From Phaeodactylibacter luteus (lineage in GTDB: Bacteria; Bacteroidota; Bacteroidia; Chitinophagales; Saprospiraceae), in NCBI RefSeq assembly GCF_007993045.1, contig NZ_VOOR01000038.1:1-50083 (forward strand): a DNA stretch of 50,083 nucleotides, given 5' to 3'. Made by a program: the position numbers and the translations under genes. The notes under the pieces were generated by a model. That model was not told the origin of the DNA, did no database searches, and saw nothing but the letters and a program-made list of their open reading frames with translations. Shown here in pieces: positions 1 to 50,083 of this stretch. Numbering within the stretch: position 1 is the stretch's first letter; the number at the start of each line of letters is the position of its first letter.

Positions 1-777
1 TTGGCAGAGGAGCGCGCATGGATGACACCGTACAACTATGTCCAGAACAACCCGATTTTGAGGATAGACCCCGACGGGGCGCTGGACAGCCCGATATTTG
101 GTAGGGATGGAAAGTTTTTGGGGACAGACTCTAAAGGCTTTGAAGGGGATATTGTCATTATGGATGAAGATAAATACAACCTCTTGACAAAAAACGGTGA
201 AGAAACTTTGGATCATGGCCAAGTGATGAAATGGGCTGAGTTTAGTCCGCATGCACAAACCTTAGATAATTATGTTGCCAATGATTTTGACTTGAAAACG
301 CCAGAGGACAGAGCGTTTTTATCAAAAGTCTTCACTAACCTTTTGGGCGCAGCTAATGATGCCGGGATTATCGATATTGATATGTCATCCCTTTCAGGAG
401 GAAAGATATGGGTAAACCCGGGATATTTTCCGAGTTCAGATGCACTCGATAAACGGGTGATAATTGCGAATTCAGATCATCCTGCAGGTAAGATGTATAT
501 CGCTGCTTTTGTTCATTCTGCAAGTCGGACAGAATATAAAAGCGGTATGAGAAAAGGCACACAGAGTCTCTGGTATATGGGAGATTCGGGGAATGCAATA
601 AATATTTTGGGGGTTCATGAACCATTGCATGGTCAGCGTGGATTTCGAGGCGATGATAATGCGACTCATGTAAATATATATAGAGAAATTCTTAACAATT
701 CAAGATATAGTAGGTCCCTTCAATTAACAACTTTGGAATACAGAAATTCTCTTCAAAAATTTATCAATGAACACTAG
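1..777 (+). CDS. RHS-repeat protein, C-terminal end with putative metallopeptidase toxin tip (partial)
   Basis: The 5' end lies outside the window: the first codons read L-A-E-E-R and run straight into the RHS core ending (YNYVQNNPI, then RIDPDG at residues 21-26), so the first TTG is an internal codon and not a start. After the core comes a variable tip of about 230 residues that is clearly more AT-rich than the core. The tip contains H-E-P-L-H at residues 206-210, which fits the HExxH zinc-peptidase motif, followed by a conserved-looking C-terminal block with N-I-Y-R-E-I. In RHS/YD proteins the core forms a shell that encloses the tip, and the tip is the toxic effector in contact-dependent competition. 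The metallopeptidase reading rests on one short motif and is tentative. The next gene overlaps by 11 bp, as is usual for toxin-immunity pairs. Confidence 0.8.
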   Translation: MAEERAWMTPYNYVQNNPILRIDPDGALDSPIFGRDGKFLGTDSKGFEGDIVIMDEDKYNLLTKNGEETLDHGQVMKWAEFSPHAQTLDNYVANDFDLKTPEDRAFLSKVFTNLLGAANDAGIIDIDMSSLSGGKIWVNPGYFPSSDALDKRVIIANSDHPAGKMYIAAFVHSASRTEYKSGMRKGTQSLWYMGDSGNAINILGVHEPLHGQRGFRGDDNATHVNIYREILNNSRYSRSLQLTTLEYRNSLQKFINEH

Positions 778-1513
778 AAGGTATAAAGTCAGTCTATGCT
801 TTTTATTATTGATGCTTCTTGGCTGTAATGAGGAAAAAAGAGGTATTCAAGGAGAATGGAGCCTCAATAGCAATGAAATTGAAAAGCCTTTGCCTTCAAA
901 ACTACGAGCGATGTTTATATATGATTACCCTTATAGTTATAAGGAGAAAATATATATAACAGATACCCTTTTGGAATATCCACTAGGCTTTTCCGATGAG
1001 GAGCGCTGGCCACAAAGAAATTTTCTTTATTTTCAGATCAAGGAAGATAAAATGGTGATAGAGGGGGATACGGTTGATTATAAACTTGCCCAAAAAAAGT
1101 TATGTATCGAGAACCAATGTTTCAATCAGTCAGATACAGGTATGGGCTTGAGGTTTCAATACGTTGATTTACAAGTGAAATACGAAAGAAGTTTGTCTAT
1201 GGGATTTAAAGTGGAGGAATCTGGCGAGTTTAATCTGTACCACTCTGAACTGGAAGAAAGCAGAAAAGGATTTATCCCTTTAGAATCAATAGATTACTTG
1301 GCAAAGCTGGGGGGGAGGTTGAAAAGAGAACAGATGAATAGAATATATAATGTAGGGGTTTCACATGCAAGAGAATATGAGTTGTTTATAGTCTTGAACG
1401 ATGAATCATTTGCTGTTAAGACATTTGGCTTAGATGGCAGATTACCTTTTGAAATGAGGGCTTTTATACACAACCTAATTAAAAGTGTTGAGGAGGAAGT
1501 GAAAAAGGAGTAA
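767..1513 (+). CDS. Lipoprotein of unknown function, candidate immunity protein
   Basis: This 248-residue protein starts inside the last codons of the RHS gene (11 bp overlap, different frame). It has a signal peptide with a lipobox (L-L-G-C, cysteine at about residue 20), so it should be a periplasm-facing or outer-membrane lipoprotein. The rest is rich in charged and aromatic residues with no domain I recognise. The region is AT-rich like the preceding toxin tip, which suggests the two were acquired together. Position directly behind an RHS tip makes an immunity role likely. A lipoprotein immunity factor would fit a toxin acting in the periplasm. The function is inferred from context only. 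A short hairpin terminator follows. Confidence 0.75.
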   Translation: MNTRRYKVSLCFLLLMLLGCNEEKRGIQGEWSLNSNEIEKPLPSKLRAMFIYDYPYSYKEKIYITDTLLEYPLGFSDEERWPQRNFLYFQIKEDKMVIEGDTVDYKLAQKKLCIENQCFNQSDTGMGLRFQYVDLQVKYERSLSMGFKVEESGEFNLYHSELEESRKGFIPLESIDYLAKLGGRLKREQMNRIYNVGVSHAREYELFIVLNDESFAVKTFGLDGRLPFEMRAFIHNLIKSVEEEVKKE

Positions 1514-1557
1514 TACCTGTTTCACTTAAGTCTTTTTTTCGGAAAAACTGAAACCTT

Positions 1558-1583
1558 GCCTCGCCACACAGTGAGGCTTTTTC
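1558..1583 (+). terminator. Hairpin terminator after the first RHS cassette
   Basis: GCCTC pairs with GAGGC across a short loop and is followed by a run of five T residues. It closes the RHS-lipoprotein unit and overlaps the end of the degraded HTH gene on the other strand. Confidence 0.55.
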
Positions 1584-1840
1584 ATGTCAAATTAATCTTA
1601 GCGGCCTTGATAAAATGGTCCACGGTCATCAGCAGGCACTCTTTTTCTTTGGAAGGCAGGTTTAAAATATCCTGTAGCCGCTGTAACATAGCAGGGCCTT
1701 TGAACAAGTCCGCCCTGTCGGTCTCGCCAAGCAGGTAGCCCACGGCAGCATCCAAAATCTTCGCCAGTTTTTTAGCCGCCTCGATCGAGGGGGCATCTCG
1801 TCGCGTTCGTATTTACTGGCCGTATACCCGCTCCAATCTC
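1582..1840 (-). pseudogene. Remnant of an XRE-type HTH transcriptional regulator (frameshifted, 5'-truncated)
   Basis: Read on the minus strand, this stretch encodes SGYTASKYERDEMPP in one frame and then, after a one-base shift near 1790, SIEAAKKLAKILDA and GYLLGETDRADLFKGPAM in another, ending in a TGA at 1582-1584. Joined, these give the second half of an XRE/HTH_3 domain (S-K-Y-E-R ... S-I-E-A-A-K-K-L-A-K-I-L) plus the usual short C-terminal extension seen in small Bacteroidota regulators. The N-terminal half of the HTH and the start codon are missing; the homology stops near 1840, where RHS coding sequence on the opposite strand begins soon after. The gene is dead both by frameshift and by truncation. 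I am fairly sure of the family and sure that it is not intact. Confidence 0.7.
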
Positions 1841-1849
1841 CCCCAAAAA

Positions 1850-2911
1850 ACCCTATCTTCCCCTTCCAAGTTCATTGAAAAGCACCTGCCCCACCGCACC
1901 CTAAGCGAAGCGGGCTACCGCCTGCCCGGCCACCTGGGCAACACCACGGTGCTGTTCAGGGATGCAGACGAAGACGGTCAAATCGCGGCAGAAGGCAGCG
2001 GCCCTGGGGCCGGGGAGGTGATGCAGCGGCTATGGTACTACCCCTTCGGGCTGCAGCTGCAGGGGATAGGGCGTGACGAACCTGCGCCTGCCCACTTGTA
2101 CCGCTACAACGGCAAATCCTGGGACCCGGCCTCCGGCCTGTCGGATTATGGGGCGCGGTGGTATGATGCGGGCAGCGGTAGGTGGAGTGGGGTGGATCCG
2201 TTGGCAGAGACGATGCCGTCATGGAGTGGCTATACTTATGGCTTTGATAATCCGATTCGGTTCATAGACCCTGATGGACGTGCACCAGAAGATATCTATG
2301 TGTTTAACTCTGACGGAACATTTTCGGGAGAGGTGATAGAAGCTCCTGGAGAGGACGTAGGTTTAATTCGTGACTATCAGGGACAAGGGTTTGATGTTGA
2401 GTTTACTTTTGCAGACCCTGAAAATTTTCCAAGTTTACTTGTTACACCAGCCCAACTCGAAGAAATAGGATTACCATTTGATGAAAATGGTCAAAACTAT
2501 ATTGATAGGGTTGAAATAGTTGGGAAATTTGATATTCAAGGGGAATTAATGAATGCAGGTGTTTTTGACCCAAATCCTGGAGCTTTAGTACAGCTTTGGA
2601 CAAAAAGCAGGGGGTTTGATGCGCCCATTGATTTTTCTGCGAAGGGTTCATTATTAGATAGACAATCAACTTTATTCTTAACAGAAAATAAGAATGGAGA
2701 ATATGTTGGTCATGATTTTAGGAACTATGGAAACTTTTTATGGGGAGCAACTACAAAATTTTGGGGTATCCCTAATTTCATAGCAAAAATTGGAGCAAAT
2801 ACTGATGCTTTACTTAATGAAGGACAGTTAGATACCAGAGATGACCAATATTCTATACAATTAGGTAGACAATACGCAAAACAGATGCAATGGAAAAGAA
2901 GGTCATTTTAG
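1850..2911 (+). pseudogene. 5'-truncated RHS core with intact C-terminal toxin tip (orphan tip)
   Basis: The reading frame holds the last part of an RHS core: HLGNTTVLFRD, YRYNGKSWDP, LSDYGARWYD, SGRWSGVDPLAE and the closing FIDPDGR. The frame stays open upstream to about 1850 but without the rest of the RHS repeats, so only some 110 core residues remain. A GTG at 1949 could start a 320-residue product. The tip of about 210 residues is AT-rich; its end (GNFLWGATTKFWG ... RDDQYSIQLGRQYA) reminds me of polymorphic toxin type 44 domains, but only loosely. Orphan tips like this are typical of RHS loci, where displaced tips persist downstream and can recombine back onto the full core. It may be expressed or silent. 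The following gene overlaps its end by 22 bp. Confidence 0.65.
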
Positions 2912-3372
2912 TAACATTAATATTTTTGATGCTCGGCTGTTTTGGCTCTAAATCTACTAATGGTTTGGAAAAGGCAGAGGATTTTTACAATAAAAAAAAA
3001 GACGTTGATTTTGAAATGTTCAAGTGTTTCAATATTCTACAATGGAACCAAAATCGAAAAAACTACAGAGAGGAATATCATATAGAGTTTTATCCAAACT
3101 GTCGAATAGGCGGTTATAAAGCTTTAAGAGGAAAGGTAAAGTTTGAAAACGGTAAACCTATATTTCATTCAGAAAGCCTAAGGAAAGATGATTTACCTCC
3201 GCAATTATTAGAGGAATTTTATCGCTTGCAAGTATCAAACTTATTTTATAAAAACCCTGATAGGTTAGAATTGGCTATATATCCTGATGTGAGGTTGTTG
3301 AAAAGTTGTGAAGAAGAAAAGGAAGGCTATTTAAGTTTTGATAACTGCTGGCATTATAAGGTAATAGACTGA
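2890..3372 (+). CDS. Small lipoprotein, candidate immunity protein for the second RHS tip
   Basis: The 160-residue product has an N-terminal signal with lipobox L-G-C (cysteine 17) and no domain I recognise. It overlaps the end of the orphan RHS tip by 22 bp in another frame and shares its low GC content, as expected for a tip-immunity pair that moved as a unit. Several cysteines outside the lipobox (in the motifs FKCFN, PNCRI, KSCEE and DNCWH) could form disulfides in the periplasm. A hairpin terminator follows directly. The immunity role is inferred from position only. Confidence 0.7.
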   Translation: MEKKVILVTLIFLMLGCFGSKSTNGLEKAEDFYNKKKDVDFEMFKCFNILQWNQNRKNYREEYHIEFYPNCRIGGYKALRGKVKFENGKPIFHSESLRKDDLPPQLLEEFYRLQVSNLFYKNPDRLELAIYPDVRLLKSCEEEKEGYLSFDNCWHYKVID

Positions 3373-3378
3373 AATAAA

Positions 3379-3406
3379 GAGCCTCACCAATACGGTGGGG
3401 CTTTTT
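3379..3406 (+). terminator. Hairpin terminator after the second RHS cassette
   Basis: GCCTCACC and GGTGGGGC pair around a four-base loop and are followed by TTTTT. The stem resembles the terminator behind the first RHS cassette (both begin GCCTC), suggesting that cassette and terminator were copied together. Confidence 0.65.
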
Positions 3407-3775
3407 ACATTATGGACTGAATTTTTCTGGCTCTATGTGAATTTGTGTGGGTGCCCAGCAATTCTCAATTTGATAAATCGTCCCTGCGCGCCTTATGATA
3501 TCCGTCCCTCTCGCCGACGGAAAAGAAGACAAGGTGCCTTGGAGACCGGGCGATTTTACAGGCAGTGCTGCGCGAGCTTAAGACCAGGATACAGGATGCG
3601 AGATACTATGTTAGCACCCGCCTCAGGAGGCTTTTGTCGAGGACCTGCATTTGGGCGATCCCTACCAAATCATGCAGCGAAACTTCCAGCACAGCCGGCA
3701 GTTTGGTGTCCGCTTCTGTTGAGGGCAGTATCTTGCTATCCCCCCCAAAAAACTTCTCTTGCGCGCTACCAAGTT
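3407..3775. other. Gene-free stretch, probably degraded coding DNA
   Basis: No convincing gene is present. Codon-like GC-rich sequence occurs on both strands (for example a 60-codon open frame at 3606-3788 on the minus strand), but nothing matches a family I know and no start signals stand out. It is most likely eroded sequence between the RHS cassettes and the repeat block that follows. Confidence 0.4.
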
Positions 3776-3819
3776 GGGCGTAAACCAAATTATCGCAGGC
3801 GTTTATGTTTTCCGGGCTC

Positions 3820-3986
3820 TAGTGCCTCAAGCCATAAACCCTTGACACCCCAAGTTTCGTTATTTTCTGCCTACTCTTCGTTAAAGAACCGCTCCTTTAG
3901 CTCGGGCTAAAGTCGCGAACCTTCGCCTTGATTAGCCGGAAAATAACTTCAACTTAAGTATCAGAAGTATATGACTTGAGGCACTA
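3820..3986 (+). mobile_element. MITE type 1, copy a
   Basis: About 167 bp with inverted ends TAGTGCCTCAAGCCATAAA and TATGACTTGAGGCACTA, the outer TA being a possible target-site duplication as left by Tc1/mariner- or IS630-type transposases. The interior carries a hairpin-prone CTCCTTTAGCTCGGGCTAAAG. It has no ORF and shares one TA with the next copy, so the two are in direct tandem. Confidence 0.7.
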
Positions 3987-4151
3987 GTGCCTCAAGCCAT
4001 AAATCCTTGCCACCCCAAGTTTCGTTCTTTTCCGCCTACTCTTCGTTAAAGAACCACTCCTTTAGCTCGGGCTAAAGTCGCGAACCTTCGCCTTGATTAG
4101 CCGGAAAATAACTTCAACTTAAGTATCATAGATTTATGGCTTAAGGCACTT
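3985..4151 (+). mobile_element. MITE type 1, copy b
   Basis: Nearly identical to the preceding copy. Ends are GTGCCTCAAGCCATAAATCC and, inverted, GTGCCTTAAGCCATAAATC, one mismatch over 19 bases. The left flank is TA (shared with copy a), the right flank is TT. Confidence 0.7.
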
Positions 4152-4309
4152 GCCTGGCATTGGCCTAGCGCTGCGAAGGGGTGGCCGAAGGCCAGACCCG
4201 ACGCCTGTAGGGCGAGGGGCCGAGCGGACAGCGAGCCCCGGAGCATAGCGGCACCTGCCCGCTGGCAGGGGCAGGCCCCTTAAAAAAACGACAATCTGGT
4301 TTGTGCCCC

Positions 4310-4561
4310 ACATCTTAGCGCATATCTGAAGCTCGGCCCCATTGCCAATCCAACGCTTGATGCCCGCCTGCAGGCAATGCCATTCGATATAAACCCTAGA
4401 TTTTCAATGTAAAACCACTCCAAACAAGCCCTGAACTTCTCAAAATCCACCTTATGCTCAACACCCGGCTGCATTTCCTCTTGCTCTTGCCCGTCCTGCA
4501 CCTCCTTATCCACAGCTGTGCGCCCGCTCCAGAAACAGCGCGTGATCCTCCCGCCGTCCGG
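4310..4561 (+). pseudogene. Truncated duplicate of the 5' end of the GHL10-type hydrolase gene
   Basis: From 4454 the sequence encodes MLNTRLHFLLLLPVLHLLIH followed by S-C-A-P-A-P-E-T-A, the same signal peptide and lipobox as the intact gene at 22092-23213, with one Phe-to-Leu change. The upstream 140 bp also match the intact gene's upstream region. Homology stops at about 4561, after roughly 36 codons, where unrelated sequence with a GGCGTAGG...CCTACGCC hairpin begins. No functional product is expected. The segment is inverted relative to its source. Confidence 0.8.
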
Positions 4562-4580
4562 CGTAGGTTTCGCCTACGCC
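4560..4580. repeat. Perfect 8-bp hairpin at the duplication breakpoint
   Basis: GGCGTAGG and CCTACGCC flank a five-base loop exactly where homology with the 23 kb region ends. It could be the junction of the rearrangement or a terminator stem without a T run. The 130 bp from here to the cytochrome gene hold nothing else I recognise. Confidence 0.5.
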
Positions 4581-4714
4581 GTATCATTATCAAAACTCCG
4601 TTTTGCGCAGGTTTTACCTTCGCCGCAGCGCAATCAGAACACTGTTTTGCGTATATTTTGGAAAATCTAATTAACAGCAGGTCATGCCTACGAGGTTCAC
4701 GCTGGGGCAGCGCG

Positions 4715-6115
4715 CTACAGGGTCTTTAAATATTCAATCACTGCGCTGCGCTCTCGAGGGCTCAGTTCGTCCCCAAAGGTATGGCCTTGATTGCTGTAGC
4801 CTGGCAGGCGGGTATCAAAAGCCCATTCCCCCTTGGCTTCTTTGGGTGAGGTATACCTCCACCCCAGGGCATTGTGGTCGTAATCATGGCTATCGCCCGT
4901 GCGCTCCCACAGGACTGGGCGGGCTTTACTGTTAAGGAGCGCATCCACTGTGGGCACACTGCCGTTGTGCAGATAGGGCGCAGTAGCCCAAATGCCATCG
5001 AGGGGCGGTGCCATATAGCCCAGCTCTGGCTGAAAGTAAGAACGGGGGGCCGATTGGGCGAACCAACTGCTGTTGTACCATTCCACAATGCCGCTGTTGA
5101 AGGCATAGTTGGCGTACATGGGGTCCGTGCCGACCAGGCTGAGGGATATCAGCTTGTTGGGGTAGGTTTCTACGGCCCCGTAGGTGCCGTGGCAGCCGCT
5201 GCAGTGCTCTTCAAAAAGGGCCCGCCCCTGAGCGGCCAAGGGCGCATCGATAGGGCCTGGGTAGGGTGGGGGCTCAAGCTCTTGCAGCCAGGCCAGCACA
5301 TCTTTAAACCCAATGATCGCTTGCCGCGCGGCGGTGCTGTCTGGTATGCCTAGCACGGAGGCTTGAAAGAGCAGCTTGGTAAAATCGCCCCGCCCTATGC
5401 CATTGTAGTAGAGGGCGTTTTTCTTTTTGACGTGCCATAGGGGGGGCACATCTGTGGCAATGGTATACGCCATCATAGGGTAGTTGGGGGCTTCTTTCCA
5501 AGTCAGGTCAACGGGGTCCCGCTGCCGCATGCAAGCCTCTGCCAGCCGGAAGGCAGGGTTGGCCCCCGGCTGATTGGTCTGAATGTAAGGGGCCATAGCG
5601 GCAAAGTAACGGGCGAAGTCTTCATAGGCCTCCCACTCCGGGTCCGATTTTTTGTACTTCAAGCTCATGCCCACTTTCATGGCCTTGGCAAGCGGTTTGA
5701 AGCTTTTCTGGAAGGCGGAATAGCTGTTGCCCAAGCCAGGCAACAGCTCCCCGTTGATCCGGCCGGCATGGCAGGTGAAACAATTTCCGCTCAGTACGGG
5801 CACGCCATTTTCCGCAGCAGGGAAAACGCTCAGTGCATAGGGCAGGCTGCCGTTCCTGCCCTCGCGCAGTAGCACTGAATCGGGCTTGTTGGGCAGGCGT
5901 TTTTTGAAAAAATCATACGGTACGCCGCTGCCAATATAAGCGCCGCTGCCTATGAAAGCATAACCGGCTTCGGGGTCGCCCCCTGTTTGTTGGGCAGAGG
6001 CGGCAATGCGCTTTACTTTCCAGCTGTCGTCTGTCCGGGTGCCGGGCAGTTCCCGGTAGCGCTGACAGGCAAAAAGTATGAGCAGTAGCAAAGCGGCAGT
6101 GAGCAAGGTACGCAT
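4715..6115 (-). CDS. Di-haem c-type cytochrome lipoprotein, RoxA/RoxB-like
   Basis: The 466-residue protein has a signal peptide with cysteine 17 in L-F-A-C (lipoprotein). Two haem c attachment motifs are visible: CFTCH at 112-116 and CSGCH at 305-309. The C-terminal part contains APYLHNGSVP followed by a spaced RP and a G-D-S-H-D-Y-D segment, which is characteristic of the RoxA-like/di-haem peroxidase-related family. Members act in the periplasm or at the outer membrane, as peroxidases, electron-transfer proteins or, in RoxA/RoxB, as dioxygenases that cleave poly-isoprene. A precise activity cannot be assigned here. The gene stands alone between repeat-rich spacers and has no obvious operon partner. 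Confidence 0.8.
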   Translation of the reverse strand: MRTLLTAALLLLILFACQRYRELPGTRTDDSWKVKRIAASAQQTGGDPEAGYAFIGSGAYIGSGVPYDFFKKRLPNKPDSVLLREGRNGSLPYALSVFPAAENGVPVLSGNCFTCHAGRINGELLPGLGNSYSAFQKSFKPLAKAMKVGMSLKYKKSDPEWEAYEDFARYFAAMAPYIQTNQPGANPAFRLAEACMRQRDPVDLTWKEAPNYPMMAYTIATDVPPLWHVKKKNALYYNGIGRGDFTKLLFQASVLGIPDSTAARQAIIGFKDVLAWLQELEPPPYPGPIDAPLAAQGRALFEEHCSGCHGTYGAVETYPNKLISLSLVGTDPMYANYAFNSGIVEWYNSSWFAQSAPRSYFQPELGYMAPPLDGIWATAPYLHNGSVPTVDALLNSKARPVLWERTGDSHDYDHNALGWRYTSPKEAKGEWAFDTRLPGYSNQGHTFGDELSPRERSAVIEYLKTL

Positions 6116-6172
6116 AAGGAAAAGTGGTTGTCCAATTGAATGTTCTTCGGGCAGCAGGGCAATGCTTGGTAT

Positions 6173-6379
6173 GGGCGCAAACCCGATCGTTATTTTTTTG
6201 ATGGGGCCTGCCCCTGCCCGATGGCAGGCGCCGCTATGCTCCGGGGCTCGCTGTCCGCTCGGCCCCTCGCCCTACAGGCGTCGGGTCTGGCCTTCGGCCA
6301 CCCCTGCGCAGCGCTAGGCCAATGCCAGGCTGAAGCCCCAAAAGCATGAACGACAGCGGTGTTCTGTTTCGCTCCCCCC
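6173..6379 (-). mobile_element. Repeat element copy B
   Basis: Minus-orientation copy. One end is GGGCGCAAACCCGATCGTTA (6173 on), then the GC-rich hairpin core (GGGGCCTGCCCCTGCC ... GCTATGCTCCGGGGCTCGC ... CGCAGCGCTAGGCCAATGCC) and a diverged second end reading, inverted, GGGAGCGAAACAGAACACCG. No ORF and no clear flanking duplication. It fills most of the 414 bp spacer between the cytochrome gene and folP. Confidence 0.65.
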
Positions 6380-6487
6380 TGTACTGACTGCCTAACCATC
6401 AGATAGGAGGGAAGGTTGAGCACAGCAGGCCATTTTCTGCAGCTGCCCCTGATCAGAGGTTCTGCTAAGGGATATCTTTAGATTCCT

Positions 6488-6495
6488 TACCTTTG
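6488..6495 (+). promoter_or_regulatory. Candidate Bacteroidota -7 element for folP
   Basis: TACCTTTG matches the TAnnTTTG -7 box and lies 35 bp before the folP start. A clear -33 TTG is not seen at the usual distance, so this is a moderate call. Confidence 0.45.
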
Positions 6496-6529
6496 CAGCT
6501 GTAGAAGCGGGCCCACAAAATGTACTTCC

Positions 6530-7372
6530 ATGCTCAATCCTCGACTGACTTTAAATTGCAAAGGGAGGCTGCTCAGCCTCCAAACGCCTCAAGTGATGGG
6601 GATACTCAATGTCACGCCCGATTCCTTCTACGATGGGGGCCGCTTTCGCCACCTCGATCAGGCGGTAAAGCAGGCTGCCCAAATGTTGAACGAGGGGGCG
6701 GCCATCATCGATGTGGGCGGCATGTCCTCCCGCCCGGGCGCAGAGCTGATCTCTCCGGAGGAGGAGCTGAAGCGGGTCCTCCCCGTTGTGGAAGCCGTAA
6801 GCCGAGCATTCCCGGAAGCTATCATCAGTGTGGATACCATCCGCTCAAAAGTGGCAAGAGCTGCGGTGGCCGCAGGTGCGCATATGATCAACGACATCTC
6901 AGCGGGCGCTTTTGATGATGCGCTCTATGCTACGGTGGCAGAGCTCGGTGTGCCCTACATCCTTATGCACATGAAAGGCAGCCCCAAGACAATGCAGGAG
7001 CAGCCGGCATACGCCGATGTGGTGCAGGAAGTGCTGGATTTCTTGATTGCTGAAATCGGGAAACTTAGGGCTCTTGGGGTGAAGGATATTATTGTGGACC
7101 CCGGCTTTGGCTTCGGCAAGTCGGTTGCCCACAATTATGCCCTGCTGAAGCGCCTGCACGCTTTTCAGGTGCCGGAAGTGCCGGTTTTGGCTGGGCTGAG
7201 CCGTAAATCTATGATCTACAAAGTAACGGGGGGCGACGCCCAAAGCGCCCTGCCGGGCACGGCTGCCCTGAACATGGCCGCCCTTCAGCAGGGCGCCCGC
7301 CTGCTCCGGGTGCACGACGTCAAGGCCGCCGTTGATGTCATTTCACTCTGGAAAGCCCTAGAAGAAGCCTGA
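6530..7372 (+). CDS. folP: Dihydropteroate synthase
   Basis: FolP joins p-aminobenzoate to 6-hydroxymethyl-7,8-dihydropterin pyrophosphate to make dihydropteroate in the cytosolic folate pathway. The 280-residue length is normal. Family signatures are clear: M-G-I-L-N-V-T-P-D-S-F near residue 23 (pterin loop 1), I-D-V-G-G-M-S-S-R-P-G (loop 2), I-S-V-D-T, M-I-N-D-I-S, D-P-G-F-G-F-G-K and the S-R-K-S segment near residue 223. The start ATG gives a normal N-terminus. The stop overlaps the ATG of the next gene (TGATG), which implies translational coupling. In many Bacteroidota the neighbour of folP is the diadenylate cyclase gene; here a different membrane protein takes that place. Confidence 0.95.
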   Translation: MLNPRLTLNCKGRLLSLQTPQVMGILNVTPDSFYDGGRFRHLDQAVKQAAQMLNEGAAIIDVGGMSSRPGAELISPEEELKRVLPVVEAVSRAFPEAIISVDTIRSKVARAAVAAGAHMINDISAGAFDDALYATVAELGVPYILMHMKGSPKTMQEQPAYADVVQEVLDFLIAEIGKLRALGVKDIIVDPGFGFGKSVAHNYALLKRLHAFQVPEVPVLAGLSRKSMIYKVTGGDAQSALPGTAALNMAALQQGARLLRVHDVKAAVDVISLWKALEEA

Positions 7373-8763
7373 TGCAGTTGGAATATATGACCGAGCAGGA
7401 GGTGAAACGGGCCACGCTCCGTTTTCTGAAGCACCATTACCGGTTCCGGGAGCGGCAGGGGGCTGCTACGCTTACGGTAGATGTAAGGGGGGAAGGGGGG
7501 ATTGTAGCCGACGGGCTCTACGCTTTTACCCAGAAAAACGGGGAGCTCTTCCGGGCTACCTTCGAGGCGACTGCGATAGACCGCCAAGGGGAGGTACGGT
7601 TCCGGAAACAGCCGGGGCTGATGTGGTGGGATGCTGCCGCTTTGTCGGCCATCACGGCCCTTGCCCTCCTCTTCTGGGCGCACCAGGCTGCTGTGCTGAC
7701 CGTGGCCGAGCTGACCCTCACCGGCAGTATCGCCCTGCTGATTGCGGTTTTTTCCGCAGGGCTGGCCACCTACCGTTTCCTCATCGGCTGGCACAGAAGG
7801 TACCGCTACATCTATGCCATAGAGCAGTTCAAGCGCTATTATGCCAATGAGCAGTGGATCGCCTTGGGGGAGGGGGTGTTCACAGATTTTGAACGCGACC
7901 CCTACTTCTTGGAATTGCAGAATCAGTGCCGTTACCATGGCATCGGCCTATTGGTCTTGAAAAACCGTCAGGAGCCCCGCCTGCTGATGACCCCTTCGCG
8001 GACGGATACCTTCAAGAGCAAACGCAGGAACGTACAGCTCCTCTCCCAAGCTGATGTCAACCGCTTGTTTGAAGCAGGCAACCTGCCCGCATGGCTGCGG
8101 CAGTTCGATGCCGAGAATCTCAAGCGCTTTCAGCAGCAGTACAAGTATCAGGCTTTGGTATGTTTGCTGTCGGCCTTGCTCGCAGCCGGGCTGTTGTACC
8201 TTCAGTCTCAAAAAGCCGTTACCCGGATTGTAGAGAGCGAAGAAGCGTACCAAGAGCGGGTGGCCCTTGCCCGTCAGCGCAATGAACAGTATACGCAGCC
8301 CCTGGAGTTCAGGATAGATACGCCCTTGGTATGGCCTTACCCCATCCGCAGCGACCTGCAGGCGTACCTCGGCCCACAGCTGCAGCCTGAGCCGGCCAGG
8401 CCTGTTGCTAAAAGCCAAGGCGCTTCTCCCATAGAAGCCTTCATCGCCAGCCAGGCTACCGTTTATGATTGTTCCCGCATCCGCCCACTGGACGAAGTCG
8501 GGTATATCGTACAGGAAGGGGTATACGCTTCGTTCACAGCCGCTATGTCGAGGGTAGCCACGCTGGAGTCTTATGGGTTTACGGCAAGTGCCGTCTGGCT
8601 GGGCTGCTTCGATGAGCTCGAGAACGGTTATGCCCTCTATTTTGGCCTGATTTTTACAGATTTGGGCCATGCCCGCCGTGCCCTCGAAGGCTATGAGCGC
8701 CGCTTGGGGGATAACGTCCTGCAATTGAACTTGAACATTCGCTCCCTTAACCCCGTAAAATAG
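7372..8763 (+). CDS. Membrane protein of unknown function with SPOR-like C-terminus
   Basis: I do not recognise the 463-residue protein as a whole. Two adjacent hydrophobic segments (about 86-104 and 115-138) and a third (about 262-279) suggest a protein anchored in the inner membrane with a soluble middle domain. The last 100 residues start with Y-D-C-S-R-I and have a pattern of alternating strands and helix (V-Q-E-G-V-Y-A-S-F ... A-M-S-R-V-A-T-L-E-S-Y-G-F ... A-R-R-A-L-E-G-Y) like a SPOR fold, often used for peptidoglycan or regulatory contacts. The start overlaps the folP stop, so the two are co-translated. The SPOR resemblance is weak and the function unknown. Confidence 0.75.
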   Translation: MQLEYMTEQEVKRATLRFLKHHYRFRERQGAATLTVDVRGEGGIVADGLYAFTQKNGELFRATFEATAIDRQGEVRFRKQPGLMWWDAAALSAITALALLFWAHQAAVLTVAELTLTGSIALLIAVFSAGLATYRFLIGWHRRYRYIYAIEQFKRYYANEQWIALGEGVFTDFERDPYFLELQNQCRYHGIGLLVLKNRQEPRLLMTPSRTDTFKSKRRNVQLLSQADVNRLFEAGNLPAWLRQFDAENLKRFQQQYKYQALVCLLSALLAAGLLYLQSQKAVTRIVESEEAYQERVALARQRNEQYTQPLEFRIDTPLVWPYPIRSDLQAYLGPQLQPEPARPVAKSQGASPIEAFIASQATVYDCSRIRPLDEVGYIVQEGVYASFTAAMSRVATLESYGFTASAVWLGCFDELENGYALYFGLIFTDLGHARRALEGYERRLGDNVLQLNLNIRSLNPVK

Positions 8764-8833
8764 TGTATGGGGCTGTTATCTTTGCACTGGATTTTCCAGC
8801 CTGTTACTTTTTTCGCAAAACCATTTGTCTTTT

Positions 8834-9802
8834 ATGCCAGTCGTCAACTCTTCTTCCTACAAAGTCCGCGGGCTGTTCCGCAACCGCCACGTCAATACCA
8901 TCTATCCGGCCTTTTTCCGCCGGGTCGATGGCGTAGCTTATGAGCGGGAGCGGATCTCCACCCCCGATAAAGACTTTCTGGACCTGGACTGGTCTGTGGA
9001 AGGGCACGACAAGCTGGTCATCGTATTGCACGGCCTGGAAGGTTCTGCAGACCGCCCGTATATCCGTGGCATGGCCCGTTACTTCAATGAGCGGGGATGG
9101 GACGCCCTGGGCGTGAATTTCCGGGGCTGCAGCGGAGAGCCGAACTGGGCGCTGCGCTCCTATCATATCGGAGAAACTGCTGATCTGCAGCACATCATCG
9201 CCCATGCTCTGGGCACTGGCCGTTACCGCCACGTCGGGCTGATCGGGTTCAGCCTTGGCGGCAACGTAGTGCTCAAGTACTTGGGCGAAGGCAATGAATA
9301 CCCCAAAGAACTGGTGGGGGGCGTGGCGTTTTCTGTGCCCTGCGACGTCCTTTCGGCCAATACGGAAATTGATAAGCTCTACAATTGGCAGTACCGTCAG
9401 CGCTTCCTGGTCACCCTCAATGATAAGATGAAGGAAAAGGCAGCGCGCTTCCCCGGGCGCATCAAACTGCCTGCGCGCATGCCCCGCAATTTTATCGACT
9501 TTGACGATCAGTTCACCGCACCTATACACGGCTTCCGCGATGCTGAAGATTATTGGGTGAGCAGCAGCAGCATACACTTCATCCCGAGCATCCGGCATCC
9601 GGCCCTTTTGGTGAATGCCAAAGACGATTCCTTCCTGAGCGAGTCCTGCTACCCTTGGGAGCTGGCCGAGGGGCACCGCGCTTTCCACCTTGAGGTGCCA
9701 AACTGGGGCGGCCACGTCGGGTTTGTAACCCGCAGCAAAGATGGGCAGTATTGGACCGAGCGCCGGGCTTATGAGTTCCTTCGGGATAGCCTTCCGCATT
9801 AA
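8834..9802 (+). CDS. Alpha/beta hydrolase, YheT-like family
   Basis: About 322 residues. The N-terminal motif R-N-R-H-V-N-T-I-Y-P, the segment V-L-H-G-L-E-G-S, the F-R-G-C-S-G motif and the nucleophile elbow G-F-S-L-G-G-N are hallmarks of the YheT/EMB8/ABHD1-3 branch of the alpha/beta hydrolases. A late aspartate (K-D-D-S-F) and the histidine in W-G-G-H-V-G-F complete the catalytic triad. Relatives are cytosolic or membrane-linked esterases or lipases with poorly defined substrates. I chose the ATG at 8834 over an upstream in-frame TTG (8825). The gene stands alone, 70 bp after the previous gene and about 100 bp before the TamB-like gene. Confidence 0.9.
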   Translation: MPVVNSSSYKVRGLFRNRHVNTIYPAFFRRVDGVAYERERISTPDKDFLDLDWSVEGHDKLVIVLHGLEGSADRPYIRGMARYFNERGWDALGVNFRGCSGEPNWALRSYHIGETADLQHIIAHALGTGRYRHVGLIGFSLGGNVVLKYLGEGNEYPKELVGGVAFSVPCDVLSANTEIDKLYNWQYRQRFLVTLNDKMKEKAARFPGRIKLPARMPRNFIDFDDQFTAPIHGFRDAEDYWVSSSSIHFIPSIRHPALLVNAKDDSFLSESCYPWELAEGHRAFHLEVPNWGGHVGFVTRSKDGQYWTERRAYEFLRDSLPH

Positions 9803-9882
9803 AAGGACGTTAAACTGTAGCTAAGGCAGAGAAAAACCCGTTGATAGGAGTTGTATAGGGTGGGCAAACCTGTGCGCTGTCA

Positions 9883-9896
9883 CAGGCTGGAGCCTG
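9883..9896. repeat. Perfect short palindrome in front of the TamB-like gene
   Basis: CAGGCT-GG-AGCCTG ends five bases before the first ATG of the TamB-like gene. It could be an operator or an RNA hairpin hiding the ribosome-binding region, and may favour translation starting at the later ATG (9916). The role is unknown. Confidence 0.35.
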
Positions 9897-9900
9897 CCAA

Positions 9901-12900
9901 ATGTTAGCGAAACGCATGGAAGAACCAAAAGCAGAGCAAGAAACAGGCGGGGCGGCGCAAAAGCGGTCTTGGGCTGGCAGGGCCTGGCACTGGCTAAAGC
10001 GCTTGCTCCTTAGCCTGGCTTTGCTGCTGCTTTTGCTGATGGGCATGCTCCAGGTGCCTGCAGTACAAAACTGGATTGCCGGCAAAGTGACCCGTTCGCT
10101 GAGCAATGCCCTGCAGACTACCGTCACCATTGACCGCCTGAACGTGCGCTTCCTCAATCGCCTTATCCTGGAAAATTTCTACATCGAAGACCTGACGCCT
10201 GGAGATACCGCAGTTTACAGCCGCCGGCTTTACGTCAACTTCAACATCAACCCTGTCGTCTTAGCCAGGCAGGGGCTGGTGGTGGAAGAGCTGGCTCTAG
10301 ACAGCGCTACGGTCAATTTGCGCAAAAAAGTGGGGACGGCACAGAACAACATCCAAACCTTGCTCGGCCGGTTGTCCCCCCCGGCCGATACCGTGGGCAC
10401 AACGGCAGCGAAGCGCCCCTTCAGGCTAGGGGTAGAACGGTTGTCCCTTTCTCGTGTCCGCTTTCTGAAACAGGACGAAGATTGGGGGCAGCGGCACGAA
10501 ATGTACCTTGCAGAGGGCGAGGCTACTTTCGAGTCCTTCAACTTGCCTCAAAAAACCATCCACGCCAAAAAAATCACCCTCAAGGGCCCTTACATCCGGC
10601 TGGATGAGTACGAGCGCAAAATTTCTGAAGCGGATTCTATCGCCTTTTTTGCCCCCGAGGCCCAACCCTCCGCGGCCATTGCCGATGCGGCATCAGCTCC
10701 TGTGCAGCCCCTGTATATCACAGCCGAAGCCATTGACGTGGCCGGTGGCAAATTCTCCCTCCACAACTGGCGCAACGCACCCGTCAAGACAACACCCGCT
10801 GATATGCTGGACTACCAGCACATGGACGTTTTCGATATCAATATTGCTTTCCGGGACATGTCCTTTTGTTCAGACAGCCTCGATTTCGAAGGCCGTATTG
10901 AAGCCTTCAACCTGCGCGACCTCAGCGGGTTTGTCCTCAATGAGCTTTCCGTTAGCTGGGGCAGGGTATGGAACCACGGCCTGCGGCTTTATGGCCTGAA
11001 CCTCGCTACCCCCAATAGCGAAATTGGGGATACCTTGTTTTTCGATTACGACACCTACGAAGACTTTAAGTCATTCCCGGATGAAGTCCGGATGGAGGCC
11101 CGCCTCAATAATGCTTCCGTCACCCTCGACGACATTATGACCTTTGCACCGGGGCTTGAGGGCAACGCATTCTTTACCGCCAACCGCGAGCGCAGCCTTT
11201 ATGTGGATGGGCTGATAAAGGGGACCGTCAACAACCTTGATGCACGGGATATGTACATCGCCCTGGAGAACCGCAACTTCGTGGCACAGGGCAACTTGAG
11301 CACCCGAGACCTGACTTCCCCCGATTTCCGGACCATCAACTTGCGCCTGAGGGAGCTTAGGACCAATATGCGCACCCTGCGGCAGCTTTTCCCACAGTTC
11401 AACCCTCCCGAGGCTTTCAACCGCTTGGGCTGGCTCTATTTTACCGGCAGTTTCGACGTGTTCTTCTCAGATTATATTGCCTACGGGGAGCTTAAGACTG
11501 CTCTGGGGGGCGCACGGATGGACATGCAGATCAAGAACCTCAGCCGGGGGCGGGAACGGGCAGCTTACAGTGGCAGCCTGGACCTGATCGACTTTGACTT
11601 GGGCGGGTTTGCCCAAAACCAAGACCTGGGCCTGGTCAATTTCTCCTCCAGCGTACGCAATGGGGTAGGGCTTACCGCCGAAAGCGCTAGTGCCGACCTG
11701 AGCGCAGAGGTCGGGAGCTTCCTCTACCGGGGCTACAATTACGAAAATGCCACCCTGACAGGAGTGCTTAAGAAAAACCGGTTTGAGGGGGATTTTAACA
11801 TCCAGGATGAGAATATCGATTTCTCGTTCCAGGGCGAGGTAGATCTTACGGATACAGTGCCCGCTTTCAATTTTGATGCATCGGTCAACCGCTTGGTCAT
11901 GCAGCGCCTGAATTTGTCCGAAAAAGACCTGGTGCTTTCGGGAGACCTCAGCCTCGACCTCCGCAACAGCAGCTTGTCTGAGCTGGAAGGGGCTGGGCAG
12001 GTTGCAGGGTTCCGCATCCTCCACCGTGGGGTGGATACCATCCTTGTAGAAGGTGTCAGCTTCCGGTCTTTCTTTCTCCCTTCCGGGGAAAAGCAGTTTG
12101 TTGTGGCGTCTGACTTGCTGGACGCGAAGCTGAGCGGCAACTTTGATATCGAAGACATTCCCGGTGCTTTTATGGGCTATCTAAGGCGCAACTATACCGG
12201 CTTTTTTGACCGCCTGGGCCTACAGCCGCCGAGGAGGGACGAGCGGGAGAACCGTTTTTTTTACCGGGTCGATATCAAGGATACCAAAGGCATATTGGGG
12301 CTGTTCGAACCCCGGCTGGGCCGTATTTCCGGTGCCAAACTGGAAGGGTATTTTGACAATGAGCGGGATTCCATACTGGTCTCTGCCAGCATCCCGCAAT
12401 TCCGTTTTGGCAACATTCAGCTCAATGAGGTAGGGCTGTTCTCCCGTTTGGAGGACAGTACGGGCTCCCTCAGTTTCATGGTCAGCGAGCCCGTGCTCAA
12501 CGATAAGCATTACCTATCGCCTATCCGTATCTTGGCAGACTTGGACCGGGATACCCTAGACCTTGCCCTGGCTTATCAGTCAGAGGGGCTCGCGCTGCTA
12601 GACAACCTCAATTTGAATGCTCAGCTGTTCCTGGCGGACAGCCTCAACTATCAGCTGCGGTTCGATCAGTCGAACCTCATCCTGCTGGAGACCCCCTGGC
12701 TTATCGAAGCCGACAACTACATCATTTTCCGCAAGGGGTACATCTCTTCTGAAAACTTTGTGCTGTCCAACAAGGAGCGTACCATCCGGCTTGAGACCAA
12801 AGGGCAGAAAGGGCTGCGGTTGGCCATGGAGAAATTTGATTTCAGCTTTATAGACGAAATTTGGGACTACAACGAGCTGGACTTCGGAGGGCCGTTTAGC

Positions 12901-14841
12901 CTCACCGCAGAAGTAGATAACATCTTCGAGATGAAAGGGCTGCAGGCGGTCGTCCGGGCAGATACCTTTTGGGTCAATGAAGACGACTGGGGCGCACTGC
13001 GCCTCGATGCTTCTGCTAAAGACTTGCAAAGCCCCTACCGGGGCTATCTGGCACTGACCAAAGATACTGCTCAGCTCATTGCAGAGGGGTATTACAATCC
13101 GCAGGACAACCCTGGCCTCCAAACGTTCTACCCCCAAGGCAACCAAGCCCGTTTTTTTGACATAGACATTGATGTCACGAGCTTCCCTGTGGATATCGCA
13201 GAATATTGGCTGGCAGGCACTATTACGGGCACAGAGGGCCGTTTTGATACCCGCTTGGATATCTACGGGTTCCCAGGCGAGCCCCACATTGGGGGGACGG
13301 TGGCCGTGCGCAATGGAGCGACCACCATTGATTTTCTTAAAACGCGCTACCGTTTCCCGGAAGGCACCATTTATGCCCAAGATGGGCTGTTCGACGCCAC
13401 CGGCACCGTCGTTTACGACAAATACGGCAATACAGCTAGGGTGCAGGGGGGCGTAACCCATGAGTACCTCAAGAACCTTGGGCTAAGGGCCACGCTAGAG
13501 ACCGATCGCTTCCTTGCCCTAGATACTGGCAAAGAAGACAATGATCTGTTCTATGGCCATGCCCTAGGGCAGGGCCGGGTAGCGTTTGACGGCCCTATGA
13601 ATAAAATTGACATCTACGTCAACGCCACTGTGGGGCGGGAGACCCGCCTCGTCATTCCGGTCAGCTATGGCTCGGAGGCTTCCGAGCTCAATTTTATCAA
13701 CTTCACTCAGCGTAAGCAGGAAGCAGAGGAGGGCGGCAAGGCACAGGCTGCGCCTGCCGGCGTTGACCTGGAAATGGACCTCGTCATCACGGAAGAAGCC
13801 CGTGGAGAGATCATCTTCGACGAGCAGGCTGGCGATATCATTAGGGGGAAAGGGAGGGGGAATATCAGGATTTCGGTGCCACGTACCGGGGAGTTCCAGA
13901 TGTTTGGCGATTATGTTATAGAAGAGGGCGACTACCTCTTTACGTTGTACAACGTAGTGAATAAAGACTTCGAAATCAAGCGGGGCGGCGTGATTACCTG
14001 GTCGGGAGACCCCTTCGAAGCACAGATACAGCTCGAAGCCGAATACTCTGGCCTGGCTACTCCGGTCGCCAACTTCATACAGGAGTACCTGATCGATGCG
14101 CCCGAAGACCTTCGGCAAGGGGCTAGCCAAGCTACTGATGTTGACCTTACGATGGACCTCCGCGGCGACCTGCTCAAGCCGGTCATCAATTTCGATATCA
14201 GCTTCCCGCAGCTGACTGGGGGGCTGAAAACAATGACCGACAGTAAGCTGCGTATCCTCAAACAGGACCCCAACGAGCTGAACCGGCAGGTCTTTGGCCT
14301 CATTGTGGTCGGGCAGTTTTTGCCAGCCGACCTGGCCATACAAGGCACCGATATTTTTTATAATACCGTAAGCGAGTTCATCTCCAATCAGTTGTCTTTG
14401 CTATTGACAGAGCTGTTTTCTGAGTTTTTTGGAGAGCAGAGCGCTTTGTCGGGCATTGATTTTGACATCGCGTACAACCAGTATCAGACGAACTTCGGCA
14501 GCGATGCCAATTTCCGGCGGGGGGATGAATTCCAGGTCCGGCTGCGCCAAGAGTTTTTCAACGACCGGCTGACCATCCTAGTGGGCGGCAATGTGGATAT
14601 AGGCAATAATGCCAGGGTGCCGGAGTCGGGTGGCACTTTCGTGGGCAACGACGTGGTCATTGAGTATGTCCTCAACCGAGACCGTACGCTCAAGCTGCGC
14701 ATTTATCAGCGCCTCGAGCCCGATATCGGCGGGGGCAGCCGGCTGGAAATTGGCTCCGGCATCAGCTACCGCAAAGAGTTCGATTCCTTTAGCGAGTTTT
14801 TGAAGAGCTTCCGCAAAGCAGGCCGCAAGGTGCGGGACTAG
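9901..14841 (+). CDS. TamB-like translocation/assembly protein (DUF490)
   Basis: A 1646-residue protein with one N-terminal membrane helix (about 34-52: LLLSLALLLLLLMGM) and a very long, mainly beta-strand periplasmic body. The C-terminal 450 residues carry the TamB/DUF490 pattern, including G-D-Y-V-I-E-E-G-D-Y-L-F-T-L-Y, F-E-I-K-R-G-G-V-I-T-W-S-G-D-P and a late F-D-I-S-F-P-Q-L. TamB and other AsmA-like proteins form hydrophobic grooves bridging inner and outer membrane, for outer-membrane protein assembly and/or phospholipid transport. Bacteroidota TamB proteins are often about this size and may work without a canonical TamA; none is present here. A second ATG at 9916 is an alternative start. 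A repeat element follows 20 bp after the stop. Confidence 0.92.
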   Translation: MLAKRMEEPKAEQETGGAAQKRSWAGRAWHWLKRLLLSLALLLLLLMGMLQVPAVQNWIAGKVTRSLSNALQTTVTIDRLNVRFLNRLILENFYIEDLTPGDTAVYSRRLYVNFNINPVVLARQGLVVEELALDSATVNLRKKVGTAQNNIQTLLGRLSPPADTVGTTAAKRPFRLGVERLSLSRVRFLKQDEDWGQRHEMYLAEGEATFESFNLPQKTIHAKKITLKGPYIRLDEYERKISEADSIAFFAPEAQPSAAIADAASAPVQPLYITAEAIDVAGGKFSLHNWRNAPVKTTPADMLDYQHMDVFDINIAFRDMSFCSDSLDFEGRIEAFNLRDLSGFVLNELSVSWGRVWNHGLRLYGLNLATPNSEIGDTLFFDYDTYEDFKSFPDEVRMEARLNNASVTLDDIMTFAPGLEGNAFFTANRERSLYVDGLIKGTVNNLDARDMYIALENRNFVAQGNLSTRDLTSPDFRTINLRLRELRTNMRTLRQLFPQFNPPEAFNRLGWLYFTGSFDVFFSDYIAYGELKTALGGARMDMQIKNLSRGRERAAYSGSLDLIDFDLGGFAQNQDLGLVNFSSSVRNGVGLTAESASADLSAEVGSFLYRGYNYENATLTGVLKKNRFEGDFNIQDENIDFSFQGEVDLTDTVPAFNFDASVNRLVMQRLNLSEKDLVLSGDLSLDLRNSSLSELEGAGQVAGFRILHRGVDTILVEGVSFRSFFLPSGEKQFVVASDLLDAKLSGNFDIEDIPGAFMGYLRRNYTGFFDRLGLQPPRRDERENRFFYRVDIKDTKGILGLFEPRLGRISGAKLEGYFDNERDSILVSASIPQFRFGNIQLNEVGLFSRLEDSTGSLSFMVSEPVLNDKHYLSPIRILADLDRDTLDLALAYQSEGLALLDNLNLNAQLFLADSLNYQLRFDQSNLILLETPWLIEADNYIIFRKGYISSENFVLSNKERTIRLETKGQKGLRLAMEKFDFSFIDEIWDYNELDFGGPFSLTAEVDNIFEMKGLQAVVRADTFWVNEDDWGALRLDASAKDLQSPYRGYLALTKDTAQLIAEGYYNPQDNPGLQTFYPQGNQARFFDIDIDVTSFPVDIAEYWLAGTITGTEGRFDTRLDIYGFPGEPHIGGTVAVRNGATTIDFLKTRYRFPEGTIYAQDGLFDATGTVVYDKYGNTARVQGGVTHEYLKNLGLRATLETDRFLALDTGKEDNDLFYGHALGQGRVAFDGPMNKIDIYVNATVGRETRLVIPVSYGSEASELNFINFTQRKQEAEEGGKAQAAPAGVDLEMDLVITEEARGEIIFDEQAGDIIRGKGRGNIRISVPRTGEFQMFGDYVIEEGDYLFTLYNVVNKDFEIKRGGVITWSGDPFEAQIQLEAEYSGLATPVANFIQEYLIDAPEDLRQGASQATDVDLTMDLRGDLLKPVINFDISFPQLTGGLKTMTDSKLRILKQDPNELNRQVFGLIVVGQFLPADLAIQGTDIFYNTVSEFISNQLSLLLTELFSEFFGEQSALSGIDFDIAYNQYQTNFGSDANFRRGDEFQVRLRQEFFNDRLTILVGGNVDIGNNARVPESGGTFVGNDVVIEYVLNRDRTLKLRIYQRLEPDIGGGSRLEIGSGISYRKEFDSFSEFLKSFRKAGRKVRD

Positions 14842-14862
14842 CCTGCTGTAGTTCCCAATAAA

Positions 14863-15039
14863 GGCGTGAGCCCAAATGCCGCAGGCGCTGATGCTTTTCG
14901 GGCTTTAGCCTGGCATTGGCCTAGCGCTGCGCAGGGGTGGCAAGCCCGACAGGGCCGAGCGGACAGCGAGCCCCGTAGCATAGCGGCACCTGCCCGATGG
15001 CAGGGGCAGGCCCCCAATAAGCCCCCGATCAGGCCGGCA
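14863..15039 (+). mobile_element. Repeat element copy C
   Basis: The left end GGCGTGAGCCCAAATGCCGC is followed by GCTTTTCGGGCTTTAGCCTGGCATTGGCC and the shared GC-rich core through GGCAGGGGCAGGCCCCC. The right end is diverged (GATCAGGCCGGCAC). This copy lacks the nested MITE and a segment of the core (CCGAAGGCCAGACCCGACGC). It lies in the 302 bp spacer between the convergent TamB-like and susD genes. Confidence 0.65.
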
Positions 15040-15041
15040 CA

Positions 15042-15072
15042 TAAAAAAGCCCCCACAATTTCTTGCGGGGGC
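15042..15072 (-). terminator. Terminator of the susCD unit
   Basis: GCCCCC-ACAATTTCTTGC-GGGGGC stem; on the minus strand it is followed by a run of six T residues (AAAAAA at 15043-15048 on the plus strand). It lies 72 bp after the susD stop. Confidence 0.7.
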
Positions 15073-15143
15073 ATCTCCTTAAACTCAGTAGCTTGGTAAA
15101 AAAGTAATAGATTCTAATTTATTGCCGGCTGGCTTTGGCCATG

Positions 15144-16655
15144 CTAGCGGTCCCACCAAACGGGGATCGTCATGTGGGTAGCAAAGTCGGTGCCCAGGCT
15201 TTGGTTGTTGAGTGCAGCCTGCATATTCGGGTTCACGCTGAGCTCGCCCTGTGGCAATACGAGGCGCACAGGGATAGTGCCACCAGTCACGTTGCCAGGG
15301 TAGTTGACGGGCGTCAGCTCCGGGTAGCCGGTACGGCGCCAGTTGGCGAAAGTCTCGTACTCGTTGAGGAAAGTCGCTGCCCAGTACTGCTCGCCGATTT
15401 GGCGCATGGCATCGCCGCTGTCAAAAGGGTTGGCCGCAAGGTAGGCGTCGATGTCTGCATCGCTGATGGCGAGGCTGGCATCATAAACTTCCCAGCGCTT
15501 CATGGCCGCACGTACGCCATTGGCATAGTGGCCGGCTGCATCGGAAGCGCCCCAGCCACGTACAGCAGCTTCAGCCTGCAGCAGTTCTGCTTCAGCTACA
15601 GTCATGAACATCATAGGGGAGGATACGCGGACGATAGCCTGGTTCACCCTGCTAAAGTCTTCGATGTCTGTGCCAGTAGGGTTGTCGAGGATAGTCGTAT
15701 TATCCAGCCCGTTAGGCAGGCCTGTGAACTCGCCAGTGTTGACGGCAGGGCTCGCGATAACCGTCAGGCGGGGATCGTTGTGGTCTTTCATCCAGTTGAT
15801 GAACGTCTCGCTGATGCGTGGGCAGTTTTCGCCCGCAGAGCCATTAGCCAAGTCGAGCACTTCGCCTATGCCGTTCATATTGATGCCTTCTGGCCCGTTG
15901 GTGTGCTCAATGAAGGCATCGTCGCCAGGCTGAAGGGTGCCACCTTGGATGGCTTTCTCTACCCACTTTTGAGCTTCTGAGGCGTTCACCTCAGACAGCC
16001 GCATGCCCAAGCGCAGCATCATGGAGTTGCCAAAGCGGCGCCATTGGTCTACATTGCCGCCGTAGATGAGGTCTGCTTCTTCAAATCCGCCCTCGCCCAG
16101 CTGTGCTACAGCCTGCTCCAGCTCGTTGAGCATATCCATGTAGATCGCTTCCTGAGCATCAAAGGTAGGCCGGTCAACACCTTCCAGGAAACCTTTGCCA
16201 GCCTCGAAGTAAGGGACGTCCCCGTAGAGGTCGGTCAGGCGGTGGAAGATCACGACGCGCCAGATGCGTGCCATGCCGAGCATCGTCTGATCGCCAGCCT
16301 CTCCGCTCTCCAGCGTCACGATCAGGTCTTGCATATCGCGCACAGCCTGCTCGTACTGACGGTCGAACAAAGAAGAGGCGTAACCCGCGTTGTAGGTGTA
16401 TTTGTCGCCTGTCCAGTAGCTGCACAGGGCTGCCATGTGCTGCATCATCATGGAAGAATAGATGAGGCTGGCCCGCCAGTTTTCATAGCGCTCACCGGAG
16501 GTGCGCAGCTGTATGAAGGTGAACTGGAACTTAGGGTTGATCTCATTGGCGGCGTTGGGGTTGGTATTGAGCTCGCCAAACCCTTCGTCGCAGGCGGTTG
16601 TGGTCATCAGGAGCGCCACCGCCAGGAGAAGTATATTTTTGAATCGAAGTTTCAT
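15144..16655 (-). CDS. SusD/RagB-family nutrient-binding lipoprotein
   Basis: 503 residues with a lipoprotein signal (T-T-A-C, cysteine 22) followed by D-E-G-F-G-E-L-N-T-N-P-N, the usual SusD start after the lipid anchor. The protein is largely helical, with SusD-type motifs (M-A-R-I-W-R-V-V-I-F-H-R-L-T-D-L-Y-G-D-V-P-Y-F near residue 135 and the late A-T-F-L-N-E-Y-E-T-F-A-N-W-R-R-T-G-Y-P). It looks closest to the SusD-like-2 type. SusD proteins cap the SusC channel at the outer membrane and bind a glycan or other oligomeric nutrient. It lies 36 bp behind susC on the same strand, so the two form one operon ending in a clear terminator. The substrate is not readable from the sequence. Confidence 0.94.
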   Translation of the reverse strand: MKLRFKNILLLAVALLMTTTACDEGFGELNTNPNAANEINPKFQFTFIQLRTSGERYENWRASLIYSSMMMQHMAALCSYWTGDKYTYNAGYASSLFDRQYEQAVRDMQDLIVTLESGEAGDQTMLGMARIWRVVIFHRLTDLYGDVPYFEAGKGFLEGVDRPTFDAQEAIYMDMLNELEQAVAQLGEGGFEEADLIYGGNVDQWRRFGNSMMLRLGMRLSEVNASEAQKWVEKAIQGGTLQPGDDAFIEHTNGPEGINMNGIGEVLDLANGSAGENCPRISETFINWMKDHNDPRLTVIASPAVNTGEFTGLPNGLDNTTILDNPTGTDIEDFSRVNQAIVRVSSPMMFMTVAEAELLQAEAAVRGWGASDAAGHYANGVRAAMKRWEVYDASLAISDADIDAYLAANPFDSGDAMRQIGEQYWAATFLNEYETFANWRRTGYPELTPVNYPGNVTGGTIPVRLVLPQGELSVNPNMQAALNNQSLGTDFATHMTIPVWWDR

Positions 16656-16691
16656 GTTTCTTAGTTTTTAGATTAACGGAAAGCGCATCGC

Positions 16692-19600
16692 TTAGAACTT
16701 CACGCCGAGGTTGAACTGAACCGTGCGGGTAGAAGGCACCCCAAACATTTCCAGACCTTGGGCATTGGATACGTTGTAGGTAGATTCTGGGTCAATGTTT
16801 TCCGCTTTCTTCCAAAGGATAGCCAGGTTACGTGCTGCTACGCTAAGGGAGACGCCGCTAACTGGCAGTTTTTGGATGACACTGCGTGGGAGGTTGTAAG
16901 AAAGTACGACCTGGCGCAGCTTAGCGAAGTCAGAGTCGTAGATGAACTGCTCAGTGATGCTTCCACCGATGCGGCCGTAGTAGTCTTCTACGTTAGCAGC
17001 TTCGATAGGGCCGATGCCTGTTTCCCGCCCTTCCAGGGTGTTCTTGTGCAGGCCGCGGGTGTAAGCGAAGGCATTGGTCGCAGAGTAAATTTTGCCGCCC
17101 ATGCGCATGTCGATCAGGAAGCTCAGGCTGAAGTTTTTGTAGTTGAACGCACTTCCGATGCCCATGGTAGTTGGAGCAACGCCTGTGCCGAAGTAAGTGA
17201 ACTCGCCTTGCTGTGGCAGGCCATCTGCGTTGACAACGATGTTGCCCGCTTCGTCCCGCTGATAAGCAAAACCAGCCACTTGGCTGTAAGGGAGGCCTTC
17301 CACGTGCTCGATGTAAGCGTTGCGCGTACGGCTTTCGTCTGCGCGCAGGGTCTCTTCGTCGCCCTCAGGCGTCAGGAGGCGCTCAACGAGGTTCTCGTTG
17401 TGGGCAAAGTTGAAGTTGATGTCCCAGCTGAAGTTCTCGTTTTTGACCGGTGTGCCGGTCAACAGCAGTTCCACCCCTTTGTTGGACATGGAGCCGATGT
17501 TCACAATTTTAGACGTAAAGCCTGAGGTAGCGGAAACAGCAGCGCTGATGATATCGTCCTCTGTAGCGCGGTCGTAGTAAGTGAAGTCGGCGGTCAGACG
17601 GCCGGTGAACATGCGCAGGTCAAAGCCGATCTCCATTTCCTTTGTCACAAGCGGTACGAGGGCCGCATTCGGGATAGATCCGTTGGTGATGTAGCCCAGG
17701 GGATTGCCGAGGTGGCCTTGGCCGAAGATGCCGTAAGTGAGCGCCAGCTGATAAGGCTGTGCTGCTACGCCCGGGCCAGAACCAGTGGCGTAAGACGCGC
17801 GGATTTTAGCAAAATCGATAGCGCGGGGCAGTGCCATAAGGTCAGAAAGGACAACACCGACGCCAGCGGAGTAGTACCCCTGATTGTTCTCTCCGCTGCC
17901 ATCAGGGGCAGTCAGGGTAGAGAACCAGTCGTTGCGGTAAGTACCGCTCAGGTAGATGGCGCGCATCAGCCCCACTTCAGCAGAGCCGTACAAGCTGTTC
18001 ACCTGGTACTCGCCGAAGCCGAAGGTCACGCTGCGGTTGGCGGTATTGTTGATGCTGTGGAGGAAAGGCACGTTGAAGTTGCTGCCGCTGCCGCCCAAAG
18101 TCTCATCAAAGTTGCGCTGTTGGTTGCCGCCAGCCATGATGGTGAGGGAAAGGTTGTCGGAGATGTCTTTGTTGTAGCCCAACAGGATCTCCGTGTTCAG
18201 TTCCTGCACCTCGCGTGTGGTCTCGCTGATCTGGCCGTTCGGGCTGTAAGCGGTGCCAAACGGTGTCAGGTTGCGTGCCCGGTAAGTGAAGCGGTCGAGG
18301 CCGATGCGGCCACGTGCGAAGAGGTCTTCAGTGATGTCGTACTGAATTTGAGCCTTGCCCATGAGGCGGTCCTTACGGCTGTCGTTCTCAAACTGGTACG
18401 CAGCCCAGTAAGGGTTGGTGACGAAAACGTTGTCGTTGAACTGGAACTCCGTCCCATCAGCGTTGGCGCCAAGCTTATCCGCATCGCCTTTGAGGTCTTC
18501 TACGTTGATGCTTGCAGGAAGAGAAAGCGCTGTGTAGTTGGCGTTGCCCGGGGAGTCAGAAAGCCGGGGGCGGTTGTGCGCTTTTTCGTTGACATACATC
18601 GCCATGATGCTGGTCGTAAAGCGCTCGCCCAGCTTCGCGTTGGTGTTCAGCGTGAAGTTGCGGCGGGTCAGGCCAGAGTTCGGCATGATGTCCTCGTTGT
18701 CCAAGTTGGAGGCCGAGAAGCGGAAGTTCGCCCGGTCGTTGCCGCCAGAAAGCGTCAGGGTATTGATGTAAGAGAGCCCGGTGCGGTAAAAACGGCTGGC
18801 GTTGTCTCCGGCATCGCTGTACGGGCGGGAAACACCGTCGAACTGAATGACACTAGAGCCATCAAGCGGCGCTCCCCAAGCATACAGGCCGTTGGCCAGC
18901 GCTTCCGCTTCGGTAGAAGGCTTGAGGCCGTCGCGGCCATGGCCATACTCCCGCTGGAAGTCGTAGGTATTGTTGAGGGTCTCTGTCCGTACCTGCGTAT
19001 TGAATTCTACCCCGATGCCTTTGCGGGCTGCACCGCTTTTGGTCGTGATCAGGATCACACCGTTGGCAGAGCGGTAGCCGTACAAGGCTGCTGCAGAAGC
19101 CCCCTTCAATACAGAGATGCTTTCGATGTCTTCCGGGTTGATGGAAGAAATGCCATCGCCGCCGTCAGCGCCGCCCCACATGCCTGCAGAGCCCAAGTTG
19201 GTGTTGTCGATGGGCACCCCATCGATAACATAAAGCGGCTGATTGGAGCCGGACAGGGAGTTGTTGCCCCGGATCAGCACGCGGGAGGAGCCACCTGCAC
19301 CTGTAGCGGTAGAGGCTACGTTCACCCCAGCCACCTTGCCGGCCAGGGAGTTGACCACGTTGGTCTCCCGGGCTTCCGCGAATCCGTCAGGGGATACTTC
19401 CGAAACGGAATAGGTAAGGGCTTTCTTCTCTTTTTTGATGCCCAAAGCGGTTACCACCACTTCGTCCAAGTTGACCCCGGCAGAAAGCGTGATGTCAATG
19501 GCTGTTTGGTTGCCCACTTCCACCTCTTGGGTCTCAAAGCCAGTGTAGCTGAAAACCAGTGTAGCCCCATCCGCTACTTTAATGGAATAGTTGCCGTCCA

Positions 19601-19763
19601 AGTCGGAAAGCACCCCGTTGGACGTCCCCTTTTCGAGGATGTTGACCCCGATCAGGGTTTCTCCGTCGTCACCGGTAATGGTGCCCGAGACAGTCTGCTG
19701 GGCCACCAACGGAAAGGCCAGCATTGCTAAAAAGCAAAGGGTCGTTAGTAGTTTCTTACTCAT
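16692..19763 (-). CDS. SusC/RagA-family TonB-dependent outer-membrane transporter
   Basis: 1023 residues. In order: a cleavable signal peptide (cut near A-Q-Q, residue 21), a carboxypeptidase-D-regulatory-like domain (about 23-95), the TonB-box-like D-E-V-V-V-T-A-L-G (100-108), a plug domain with V-L-I-R-G-N-N-S-L and P-L-Y-V-I-D-G-V-P-I, then V-L-K-G-A-S-A-A-A-L-Y-G and a large barrel ending in F-N-L-G-V-K-F. SusC pumps oligomers across the outer membrane with TonB energy, partnered by SusD. The 463 bp upstream region holds a long palindrome and a candidate promoter, leaving a leader of about 270 nt. The gene is divergent from the FAD oxidoreductase. Confidence 0.96.
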   Translation of the reverse strand: MSKKLLTTLCFLAMLAFPLVAQQTVSGTITGDDGETLIGVNILEKGTSNGVLSDLDGNYSIKVADGATLVFSYTGFETQEVEVGNQTAIDITLSAGVNLDEVVVTALGIKKEKKALTYSVSEVSPDGFAEARETNVVNSLAGKVAGVNVASTATGAGGSSRVLIRGNNSLSGSNQPLYVIDGVPIDNTNLGSAGMWGGADGGDGISSINPEDIESISVLKGASAAALYGYRSANGVILITTKSGAARKGIGVEFNTQVRTETLNNTYDFQREYGHGRDGLKPSTEAEALANGLYAWGAPLDGSSVIQFDGVSRPYSDAGDNASRFYRTGLSYINTLTLSGGNDRANFRFSASNLDNEDIMPNSGLTRRNFTLNTNAKLGERFTTSIMAMYVNEKAHNRPRLSDSPGNANYTALSLPASINVEDLKGDADKLGANADGTEFQFNDNVFVTNPYWAAYQFENDSRKDRLMGKAQIQYDITEDLFARGRIGLDRFTYRARNLTPFGTAYSPNGQISETTREVQELNTEILLGYNKDISDNLSLTIMAGGNQQRNFDETLGGSGSNFNVPFLHSINNTANRSVTFGFGEYQVNSLYGSAEVGLMRAIYLSGTYRNDWFSTLTAPDGSGENNQGYYSAGVGVVLSDLMALPRAIDFAKIRASYATGSGPGVAAQPYQLALTYGIFGQGHLGNPLGYITNGSIPNAALVPLVTKEMEIGFDLRMFTGRLTADFTYYDRATEDDIISAAVSATSGFTSKIVNIGSMSNKGVELLLTGTPVKNENFSWDINFNFAHNENLVERLLTPEGDEETLRADESRTRNAYIEHVEGLPYSQVAGFAYQRDEAGNIVVNADGLPQQGEFTYFGTGVAPTTMGIGSAFNYKNFSLSFLIDMRMGGKIYSATNAFAYTRGLHKNTLEGRETGIGPIEAANVEDYYGRIGGSITEQFIYDSDFAKLRQVVLSYNLPRSVIQKLPVSGVSLSVAARNLAILWKKAENIDPESTYNVSNAQGLEMFGVPSTRTVQFNLGVKF

Positions 19764-20040
19764 TGTTTTGAATTTTGTTGGTCACAATCATGAAATAAGG
19801 TTTAGCTGGACTGAAGTGACTTCCCCCTTGTAAGGGCACATCGCATCAGGCAGCTAGTGAAAAAAGGTTTAGTTTGATGATATAGTCGCTCATTCATGAT
19901 ATCCTCACAGGCCGGCCTAAGGGCAGTTGTAGTTTGGTTTTTCGCTGTTTTGTGCCGGTTTAGGTCAATAGGTGGGCTTTCTGGGGTCAGGCTTTGAGAT
20001 TTTATGCGGCTATAGTATTGTATAGCCATCAATTATTGCT

Positions 20041-20049
20041 TTCAAGGTA
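20041..20049 (-). promoter_or_regulatory. Candidate -7 element for susC
   Basis: On the minus strand TACCTTGAA resembles TAnnTTTG. A -33 TTG at the usual spacing is not obvious. The 24-bp palindrome lies about 45-65 bp further upstream. Confidence 0.35.
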
Positions 20050-20091
20050 CTAATTTATGCATTATTGTTAGATTAGCACAATTATTTGCAC

Positions 20092-20115
20092 AAAATTGTG
20101 TGCGCACACAATTTT
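20092..20115. promoter_or_regulatory. Perfect 24-bp palindrome, probable operator
   Basis: AAAATTGTGTGC and GCACACAATTTT are exact inverse complements centred on a CpG. The central CG within a G/T-rich arm is typical of LacI/GalR-family operators. The 14-bp core recurs upstream of the CRTAC1-like gene (31078-31091). The regulator itself is not in the window. Confidence 0.75.
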
Positions 20116-20226
20116 TAAAGCCGGATGGGCAGGGCCGAAAAAAGTAAGTATTAGTGCGCTTTTGTGCCGATTAGGGTGCGGTTTTGTGCGCTTTTGGTTT
20201 TGAAAGGACCTTAAAATCTTTATGCT

Positions 20227-22098
20227 ATGATGCGAAATCTATTTTTCCTGTTGGCTTTATGGTTATTGTCAGGCTGCGCCAAGCCCGATGAACCAAGGGA
20301 GTATGATGTGGCCGTGCTGGGTTCGGGCACAGGGGCGATTGCTGCCGGTTTGCAGGCTGCCAGGTCTGGCGCCCAAACCTTTTTGGCGGGCCCCATGCCC
20401 TGGCATGGCGGTATGCTCACATCAGCCGGCGTGAGCGCAATCGATGGCAATCACCATTTGCCTGCCGGCCTGTGGGGGGAATTCCGTCAGGAGCTCTATC
20501 AGCACTATGGCGGGCCTGAAGCTGTTGCTACAGGGTGGGTCAGCATGACACAGTTCGAGCCTCACGTAGGGGCGGCTATTTTTGAGAAAATGGCTAGGGG
20601 CGAGCCCAACCTCACTGTGCTCAAGGAGCAAAAATGGGGCAGCATCAAGCGGGTAGATGGCTTGTGGGCCATTGAGCTCCCAGGCCAGGGAGCCATCAGG
20701 GCAAAGGTGCTCATCGATGGCACCGATCTGGGCGATGTGGCTGCTGCCGTAGGCGCTGCTTTTGACTTGGGCATGGACAGCCGGGAGGATACCGGAGAGG
20801 CCCCTGCTCCGCAAAAGCCCAATTCCATCATCCAAGACCTGACCTACGTAGCGGTCCTGAAAGATTACGGGCCAGGCCAAGCCCCCTTGCTGCAGGAGCC
20901 GCCCGCCTACGAGGCCGCCGAGTTTTTCTGTATTTGTGAAGACCGGTGCGCGGAGCCCGGGAAATTGGCCTGCCAGCAGATGTTGGATTACGGCAAGCTG
21001 CCCAATGGGAAATATATGATCAACTGGCCGATAGAGGGCAACGATTATTATTACAACCCGGTCGGGCAGACAGATGCCCAGCGCATGTTGGCCTATGAAC
21101 GGGCCAAAGACCAGACCCGGCGCTTTGTCTATTATCTGCAGCAGGAGCTGGGCTATACCCATTTAGGGCTTGCAGACGACGAGTTCCCTTCCGAAGACCG
21201 CATGGCCCTCATGCCTTACCATCGAGAAGGGCGGCGTGTGCACGGCCTCGCACGGGTGGGCCTCCAGCATATGCTCAACCCCTACACTGCCCCGCTGCCC
21301 CTTTACCGTGCTGCCATCGCGGTAGGGGACTACCCGGTAGACCATCACCACGATAAAAACCCGGTAGCGCCTGCCATGGAGTTCCCCCCTGTCCCTTCCT
21401 TTAGCATACCGGCTGGCAGCCTCGTCCCTAGCGATGTGCCTTGGCTGCTGATAGCGGATAAAGCCATAAGCGTGACGAACGTGGCCAACGGCTCCACCCG
21501 GCTGCAGCCGGTCATCCTGCAAGCCGGGCAGGTAGCGGGGCTTATGGCTGCACTGTCCGCTGCCCAGGGCATCGCCCCTTCAGAGCTGCCTGTGCGGTTG
21601 GTACAGCAAGCTGTATTAGATGCGGGGGGGTATCTGCTGCCTTTTTACGACCTGCCTGCGGGCAGCCCACATTTCCAGGCGGTGCAGCGGGCTGCTGCTG
21701 CAGGCCTCCTCCTTGGAGAGGGGGAGCCTTATAAATGGGCTAACCGGACCTGGATCTTTCCTGATTCTGCCCTACAGACGGCCGCTCTGCTGGCCGCGTT
21801 TGAAGAGGTGGGCGCTCCAGCTCCAACTGGCACAGCACAAGGCCCAGTCTCGCTCAGGGCTGCTGTCCAATGGCTGGATGGGCTTTCTGCTCATTGGCAG
21901 GCCCCGCTGGGCTGGCCCGAAGATGGAGAAGGGCGGGTAGCTTATCTGCAGCAGTTGGCAGAAAAGGCCGGGTTGGGCGTTTTGCCCCCAGCGCACAACC
22001 TTACCCGGGCGCAGTGGGCTGTGCTGGCCGACGAGCTGCTAAAGCCTTTTGAACACGCCCCGGTAGATATGTCTGGCCGTTGGCTGCGTGGTCAGTAG
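20227..22098 (+). CDS. FAD-dependent oxidoreductase lipoprotein
   Basis: 623 residues with a lipoprotein signal (L-S-G-C, cysteine 17), so exported. A Rossmann dinucleotide motif G-S-G-T-G-A-I-A-A-G (32-41) and the following G-P-M-P-W-H-G-G-M-L-T-S-A-G-V place it in the FAD_oxidored family (PF12831), often found in polysaccharide-utilisation loci of Bacteroidota and Planctomycetes. The family acts on sugars or other secreted metabolites, but substrates are mostly undefined. The last 90 residues are a separate helical segment resembling an S-layer-homology repeat. ATGATG at the start leaves two equivalent start codons. It is divergent from susC and its 3' end overlaps the convergent GHL10-type gene by 7 bp. 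Confidence 0.88.
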   Translation: MMRNLFFLLALWLLSGCAKPDEPREYDVAVLGSGTGAIAAGLQAARSGAQTFLAGPMPWHGGMLTSAGVSAIDGNHHLPAGLWGEFRQELYQHYGGPEAVATGWVSMTQFEPHVGAAIFEKMARGEPNLTVLKEQKWGSIKRVDGLWAIELPGQGAIRAKVLIDGTDLGDVAAAVGAAFDLGMDSREDTGEAPAPQKPNSIIQDLTYVAVLKDYGPGQAPLLQEPPAYEAAEFFCICEDRCAEPGKLACQQMLDYGKLPNGKYMINWPIEGNDYYYNPVGQTDAQRMLAYERAKDQTRRFVYYLQQELGYTHLGLADDEFPSEDRMALMPYHREGRRVHGLARVGLQHMLNPYTAPLPLYRAAIAVGDYPVDHHHDKNPVAPAMEFPPVPSFSIPAGSLVPSDVPWLLIADKAISVTNVANGSTRLQPVILQAGQVAGLMAALSAAQGIAPSELPVRLVQQAVLDAGGYLLPFYDLPAGSPHFQAVQRAAAAGLLLGEGEPYKWANRTWIFPDSALQTAALLAAFEEVGAPAPTGTAQGPVSLRAAVQWLDGLSAHWQAPLGWPEDGEGRVAYLQQLAEKAGLGVLPPAHNLTRAQWAVLADELLKPFEHAPVDMSGRWLRGQ

Positions 22099-23213
22099 AG
22101 CTGCTCGAAGAAGGCTGGGCGTTCCCTGAGGCCTTCGTAAAAGAAAAATACTTCGCCTTGGATGCCTTCCTGCCGGTTGAGGCCGACCATTTGCTGCAGC
22201 AGGGTGTCCGGGGCTACATATTCGCCAACTTTGAGCAGTATGCCTGGTGCAAGCAGGGCTTTGCCCTCTGGGGCAAGCTGCTCTTGGGTAATGTCTAAAA
22301 GTGCTTTTTTGTAGGCAGGGAAGTCGTAGCGGTAGACCTGCGGTATGATCTCATCTGCCCATCCGTTCCTGACCCATGTAGGCCAGTCCTGAAGGTATTC
22401 GTATTTGCTCCAGGGGTAAATACTGGGGGAGAAGGAGCGCACAAGGCCGGGCGACTCCGCTTGGAGCGCATCGGAGAGCGTGCCCATAAACTGGTTCAGC
22501 AAACCGGCCCGCCAGGCCACCCAAGCGGTATCCTTTGGGTTGGCAGGCGGAGATAGCCCTTTGTGTGCGGCCTGGTAAAGGGCCACTGTCAGGCTGTCGT
22601 AGCCTGCTGTTGAGGGCAGGGCCGGCAGGCGGTCGTCCCCCTGTATGCCGTCTATATCATACCTGCGGGCTACTTCTAGTGCCAGCTGCCGGATAAAGCT
22701 TTGCACTTCTGGGTCGAAGGCGTTCATCCATTGGAAACCGTTTTTGGAGACGATGGCCCCTGCAGTGTCCCTGGCCGCCCATTTGGGGCGGGCACGCAAC
22801 AGGTGGCCCCCATCGGGCTCTTCATAAGAACTGGCAAATCCGAATTCGAGCCAGGCAATGACCCGGATACCCTTGGGCCGGGCGAGCTCAATGAGCTCTT
22901 GCAGGGGGTCGCGGCCTGCAAAACGGGGGTCGATGGGCTTTCCAAAGAGGCTGTCCATCAATGGGCTGGGGTAGAGGGTGTACCCCCGGTTCCAAGTACA
23001 GGTATATATCGTGTTGAACCCCCATTTTTCGCATAGCCTGACTACTTCCTGCAGCCCTTCCCGGCTGTCCATGGCGTCACTGTCAACATTGGTCAGCCAG
23101 AAACCCCGGACGGGCGGAGGGCCAGGTGCTGTTTCTGGAGCGGGCGCACAGCTGTGGATAAAGAGGTGCAGGACGGGCAAGAGCAAGAGGAAATGCAGCC
23201 GGGTGTTGAGCAT
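22092..23213 (-). CDS. GHL10-type glycoside hydrolase-like lipoprotein
   Basis: 373 residues with a lipoprotein signal (I-H-S-C, cysteine 22). The body is a TIM-barrel hydrolase of the GHL10/DUF187 family: V-R-G-F-W-L-T-N-V near residue 35, W-G-F-N-T-I-Y at about 64, G-I-R-V-I-A-W-L-E-F-G near 115 and the Y-D-I-D-G-I-Q-G-D-D block near 187, whose acidic residues are candidates for catalysis. Relatives act on glycans of the cell wall or environment; the exact substrate is unknown. It is the last gene of a minus-strand cluster, separated from the AGE epimerase by element D, and overlaps the convergent FAD oxidoreductase by 7 bp. A truncated copy of its 5' end lies at 4310-4561. Confidence 0.85.
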   Translation of the reverse strand: MLNTRLHFLLLLPVLHLFIHSCAPAPETAPGPPPVRGFWLTNVDSDAMDSREGLQEVVRLCEKWGFNTIYTCTWNRGYTLYPSPLMDSLFGKPIDPRFAGRDPLQELIELARPKGIRVIAWLEFGFASSYEEPDGGHLLRARPKWAARDTAGAIVSKNGFQWMNAFDPEVQSFIRQLALEVARRYDIDGIQGDDRLPALPSTAGYDSLTVALYQAAHKGLSPPANPKDTAWVAWRAGLLNQFMGTLSDALQAESPGLVRSFSPSIYPWSKYEYLQDWPTWVRNGWADEIIPQVYRYDFPAYKKALLDITQEQLAPEGKALLAPGILLKVGEYVAPDTLLQQMVGLNRQEGIQGEVFFFYEGLRERPAFFEQLY

Positions 23214-23358
23214 AAGGTGGATTTTGAGAAGTTTAGGGCTTGTTTGGAGTGGTTTTATTTTGAAAATCTAGGGTTTATATCGAATGGCATTGCTGGCAGG
23301 CGGGCATCAAGCGTTGGATTGGCAATGGGAATGGACTCCAGATAAACGCTAAGATGTG

Positions 23359-23727
23359 GGGCGCAAACCAGATTGTCGTTTTTTTGGGATGGGCCTGCCC
23401 CTGCCTCCGGGCAGGTGCCGCTATGCTCCGGGGCTCGCTGTCCGCTCGGCCCCTCGCCCTGCAGGCGTCGGGTCTGGCCTTCGGCCACCCCTGCGCAGCG
23501 CTAGGCCAATGCCAGGCAAGTGCCTTAAGCCATAAATCTATGATACTTAAGTTGAGGTTATTTTCCGGCTAATCAAGGCGAAGGTTCGCGACTTTAGCCC
23601 GAGCTAAAGGAGCGGTTCTTTAACGAAGAGTAGGCGGAAAAGAACAAAACTTGGGGTGGCAAGGATTTATGACTTGAGGCACTAGAGCCCGAAAAGCATA
23701 AACACCTGCGACAGTTTGGTTCATGCC
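23359..23727 (-). mobile_element. Repeat element copy D, inserted at the AGE epimerase stop codon
   Basis: Ends GGGCGCAAACCAGATTGTCG (23359 on) and, inverted, GGCATGAACCAAACTGTCGC (ending 23727). The element is flanked by the direct repeat TAAGATGTG at 23350-23358 and 23728-23736, a 9-bp target-site duplication. It contains the GC-rich core (23390-23517) and one MITE type 1 (23518-23684). No ORF. It separates the AGE epimerase gene from the GHL10-type gene. Confidence 0.85.
23518..23684 (-). mobile_element. MITE type 1, copy c
   Basis: Inverse orientation of the copies at 3.8-4.15 kb; ends AAGTGCCTTAAGCCATAAATC and GGATTTATGACTTGAGGCACTA. It is nested inside element D at the same point as copies a and b in element A. 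Confidence 0.7.
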
Positions 23728-24899
23728 TAAGATGTGCGGAGCGCTTCCAAGGCCTGCCAGCAGCCCCACAATGCACGGGGCACATGAAAGCAGCCCTTCC
23801 ATTTCCCGCCTTTGGCGGTGTGCAGCGGTGTGCCTTCCCTCTTTAGGTAGCCATACCATTCTCCGTACTCAGGTTCTGAAAACCGCGGCCAGGAATAGTG
23901 GTGCAGCTTGAGGAACCAATCCGCCAGCCGGCTGTCTTTGGTCTGTACATAGGCTTTTAAAACGGCTTCCAGGGCTTCTAAGTGCACCCACCATAGTTTT
24001 TGGTCCCACTCCAGCTGTTCGGGCGGATAGCCTTTGCGGTCCAGGAAGTAGTACAGCCCCCCATAGGTGGTGTCCCAGCCAAAGTCGAGCATATGGAGTA
24101 TGCGCTGCCCGGCTTTTCTGCAGAGCTTGGCATCTCCTCTCCTCGCGCCCAGGTCGATGATGAAGCGCATGGCTTCTAAGGCGTGCCCGGGGTTGATGAG
24201 CCTCCCGGGGAAAGAATCGCTCAGCCCGCCGCCGGGCTCCACATTTTCGAGCACCAGCCCGGTTGTCGGGTCAAAAAAGACTTCCATCACGGTGTGGATG
24301 CACTCGTCTATAGTCTGCTCAACGAGTTGGGGCTCAAGCAGGGGCTCAAGCTCCAAGCAGAGGTTGCACAAGATCATGGGCAGGGAAAAGCCCTGCAGTG
24401 CCCGCCCGCCCGGCACTGCCTTGTTGTAAATGCCCTTGGGGTTGCCACGCCGTTCCAGTATTTTCCGGAAGGTAGCAGAAGCGGTCTCTGCATAGCGCGC
24501 TTCCCCCGTAGACAGGTACAATTGCCCGAAGGCCATAGCAGCGAAGCAGTCTGAGAAAATATTATAGGGCTGTACCAGCGGCCGCCCCTGCCGGCTGAGG
24601 GAAAAGTACCAGTCCCCATTGGGCGCCCGGCCGTGCTTCTCCAGGAAATCGGCGCCGAGCATTGCCATATCCAGCCACTCCTGTTTTTGCTCCAAGCGGT
24701 TGTAGAGCATAGAAAAAGTCCAGACTTGGCGGGCTTGCAGCCAAACCATTTTGTCGGTATCGTAAACTTGGCCATTGCGCAGCAGGCAGGTGAAATAGCC
24801 GCCATGCTCTGGGTCCGGGCTGTGTTTTTCCCAAAAGGGCAACACTTTGCCGAGTAGTTCGTCCCGGTAAATAGGGCTGTAGTGGTCTGCTGTGGTCAT
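23727..24899 (-). CDS. AGE-family epimerase/isomerase (N-acylglucosamine 2-epimerase type)
   Basis: 390 residues, no signal peptide, so cytosolic. The (alpha/alpha)6-barrel family includes N-acetylglucosamine 2-epimerase, cellobiose 2-epimerase and mannose isomerase. Visible hallmarks are W-L-Q-A-R-Q-V-W-T-F-S near residue 53, the N-P-G-H-A-L-E-A-M-R segment around 238 with the conserved histidine, and W-W-V-H-L-E-A-L-E-A near 326 with a second conserved histidine. Which sugar it isomerises cannot be told from the sequence. It follows the DUF4434 gene by 1 bp, so both are translated from one message. The stop codon TAG straddles the boundary with inserted element D and would also have been TAG before the insertion. 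Confidence 0.92.
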   Translation of the reverse strand: MTTADHYSPIYRDELLGKVLPFWEKHSPDPEHGGYFTCLLRNGQVYDTDKMVWLQARQVWTFSMLYNRLEQKQEWLDMAMLGADFLEKHGRAPNGDWYFSLSRQGRPLVQPYNIFSDCFAAMAFGQLYLSTGEARYAETASATFRKILERRGNPKGIYNKAVPGGRALQGFSLPMILCNLCLELEPLLEPQLVEQTIDECIHTVMEVFFDPTTGLVLENVEPGGGLSDSFPGRLINPGHALEAMRFIIDLGARRGDAKLCRKAGQRILHMLDFGWDTTYGGLYYFLDRKGYPPEQLEWDQKLWWVHLEALEAVLKAYVQTKDSRLADWFLKLHHYSWPRFSEPEYGEWYGYLKREGTPLHTAKGGKWKGCFHVPRALWGCWQALEALRTS

Positions 24900-24900
24900 T

Positions 24901-25839
24901 TCAGGCGAGCATTTTGCGGTATTCCTGGTAACGGTTGTAGAGATGGCCTGCCTGTGGGTAGGCAGACTGCGGGCTCATGAAGTGGGAAAATTCGAAAGTG
25001 ATGGCTTTGTCCAGCCCTGCAGCCCGGGCTGCTTCGAGCTTTAGCCGCAGCTTTTCCCACTTGATGGGCAAAAACTTGATGGGCATATCTCGGTCGAAAG
25101 ATTCTGCGTTGGTCCAGCACTGCATGCCGAATTCATCTGCCAAAGCTTTGTTGATGGCGAAGTAGTCTGCCAGCTCATGGTAGTCGACATGGCCATCCTG
25201 GAAAGCGACGATGTCCACAGCTCCTTGTATGCCTGCGAAGATCTCCCGCCATTCCCGCTGATGGTCCTCCAAGCTTACCGCATCTTCGCGGGAGAGGGAA
25301 GGGTCTTTGGCCAGAATGGCTTTTTTGCCGTCTATATAGGGTGAAATAAGGGTCGGGAGCCCTCCGCTCACGGCTTTGCAGTGGATGCCCAGCTTCCGGT
25401 ACAGACCGGTTATGCCTCCGGTTTTGCGGCTGACCTCCTGGCTGAGGTACCAGCCTCCAAATGCCGGAGCGTCGCCATAGGCAGCCCAGACTTCATCAAT
25501 GACATGAAGGTTGAGCTCCACCTCCCGCGCATAATCGCCTTGGTCCCACCAATATTTGCCGGAGTCGTATAGGCCGAAGTAAAATTGCATGCCGTGCCGC
25601 TCCGACAGCTCTAGGAAAAGCCGGACAAGGTCTACGGGGGGCTTGTAGGCGCCTTCGGTTTTCATGAGGTAAGCGGAGGGGTAGGCCAGCCATTGCCGGT
25701 AGCCAGAGCGGATAAGGATGACGGTGTCAATCCCCATGCGCTTCATGTGTTGAAAATCAAGGTCCCATTCTTTTTCGCCCCAATTTTGGTGGGGGATGTC
25801 ATGGGAGATTTCGTCCAGGAAAGTGCCTGTTATCTGCAT
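24901..25839 (-). CDS. DUF4434 domain protein, predicted TIM-barrel hydrolase
   Basis: 312 residues, no signal peptide. The N-terminus (I-T-G-T-F-L-D-E-I-S-H-D-I-P-H-Q-N-W followed by M-G-I-D-T-V-I-L-I-R-S-G) and the G-L-Y-D-S-G-K-Y-W-W motif match DUF4434, a glycosidase-like TIM-barrel family that in Bacteroidota is often encoded beside AGE epimerases and sodium:solute symporters. The acidic A-F-G-G-W-Y-L-S-Q-E-V and C-W-T-N-A-E-S-F-D segments may hold catalytic acids. It is cytosolic as predicted and probably cleaves an imported saccharide before epimerisation; this order of steps is inferred from the operon. Spacing is 41 bp from the symporter gene. Confidence 0.85.
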   Translation of the reverse strand: MQITGTFLDEISHDIPHQNWGEKEWDLDFQHMKRMGIDTVILIRSGYRQWLAYPSAYLMKTEGAYKPPVDLVRLFLELSERHGMQFYFGLYDSGKYWWDQGDYAREVELNLHVIDEVWAAYGDAPAFGGWYLSQEVSRKTGGITGLYRKLGIHCKAVSGGLPTLISPYIDGKKAILAKDPSLSREDAVSLEDHQREWREIFAGIQGAVDIVAFQDGHVDYHELADYFAINKALADEFGMQCWTNAESFDRDMPIKFLPIKWEKLRLKLEAARAAGLDKAITFEFSHFMSPQSAYPQAGHLYNRYQEYRKMLA

Positions 25840-25880
25840 GATTGCTTGATGTCTGTTTTGAAAGGGCCCATTGCCCTAGC

Positions 25881-27701
25881 CTAGTCTTTTAAGGGGTCCC
25901 ACCAGTATTTTTTCAAGAGCCAGGAGGTGAGCAGGAAAATAAGGAAAGCCACGCCCAGCTCTGCCGATTGCTTAATGAGCAGGTACATGGGCATGACCAC
26001 CAGGGTCATTTGCCAAATGATGCCGACAAGCACGTTGAAGGCATCGCGTTTGAAGTCCTGGTTGGGCTCAAACCCAGGGTCTGCAGCCAAGACTTTTTCC
26101 CGTATGGGCGCCCAAAAGCCCCAAGGGTTGGTTTTTTTGTAAAAGTGCATCAGCACTTCATCCGGTTCAGCGGGCGTGAGGAAGGTGCCCAGCAGGCAGC
26201 CGGCCACAGAGATGGCAAAAATCACGGGGAAAAGGTAGATGGCGACCACATCAGGGAAGAGGGGCGGTATAAAGGTAGCGCCAAGGAGCCCGCCGATCAT
26301 GCCCCAAAAATAGCCATAGCCATTGAACCGCCACCACACCCACTTCAACGCATTGGCTGCAGCGTACCCGCCGTAAAGGGCAGAGGTGATCCAAAGCGTT
26401 AGGGCGTTGATGCTCTGGGCGAAGAACCCGCCGATCAACCCTATGGCCACCAAGGCAAAAGAGGCCAGGTAGCTATAGCGGATGTAGGTTCTTTGAGGCG
26501 CTTCAGGGTTGATATACTTTTTGTAGAGGTCGTTGACCAGGTAGGCGGGCGCGGCATTGATGAAGGCTGCAAAGGTGCCCATGAAAGCCGCCAACAGGCC
26601 CGCCAGCAGCAGCCCTTGAAATCCGGAAGGGACGAACCGGTCGATGGCCAGGGGGAGGACCGTCTCGAAGTCGATATCGGCCCCCATCGCCTCAAATTCA
26701 GGGGTCAGGTAAACTAAGGCGAGCACCGCAAACCCTGCAATCATCAGGTAACGCGGGAAATAGAGGACCAATATGGTCAGCCCGCTCATGCGTGCAGCTT
26801 CAGCGGGCGTACGGGTAGATAACACCCGCTGCATATCATAGCTGGGCACTGGGCCGGCCAAGCTGGCAAAAATGCCTTTGAAGATCATGGCGATCAGCAA
26901 CAGCCCAATGGCCCCAAACCCATCTTCAGCAATGCGCTGGTTCACGCTGTCCAGGTAGCCGGTCCAGTCTAGCCCCATTTCCCACCCAAAAAAGAGCTCG
27001 TCCCAACCAGGGGGCACTGCTGCTGCTATCTGCTCTTGGCTCACAGAGGTGTAGGCGATGAAGCCGACCACGGCGCAAGAGATGGACATGATGACAAACT
27101 GCAAGACCTCTGTGCCAACGACGCTGTACATCCCGCCTTTGATGGTGTACAGGGTGGTGATGGCAATGATGATCAGCGCATAAGACTGGGCGGAAGTGAG
27201 CGCCATGAAACCGAGGTCGGCGCTGAGGTCCCAAGGGAAAAAGATGATGGCAAACTTGCCGATGCCCTCAAAAAAATAGGCGATGAACCCAAATACGCTG
27301 ATGATGGCAAAAACCGTGACGATGATGTGGGACAACCGCCCACCAGCCTTGTCCCCAAAGCGGAAAGTAATCCATTGTGCGCCAGTTAGTACGCCTGACC
27401 GCCGTAGCCATAGCGCCAGGAAGACCATGACAAACACTTGGTTCCAAACGGGCCAGAGCCAGGGTATCCAAGCGCTTTTTAGCCCGTAGACGAAGAGGAT
27501 GGTCACTGTCCACATCGTGCCCGATATGTCGAACATGCCGGAGGCGTTGGAAAGGCCAAGGAGGTACCATTTGATTTGGTTGCCGCCCAGGAAGTAGGCT
27601 TGCATATCCTTCGAAGCCCGCCTTGACACCCAAAAGCCGAATAGGATAGTCAGTACAAGGTAGCCGAAGATGATGCTGATGTCCAGTATGGATAAGTTCA
27701 T
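25881..27701 (-). CDS. Sodium:solute symporter (SSS family)
   Basis: 606 residues with about 14 hydrophobic segments. The first helix (I-S-I-I-F-G-Y-L-V-L-T-I-L-F-G-F-W) is followed by A-Y-F-L-G-G-N-Q-I-K-W-Y-L-L-G-L-S-N-A-S-G-M-F-D, the standard SSS opening; later A-G-L-L-A-A-F-M-G-T-F-A-A is the sodium-site helix of the LeuT-like fold. It drives uptake of a small solute across the inner membrane with sodium. With an epimerase and a hydrolase downstream, the cargo is probably a sugar or amino sugar taken from the SusCD system. Sodium coupling fits a marine setting. It sits 12 bp after the CRTAC1-like gene, so it belongs to the same operon. Confidence 0.93.
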   Translation of the reverse strand: MNLSILDISIIFGYLVLTILFGFWVSRRASKDMQAYFLGGNQIKWYLLGLSNASGMFDISGTMWTVTILFVYGLKSAWIPWLWPVWNQVFVMVFLALWLRRSGVLTGAQWITFRFGDKAGGRLSHIIVTVFAIISVFGFIAYFFEGIGKFAIIFFPWDLSADLGFMALTSAQSYALIIIAITTLYTIKGGMYSVVGTEVLQFVIMSISCAVVGFIAYTSVSQEQIAAAVPPGWDELFFGWEMGLDWTGYLDSVNQRIAEDGFGAIGLLLIAMIFKGIFASLAGPVPSYDMQRVLSTRTPAEAARMSGLTILVLYFPRYLMIAGFAVLALVYLTPEFEAMGADIDFETVLPLAIDRFVPSGFQGLLLAGLLAAFMGTFAAFINAAPAYLVNDLYKKYINPEAPQRTYIRYSYLASFALVAIGLIGGFFAQSINALTLWITSALYGGYAAANALKWVWWRFNGYGYFWGMIGGLLGATFIPPLFPDVVAIYLFPVIFAISVAGCLLGTFLTPAEPDEVLMHFYKKTNPWGFWAPIREKVLAADPGFEPNQDFKRDAFNVLVGIIWQMTLVVMPMYLLIKQSAELGVAFLIFLLTSWLLKKYWWDPLKD

Positions 27702-27713
27702 TAATCAGGGGTG

Positions 27714-30700
27714 TTATTGGAGGTTGGGGGAAGCGGGCGCATAAGCCCGTGCCGCTCTGTTATTGGGCAGGAAAAGGAGGCGCCCGTTGCCCAGGGGCAC
27801 AATTTCGCGGATATCGCCTATGATAGAGAAGCCGGATTCCCGCTGTGGCAGGTAGCGGAACCCTCCTTTGCCATCATTGAGGAAAACCTGCCCATAGTTG
27901 CCGTCCCAGGGGCCCATACTGGCCCGTGTATCAGAAAGGTTGCCGCCCAGGATGAGGTCGGCGTCACCGTCACCGTCGATATCGGTAGGGCAGATGGCAA
28001 AAACAGGGCTGATCTGGGCCTCAGCGGGCAAGGGGCGGATGTCCCATTGGCCTTGCCCGCCGTTGATCAGTACCACGGTATGCCCCATCCGGCTCTCCAA
28101 TAGCTGAGCGCTTTCCAATTGCTGTGGGCTGAGGATGTCGCTGATGGTAGCATTGGAATAGGATGCGTAGTCGCGGAATTTCTTCTTCATCCCGGGCAGC
28201 TGCCCGAAGAGGTTGTCCCGGCTGTTGAAGGGGTAGGGCTTGCCCTGAATGTAGTGCTCGATAAGGGGGTCTACAGCCCCGTTCTCGTCAAAATCGCCCA
28301 CGTACACCCGGGCGGGGGTGTCCGGGCCTACCTTTAGTTGGGTATTGGTGCCGAGGTTGCCGGCGATGAGGTCTTCATCCCCATCTCCGTCGAGGTCCGC
28401 TTTTTCCAGTGCCCACCACCAGCCTTCTGTGCCAGGCCCAAGGATGTCAGGGCTGAGGCTCAGTTTCCCGCCCTGATTGATGAAAGCTTTGAGGGGCATC
28501 CATTCGCCAGCGATGAGGAGGTCGGTGGCACCGTCCCCGTTAAGGTCTAGCCATTGGGCGCTAGTGGCCATGCCCGGGCTGTACAGGCCGGGGGCAAGCT
28601 CCTCGGTAGCATCCCGGAATTGCCCCTGCCCGTCGTTGAGCAGCAGGTAGCTGCGCGGGGCAAGCGGGTATTGGCCTGGTATAAGGCGGCCGCCGGAGAA
28701 CACGTCTATGTCCCCGTCCCCGTCATAATCTGCAACGGCTACAGCTCCGGTACTGTTGCGCATGAGGGGCAGGGCAGTAGCTGCTTTTTCAAAGCGCCCT
28801 TTTCCGTCATTGAGGTAGAGACGGTCCTGAAGGGCAAGATCTTGGGGCAGGTAATGGTAGCCGCCGCTGCCCACGTAGAGGTCGGCATCACCATCCCCAT
28901 CGGCATCGAAGAAGGCGGCACCGGTATCCTCCATGATAAGGTCGGCTGTTATAGCTGGCTGAGGGGATAAGGCATAGGTGCCATCGGGCTGTTGTAGGAA
29001 GATGGCCCCGGGCTGCTTTTTTGCCCCCCCAATGAAGAGGTCCTCCCGCCCGTCCCCGTTGACGTCGGCTTGTGCCGCACAAGGGCCGCTGTAGGATACG
29101 CCCCAAGGGAGCAGGGATTGGACTTTAAAGTCGATATCGGCATTTTCCTGATGACGATAGGCCAGAGGGGGAGTGGTTTCTGAAAAATGGGGTAAAGTGT
29201 TTGGAGCGGGGGGAGCAGCAGGGCTAGCCTCGGCCATGGAAAGGGTTATCAGCTGGCCTGCGGGCATATCCTTCAGCACCGTCTCCTTTCCATTGGGCCA
29301 TTGCACCCGTATGCGGCTGGCAGCCCTAGCTTCGCCTAAGCCGAAATGTAAGGGCAGGTGCATAGAGGACTGAAAGCCCCGGTTGGGGTAAAACTCTTGC
29401 AGCTGTGTTTTCCCGCCAGCTTCTACTGTGACCCGTGCCCCTATGGCATAGCGGTTGCCCGCCTGCCCTTCAAGCAAGATCTGAAGGTGGTTTTGGCTGC
29501 GGCTTTTCAGGCGGTTTTCATAAATGCAGGCTGCCGTATTGACGTTGTTGAGGATAAGGTCAAGGTCGCCGTCCCCGTCAAGGTCTGCCGCTGCAGCTCC
29601 ATTGGACAATAGGGGCTCGCCAAAGCCCCAGCCGGAAGACTGATCGGAGAAAGCCAGCCCGCCCTGATTGTGGAAAAGGTAATTGGGCGTTTGCGTAGAT
29701 TCCATCTTGGCGATGATGTCCATCAGCGCATCGGATTTCAGCCCTCTAGATTCCTTGATGCGCTGATCTGCGTAGTAAGCTACAAAATCGCGGTTGGTAT
29801 AGTCGCGCAGATAGCCATTGGAGACAAAGAGGTCTTTCCAGCCGTCGTTGTCAACATCGATCCAAAGCGGCGCCCAGCTCCAGTCTGTGTTGGAGATGCC
29901 TGCCAGCTGCCCGATCTCGCTGTAGGTGCCGTCCCCGTTGTTGAGGTGGAGCATGTTGCGCATGATCTGATGGTAAAAACCATTGCGGAGCATAGATTGG
30001 TACTTCTCATAGGTATCCGGCCCATAGAGCAGCTTCTGCCGGCGGTTGTCTTCTGGCAGCATATCAAGGGATAAGATATCAGGTAGGGCATCGTTGTTGA
30101 TATCGGCAATATCAGAGCCCATAGAAAAATGGGAAATATGGCCCAGCTGCTCCTTGAGCATATCTTTGAATGTGCCGTCTTGCTGATTAATGTAGAGGTA
30201 ATCTTCTTCGATATAATCGTTGGAGACATAGAGGTCGGGCCAGCCGTCGCCATTCACATCGGATGCAGCTATGCCAAGCCCAAAGCCAAGGGGGGTGCTC
30301 TTGATGCCAGCTTCGGCGGTGACGTCTGTAAATTGGCCGTTATCGTTGCGCAGCAGCTTGTCGCCGGCAAAGGGGTCGGCCTGTTTTTTTACAAAAGAGG
30401 CATCAAAGCTTTGGAAGTCCTCTATGGAGTGGTTGAGCAGGTAGCAGTCCAAGTCGCCATCCCGGTCATAATCAAAGAAAAGAGCATGATTGGTGTAGCC
30501 GGGGAAGTCCAGCCCGAAATCGGCAGCCTGCTCCCGGAACATCGGCCTGCCGCTGTCGTCGTTGCCCTGATTGATGTAAAGCTCGTTTCTCCTCAGCTGT
30601 TCAGGCTTGTCACCGGAATAACAGAGGTACAGGTCGAGCCGGCCATCTGCGTTGAGGTCTGCCAGGCTGACACCGGTGCTCCATCCTTCTTTCTTGCCTG

Positions 30701-31025
30701 CCAGCCCTGCTGCCTGTGTAGCCTCTTCGAACTTCATCCCCCCTTGGTTCAGGTAAAGCCGGTTGGGCCCCATATTGGCGGTGAAGTAGAGGTCGGGGCG
30801 GCCGTCTCCGTTGAGGTCGCCTACGGCTACGCCCCCGCCATTGTAGAAGTATTCATAAGCGAGGACGTTGAGCTCTTCCGTTTCCGAAAGGTCATTGGAG
30901 AAGGAGATGCCGGTCTGATCGGCTGTCAGCTTGGCAAAGCCATCAGAAGAAGATTGGGGCGGGGGCGCCCCGCAGCCTGAAAAGACTAAGGATAAGGCAG
31001 CAATAAAAGGTTTTATTCGTTTCAT
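27714..31025 (-). CDS. CRTAC1-like FG-GAP/VCBS repeat lipoprotein with UnbV_ASPIC domain
   Basis: 1103 residues with a lipoprotein signal (F-S-G-C, cysteine 18), so surface or periplasmic. Two sets of FG-GAP/VCBS repeats with calcium-binding D-x-N/D-G-D-G-x-x-D loops form beta-propellers (about 60-500 and 620-1100). Between them, near 510-595, lies the UnbV_ASPIC domain (N-H-L-Q-I-L-L-E-G ... F-G-L-G-E-A ... I-R-V-Q-W-P-N-G). Such proteins are common in SusCD loci of marine Bacteroidota and are thought to bind polysaccharide or other partners at the cell surface; no catalytic role is established. It is the first gene of a minus-strand operon (CRTAC1-SSS-DUF4434-AGE-GHL10), with the shared palindromic operator about 53 bp upstream of its start. 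Confidence 0.92.
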   Translation of the reverse strand: MKRIKPFIAALSLVFSGCGAPPPQSSSDGFAKLTADQTGISFSNDLSETEELNVLAYEYFYNGGGVAVGDLNGDGRPDLYFTANMGPNRLYLNQGGMKFEEATQAAGLAGKKEGWSTGVSLADLNADGRLDLYLCYSGDKPEQLRRNELYINQGNDDSGRPMFREQAADFGLDFPGYTNHALFFDYDRDGDLDCYLLNHSIEDFQSFDASFVKKQADPFAGDKLLRNDNGQFTDVTAEAGIKSTPLGFGLGIAASDVNGDGWPDLYVSNDYIEEDYLYINQQDGTFKDMLKEQLGHISHFSMGSDIADINNDALPDILSLDMLPEDNRRQKLLYGPDTYEKYQSMLRNGFYHQIMRNMLHLNNGDGTYSEIGQLAGISNTDWSWAPLWIDVDNDGWKDLFVSNGYLRDYTNRDFVAYYADQRIKESRGLKSDALMDIIAKMESTQTPNYLFHNQGGLAFSDQSSGWGFGEPLLSNGAAAADLDGDGDLDLILNNVNTAACIYENRLKSRSQNHLQILLEGQAGNRYAIGARVTVEAGGKTQLQEFYPNRGFQSSMHLPLHFGLGEARAASRIRVQWPNGKETVLKDMPAGQLITLSMAEASPAAPPAPNTLPHFSETTPPLAYRHQENADIDFKVQSLLPWGVSYSGPCAAQADVNGDGREDLFIGGAKKQPGAIFLQQPDGTYALSPQPAITADLIMEDTGAAFFDADGDGDADLYVGSGGYHYLPQDLALQDRLYLNDGKGRFEKAATALPLMRNSTGAVAVADYDGDGDIDVFSGGRLIPGQYPLAPRSYLLLNDGQGQFRDATEELAPGLYSPGMATSAQWLDLNGDGATDLLIAGEWMPLKAFINQGGKLSLSPDILGPGTEGWWWALEKADLDGDGDEDLIAGNLGTNTQLKVGPDTPARVYVGDFDENGAVDPLIEHYIQGKPYPFNSRDNLFGQLPGMKKKFRDYASYSNATISDILSPQQLESAQLLESRMGHTVVLINGGQGQWDIRPLPAEAQISPVFAICPTDIDGDGDADLILGGNLSDTRASMGPWDGNYGQVFLNDGKGGFRYLPQRESGFSIIGDIREIVPLGNGRLLFLPNNRAARAYAPASPNLQ

Positions 31026-31077
31026 GTGAGGAAATTAAACAAATCCCATAGAAGCGCCTAGTTTTTTAAAAAATATT

Positions 31078-31091
31078 TGTGTGCGCACACA
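31078..31091. promoter_or_regulatory. Second copy of the palindromic operator
   Basis: TGTGTGCGCACACA, the same 14-bp core as in the susC/oxidoreductase spacer, lies in the 113 bp divergent spacer between the CRTAC1-like gene and the GNAT gene. The wider arms (ATTTGTG...CACAGTT) are less symmetric than in the first copy. Confidence 0.7.
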
Positions 31092-31138
31092 GTTGGGTTA
31101 TTCCCATTGCGCAGCATCAGGCTGTAAAGTAATGTTTC

Positions 31139-31666
31139 ATGAAAAAAGGCATCATCAAGATTCAGTCTTCCCGCTTGGTGTTGCGGGAATTATGCCCGCA
31201 GGATGCCCCCTGGTTCAAAGCCCTGAACGATGACCCGGAGGTGGTGCGCTACACGGGCGATGGGCCGTTCAGGGGCCTGCCCGCGGCCCGGGCATTTCTG
31301 GAGGCTTACCCGGCTGAGGCCTACCTGCGCTATGGGATGGGGCGCTGGGCGGTCTGCCTCCGGACGGGCCATCAGGAGCCTTTGGGCTGGTGCGGGCTGA
31401 AGTGGCACCCTGCAACAAGGGAGGCTGACCTGGGCTTCCGTCTGTTCCGAAGGTATTGGGGGCAAGGGTTCGCTACTGAGGCGGCGGCGGCTTGTCTGGC
31501 GTACGGCCGGGGCGAGCTGGGGCTGGCCCGCATCATCGGGAGGGCGATGGCAGCCAACCGTGCATCGGTGCGGGTGCTTGAGAAGCTGGGCTTCGTACAG
31601 GAGCGTCAGATTGTTTTTGAGGGGCAGCCGGGCTTGTTGTACCGGTTTGAAGATGGGCTGCCCTGA
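31139..31666 (+). CDS. GNAT-family N-acetyltransferase, RimJ/RimL type
   Basis: 175 residues. L-R-E-L-C-P-Q-D-A near residue 18 and Y-W-G-Q-G-F-A-T-E-A near 105 (acetyl-CoA pyrophosphate loop), followed by A-N-R-A-S-V-R-V-L-E-K-L-G-F near 140, are typical of RimJ/RimL-like acetyltransferases. These use acetyl-CoA to modify N-termini or small amines; the substrate here is unknown. It is divergent from the CRTAC1-like gene and probably not part of that operon in function, though the operator between them could affect both. Confidence 0.9.
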   Translation: MKKGIIKIQSSRLVLRELCPQDAPWFKALNDDPEVVRYTGDGPFRGLPAARAFLEAYPAEAYLRYGMGRWAVCLRTGHQEPLGWCGLKWHPATREADLGFRLFRRYWGQGFATEAAAACLAYGRGELGLARIIGRAMAANRASVRVLEKLGFVQERQIVFEGQPGLLYRFEDGLP

Positions 31667-31691
31667 ACATCATGTCCTGGCCCCGTCTTAG

Positions 31692-31890
31692 AGCGTGTTG
31701 GGGCTTTAGTAATCGGTCTGTCCCGCTGGACAGCGGGACACTTTTTCGCTTATACTTCGCCCCGAAAACCCTTCCCGCTTTTGTGCATAAAAAGCGGGAC
31801 TTGGCTAAGCTCCGGTTTTCGGGCCTCGTCTAATCAAAAAATGGCTTGAGGCACTAATTTTCGACTAGAAGGCCAAAACCCCAACACGCT
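31692..31890. mobile_element. MITE-like element type 3
   Basis: Inverted ends AGCGTGTTGGGGCTTT and, inverted, AGCGTGTTGGGGTTTT enclose about 170 bp with an internal GTCCCGCT...AGCGGGAC hairpin and a fragment (ATGGCTTGAGGCACTA) that matches one end of MITE type 1. No ORF. Single copy in this window. Confidence 0.55.
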
Positions 31891-31909
31891 TTCTTAAGCT
31901 GAGCTGCTG

Positions 31910-32113
31910 GGGCGTAAATCAAAATGTCGCTAGTGTTCAATCTTGTAGGCTTTAGGATGAAGCCGGCCTAGCGCTGCGAAGGGGTGGCAAGCCCGATAGG
32001 GCCGAGCGGACAGCGAGCCCCGCAGCATAGCGGCACCTGCCGCCAGGCAGGGGCAGGCCCCTATCCTTACGGAGGGGGCAGGCCCCAAAAAAGCGACAAT
32101 CTGGTTTGCGCCC
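31910..32113 (+). mobile_element. Repeat element copy E
   Basis: Ends GGGCGTAAATCAAAATGTCGC and, inverted, GGGCGCAAACCAGATTGTCGC. Flanked by the direct repeat AGCTGCTG at 31902-31909 and 32114-32121 (8-bp target-site duplication). Carries the short form of the GC-rich core. No ORF and no nested MITE. Confidence 0.8.
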
Positions 32114-32142
32114 AGCTGCTGCCACTGTCGTTGAGCGGCCGC

Positions 32143-32379
32143 TTATTCTTCCCCGCAGGCCCCATCCGTCCAAGCAGTGACCCCATTGTTTTTGGCATAG
32201 CAGTCGTTTGGGTAAGTCTTGCCATCGCAGCCGCATACAGGCTGGTAGATTTCGGCGCAGGCCATTTCCGGATTGATCTTATCGGGGTCTATGCAGCCTT
32301 CCGGCAGGCTGCTCTTCCGGTTGCAGGTGGCAGAAAGGGTAAGCATGAACAGGGCAGCAAGGAGGAGAGGGTACTTCAT
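32143..32379 (-). CDS. Kazal-type serine protease inhibitor domain protein
   Basis: 78 residues when started at the ATG at 32379 (an upstream in-frame ATG would spoil the signal peptide). An N-terminal hydrophobic stretch ends in S-A-T-C (cysteine 19), a possible but imperfect lipobox. The mature part has six cysteines (29, 41, 49, 51, 60, 74) around P-V-C-G-C-D-G-K-T-Y-P-N-D-C, the Kazal signature, whose loop before the third cysteine would occupy the active site of a serine protease. Exported Kazal proteins are found in several Bacteroidota and may protect the cell from its own or foreign proteases. It stands alone next to repeat element E and is divergent from the TPR-PD40 gene. Confidence 0.85.
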   Translation of the reverse strand: MKYPLLLAALFMLTLSATCNRKSSLPEGCIDPDKINPEMACAEIYQPVCGCDGKTYPNDCYAKNNGVTAWTDGACGEE

Positions 32380-32494
32380 AGGGCGTATGGTTTTGGCGGC
32401 GGGCAACATCAGGCGCAGTACCGTCGTTACCGCTCCGGACAAGCTCGTAGATAAGGCTAAGATATGGCCTATTCCCAGATATTTTAATTTTCTT

Positions 32495-32502
32495 TACCTT
32501 TG
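32495..32502 (+). promoter_or_regulatory. Candidate -7 element for the TPR-PD40-SPOR gene
   Basis: TACCTTTG in an AT-rich context about 92 bp before the start codon matches TAnnTTTG. No clear -33 TTG is seen. Confidence 0.45.
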
Positions 32503-32594
32503 AAATACCGGGCTGCGCAGCCCACGGACAACCGATTACCCTCAATTCAACAGCCCCCAGCTGTTGCCAAAGACTTGGAAAACATACCAAAACT

Positions 32595-34997
32595 ATGAAA
32601 CCACTGCTTAGTGCCTGCCTTCTGGCCCTGCTGGCCGCAACGGCCTTCCCCCTGCAAGCCCAGCTTAGCCGGGCAAATAAAGATTATGAATTAGGCGCCT
32701 ATAACCTTGCGGTACGCTCTTATCTGGAGCTGCTCGAAAAGCGCCCTGCCAATTACGAGGCGATGGTGCGGCTGGCGGATTCCTACCGCTACCTCAATCA
32801 GATGGAGGAGGCCCGCAGCTGGTTCGAAAAAGTCATCCGGGAGCACAAACTGCAAGGGGAGGAGCTGTTTCAATACGCGCTGGTGCTGAAGGCGCTAGGC
32901 CAGTATGATAAGGCCGAGCAGTGGTTTAACGCTTATGCCCGTTCGAATAAAGATGGAGCAGAGAAAGGCAGCCACTTTGCCCAAAGCTGTGCGTTCGCCC
33001 GCAATCAGCAGGGGCTTTCTTCGCCTTACCTGGTCAGCAATGAGTACATCAATACCAATGCATCAGACTTCGGGCTGGCTTTTTATGGGGAAGAGGTTAT
33101 GTTCTCTTCTGCGAGGAGCGACCTGCAGCAGCCTGGCGCTACCTGGACGGGCAAAGCGAATAATCAGCTCTACCGTGCTAGGGTTTCCGGCAATGGTTTC
33201 TTAGATGCAGCTGTGCCGCAGCGTAGCCCTCTAAGGGAAAATTTTGTCAATATCGGCCCGGTGGCGTTTACGCCAGAACTGGATGAAGTGATTTATACCA
33301 AAAACAACTTCATCGATGGGACCCGGCATGTGCCTACCGGTGGGCTGGAGCTCAGCCTTTACATATCCCCTGTCAATCGGGGCGGCGATTGGACCGAAGA
33401 GATGCCTTTCCCCTACAACGGCAATGGCTTCTCTACGGGCTGGCCAAGCTTGTCGCCAGATGGGAATACCCTGTACTTTGCATCCAACCGGCCAGACGGC
33501 TTCGGGGGCTTCGATATTTACGTGTCTTACCGTATGGGCAATACCTGGAGCGCTCCCGAAAATTTGGGGCCGATCGTCAATTCTGCCGGCGACGAGATCT
33601 CCCCTTTCTTTGATGGCAATATGCTCTACTTTTCCAGCAATTGGCATCAAGGGCTCGGCGGTTATGACATTTTCCGGGCAGAGACCGCCAACGGGCGGTG
33701 GGCACGTATCTTCCACTTGGGCAACTTGGTCAATAGCCCCCGTGATGACTACGGCTTTGTCTTCGACAGCTTCCGCAACTTAGGCTACCTGGTCTCTAAC
33801 CGGCCGGGCGGGCGCGGGGCAGAAGATATTTACAAAGTCTTCAAATCAGCCGACAACATCGTCCTGAATATCCGGAATGCTTCTGATGGGCAGCCTATCC
33901 CTTATGCCTCTGTAGATTTCATCAACTGTGGGGAAGGGCTTTTCCGGGCTGATGCTCAGGGCACCTACAGCTTTCAGGCGGTGGAAGGGCTGGACTGCAA
34001 CGTGGTCATCCGGGCCGATGGCTATACAGATGCGGTTTTCAGGGTTTCTACCCTAGGCTTGCGCCAAAACCGCGAGCACGACATTATGCTTAGCCGGCTG
34101 GGGGAACAATTCCAGGGGCAGGTAACGAGCTATCAGACCCGTATGCCGGTCTCCGGGGTGTCTGTTATGGCAACCAACCAAGCTACCAGTACCACTATGG
34201 AGTCGATGACAGGGACCAACGGGGAGTATACCCTTGCGCTTGCGCCCAATGCTTCTTACCTGATCCGTTATTCTCGCCCAGGTTTCCGGGATATCAGCCG
34301 GACGGTCAATACGAGCGATGGTTTGGATGGCGACATACTGGGCAGTATCGCGATGTTGCCGATTGATGCTGCGGTGTCTCCGCCCCCTCCTGGCACTATG
34401 CCGCGCCCGGGCGTATTAGAAGAGCCTACTGCCCCAACCGAGCCGGCTGCTCCGACAGTAAGCGGCTTTGCGGTACAGGTCGCAGCCCTCAGCCAGCCAG
34501 GGCTTGATGCATTTTCCAACTTGACAGGGGTTGGGCAGGTGTATTCAAAAGTAGAAGGCGGGAAATACAAAATCCGGGTCGGGGTATTTAGCTCCCGGTC
34601 GGAAGCCAATCAAGCGCTTTCTGCCATCAAAGCCAAGGGGTATAAGGAGGCTTTCCTCGTTACGGAAGAAGGGGTCAACCAGGGGTTTAGCCCTAAAGGG
34701 GGCAGCACTATGGCCGAGCCCGAAATTGCTCCTCCTGCCCGCCGGGTAGGGCAAGGCAGTTTTAAAGTACAATTGGCAGCCTACAAAGACCCGCGCTGGT
34801 TCGATGGCAGCGCAATCAAGGGCTTGGGGCCAATAGAAGATGTGCGCCGGTCAGACGGGCTGACGGTGATGTACTTGTCTGGCTTCCGGACAGTGGAAGA
34901 GGCGGTGCAAGCTTGGCAGGCTGCGCGTGCAGCAGGCTTCAACACTTCCTTTGTGGTGCGGGAAGCGAACGGCGCAATGGAAAAGGTGTATCCTTAG
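32595..34997 (+). CDS. TPR-PD40 protein with two C-terminal SPOR domains (PorE-like architecture)
   Basis: 800 residues: a cleavable signal peptide (ending A-Q near 23), TPR repeats (about 25-130), a PD40/WD40-like propeller (about 140-420; L-S-P-D-G-N-T-L-Y-F-A-S-N-R-P-D-G-F-G-G-F-D-I-Y-type repeats), carboxypeptidase-regulatory-like domains (about 425-590), a Pro-rich linker, and two SPOR domains (about 632-700 with Y-K-I-R-V-G-V-F; about 722-795). The T9SS protein PorE has the order TPR, propeller, CRD, OmpA-like. Here the peptidoglycan-binding end is SPOR, which binds denuded glycan strands. A role tying an outer-membrane or secretion complex to the wall is inferred. It lacks a lipobox, unlike known PorE. 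Confidence 0.85.
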   Translation: MKPLLSACLLALLAATAFPLQAQLSRANKDYELGAYNLAVRSYLELLEKRPANYEAMVRLADSYRYLNQMEEARSWFEKVIREHKLQGEELFQYALVLKALGQYDKAEQWFNAYARSNKDGAEKGSHFAQSCAFARNQQGLSSPYLVSNEYINTNASDFGLAFYGEEVMFSSARSDLQQPGATWTGKANNQLYRARVSGNGFLDAAVPQRSPLRENFVNIGPVAFTPELDEVIYTKNNFIDGTRHVPTGGLELSLYISPVNRGGDWTEEMPFPYNGNGFSTGWPSLSPDGNTLYFASNRPDGFGGFDIYVSYRMGNTWSAPENLGPIVNSAGDEISPFFDGNMLYFSSNWHQGLGGYDIFRAETANGRWARIFHLGNLVNSPRDDYGFVFDSFRNLGYLVSNRPGGRGAEDIYKVFKSADNIVLNIRNASDGQPIPYASVDFINCGEGLFRADAQGTYSFQAVEGLDCNVVIRADGYTDAVFRVSTLGLRQNREHDIMLSRLGEQFQGQVTSYQTRMPVSGVSVMATNQATSTTMESMTGTNGEYTLALAPNASYLIRYSRPGFRDISRTVNTSDGLDGDILGSIAMLPIDAAVSPPPPGTMPRPGVLEEPTAPTEPAAPTVSGFAVQVAALSQPGLDAFSNLTGVGQVYSKVEGGKYKIRVGVFSSRSEANQALSAIKAKGYKEAFLVTEEGVNQGFSPKGGSTMAEPEIAPPARRVGQGSFKVQLAAYKDPRWFDGSAIKGLGPIEDVRRSDGLTVMYLSGFRTVEEAVQAWQAARAAGFNTSFVVREANGAMEKVYP

Positions 34998-35005
34998 CGA
35001 GGCAG

Positions 35006-35039
35006 GCCCACGGCAAAGCGCAGCAGCCTTGCCGTGGGC
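35006..35039. terminator. Bidirectional hairpin between convergent genes
   Basis: GCCCACGGCAA and TTGCCGTGGGC form a perfect 11-bp stem in the 47 bp between the TPR-PD40-SPOR gene and xseB. T runs are short, so it is a moderate terminator. Confidence 0.65.
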
Positions 35040-35044
35040 ACTCC

Positions 35045-35227
35045 TTAGGATTCAAATAGCCCGCCGAGCTCTTCTTCGGTTTCTCGGAGCCTGGCCCGGC
35101 AATAAGTGATGAGGGCTTTGGCCCTTTTAGCTTTCGCAGCAAGCTCGTCCATATTGGTCTTGCCGTCCTGCAGTTCTTGCAGTATGCCCTGTAGCTCTTG
35201 CAGGGCTTCTTCGTAGCTAAGGTTCAT
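35045..35227 (-). CDS. xseB: Exodeoxyribonuclease VII small subunit
   Basis: 60 residues. Y-E-E-A-L-Q-E-L-Q-G-I-L-Q-E-L and K-A-L-I-T-Y-C-R-A-R-L match XseB, the small helical subunit that binds the XseA C-terminal coils. Exonuclease VII degrades single-stranded DNA from both ends to short oligonucleotides in repair and recombination. The start overlaps the xseA stop by 4 bp (ATGA), so it is translationally coupled, the usual arrangement for this heteromer. Confidence 0.92.
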   Translation of the reverse strand: MNLSYEEALQELQGILQELQDGKTNMDELAAKAKRAKALITYCRARLRETEEELGGLFES

Positions 35228-36462
35228 TCTACTGTACTTTTTTGTTCTCCGTCTATAAATCGGGTGGTGATGGAGTCGCCGCTTTTGAGCTGAGACGCCT
35301 TTCTGACAGGGGCCCCATTGCGGAGGGTAAGTGTATAGCCCCGCCTGAGCGTAGCCTCGGGGCTGAGCAGTTCGAAGAGCTGTTCCAGCTGCCCGAGCCG
35401 TGTGGACTGTTGTTGCAGTTGGCGGTTCAGGGCAGCAGGGAATTGGGCGCTCAGGAAGCCAACGGCCTGCTGTTGCCTGTCCACCCCTTGCCGGGCCAAA
35501 AGGGCGATAGCCTGCGCATGCTGCTCTAGCCCGAGGTTGGCTTCCCGCAACGTGGACATAGCACGCCGCTGCAGCCCCTGTCCGAGCTCGAGCAGATGGG
35601 CTTCGAACTGCAGGTTCCGGTCTATCAGGAAAGCCGCAGCCGCAGTAGGCGTTTTCAAAGGGGTATGTGCCACGAGCTCTACGAGGGGCTCATCTGTTTC
35701 GTGCCCTACCCCTGTGATTACAGGGAAGGGGCATTGTGCAATGGCTTTGCAAACTTTGTACTCATCAAAGGCTGCAAGGTCTAGCCGGGCACCGCCTCCG
35801 CGCACTAGGGCAACCGCATCAAACGGACGGGCTGCTTGCTCAATAGCTTTTAGCTGACGGGCAATTTCATCCGCAGCGTACTGCCCCTGCACAGCTGCGT
35901 TGTACAGTCGGGCAGAAAAACGGTAGCCATACTCATTTTGCGACAGCTGCTGCATAAAATCGGCATACCCTGCTGCCGTAGCGGCGCTGACGATGGCCAG
36001 GCGCTGAACCGCTGTGGGCAGCTTCAGCTGTTTGTTCAGGTACAGCAAGCCCTCTTTTTCTAGTTGTTCCCTTACCGCGCGCCTTTGGAGCTCAAGCTGC
36101 CCGATGGTGTAGCTGAGGTCTACTTCTTCAATGATGTATTTCAGCCCATAGCGCTCGTGGAAGTCGGCCTGTACTTTGAGCAGGACTTGTGTGCCTTCCC
36201 GCAGCACGAGCTGCAGTTCTCTGCCCAGCTGCCGTTGCAGCTTTTTGTGTTGCCGGCTCCACAGTACCGCTTCTGCCTGCGCAATGATCGCTTCCCCTTC
36301 TGCTTCTTTCTCCACAAGGGTGAGGTAGTAATGCCCACGAGATTGCCCCAGCTGATTGATTTCACAGCTGACCCATACCCCGTTTGGCAGATTAAGGGCA
36401 ATGGCCCGCCTGAGATAGCGGTTGAGCTCAAAAAGAGAGTGTTTTTCCAAGGCCGAAGACAT
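35224..36462 (-). CDS. xseA: Exodeoxyribonuclease VII large subunit
   Basis: 412 residues. The N-terminal OB-fold (about 8-105; V-W-V-S-C-E-I-N-Q-L-G-Q-S-R-G-H-Y-Y-L-T-L) binds single-stranded DNA. The catalytic domain follows (about 125-320), with A-I-V-S-A-A-T-A-A-G-Y-A-D-F, R-G-G-G-A-R-L-D-L-A-A-F-D and the conserved G-V-G-H-E-T-D block. The rest is coiled coil for XseB binding plus the final G-Y-T-L-T-L-R segment. Somewhat shorter than the E. coli protein, as usual in Bacteroidota. It leads a two-gene operon with xseB. Confidence 0.94.
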   Translation of the reverse strand: MSSALEKHSLFELNRYLRRAIALNLPNGVWVSCEINQLGQSRGHYYLTLVEKEAEGEAIIAQAEAVLWSRQHKKLQRQLGRELQLVLREGTQVLLKVQADFHERYGLKYIIEEVDLSYTIGQLELQRRAVREQLEKEGLLYLNKQLKLPTAVQRLAIVSAATAAGYADFMQQLSQNEYGYRFSARLYNAAVQGQYAADEIARQLKAIEQAARPFDAVALVRGGGARLDLAAFDEYKVCKAIAQCPFPVITGVGHETDEPLVELVAHTPLKTPTAAAAFLIDRNLQFEAHLLELGQGLQRRAMSTLREANLGLEQHAQAIALLARQGVDRQQQAVGFLSAQFPAALNRQLQQQSTRLGQLEQLFELLSPEATLRRGYTLTLRNGAPVRKASQLKSGDSITTRFIDGEQKSTVE

Positions 36463-36597
36463 TTATAAGGCTAAAGGTAACGAAAAATGGAGGGGGAGAG
36501 TTGAGCAAAATAGGCACAGCGGGCCTTTTGCAAGCCATGCACGGGGAACTAAAGTGCACAGGCAGGAGTTCCTTGCCCATATACCAGACTTGCCAGC

Positions 36598-38001
36598 ATG
36601 AAAAAGTTGAAGTTGAGAGGCCGTGACCTGATCAAGATGGGGTTCCCCAAAGGCCCGGCAGTCAGCCTGGCCTTAGAACAAGCCGGCCGCCACCGTAAGT
36701 TCGCCCAAAAGGAGGAGGTGCTTGCTGAGCTGTCGGCGGTGCTGCGCAGCCCGGATGGCTTTCGGGCCGACGAGGTATGGGGCACAGTAGCCGAAAAGCT
36801 GGAGCCTGGGCTGCCGGTTGTTGTGGAGCAGGTGCTAAAAGACGAGCCCATCCCCTACAAGGCCTTTGGCGAAGCGGGGATCTCGCTCAGTGCCAGAGGG
36901 CAGATGGATTTGGCCATGCGCCTGCCCGTAGTGTCGGCAGGGGCGCTTATGCCAGATGCCCACCATGGTTATGGGCTGCCCATAGGCGGTGTTTGGGCCT
37001 CCGAAAATGCAGTGATGCCGTATGGCGTGGGCATGGATATCGGGTGCCGTATGTCGCTTTCAGTTTATCCGCTCCCGCCGTCCTTTTTAGAAAAGAACAG
37101 GGAGAAGCTGCAGTCGCTGCTTTTGGAGAACACCCGTTTTGGCAAAGCGGCCTTTGACCGCCCGATGGATGATGAAGTACTGCACCACAGCCTGTTCTGT
37201 GAAATCCCAAAGCTACGGTCTTTGCAAGGCAAGGCCCGGCTACAAATCGGGACGTCCGGTTCTGGCAATCATTTTGTGGAGTTTGGAGTGGCAGAGCTTA
37301 CGGAAGAGGATACACAGCTGGGCGTGCCCGCTGGGCAATACCTGGGGCTGCTGTCCCATTCTGGCTCTCGGGGCATGGGGGCTGCCATCGCCCAGCACTA
37401 CACCCAAATAGCGCGGGAAGTATGCCTGTTGCCCAGGGAGGCTGCCCACCTGGCTTGGCTGGATATGGAGTCGGAAGCTGGGCAGGAATACTGGCTGGCG
37501 ATGAACCTGGCCGGAACATACGCGGCTGCCTGCCACCGCCAAATACACGAGCGCATTAGCACGGCGCTAGGGGAGGAGCCGCTGGGCAAGATAGAAAACC
37601 ATCATAATTTTGCCTGGAAAGAAGTACAGGCTGATGGCCAGGAGTGGATAGTGCACCGCAAAGGGGCTACACCTGCAGGGAAAGGGGTTTTGGGCATCAT
37701 CCCAGGCTCTATGACTGCGCCAGGCTTTATCGTGAGGGGGAAAGGTGAGGCCAGCGCTTTGTCTTCTGCCGCTCATGGTGCCGGCCGGCAGCTGTCCAGG
37801 CGGAAAGCCAAAGAGTCCATCCGCCCAAAAGCAGTAAAACAGCATTTGGCAGGCCATGGGGTGAGCCTTATCGGCGGTGGGCTAGATGAAGCGCCTTTTG
37901 CCTACAAAGACATATACCAGGTAATGGCCGCGCAAGAAGGGCTGGTCGAGGTATTGGGGCGTTTTTGGCCGAAAGTGGTCAGGATGGATGACGGCAAGTG
38001 A
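36598..38001 (+). CDS. rtcB: RtcB-family RNA ligase
   Basis: 467 residues. RtcB joins 2',3'-cyclic-phosphate or 3'-phosphate RNA ends to 5'-OH ends using GTP and manganese. Active-site motifs are present: M-P-D-A-H-H-G-Y-G-L-P-I-G-G (118 on), G-V-G-M-D-I-G-C-R-M with metal-binding Cys150, G-T-S-G-S-G-N-H-F, H-S-G-S-R-G-M-G, N-H-H-N-F-A-W, H-R-K-G-A-T-P-A and H-G-A-G-R with the guanylylated histidine. The D-I-G-C-R variant and overall length suggest the bacterial branch that differs from archaeal tRNA-splicing RtcB. Bacterial RtcB acts in RNA repair. No archease or RtcA gene lies nearby. It is convergent with the next gene. Confidence 0.93.
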   Translation: MKKLKLRGRDLIKMGFPKGPAVSLALEQAGRHRKFAQKEEVLAELSAVLRSPDGFRADEVWGTVAEKLEPGLPVVVEQVLKDEPIPYKAFGEAGISLSARGQMDLAMRLPVVSAGALMPDAHHGYGLPIGGVWASENAVMPYGVGMDIGCRMSLSVYPLPPSFLEKNREKLQSLLLENTRFGKAAFDRPMDDEVLHHSLFCEIPKLRSLQGKARLQIGTSGSGNHFVEFGVAELTEEDTQLGVPAGQYLGLLSHSGSRGMGAAIAQHYTQIAREVCLLPREAAHLAWLDMESEAGQEYWLAMNLAGTYAAACHRQIHERISTALGEEPLGKIENHHNFAWKEVQADGQEWIVHRKGATPAGKGVLGIIPGSMTAPGFIVRGKGEASALSSAAHGAGRQLSRRKAKESIRPKAVKQHLAGHGVSLIGGGLDEAPFAYKDIYQVMAAQEGLVEVLGRFWPKVVRMDDGK

Positions 38002-38006
38002 AACGG

Positions 38007-38864
38007 CTACTGTGCTTTGCGAAGGAACAGGCGGGCAAAAAAAGCTGGCATTTGCACATGCACAGGGTGGCTTTCCCCCTTGAGGGTGAAGACTTCGGCT
38101 TGTGGCACCCGTTCGGCAAGATAGGCCGCGTTGGAGTAGGGGACGAGGGCGTCTTCGTCTCCATGTATGATGTAGGTAGGGCATTTTATGGATTGGAAAA
38201 GGGGCTCTGCCCGGACGAGGGCGTCAGGGTGTTCAAGTTTTTCGGTATTGGCAGACCACAGCATGCTCGGCATAAAATAGCTGAAAAAAGGATGGGCTAC
38301 CCAATAAGAGATGCTGAAGGTCACTTCGCTGCTTGGGTCGTACTGCCCGGAAATAGCATAGAGCTGCCGGACCTGCCCCGGGGACAGGCCTGCGAGCGCA
38401 GCAGCAATAGGCGCACCGTAGCTGTGGCCAGCTACGGTAGCTGGCTTATTGGCAGCATCACTCAGAAGCAGGGCCATCTCAGAAGCTTGTGCCGCCACAT
38501 CAGGCTCCGGCTGCCGTGGGCGGGTGCCCCCATAGCCCCGCCGTTCGGGGATGATGAGGTAAAATTGGCGGTACAGGCTGTCCTGGCCGGCAAGGGGCAG
38601 CCAATCGAACAGGCCGCCGGGTGCGCCGTGAAGGAGGAGCAGCGGCTGTAGGCTGGTATCCCCTACGGTGAGGTAGCGCAAGCCGCTTTCACTGTAGTTG
38701 ATGGATTTAGGCTGCCCGATGTCCTCATACAGCCATTCTGCCCCCCTCTGCGAAGAGAGGTAGCGGTCGGCAGCTTCGATAAACAGCCCGAGCCCTAGCA
38801 GGAGAGCGCCCAGCAAGAGAAGGGTACGGATGAGGTATTTTCGGATAGGCTGCGGACGTTGCAT
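38007..38864 (-). CDS. Membrane-anchored alpha/beta hydrolase
   Basis: About 285 residues from the ATG at 38864. I prefer this start to the longer one at 38900, whose first codons would overlap the ald terminator hairpin. An N-terminal hydrophobic helix (L-L-L-L-G-A-L-L-L-G-L-G-L-F) anchors it in the inner membrane, catalytic domain outside. L-L-L-L-H-G-A-P-G-G is the oxyanion region, G-H-S-Y-G the nucleophile elbow, G-D-E-D-A-L-V-P carries the acid and E-S-H-P-V the histidine. It is a general esterase/lipase/peptidase-type hydrolase; the substrate is unknown. Confidence 0.88.
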   Translation of the reverse strand: MQRPQPIRKYLIRTLLLLGALLLGLGLFIEAADRYLSSQRGAEWLYEDIGQPKSINYSESGLRYLTVGDTSLQPLLLLHGAPGGLFDWLPLAGQDSLYRQFYLIIPERRGYGGTRPRQPEPDVAAQASEMALLLSDAANKPATVAGHSYGAPIAAALAGLSPGQVRQLYAISGQYDPSSEVTFSISYWVAHPFFSYFMPSMLWSANTEKLEHPDALVRAEPLFQSIKCPTYIIHGDEDALVPYSNAAYLAERVPQAEVFTLKGESHPVHVQMPAFFARLFLRKAQ

Positions 38865-38898
38865 AGGGGCAAAAAGCGGATGGTTGGCATGAAGGTAC

Positions 38899-38934
38899 AA
38901 AAAGCCCTTTCCCGCACAAGGGGAAAGGGCTTTT
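38899..38934 (-). terminator. Terminator of ald
   Basis: AAAAGCCCTTTCCC and GGGAAAGGGCTTTT form a 14-bp stem with a 7-base loop, 29 bp behind the ald stop. It ends in a T run on either strand. Confidence 0.8.
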
Positions 38935-38962
38935 CAAGGTTGACGGCAGTAAAGCGTAGCCG

Positions 38963-40075
38963 TTAGAGCATGGCATCTACAGGCGTGTAGTCGAGCCCGA
39001 AAGCATCTGCTACGCCCTTGTAGACCACTTTGCCGTCCACAACATTCAGCCCGAGCTTAAGGGGCTCATTGTCTGCACAGGCCTGCTTCCATCCTTTGTC
39101 CGCCAGTTGGATAGCGTAAGGAAGGGTCGCATTGGTCAGGGCGATGGTAGAAGTATAGGGTACTGCGCCCGGCATATTGGCGACACAGTAGTGCACTACG
39201 TCGTCTATGATAAAGGTAGGTGCTTCGTGTGTGGTAGGCGTACAGGTTTCGATGCACCCGCCTTGGTCTACCGCAACATCTACAAGTACAGTGCCCGGCT
39301 TCATCTCTTTGAGCATATCGCGTGTGATGAGGTGAGGGGCTTTGGCGCCGGGGATGAGGACTGCGCCTACGATGAGGTCAGCTTCTTTCATGTGCCGGCG
39401 GATGTTGAACTCGTTGCTGTATACGGTATTCACATTGGCCGGCATGATGTCTGACAAGTGCCGTAGCCGGTTGAGGCTGATGTCCATAATGGTCACCTGA
39501 GCGCCTAGGCCAGCTGCCATTTTAGCAGCTTGGGTGCCGACAACGCCCCCTCCCAGGATGAGCACGCGGCCAGGCTCCACACCGGGCACGCCGCCGAGCA
39601 GCACACCACGGCCGCCCATTGGTTTTTCGAGGAATTTGGCGCCTTCCTGAATTGACATCCGCCCGGCCACTTCGGACATAGGGATGAGCAGGGGCAGGCT
39701 GCGGTCTGGCATTTCAACGGTCTCATAAGCCAGGCAGACCGCTTTGCTTTTGATCATCGCATTGGTCAGTGGCTCATAAGATGCAAAGTGGAAGTAGGTG
39801 AAGAGCAGCTGCCCTTCGCGGATGAGCTCATATTCCGGCTCGATGGGCTCTTTGACCTTGACGATCATCTCAGCCTTAGCGTATACGGCTTCGATAGTCG
39901 GCAGGATATGAGCGCCGGCTGCTTCATAGTCTGCATCCGGGAAGCCGCTGCCCAGGCCAGCTGTAGCCTGCACATAAACTTCATGCCCGCGTTTGGTGAG
40001 TTCAATGGCCCCGGCAGGGGTGAGCGCTACGCGGTTTTCGTTATTCTTGATTTCCTTAGGAACCCCAATAATCAT
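38963..40075 (-). CDS. ald: Alanine dehydrogenase
   Basis: 370 residues, the normal size. Ald interconverts L-alanine and pyruvate plus ammonia with NAD in the cytosol. The N-terminal domain has G-V-P-K-E-I-K-N-N-E-N-R-V-A-L-T-P with Arg15, and the substrate/catalytic Lys75 and His96 (Y-F-H-F-A-S). The NAD site is V-L-I-L-G-G-G-V-V-G-T-Q-A-A (about 170-183). The second catalytic acid lies in V-D-V-A-V-D-Q-G-G. All key residues are present. It is a single gene with its own terminator; element F lies upstream. Confidence 0.96.
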   Translation of the reverse strand: MIIGVPKEIKNNENRVALTPAGAIELTKRGHEVYVQATAGLGSGFPDADYEAAGAHILPTIEAVYAKAEMIVKVKEPIEPEYELIREGQLLFTYFHFASYEPLTNAMIKSKAVCLAYETVEMPDRSLPLLIPMSEVAGRMSIQEGAKFLEKPMGGRGVLLGGVPGVEPGRVLILGGGVVGTQAAKMAAGLGAQVTIMDISLNRLRHLSDIMPANVNTVYSNEFNIRRHMKEADLIVGAVLIPGAKAPHLITRDMLKEMKPGTVLVDVAVDQGGCIETCTPTTHEAPTFIIDDVVHYCVANMPGAVPYTSTIALTNATLPYAIQLADKGWKQACADNEPLKLGLNVVDGKVVYKGVADAFGLDYTPVDAML

Positions 40076-40161
40076 AAGCTTGGTGTTTTAACCTTTGGTT
40101 AGGGAATAGGGCTGCTGCCCAAAATGCCCCGCAAAAATAGTCAAACTGTGGATATTTAGCC

Positions 40162-40526
40162 GAGCCGCCCTGGTTTTTAGCTGCTTTATTTCCGGGGCCT
40201 GCCCCTGCCTCGCGGCAGGTGCCGCTATGCTCCGGGGCTCGCTATCCGCTCGGCCCCTCGCCCTGCAGGCGTCGGGTCTGGCCTTCGGCCACCCCTTCGC
40301 AGCGCTAGGCCAATGCCAGCCTAGTGGTCTGTCAAGTGTTAATTTATGGGTTGAGTGGGAGCGGATTTTGAGGCTAATCAAGGCGGATGTTCCCGCGCAT
40401 AGCAGCGCTACGTAAGAGGTTGTCCAACGAAGCGTAGCCTCAAAAGTCGCCGCAGGCAACCCCTAGTTTTAGCCTTGACAGACCACTAGTGCCCGGAAAG
40501 CATAAGCGATATTTGGGTTTACGCCT
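40162..40526 (-). mobile_element. Repeat element copy F
   Basis: Minus-orientation copy. The high-coordinate end, inverted, reads GGCGTAAACCCAAATATCGC; the low-coordinate end is badly eroded (near 40162). The GC-rich core is at 40196-40318. A different MITE (type 2, 40322-40488) sits at the same internal point where MITE type 1 sits in copies A and D. No flanking duplication seen. Confidence 0.65.
40322..40488. mobile_element. MITE type 2 nested in element F
   Basis: Perfect inverted ends TAGTGGTCTGTCAAG / CTTGACAGACCACTA? The left end reads TAGTGGTCTGTCAA and the right end TTGACAGACCACTA, exact inverse complements with outer TA. The interior (about 140 bp) has no ORF; it shares GGCTAATCAAGGCGGA-like sequence with the interior of MITE type 1. 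Confidence 0.7.
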
Positions 40527-40551
40527 TGGGCAGCTGCCGGCCAAGTGCTGT

Positions 40552-41538
40552 TCACTCCTCTATCAGTTGGTAAAGGGCATCAAGCTTGGGGGTCAGGATG
40601 ATTTCTGTCCGCCGGTTTTTGGCTTTGCCTTCTGCAGTATCGTTGCTGGCGATAGGGTAGAACTCCCCCCGCCCTGCAGCGGTAATGCGTGCAGGGTCGA
40701 CGCCTTCATCGGTAATGACTTTCACGACGGAAGTGGCCCGGCCCACGCTCAAGTCCCAATTGAAGGCTGCCTCCCCATCTGTATCGGTATGCCCTTCTAC
40801 CGTAATGCCGATGTCAGGGTTGCTTTTCAGGACCGCTGCGACCTTCCGGATGGCGTCTTTGCCCTCTGTGTTGATGGTTTTGCTGCCAGAGCGGAACAGG
40901 AGGTTCTGGCTAAGCGAAACATAGACCTTCCCATTTTCTTCCCGCACGGAGAGGTCGGCATCGGAGAAGCCGAGCAAGGCTTGGTTGATGCGCTCCCGCA
41001 GGGTGTTGAGCTTGGCCTCTTTAGCGGCAATAGCCTCTTCCAGTTCATTGACCCTGGCTTCCCGTTCCACTAAGCCTTGTCGGAGGGCTTCCACATCCGC
41101 TTCTTTTTCCTCTATGGCCTGCTCCAGCTGCCGCAATTGTTGTTCGCGCCGGTTGAGCTCTTGCTCTTTGAGGGTAAGCTGTGCCATGAGCTGTTTGCGT
41201 TCGTCGGAGGAAGACTCCAGCATTTGCTGATTTTGCTCGAGCATGCGGTCGTAGCGTTTCATCAGGTCTTCGTTAGACTTTTCCAGCCTGCTGTACCGGT
41301 CCCGGGAAGTGCGGAGGTCCTGTTCTGCTTCTGCCAATCGCTTGGAAAGAGACTGGTTCTCTTCGCGTAGGCCCCGGTTGCTTTCGGCGCTGCTGGCCAG
41401 CTGTGTTTCCAGGTCCTGGTAGTTGGCCTGCAGCTTGTCCCGCTCAGCAAGCGTATCTTCATATTTTTGGTAGCTTACGCAGCTGCTCATGCCTAAGGCG
41501 ATGGCAAGGGCAAAAAAGGCAGACGATATTTTTTTCAT
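40552..41538 (-). CDS. OmpA-family lipoprotein with long coiled coil
   Basis: 328 residues with a lipoprotein signal (M-S-S-C, cysteine 20). Residues 25-195 are a continuous coiled coil rich in E, Q, R and L. The C-terminal domain (about 210-320) is OmpA-like peptidoglycan binding: L-L-F-R-S-G-S-K, V-E-G-H-T-D-T-D-G (with the aspartate that binds diaminopimelate), V-G-R-A-T-S-V and K-N-R-R-T-E-I (binding arginine). It should tether the outer membrane to the cell wall across a long spacer. It stands as a single gene between groEL and repeat element F. Confidence 0.93.
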   Translation of the reverse strand: MKKISSAFFALAIALGMSSCVSYQKYEDTLAERDKLQANYQDLETQLASSAESNRGLREENQSLSKRLAEAEQDLRTSRDRYSRLEKSNEDLMKRYDRMLEQNQQMLESSSDERKQLMAQLTLKEQELNRREQQLRQLEQAIEEKEADVEALRQGLVEREARVNELEEAIAAKEAKLNTLRERINQALLGFSDADLSVREENGKVYVSLSQNLLFRSGSKTINTEGKDAIRKVAAVLKSNPDIGITVEGHTDTDGEAAFNWDLSVGRATSVVKVITDEGVDPARITAAGRGEFYPIASNDTAEGKAKNRRTEIILTPKLDALYQLIEE

Positions 41539-41605
41539 AAGGAAAGTTGGTTAGTCAGGAAATAGGGCTTGAGCCACTAGGGCCCTCAAGCCCAATAAGA
41601 GAACG

Positions 41606-41644
41606 AAAAAAGCCCTCTGGCGTTTCCCGCCAGAGAGCTTTTTT
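41606..41644 (-). terminator. Terminator of the groESL operon
   Basis: CTCTGGCG-TTTCC-CGCCAGAG stem with GCT/AGC extensions and T/A runs on both sides, 26 bp behind the groEL stop. Confidence 0.8.
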
Positions 41645-41669
41645 AAGGGTTAATCTGCTCAGGGGCTGA

Positions 41670-43355
<1,686 letters not shown>

Positions 43356-43391
43356 TCAGCAGCGGGCAGGCCGCTGTGGGGAGGGAAGGCC

Positions 43392-43667
43392 TTATTCGTT
43401 GCCTTCGAGGATGACAAGGATGTCGTCTTCACGCATGATGAGGTAATCCTGCCCCTGATATTGCAGCTCCTGTCCGGCATATTTGCCATAGAGCACGACG
43501 TCACCGGTCTTAACGGTCATTTCATTGCCGTCTTTGCCGGGGCCAACGGCTACCACTTCGCCGCGCTGCGGCTTCTCTTTAGCCGTATCAGGGATGATGA
43601 TGCCGCCCTGCGTCTTTTCTTCAGCGGGAGCAGGCTTGACCACAACTCTGTCATTGATGGGCTTCAT
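43392..43667 (-). CDS. groS: Co-chaperonin GroES (10 kDa)
   Basis: 91 residues, the usual length. [12 protein letters not shown] at the start, the mobile loop [11 protein letters not shown] near 25 and V-L-Y-G-K-Y-A-G near 60 are standard GroES. GroES caps the GroEL ring. It is the first gene of groESL. The 243 bp upstream spacer holds a GTGC-GAAA-GCAC hairpin (minus-strand reading) and the secG terminator, but no heat-shock operator I can recognise. Confidence 0.97.
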
Positions 43668-43842
43668 AGTTAAAGCTTTTATGAATTCGTTTTGTTAAAT
43701 AATTGTTGGAGTGCTTTCGCACGGGAATGTACCATCACAGGGCGTGCCAAACGCGCTTTTCTGTCATTTTTGCAGGTCGGGCCAGCCTCCTTTGTCAGTT
43801 GCCCTTGCTGCACTGCGTGCATGGTGACAGAATGGCAAAAAA

Positions 43843-43875
43843 AACAGGCTGAGTGAATTGCTCACTCAGCCTGTT
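43843..43875 (-). terminator. Terminator of the secG unit
   Basis: AACAGGCTGAGTGA and TCACTCAGCCTGTT form a perfect 14-bp stem around five bases; on the minus strand it ends in a run of eight T residues. Confidence 0.88.
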
Positions 43876-43910
43876 CAGGCGGCCATGCTTATGGTCTGGC
43901 CGTCAGTGTG

Positions 43911-44174
43911 TTATTGAGAAAGAAGCTGCTCTGCTGCGCCTTCGGTGCCGCCTACGAGCAATGTGGTGGCGATGCAAAGCGCGAAGAGGGCGATGGCAAG
44001 GTACCAGGTAGCCTTCTCGATAAAGTCAGTTGATTTGGCTGCACCGAACATTTGGTTAGCCTGTGTGCCACCGAAAGTGGAGTCTACGCCGCCACCTTTG
44101 GGGTTTTGGATCAGAATAGCGCCCATCAGCAGGATACAAACGAGGGCGATGAATACAGTCATGGTAGTCAGCAT
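43911..44174 (-). CDS. secG: Preprotein translocase subunit SecG
   Basis: 87 residues with two membrane helices (about 4-22 and 54-74) joined by the conserved I-Q-N-P-K-G-G-G loop followed by F-G-G-T-Q-A-N-Q-M-F-G, the SecG signature. SecG assists SecYE in protein export through the inner membrane. It follows the TPR-like gene by 4 bp, so they are one operon, and has a strong terminator. Confidence 0.94.
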   Translation of the reverse strand: MLTTMTVFIALVCILLMGAILIQNPKGGGVDSTFGGTQANQMFGAAKSTDFIEKATWYLAIALFALCIATTLLVGGTEGAAEQLLSQ

Positions 44175-44178
44175 ATCT

Positions 44179-45192
44179 CTAATCGCTTTTAAGATTCTGA
44201 ATTAGCTGCGCAAAGTAATCACTTTTTTCTGGAAAAACCAACATCAGCCGCCGGTACATTTCCACTGCTTTGCCGGTCTGCCCTTGCCGGGCGAGCAGGC
44301 GGGCGAGCGTTTCGGAGGCGATCTCATCGTTCTCAGTGATACTGCGGGCGGCGATATGGTCCACTTTCTTTTTGCTGTGTCGGTCTTTTTCTTTTTTGCT
44401 GGCCTCCATCAGGTCGCCCAGCTGGGACTGTATATCTGGCGGCTGGAACTGTGCGATCCAGCTGCTGAAAGAGGCTTTGGGCCTGGGCTTCGGCACTCCG
44501 GTATGCAGTGGCCGGTCTACGGGCATGCGCTCATCAGCGGGTTCAGGCTTTATGGGGCTGAGCCCCGCAATGCTGACCGCCGTGCTGACGGCATGTTCTA
44601 TCCAACGCTCGCGTGCAGGTGCCGGCTGCATGCTGGCATTCGGCATTTCAGCAGCGGTGGTATCCGGCCCTGCCGCCTGTTCTTCAGGCGTTGCAGGGGC
44701 GGGAGGGCTTTGGTCGGGCAGGGGCGGGTCTTCGGCTTCCGGCCCTGCTCCTGCCGGCCAGGCGAGGTCTTCTTCTTCCTGAGCAGGGCTGAGCCCCAGC
44801 CCTTCCGGGAAATGGATGTGGAGGGTATCGGGCCCGGCCGCACCATCTTCTTCCTGAAGGGGGAGCAGGCTGTCCTGCTCCGCATCAAGCTCTTCCAGGC
44901 TCCTTAGCTCAAGGTATTCTTCTTGCAAAGTGAATGACTCTTGCTGCGGCTCTGGAGAGGTGAGGCGGTCCACCAGTGCAGCGAGTGCCCTCCGGTCGGT
45001 AGTCAGTGCGGATGCCCTCGCCAAGTGCCCTTTCCAGTCGTCGCGGTTGTCCATCAAGGCTTTGCACAGCAGCAGTACGCTGAGCGGCTGGCTGTATGGA
45101 TATTGCAGTACCAGGGTCTTGATCTCCTGGAAGGATACCCGCTGCAGCATTTCAGGGTGCTGCAGGTATTGATGGAAGTGGTCTGCGTTCAT
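44179..45192 (-). CDS. Hypothetical protein with C-terminal TPR-like repeat
   Basis: 337 residues, no signal peptide. The N-terminal 90 residues are helical (L-V-L-Q-Y-P-Y-S-Q-P-L-S-V-L-L-L). The middle (about 100-210) is low-complexity, rich in E, P and A, probably disordered. The segment F-S-S-W-I-A-Q-F near 245 and the C-terminal E-T-L-A-R-L-L-A-R-Q-G-Q-T-G-K-A-V-E-M-Y-R-R-L form a short TPR-like motif. Proteins of this layout are widespread in Bacteroidota and commonly encoded before secG; no function is established. Confidence 0.82.
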   Translation of the reverse strand: MNADHFHQYLQHPEMLQRVSFQEIKTLVLQYPYSQPLSVLLLCKALMDNRDDWKGHLARASALTTDRRALAALVDRLTSPEPQQESFTLQEEYLELRSLEELDAEQDSLLPLQEEDGAAGPDTLHIHFPEGLGLSPAQEEEDLAWPAGAGPEAEDPPLPDQSPPAPATPEEQAAGPDTTAAEMPNASMQPAPARERWIEHAVSTAVSIAGLSPIKPEPADERMPVDRPLHTGVPKPRPKASFSSWIAQFQPPDIQSQLGDLMEASKKEKDRHSKKKVDHIAARSITENDEIASETLARLLARQGQTGKAVEMYRRLMLVFPEKSDYFAQLIQNLKSD

Positions 45193-45247
45193 GATTTTAT
45201 ATCCTGCCTGGCATTAAAAAGTAAGCGCCCGGGGTTCAAAAGTAAGT

Positions 45248-45343
45248 TTAAAGTCTGACAACTTAGGATTTCGCTCTGCGTCTGCTGCGTGGTGTGGCAA
45301 ATAGCAAGTCAGCATTGATAAATCTTAGGTTGTCAGGCTATAA
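45248..45343. mobile_element. Short inverted-repeat element (MITE-like type 4)
   Basis: Ends TTTAAAGTCTGACAACTTAGGA and, inverted, TTTATAGCCTGACAACCTAAG enclose about 50 bp. No ORF. It could also fold into one long hairpin. It lies between the start of the TPR-like gene and repeat element G. Confidence 0.5.
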
Positions 45344-45384
45344 AATATGACAATGGGCTCACTCGCCCGGATAACGGCCCTCTA

Positions 45385-45584
45385 GGCGTAAACCAAAATG
45401 TCGCTAGCGTTTAGCCTTATCGGCTTTAGGGTGGAGCCGGCCTAGCGCTGCGGAGGGGTGGCCGAAGGCCAGACCCGACGCCTGTAGGGCGAGGGGCCGA
45501 GCGGATAGCGAGCCCCGTAGCATAGCGGCTCCTGCCCTGTGGCAGGAGCAGGCCCCAAAAAAAATGGCAATCTGGTTTGCGCCC
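45385..45584 (+). mobile_element. Repeat element copy G
   Basis: Ends GGCGTAAACCAAAATGTCGC and, inverted, GGGCGCAAACCAGATTGCCA. Left flank GGCCCTCTA, right flank GGCCCTTTT: a likely, slightly eroded 9-bp target-site duplication. Contains the full-length GC-rich core and no nested element. It fills most of the 489 bp spacer in front of rdgB's 3' end. Confidence 0.78.
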
Positions 45585-45681
45585 GGCCCTTTTTAGCCCA
45601 GCTTTTATGGCCTGCCCTCAGCGGGCAAAGGCATAGGCCTAAAGGGACGAAAGACCAAGATACTGAAAAGCGGAGGCTTTG

Positions 45682-46263
45682 TCAATCCTGCTCATTGAGG
45701 AAGGCGACAAGCTTTGCTACGGCCTGGCCTCTGTGGCTGATCGCGCTTTTCTCAGCGGTATCCATTTGCGCAAAGGTACGGTCGTGGCCATCTGGGATGA
45801 AAATAGGGTCGTACCCAAAGCCGTTATTGCCTTTTTTGCGGTGGATGATCTGCCCTTCTGCAACCCCTTCAAAAGTGTGTACCTGCCCATTGAGGATGAG
45901 GGCGATGACGGTCCGGAACCGGGCGGACCGGTCCTCTTTTCCTTTCAGGTTGGCCAAAAGGAGAGACATATTGGCTTCGTCGTCATGTGCAGGGCCTGCA
46001 TAGCGTGCGGAGTAGACCCCCGGCTCTCCGCCCAAGGCGTCCACTTCGAGCCCCGTATCTTCCGAGAAACAGTCCACGTTGTAGTGTTCGTGCACATAGG
46101 TGGCCTTTTCCAAGGCGTTGCCCTCGATGGTAGGCCGGGTCTCTGGCAGCTCTTCTTCACAGTTGATGTCCTTCAGGCTGAGGAGCTCAAACTGCCCGTT
46201 TAGCTGCTGTTCGACTTCTTTGATCTTGTTGGCGTTGCCTGTGGCAAAAACTAAAGTTGGCAT
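45682..46263 (-). CDS. rdgB: Non-canonical purine NTP pyrophosphatase (RdgB/HAM1)
   Basis: 193 residues, normal size. RdgB hydrolyses dITP, XTP and ITP to monophosphates and keeps deaminated purines out of DNA and RNA. Motifs: F-A-T-G-N-A-N-K-I-K-E-V at the N-terminus, S-E-D-T-G-L-E-V-D-A-L, G-N-N-G-F-G-Y-D-P-I-F and the terminal K-S-A-I-S-H-R-G-Q-A. It is 37 bp behind the small hypothetical gene and probably in one operon with it. Confidence 0.96.
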   Translation of the reverse strand: MPTLVFATGNANKIKEVEQQLNGQFELLSLKDINCEEELPETRPTIEGNALEKATYVHEHYNVDCFSEDTGLEVDALGGEPGVYSARYAGPAHDDEANMSLLLANLKGKEDRSARFRTVIALILNGQVHTFEGVAEGQIIHRKKGNNGFGYDPIFIPDGHDRTFAQMDTAEKSAISHRGQAVAKLVAFLNEQD

Positions 46264-46300
46264 AATGGTTGGGTTGTTTGGAATAAAGAGCGGATGTCCG

Positions 46301-46762
46301 TCAGGGCAAAAACAGCGTTTTCAGCCCTGCCCAGAGCTTGCCGGACATGGCTTTGCCGCCGGCCTGGCGTTCTGCCAGAATGTCATGTAGCGGGTCTGCT
46401 GCCAGGAAGCGGGCCCCGCCGAACAGGGCCGGCTGATACGGAGGAAGGGCAAAGCCAAGCCCCGCTTTTTGGGGCGGAAGCCCGAACAGCAGAAGGGTCT
46501 TGATGTTTAACCTCCGCTGCAATGAACTAAAACTTATGGCTTCGCTTTCCTGTAATAGCAAGGTGTAGGTATCTTCGTGCAGGTCGATTTTCGCAGCGCC
46601 CAGCACCTTGCCCAAAAAGCTTTTCAAGGCTTCAGGGTCTTGCCCTTCCGGGCAAAGCACAATGCAAAAGACCCCTTTTTGCCCAAGGCCGCTGATGCGG
46701 TTTTCGGGCAGGCACGGCTCAGGGGCAGGGATGAGCGGGAAGTCGAAAAAGGAAGGCTTCAA
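46301..46762 (-). CDS. Hypothetical protein, likely TTG start
   Basis: The frame is open much further upstream (to 47068), but that part lies over ilvE and its promoter on the other strand and is not real coding. The likely product starts at the TTG at 46762 (L-K-P-S-F-F-D-F-P-L-I) and has 153 residues. No ATG is available between ilvE and this point. Visible features are G-V-F-C-I-V-L-C-P, Y-T-L-L-L, N-I-K-T-L-L-L-F-G-L-P-P and a lysine-rich tail (G-K-L-W-A-G-L-K-T-L-F). Small proteins of this shape with L-W-x-x-L-K-x-L-F ends occur widely in Bacteroidota; I do not know a function. It is followed by rdgB on the same strand. Confidence 0.65.
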   Translation of the reverse strand: MKPSFFDFPLIPAPEPCLPENRISGLGQKGVFCIVLCPEGQDPEALKSFLGKVLGAAKIDLHEDTYTLLLQESEAISFSSLQRRLNIKTLLLFGLPPQKAGLGFALPPYQPALFGGARFLAADPLHDILAERQAGGKAMSGKLWAGLKTLFLP

Positions 46763-46830
46763 AATAATTGTAATTATTGGCTGTGGATGTCCGAATAATG
46801 ATTGTTGGCTCGGTCTTTTTAGGGCGGAGC

Positions 46831-46860
46831 TTGAAATAAAATTAGTTTTGATTATCTTTG
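46831..46860 (+). promoter_or_regulatory. Candidate ilvE promoter
   Basis: TTG (46831-46833) and TATCTTTG (46853-46860) are separated by 19 bases, matching the Bacteroidota -33/-7 pattern. The start codon lies only about 10 bp after the -7 box, so either transcription gives a very short leader or translation begins at the second ATG (46877). Confidence 0.55.
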
Positions 46861-46870
46861 TACCAAAATT

Positions 46871-47956
46871 ATGGAGATGGAATTTAATATAAAAATCACA
46901 AAAGCTCAAAACTCCCGCCTTGGCGAAGTCGATTTCGAGAACATCCCTTTTGGCAAGGTATTCTCGGACCACATGTTCGTAGCCGATTATAAGGAAGGCG
47001 AGTGGCAAGATGCCAGGATTGTCCCTTTCGGAAGGTTCGAAATGCACCCGGCGGCCATGGTGCTGCACTACGGGCAGGCGATATTCGAGGGGATGAAGGC
47101 CTCAAAGTCTGTAGAGGGCAAGCCTTTTTTCCTGCGCCCGGAGATGCACGCCAAGCGGCTGAACAACTCGGCCCGCCGCATGTGCATGCCTGAAGTTCCA
47201 GAAGCGCTTTTCCTCGAGGGGCTGCACAAGCTCATCGACTTGGACCAGGGCTGGATCCCACCTCAAAAGGGCAGTGCGCTTTATATCCGTCCATATATGT
47301 TCTCCATGGACGAGTTCATTGGGGTCAAGCCATCTGAGACTTACCGGTTCATCATCTTCACCGGCCCGGTTGGGCCCTACTACCCAAAGCCGGTCAGCCT
47401 TATTGCGGATACGGAGTATGTCCGGGCGGCTGTGCACGGCGGCACGGGCGAAGCCAAGGTAGCTGGCAACTATGCAGCTTCTCTGCTCCCCGCCCGCCTG
47501 GCCAACCAAAAAGGCTATGATCAGGTCATGTGGCTGGACAGCAAGGAGTTCAAGTACATTCAGGAGGTGGGCACGATGAACATCTTCTTTGTCATCGATG
47601 GCAAAGTGGCCACTCCAGCCCTCAACGGTGGCATACTGCCCGGCATTACCCGCGATACCATCCTTAAGCTCCTGCCTGAGATGGGCATTGAGGTAGAAGA
47701 GCGTGCCATCTCTATCGATGAGGTGGTAGAGGCCCATGCCGCTGGCAAGCTGCAGGAGGTCTTTGGCTCGGGCACTGCCGCTGTGATTGCGCATGTGTCC
47801 AAAATCGCTTACAAAGGCAAAGACATGGAGCTGCCGCCGGTAGCGGAGCGCAAAGTCGGGCCAGCCATCAAAGAGCATATCGATGCCCTCCGTGCTGGCA
47901 CAATAGACGATAAGCACGGTTGGATCGTCCCGGTAGGCGAACCCGTAAACGCTTAG
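46871..47956 (+). CDS. ilvE: Branched-chain amino acid aminotransferase
   Basis: 361 residues, the longer class-II BCAT type. It transfers the amino group between glutamate and the 2-oxo acids of valine, leucine and isoleucine, using PLP. Motifs: H-Y-G-Q-A-I-F-E-G-M-K-A near 66, G-S-A-L-Y-I-R-P near 134, G-G-T-G-E-A-K-V-A-G-N-Y with the PLP-binding Lys196, and Q-E-V-G-T-M-N-I-F-F near 236. The second position of the usual K-x-G-G-N-Y motif is alanine here. M3 (46877) is an alternative start. Single gene with terminator. Confidence 0.96.
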   Translation: MEMEFNIKITKAQNSRLGEVDFENIPFGKVFSDHMFVADYKEGEWQDARIVPFGRFEMHPAAMVLHYGQAIFEGMKASKSVEGKPFFLRPEMHAKRLNNSARRMCMPEVPEALFLEGLHKLIDLDQGWIPPQKGSALYIRPYMFSMDEFIGVKPSETYRFIIFTGPVGPYYPKPVSLIADTEYVRAAVHGGTGEAKVAGNYAASLLPARLANQKGYDQVMWLDSKEFKYIQEVGTMNIFFVIDGKVATPALNGGILPGITRDTILKLLPEMGIEVEERAISIDEVVEAHAAGKLQEVFGSGTAAVIAHVSKIAYKGKDMELPPVAERKVGPAIKEHIDALRAGTIDDKHGWIVPVGEPVNA

Positions 47957-47983
47957 GCAGAGGCAGCTGAAAATACAGCTGAA

Positions 47984-48021
47984 AAAACAGGCTCCTCAAG
48001 CAATTAGGGGGCCTGTTTTTC
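47984..48021 (+). terminator. Terminator of ilvE
   Basis: AACAGGCTCCT and AGGGGGCCTGTT pair with one bulge around a 10-base loop and are followed by TTTTT, 28 bp behind the stop. Confidence 0.75.
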
Positions 48022-48246
48022 GTTTATACCCGCAATGATATGGCTGGGGCTAAACCAGAAAATGCAAACTGCTGCCTGCACCAAATAGTATAGCTGCCTT
48101 AAGTTATATGGGCGGGGCAAAATCGCAACCAAAATGCCAAATAATATTTTGCGAAGTTAAAAATTAGACCGACTTTAGCCCCGCAATTTATGTCCGGGAA
48201 AACGCCTGAGAAAAGGCTTTCCAGGAGTCATCATGAAACCAACAAG

Positions 48247-48462
48247 ATGAAAAAGCGCTTTTCACTCGCCTTACTCTCTCTGTGCCTGTTGAATGTACTG
48301 GCTGCCCAAAATAGCACCGATACAGACTTTATGCGCAGTACAGGTAAAATTTACGTGGTTGTCGCTGTCGTTCTTGCCATTTTTGTTGGCCTAGTCTTGT
48401 TCCTAGTATACCTGGACCGTAAGCTAACCAAATTAGAAAACCAAATTAAGGACAATGATTGA
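48247..48462 (+). CDS. CcmD-family small membrane protein
   Basis: 71 residues from the ATG at 48247; an earlier in-frame ATG (48190) would add a charged extension before the signal. A signal-like N-terminus ends in L-A-A-Q-N, then one strong membrane helix (I-Y-V-V-V-A-V-V-L-A-I-F-V-G-L-V-L-F-L-V-Y-L) and a short charged tail D-R-K-L-T-K-L-E-N. This matches the Bacteroidota CcmD-like family linked with cytochrome c maturation. No other ccm genes are in the window. It overlaps the glutamate dehydrogenase gene by 8 bp. Confidence 0.75.
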   Translation: MKKRFSLALLSLCLLNVLAAQNSTDTDFMRSTGKIYVVVAVVLAIFVGLVLFLVYLDRKLTKLENQIKDND

Positions 48463-49891
48463 TCTCGAACCAAAGTCACAGACGAGCTTCTATCAGAGTG
48501 TTCAGAACTACTTTGAAAAAGCTGCAGCCCACACTGGCTTGCACCGTGGCCTGCTCGATCAGATCCGGGAGTGCAACGCGGTTTACCAGATCCGCTTCCC
48601 GGTGCAGGTTGGCAATGAGTACCATGTAATTGAGGCCTACCGTGTACAGCACAGCCACCACAGGGCCCCGACGAAAGGGGGTATCCGTTACTCCAACCAC
48701 GTAAACCAGGAAGAAGTGATGGCTTTGGCCACGCTGATGACCTACAAGTGCGCTATCGTTGATGTGCCCTTCGGCGGTGCCAAAGGCGGTGTGAAAATCA
48801 ACCCTTGGGAATACACGCCCGAGCAGCTGGAGAAAATTACCCGGCGTTACACCACAGAGCTGGTCCGCAGGAATATGATCGGCCCATCTGTGGATGTGCC
48901 GGCACCGGATTATGGGACAGGCTCCCGCGAAATGGCTTGGATCTATGACACTTACCGCACGTTTAAAGGTGATGACATCGATGCTGCTGGCTGCGTAACG
49001 GGCAAGCCGGTGAGCCAAAACGGTATCCGCGGGCGTACAGAGGCTACTGGCCGCGGGGTGTTCTATGGCATACGCGAGGCTTGTGAGCAGGAAGCCGATA
49101 TGGCGCGCCTGGGCCTGAGCAAGGGCATTGCAGGCAAGCGGATGGTCGTTCAAGGGCTGGGCAATGTAGGCTCTTACACGGCTACCATCTCTCAAGATGA
49201 AGGGGATGTGCTCATCGTGGGCGTGGGCGAAGTGGAAGGCGCTATCTACAATGAAAATGGCATCGATATCCACGAGCTCATCAAGTTCCGTCAGGAGACG
49301 GGCTCTATCCTGGGCTTCCCGGGGGCGACTAGCCTCGAACAGAAGGACCGGATGAAGGTCTTGGAGTTTGATTGTGATGTCCTGGTGCCCGCGGCGCTTG
49401 AGAATCAGATCACCATGGAGAACGCCCACAAGATCAAGGCCAAAATCATCGCTGAGGCGGCCAACGGGCCTATCACTTCTATGGCGGAGGAGGTCCTGCT
49501 CAAAAACGGCAAGCTCATTATCCCTGACGTTTACCTGAACGCAGGCGGTGTGACAGTGTCTTATTTTGAATGGCTGAAAAACCTTTCTCACATGCGCTTT
49601 GGGCGGATGGAGAAGCGCTTCAATCAGCAGATCAACCAAAACCTGGTCGACCTCATCGAGCGCACTACAGGCAAAAACGTTACCGACCGCGAGCGCATGA
49701 TGATCGCCCGGGGAGCGGACGAAATCGACTTGGTCCGTTCAGGCTTGGAAGAGACGATGATCACGGCTTATCAGCAGATCCGGGAGATTATGGAGCGGAA
49801 CAAAAAAGTGGAGGACCTGCGTACCGCTGCTTTTGTGAGCGCTATCAACAAAATCAGCAGCGATTATCTGTCTTTGGGCATTTTCCCATAG
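48455..49891 (+). CDS. Glutamate dehydrogenase (Glu/Leu/Phe/Val dehydrogenase family)
   Basis: 478 residues. It interconverts glutamate and 2-oxoglutarate plus ammonia with NAD(P). The N-terminal domain has A-P-T-K-G-G-I-R (Lys74), T-Y-K-C-A (Lys98) and P-F-G-G-A-K-G-G with the catalytic Lys110. The Rossmann domain carries V-V-Q-G-L-G-N-V-G-S near 230. The C-terminal part is longer than in many bacterial GDHs and includes R-M-M-I-A-R-G-A-D-E-I-D-L-V-R-S-G-L-E. Cofactor choice cannot be told safely. The start overlaps the CcmD-like gene by 8 bp, so the two are co-transcribed and probably coupled. Confidence 0.95.
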   Translation: MIDLEPKSQTSFYQSVQNYFEKAAAHTGLHRGLLDQIRECNAVYQIRFPVQVGNEYHVIEAYRVQHSHHRAPTKGGIRYSNHVNQEEVMALATLMTYKCAIVDVPFGGAKGGVKINPWEYTPEQLEKITRRYTTELVRRNMIGPSVDVPAPDYGTGSREMAWIYDTYRTFKGDDIDAAGCVTGKPVSQNGIRGRTEATGRGVFYGIREACEQEADMARLGLSKGIAGKRMVVQGLGNVGSYTATISQDEGDVLIVGVGEVEGAIYNENGIDIHELIKFRQETGSILGFPGATSLEQKDRMKVLEFDCDVLVPAALENQITMENAHKIKAKIIAEAANGPITSMAEEVLLKNGKLIIPDVYLNAGGVTVSYFEWLKNLSHMRFGRMEKRFNQQINQNLVDLIERTTGKNVTDRERMMIARGADEIDLVRSGLEETMITAYQQIREIMERNKKVEDLRTAAFVSAINKISSDYLSLGIFP

Positions 49892-49924
49892 GCAGGCTAC
49901 GCATAGGGTTGTAAATAATGAGCA

Positions 49925-49951
49925 GGGCGGGGCACTTTTGCGGCCCCGCCC
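49925..49951 (+). terminator. GC-rich hairpin after gdh
   Basis: GGGCGGGGC and GCCCCGCCC form a 9-bp stem around a 9-base loop, 33 bp behind the stop codon; no T run follows, so it may act as an RNA 3'-end stabiliser. The remaining 130 bp to the window end are AT-rich and contain no gene I can see. Confidence 0.5.
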
Positions 49952-50083
49952 CATATAAAGGCCAACATAAGCAACAGGCGGAGAGCGGGTGTTTAAAATT
50001 TTGATTTTTTCTTGAATTCAAAATATTGAAGCTCAAAATCAATTGTTTGCTTGTTGTTTGTTTTTTTACTCAATATCTTACGA

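Follow-up and report, generated by a model that had tools for sequence, protein, structure and literature searches.

The window analyzed here, a 50,083-nt stretch of Phaeodactylibacter luteus DNA (contig NZ_VOOR01000038.1), contains seven copies of a gene-less repeat with a conserved core, and it raises the question of whether this repeat is simply a non-autonomous transposon or whether its core has been kept for its own sake. All seven copies listed in the preliminary description were confirmed, and a covariance model search of the window found exactly seven cores. Copies D (23359-23727, minus strand; core 23390-23507, with a nested repeat in the spacer), E (31910-32113, plus strand; short-form core 31965-32061), and G (45385-45584, plus strand; core 45439-45556) are complete elements. 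Copy A (3776-4309, plus strand; core 4162-4279) is an inverted-end element with a long spacer that includes nested repeats; its ends carry 2 and 1 mismatches, and a direct repeat is absent. Decay was observed at one end of copy B, likewise a whole element (6173-6379, minus strand; core 6203-6320), at the right end of copy C (14863-15039, plus strand), whose short-form core (14918-15014) lacks arm P6, and at one end of copy F (40162-40526, minus strand; core 40194-40311), which has a CTAG-flanked nested repeat in its spacer. The segment previously termed a variable spacer contains further nested repeats in copies A, D, and F.

The common inverted ends described earlier for the whole set were found by the two-end test of our script in four of the seven copies (A, D, E, and G), whereas at least one end has decayed in B, C, and F. 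Flanking direct repeats had been reported for three copies. Those of copy D (TAAGATGTG, at 23350-23358 and 23728-23736) and copy E (AGCTGCTG, at 31902-31909 and 32114-32121) were clean, but that of copy G was only partial (GGCCCTCTA at 45376-45384 vs. GGCCCTTTT at 45585-45593), with 7 bp scored by the script only when the ends were shifted. No acceptable direct repeat was found at copies A, B, C, and F. The location between genes held for the cores: none of 96 sampled cores lay inside a gene, as called by an ad hoc script. Gene 23727-24899 (minus strand) ends at copy D, which restores its stop codon. An open reading frame without a Pfam match (3395-3910) extends into copy A. Phage records searched for copy B returned none, and a viral-contig scan with an epimerase as query, which was poorly suited to the purpose, returned nothing.

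A 35-bp core pattern (≤3 mismatches) matched 660 times (328 + 332) in the 6.0-Mb genome and its reversed control 0 times; the 19-bp end pattern matched 572 times (290 + 282; control, 4). In the 96 sampled copies, both inverted ends were recognized in 42, one end in 30, and none in 24. Direct repeats, scored as the best match of 7-10 bp with a shift of the ends permitted, flanked 22 of the 42 two-ended copies, compared with 7 of 1722 mismatched-flank controls. The duplications had been expected at 8-9 bp; direct repeats were indeed present, but their lengths spread from 7 to 10 bp, with 8 bp being the commonest (10 of 22) and two repeats including one mismatch. Joined flanks matched across the junction of an unfilled paralogous site for 4 of the 31 elements tried; the best such site (C280+42472) matched over positions 2-142 of 160, and several other matches in the list were element copies or the element's own locus. 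In congeners, the place of copy D, the only one tried, had a different neighboring gene.

Relatives contain elements with the same ends and other contents. Genome G004 has a 409-bp element with shared ends, another interior, and an 8-bp repeat (ATTCAACA); end-sharing elements of roughly 280-330 bp occur in G123, and G145 has a 90-bp one, with neither of these two genomes among those with core matches. The common ends, the direct repeats, the unfilled paralogous sites, and these elements of other content support the view that the repeat moves in the window genome as a non-autonomous transposon, as originally proposed. Common ends and duplications, whose lack was to have spoken against mobility, were both found. 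The mover itself may be represented in G123, in which shared ends at the margins of contigs adjoin the start of a gene in one case and the end of a gene in the other. A full-length element with one transposase gene, GGGCGCAAACC ends, and 8-bp repeats would be expected there, and its transposase presumably moves the gene-less elements in trans; this putative element is known from its two edges, which, at 22 and 25 aa, gave no usable match and are too short to name a transposase family. A search of 850 kb of the 6.0-Mb window genome and of 30 further loci revealed no transposase flanked by such ends.

The inner core is a multi-helix fold of 95-140 nt. Stem P1 closes a junction. Arms P4 and P6 and a small conserved hairpin (GC-GAAYA-GC) are reached through stem P2/P3; arm P7 is placed on the 3′ side, and the fold is often trailed by A-rich sequence. 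Of the alignment columns, 34 are near-invariant; most of these belong to P2, the surroundings of the junction, or the small hairpin, and the arms vary freely provided that pairing is maintained. P2 contains a bulge of 2 bases as well as a G.A step, and the junction bases are conserved. Covariation was 0.420, compared with 0.122 ± 0.009 in shuffled and ≤0.063 in slid alignments, and copies on Saprospira plasmids gave 0.414 vs. 0.133. Alignment A1, made without structure, gave 0.357 vs. 0.110, although the structure was itself drawn on the A1 sequences, and A2 and A3, which were fitted to the model, lean toward their structure. The number of pair types was weakly above shuffles in A1 (24 vs. 21.1), and two of five measures were not above shuffles in A3 (two-side pair changes, 15 vs. 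13.3; pair types, 30 vs. 30.1). Refined P2 pairs 12-157 and 13-156 were Watson-Crick in 39/39 and 38/39 sequences, with the refined register applied after the covariance model, which keeps an earlier, partly wrong one. Compared as a guide to RNA or DNA, G.T pairs outnumbered A.C pairs across genera (26 vs. 2), but in the fixed helices P1 and P3 the numbers were only 7 vs. 0 (A2) and 6 vs. 6 (A3) and did not separate the two. The sense strand folded to the consensus better than the antisense strand in 36 of 39 sequences with DNA parameters and in 31 of 39 with RNA parameters. Single-sequence folding modestly exceeded shuffles (z of −1.0 to −2.7, sense; −0.4 to −1.6, antisense), and the best fold of copy A with RNA parameters differed from the consensus.

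The fold was present in 37 of 248 Saprospiraceae genomes, representing 24 of 112 genera, and 211 of the 248 gave no match under the stricter filters. Some carriers had a single match, and G018 had at least 138 copies. Congeners of the window genome were almost without it: a 24-base pattern matched in 0 of 5, and the covariance model found one match each in two. No neighboring gene was common to low-copy cores at the three loci read. In other genera, the core occurs without the ends described. The end pattern (≤2 mismatches) had 0 matches in G087, taken as the genome of Saprospira grandis Lewin, and in carriers G014, G018, G035, and G066, and the Saprospira copies, as read by eye, show no transposon ends despite a closely conserved core. 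The inner core is thus older than the outer transposon and distinct from it.

These observations bear on the simplest account, in which all copies belong to one ordinary miniature inverted-repeat transposable element (MITE) family, with the core as mere interior and the end-less relatives as decayed copies. The short, gene-less form of the element with its duplications agrees with that account, as does the finding that, of the 152 end-pattern matches sampled, 149 had a core within 600 bp (some sites being counted twice). It is nevertheless already contradicted by the close conservation of end-less Saprospira cores, the lack of end-pattern matches in five carriers, the other interiors enclosed by shared ends in relatives, and the covariation across genera, and we regard it as very improbable. 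Within the window genome, moreover, both ends were found in 0 of 10 A-type cores and in 39 of 77 C/A-type cores; the letter A was the commoner in Saprospira (290 of 371). The two populations are not cleanly separated, because 14 of the 77 C/A-type cores also lacked both ends.

We consider it probable that the window repeats are a transposon that carries a captured, older Saprospiraceae fold, a reading supported by the ends and duplications seen here and by the fold seen elsewhere without ends. The outer part is a small gene-less transposon whose inverted ends read GGGCGYAAACCARATTGTCG and which duplicates approximately 8 bp of its target. The inner part would be a captured copy of the older structured repeat, one version of which was presumably caught in the window lineage and then carried to about 660 copies. 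The transposon interpretation of the preliminary description therefore stands for the outer ends and duplications but not for the inner core, a separate and older fold. The same description had also allowed that the core was kept for a role of its own, and this larger finding is supported: the core covaries, lives end-less in other genera, lies almost always beside the ends in the window genome, and is end-less in 24 of the 96 sampled copies. Recombination between copies, instead of selection, could also account for its retention. We favor an inner part that is tolerated or used by the host, with its single-stranded fold, RNA or DNA, recognized by one putative protein partner.

The fold is densest in Saprospira. 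S. grandis Lewin had 261 copies in 800 kb, which extrapolates to approximately 1,400 in the 4.3-Mb chromosome, and the fold was found in 268 of 404 Lewin spacers of at least 150 bp (51 of 64 in a second Saprospira count). Close pairs were nearly always arranged head to head (57 of 59), and in single-copy spacers the 3′ end of the fold was the one nearer a gene in 173 of 231. Sites were largely shared with a sister Saprospira species, with 31 of 33 comparable sites filled (30 strictly between the flanks and one by eye, the remaining two being unresolved) and no clear empty site among the 33. In the matches listed, arms had been replaced between copies with similar flanks. These properties, namely the filling of most larger spacers, the polarity, the head-to-head pairs, and the synteny over species, together with the copies on the 53-kb plasmid, speak for a fold that marks spacers for chromosome organization or as a gene boundary. 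Its absence from most family genomes and its near-absence from congeners indicate, however, that the fold is not needed in general, and we judge a marking role to be unlikely.

If each copy instead produced a structured RNA, such as a 5′ leader, a processing signal, or a decay barrier, its job would be at the transcript level. The covariation, the conserved junction bases, and the bulge and G.A step of P2 are consistent with an RNA, as are the better folding of the sense strand and an average performance of RNA parameters slightly ahead of that of DNA parameters. The 5′ heads of paired copies face each other, so transcripts begun between them would cross both in sense. Orientation relative to neighboring genes was mixed, however, with the four arrangements represented by 37/33/23/19 of 112 Lewin copies and by 71/63/58/40 of 232. 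TAnnTTTG is the Bacteroidetes-type promoter box. Between paired copies it was not clearly enriched (3 and 8 by strand vs. 3.1 ± 1.8 shuffled), although the 8 places one side above chance. GNRA loops capped only 1 of 705 hairpins with stems of at least 6 bp, although by a crude parse the P7 loop read GCAA in 49 of 499 cases. The fold is absent from Rfam: at the gathering score, there was no match in the window or in five Saprospira loci (30 kb in all), and around copy B matches at E ≤ 10 were at chance level only. A transcript-level function is retained as a tentative possibility. An intrinsic terminator was rejected by eye, since the sense strand of the fold is followed by A, not T, which places T before the stem on the other strand.

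As with REP or attC sites, the copies might alternatively act as folded single-stranded DNA, recognized by a structure-specific enzyme and once mobile themselves. In Saprospira, 2672 of 2683 P4 arm pairs were Watson-Crick and only 2 were G.T, over 76 distinct arm sequences, although the 510 windows counted come from two related genomes and are not independent. P4 loops were GNA in 356 of 500, with a C-G closing pair in 493 of 500, and GNA loops on either strand were found in 371 of 705 hairpins inside Lewin elements, compared with 116 of 1757 outside. Such loops are known to form unusually stable DNA mini-hairpins, a property treated in works that PMC11101458 cites. Against this, GNA accounted for 10 of 39 P4 loops across genera and for 1 of 79 hairpins inside window-genome elements, and arm P6 parsed with 60 G.T vs. 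2 A.C pairs, unlike the strict pairing of P4 (the parse is unreliable for P7, in which 129 A.C and 3 G.T pairs were mostly misplaced). Replichore bias was rejected in S. grandis, in which copies occurred throughout the chromosome with strand counts of 85/83 and 94/94. The lack of a clear empty site among the 33 also speaks against mobility of this kind, as do the enzyme searches described next, and we hold this alternative, too, to be possible but doubtful.

Integron attC sites are folded single strands with a variable middle part. The fold differs in occurring as dispersed single sites and not in arrays, and attC was rejected because the integron integrase model TIGR02249 exceeded its cut-off in 0 of 10 carrier genomes (weaker matches occurred in 10 of 10 carriers and likewise in 14 of 14 controls). 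The bcr1-like repeats of the Bacillus cereus group resemble the fold in size and predicted secondary structure, at a far lower copy number; we know of no sequence relation between them and of no report of swapped arms. A Y1 transposase was rejected as the mover because its presence does not track the fold: PF01797 was unmatched in G018, itself a carrier of the fold, and matched once each in G000, G059, and G060. The REP/BIME systems with their Y1 (RAYT) enzymes are also intergenic and palindromic and reach hundreds of copies per genome, but REPs, given in PMC3733652 as 20-40 bp with a GTAG or CGTC tag, are single tagged hairpins, unlike a 95-140-nt junction fold with several covarying helices. 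Bacterial MITEs, among those reviewed in PMC2229807 being Correia/NEMIS, ERIC/RU-1, RUP, and RPE, are likewise short, gene-less, and intergenic, with inverted ends, target duplication, and possible structural motifs; the difference is that the interior here is an independent, older, multi-helix repeat living end-less in other genera.

We tentatively suggest that the fold might be a nucleic-acid module, a folded single strand with an invariant junction, replaceable arms, a dedicated protein that recognizes it, and a fixed polarity at gene boundaries, captured by a transposon in the window lineage. With equal reserve, this Saprospiraceae module may differ from all catalogued repeats and, in some genomes, fill most of the larger spacers. 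To our knowledge, no REP or MITE family approaches the abundance and arrangement observed: about 1,400 junction folds by extrapolation, in two-thirds of the larger spacers, under a near-strict head-to-head rule. Since Saprospira can be cultured, a host role of dispersed structured repeats is directly testable, and the window genome offers a natural experiment, the same fold having come under a transposon and then been amplified. If the suggestion is correct, the module would represent a new class, either of genome-wide structural elements or of mobile DNA recognized by its structure.

The seven copies of the repeat in the window (A, 3776-4309; B, 6173-6379; C, 14863-15039; D, 23359-23727; E, 31910-32113; F, 40162-40526; and G, 45385-45584) were all confirmed at exactly these positions, and a covariance model of their inner repeat, the core, recovered seven cores and no eighth. 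In the draft genome of which the window is contig C234 (6,011,527 bases), a 35-bp core pattern with up to 3 mismatches gave 660 matches (reversed control, 0), and a 19-bp end pattern gave 572 (control, 4). Element anatomy was studied in 850,083 bases of this genome, window included; the covariance model found 93 copies in these 850 kb, which extrapolates to approximately 660.

The preliminary description had proposed a non-autonomous transposon, and the expected common ends, flanking duplications and paralogous unfilled sites were found in the window's genome. At 96 sampled cores, both ends were present in 42, the left only in 10, the right only in 20 and neither in 24. A flanking duplication was scored by script in 22 of the 42 two-ended copies vs. 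7 of 1722 mismatched left-right combinations. When the ends were allowed to shift, the best duplication length among these 22 was 8 bp in 10 copies, 10 bp in eight (two with one mismatch), 7 bp in three and 9 bp in one. To look for unfilled sites, the element was deleted in silico with one of its two duplications, and the joined flanks served as the query. For 4 of the 31 elements tried, this query aligned, over its junction, with members of another dispersed repeat family; the remaining matches were copies of the element itself or its own locus. The best case, the element at C280+42472, matched C280:27495-27634 (query 2-142, 73.8 per cent) and also C1:129012-128908 (80.9 per cent). This dispersed repeat family is an insertion target of the element (contigs C280:27495-27634, C247:137972-138112, and others).

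A flank of approximately 40-55 bp is common to copies A (4310-4365) and D (23319-23358), beside the same element end. Copy A may have descended from D, or the two may have exchanged sequence, and this may be why A has no duplication. An ORF at 3395-3910 with no Pfam match runs into copy A and terminates within it, and the insertion of A may have altered its 3′ end. Further small palindromic repeats lie in the spacers of copies A, D and F (approximately 3820-4150, 23520-23700 and 40330-40490), among them AGTGCCTCAAGCCATAAA..., found twice in the spacer of A, and CTAGTGGTCTGTCAAG... in that of F. These nested repeats are apparently insertions at CTAG; the window's genome is layered with several families of small palindromic repeats.

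The same ends were found in relatives. In the congener G004, these ends bound an element of 409 bp that has an 8-bp duplication and lacks the core, and genome G145 has one 90-bp element bounded by them. Genome G123 has 20 end matches, some pairs of which bound elements of roughly 280-330 bp; at its contig ends a gene starts after one end and a gene finishes before another, the pattern that a full-length insertion sequence would leave if the assembler had collapsed it. These gene edges, when searched for a family, were too short to name. No transposase gene with such ends was found in the 850,083 bases of the window's genome. The outer part fits the features of a miniature inverted-repeat transposable element that were tested, save a fully read autonomous partner and an orthologous empty site.

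The core is a repeat older than, and independent of, the outer element. A scan of named genomes found it in Saprospira grandis Lewin and its sister DSM 2844 (at least two carriers among the matches listed); G087, taken to be Lewin because a model match on its second contig is identical in score and position to one on the Lewin plasmid, falls in the same family group (f1, Saprospiraceae) as the window's genome. On reading, the Saprospira cores lack the window's ends, and the end pattern had 0 matches in G087. A first alignment of 30 cores (25 from Saprospira, 5 from the window), with conserved junction segments, covaried (score 0.357; shuffled, 0.110; slid, at most 0.089). With a model built from it and stricter filters, a search of 248 family genomes recovered the fold in 37 (24 of 112 genera), G123 and G145 not among them, and a search of 298 genomes from the order recovered it in 14, of which 13 belong to the family and one is weak; per-genome counts of 12 to 14 in these searches are to be read as at least that many. 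A 24-base core pattern had no match in five congeners of the window's genome, and the congeners G001 and G004 had one model match each.

Covariation among 39 matches from many genera was 0.420 (shuffled, 0.122 +/- 0.009; slid, at most 0.063), and 176 cells vs. 42.9 were changed on both sides, in an alignment that leans towards its structure because its rows were fitted to the model. The element is closed by helix P1. In P2, alignment columns 8-163, 9-162, 11-160, 12-157 and 13-156 form Watson-Crick pairs (193 of 194 cells), and this helix also contains a G.A step and a bulge of two bases. P3 is variable, with compensation, and arms P4, P6 and P7 vary in both sequence and length. Thirty-four columns are identical in 37 or more of the 39 rows, mostly in AGCG.TG, CCGAGC..A..AGCGAGC and TAGCG. 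Several cores of the window's genome carry an insertion of a third repeat (AGAGCTnnTTnGGATTTT...) within P4 (C2:46649, C1 reverse complement 12185, C236:27309, and others).

With DNA parameters, consensus pairing was stronger for the strand as written than for its complement in 36 of the 39 diverse sequences (RNA parameters, 31 of 39) and in 56 of 63 plasmid sequences (RNA, 55 of 63). The folded molecule may be RNA or single-stranded DNA. That the fold acts as single-stranded DNA is favored by arm P4 of two related Saprospira genomes, in which 2672 of 2683 pairs were Watson-Crick and 2 were G.T (76 distinct arms) and the loop was GNA in 356 of 500. Among Lewin hairpins with stems of at least 6 bp, GNA loops (either strand) made up 371 of 705 inside elements vs. 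116 of 1757 outside, and GNRA, the usual RNA loop, 1 of the 705. GNA loops are the class known for very stable DNA mini-hairpins, as titles cited in PMC11101458 indicate, and a passage of that paper treats the GAA triloop as ultra-stable. Several observations weigh against a DNA reading: the GNA loop is not a general feature (it was read in 10 of 39 P4 arms from many genera and in 1 of 79 hairpins of the window's genome), the P7 loop read GCAA in 49 of 499 in a crude parse, arm P6 had 60 G.T vs. 2 A.C, mean pair probabilities were slightly higher with RNA than with DNA parameters, and there was no replichore bias. Counts of G.T vs. A.C in the fixed helices favor neither molecule.

The inner repeat failed tests as REP/RAYT, as integron attC and, judged by eye, as an intrinsic terminator. 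Rfam held no family matching the core. No title naming this repeat was found in the open literature on Saprospira grandis or Saprospira repeats and complete genome, on Saprospiraceae miniature inverted-repeat elements, or on Bacteroidetes cloverleaf or extragenic palindromes, and the terms repeat, palindrom-, hairpin, intergenic, transpos- and noncoding were absent from the S. grandis WHT genome announcement.

The model found 261 copies in 800 kb of Lewin chromosome (40 of 60 pieces), one per 3.1 kb, or approximately 1,400 by extrapolation to the whole chromosome. Three syntenic Saprospira plasmids had 63 copies in their first 50 kb, none of them inside genes. By the plasmid annotation, 51 of 64 spacers of at least 150 bp held one or two copies; occupancy was 1 of 7 at 100-149 bp and 0 of 53 below 100 bp. 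Chromosomal spacers were counted with simple gene calls of our own and a regular-expression detector, whose output on the plasmids comprised 58 of the 63 model copies plus one extra; cores lay in 268 of 404 spacers of at least 150 bp and in 0 of 395 shorter ones, and 3 of 356 copies fell within a called gene. Of the two ends of a copy, the 3′ end was the closer to a gene in 173 of 231 single-copy spacers, and in the plasmids it often lay 2-8 bp past a stop codon. Paired copies no more than 450 bp apart were head to head in 57 of 59 cases (Lewin, 33 of 34; DSM 2844, 15 of 16; plasmids, 9 of 9), which are not all independent because the species share sites. The plasmid, of 53-55 kb in three strains (L320, L321 and L322), has genes for purine biosynthesis and for a phenylacetate pathway.

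Enough flank was available at 151 Lewin copies; after removal of duplicates, 33 of them were placed in DSM 2844 pieces by both flanks. Thirty of these sites had an element strictly between the flanks and one more had an enlarged element; the other two belong to a tandem array in Lewin that is seemingly shorter in DSM 2844, and therefore no clear empty site was seen. Among the cases listed, arms and inner segments were replaced wholesale within flanks that mostly shared 90-97 per cent identity. Relative to Lewin, one copy in DSM 2844 had three inserted segments. A hairpin module of roughly 46 bp (ACAACAAGG...CGCAGTTCGACGACC...GGGAGTAAC) forms an extra arm within the fold near 18212-18966 of L225 and at other Saprospira loci, and three tandem copies at approximately 215-bp spacing occupy L187 5349-5896 in Lewin.

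The ends differ by core type in the window's genome. Both ends were present in 39 of 77 cores of the C/A type (AGCGCTG with GCATAGCG) and neither in 14, compared with both in 0 of 10 of the A type (AGCGATG); nine further cores were unclassed or of other types. The A is found at the same place in 290 of 371 Saprospira copies. Of 152 end-pattern matches, among which some sites are counted twice, 149 had a core no more than 600 bp away; two of the other three were at piece ends and one had a weak core nearby. Because the ends differ by core type and a core accompanies nearly every end match, we read the window's genome as holding a resident, end-less population of cores, one version of which would have been captured by the end-bearing transposon and then multiplied in this lineage, an order of events that we infer.
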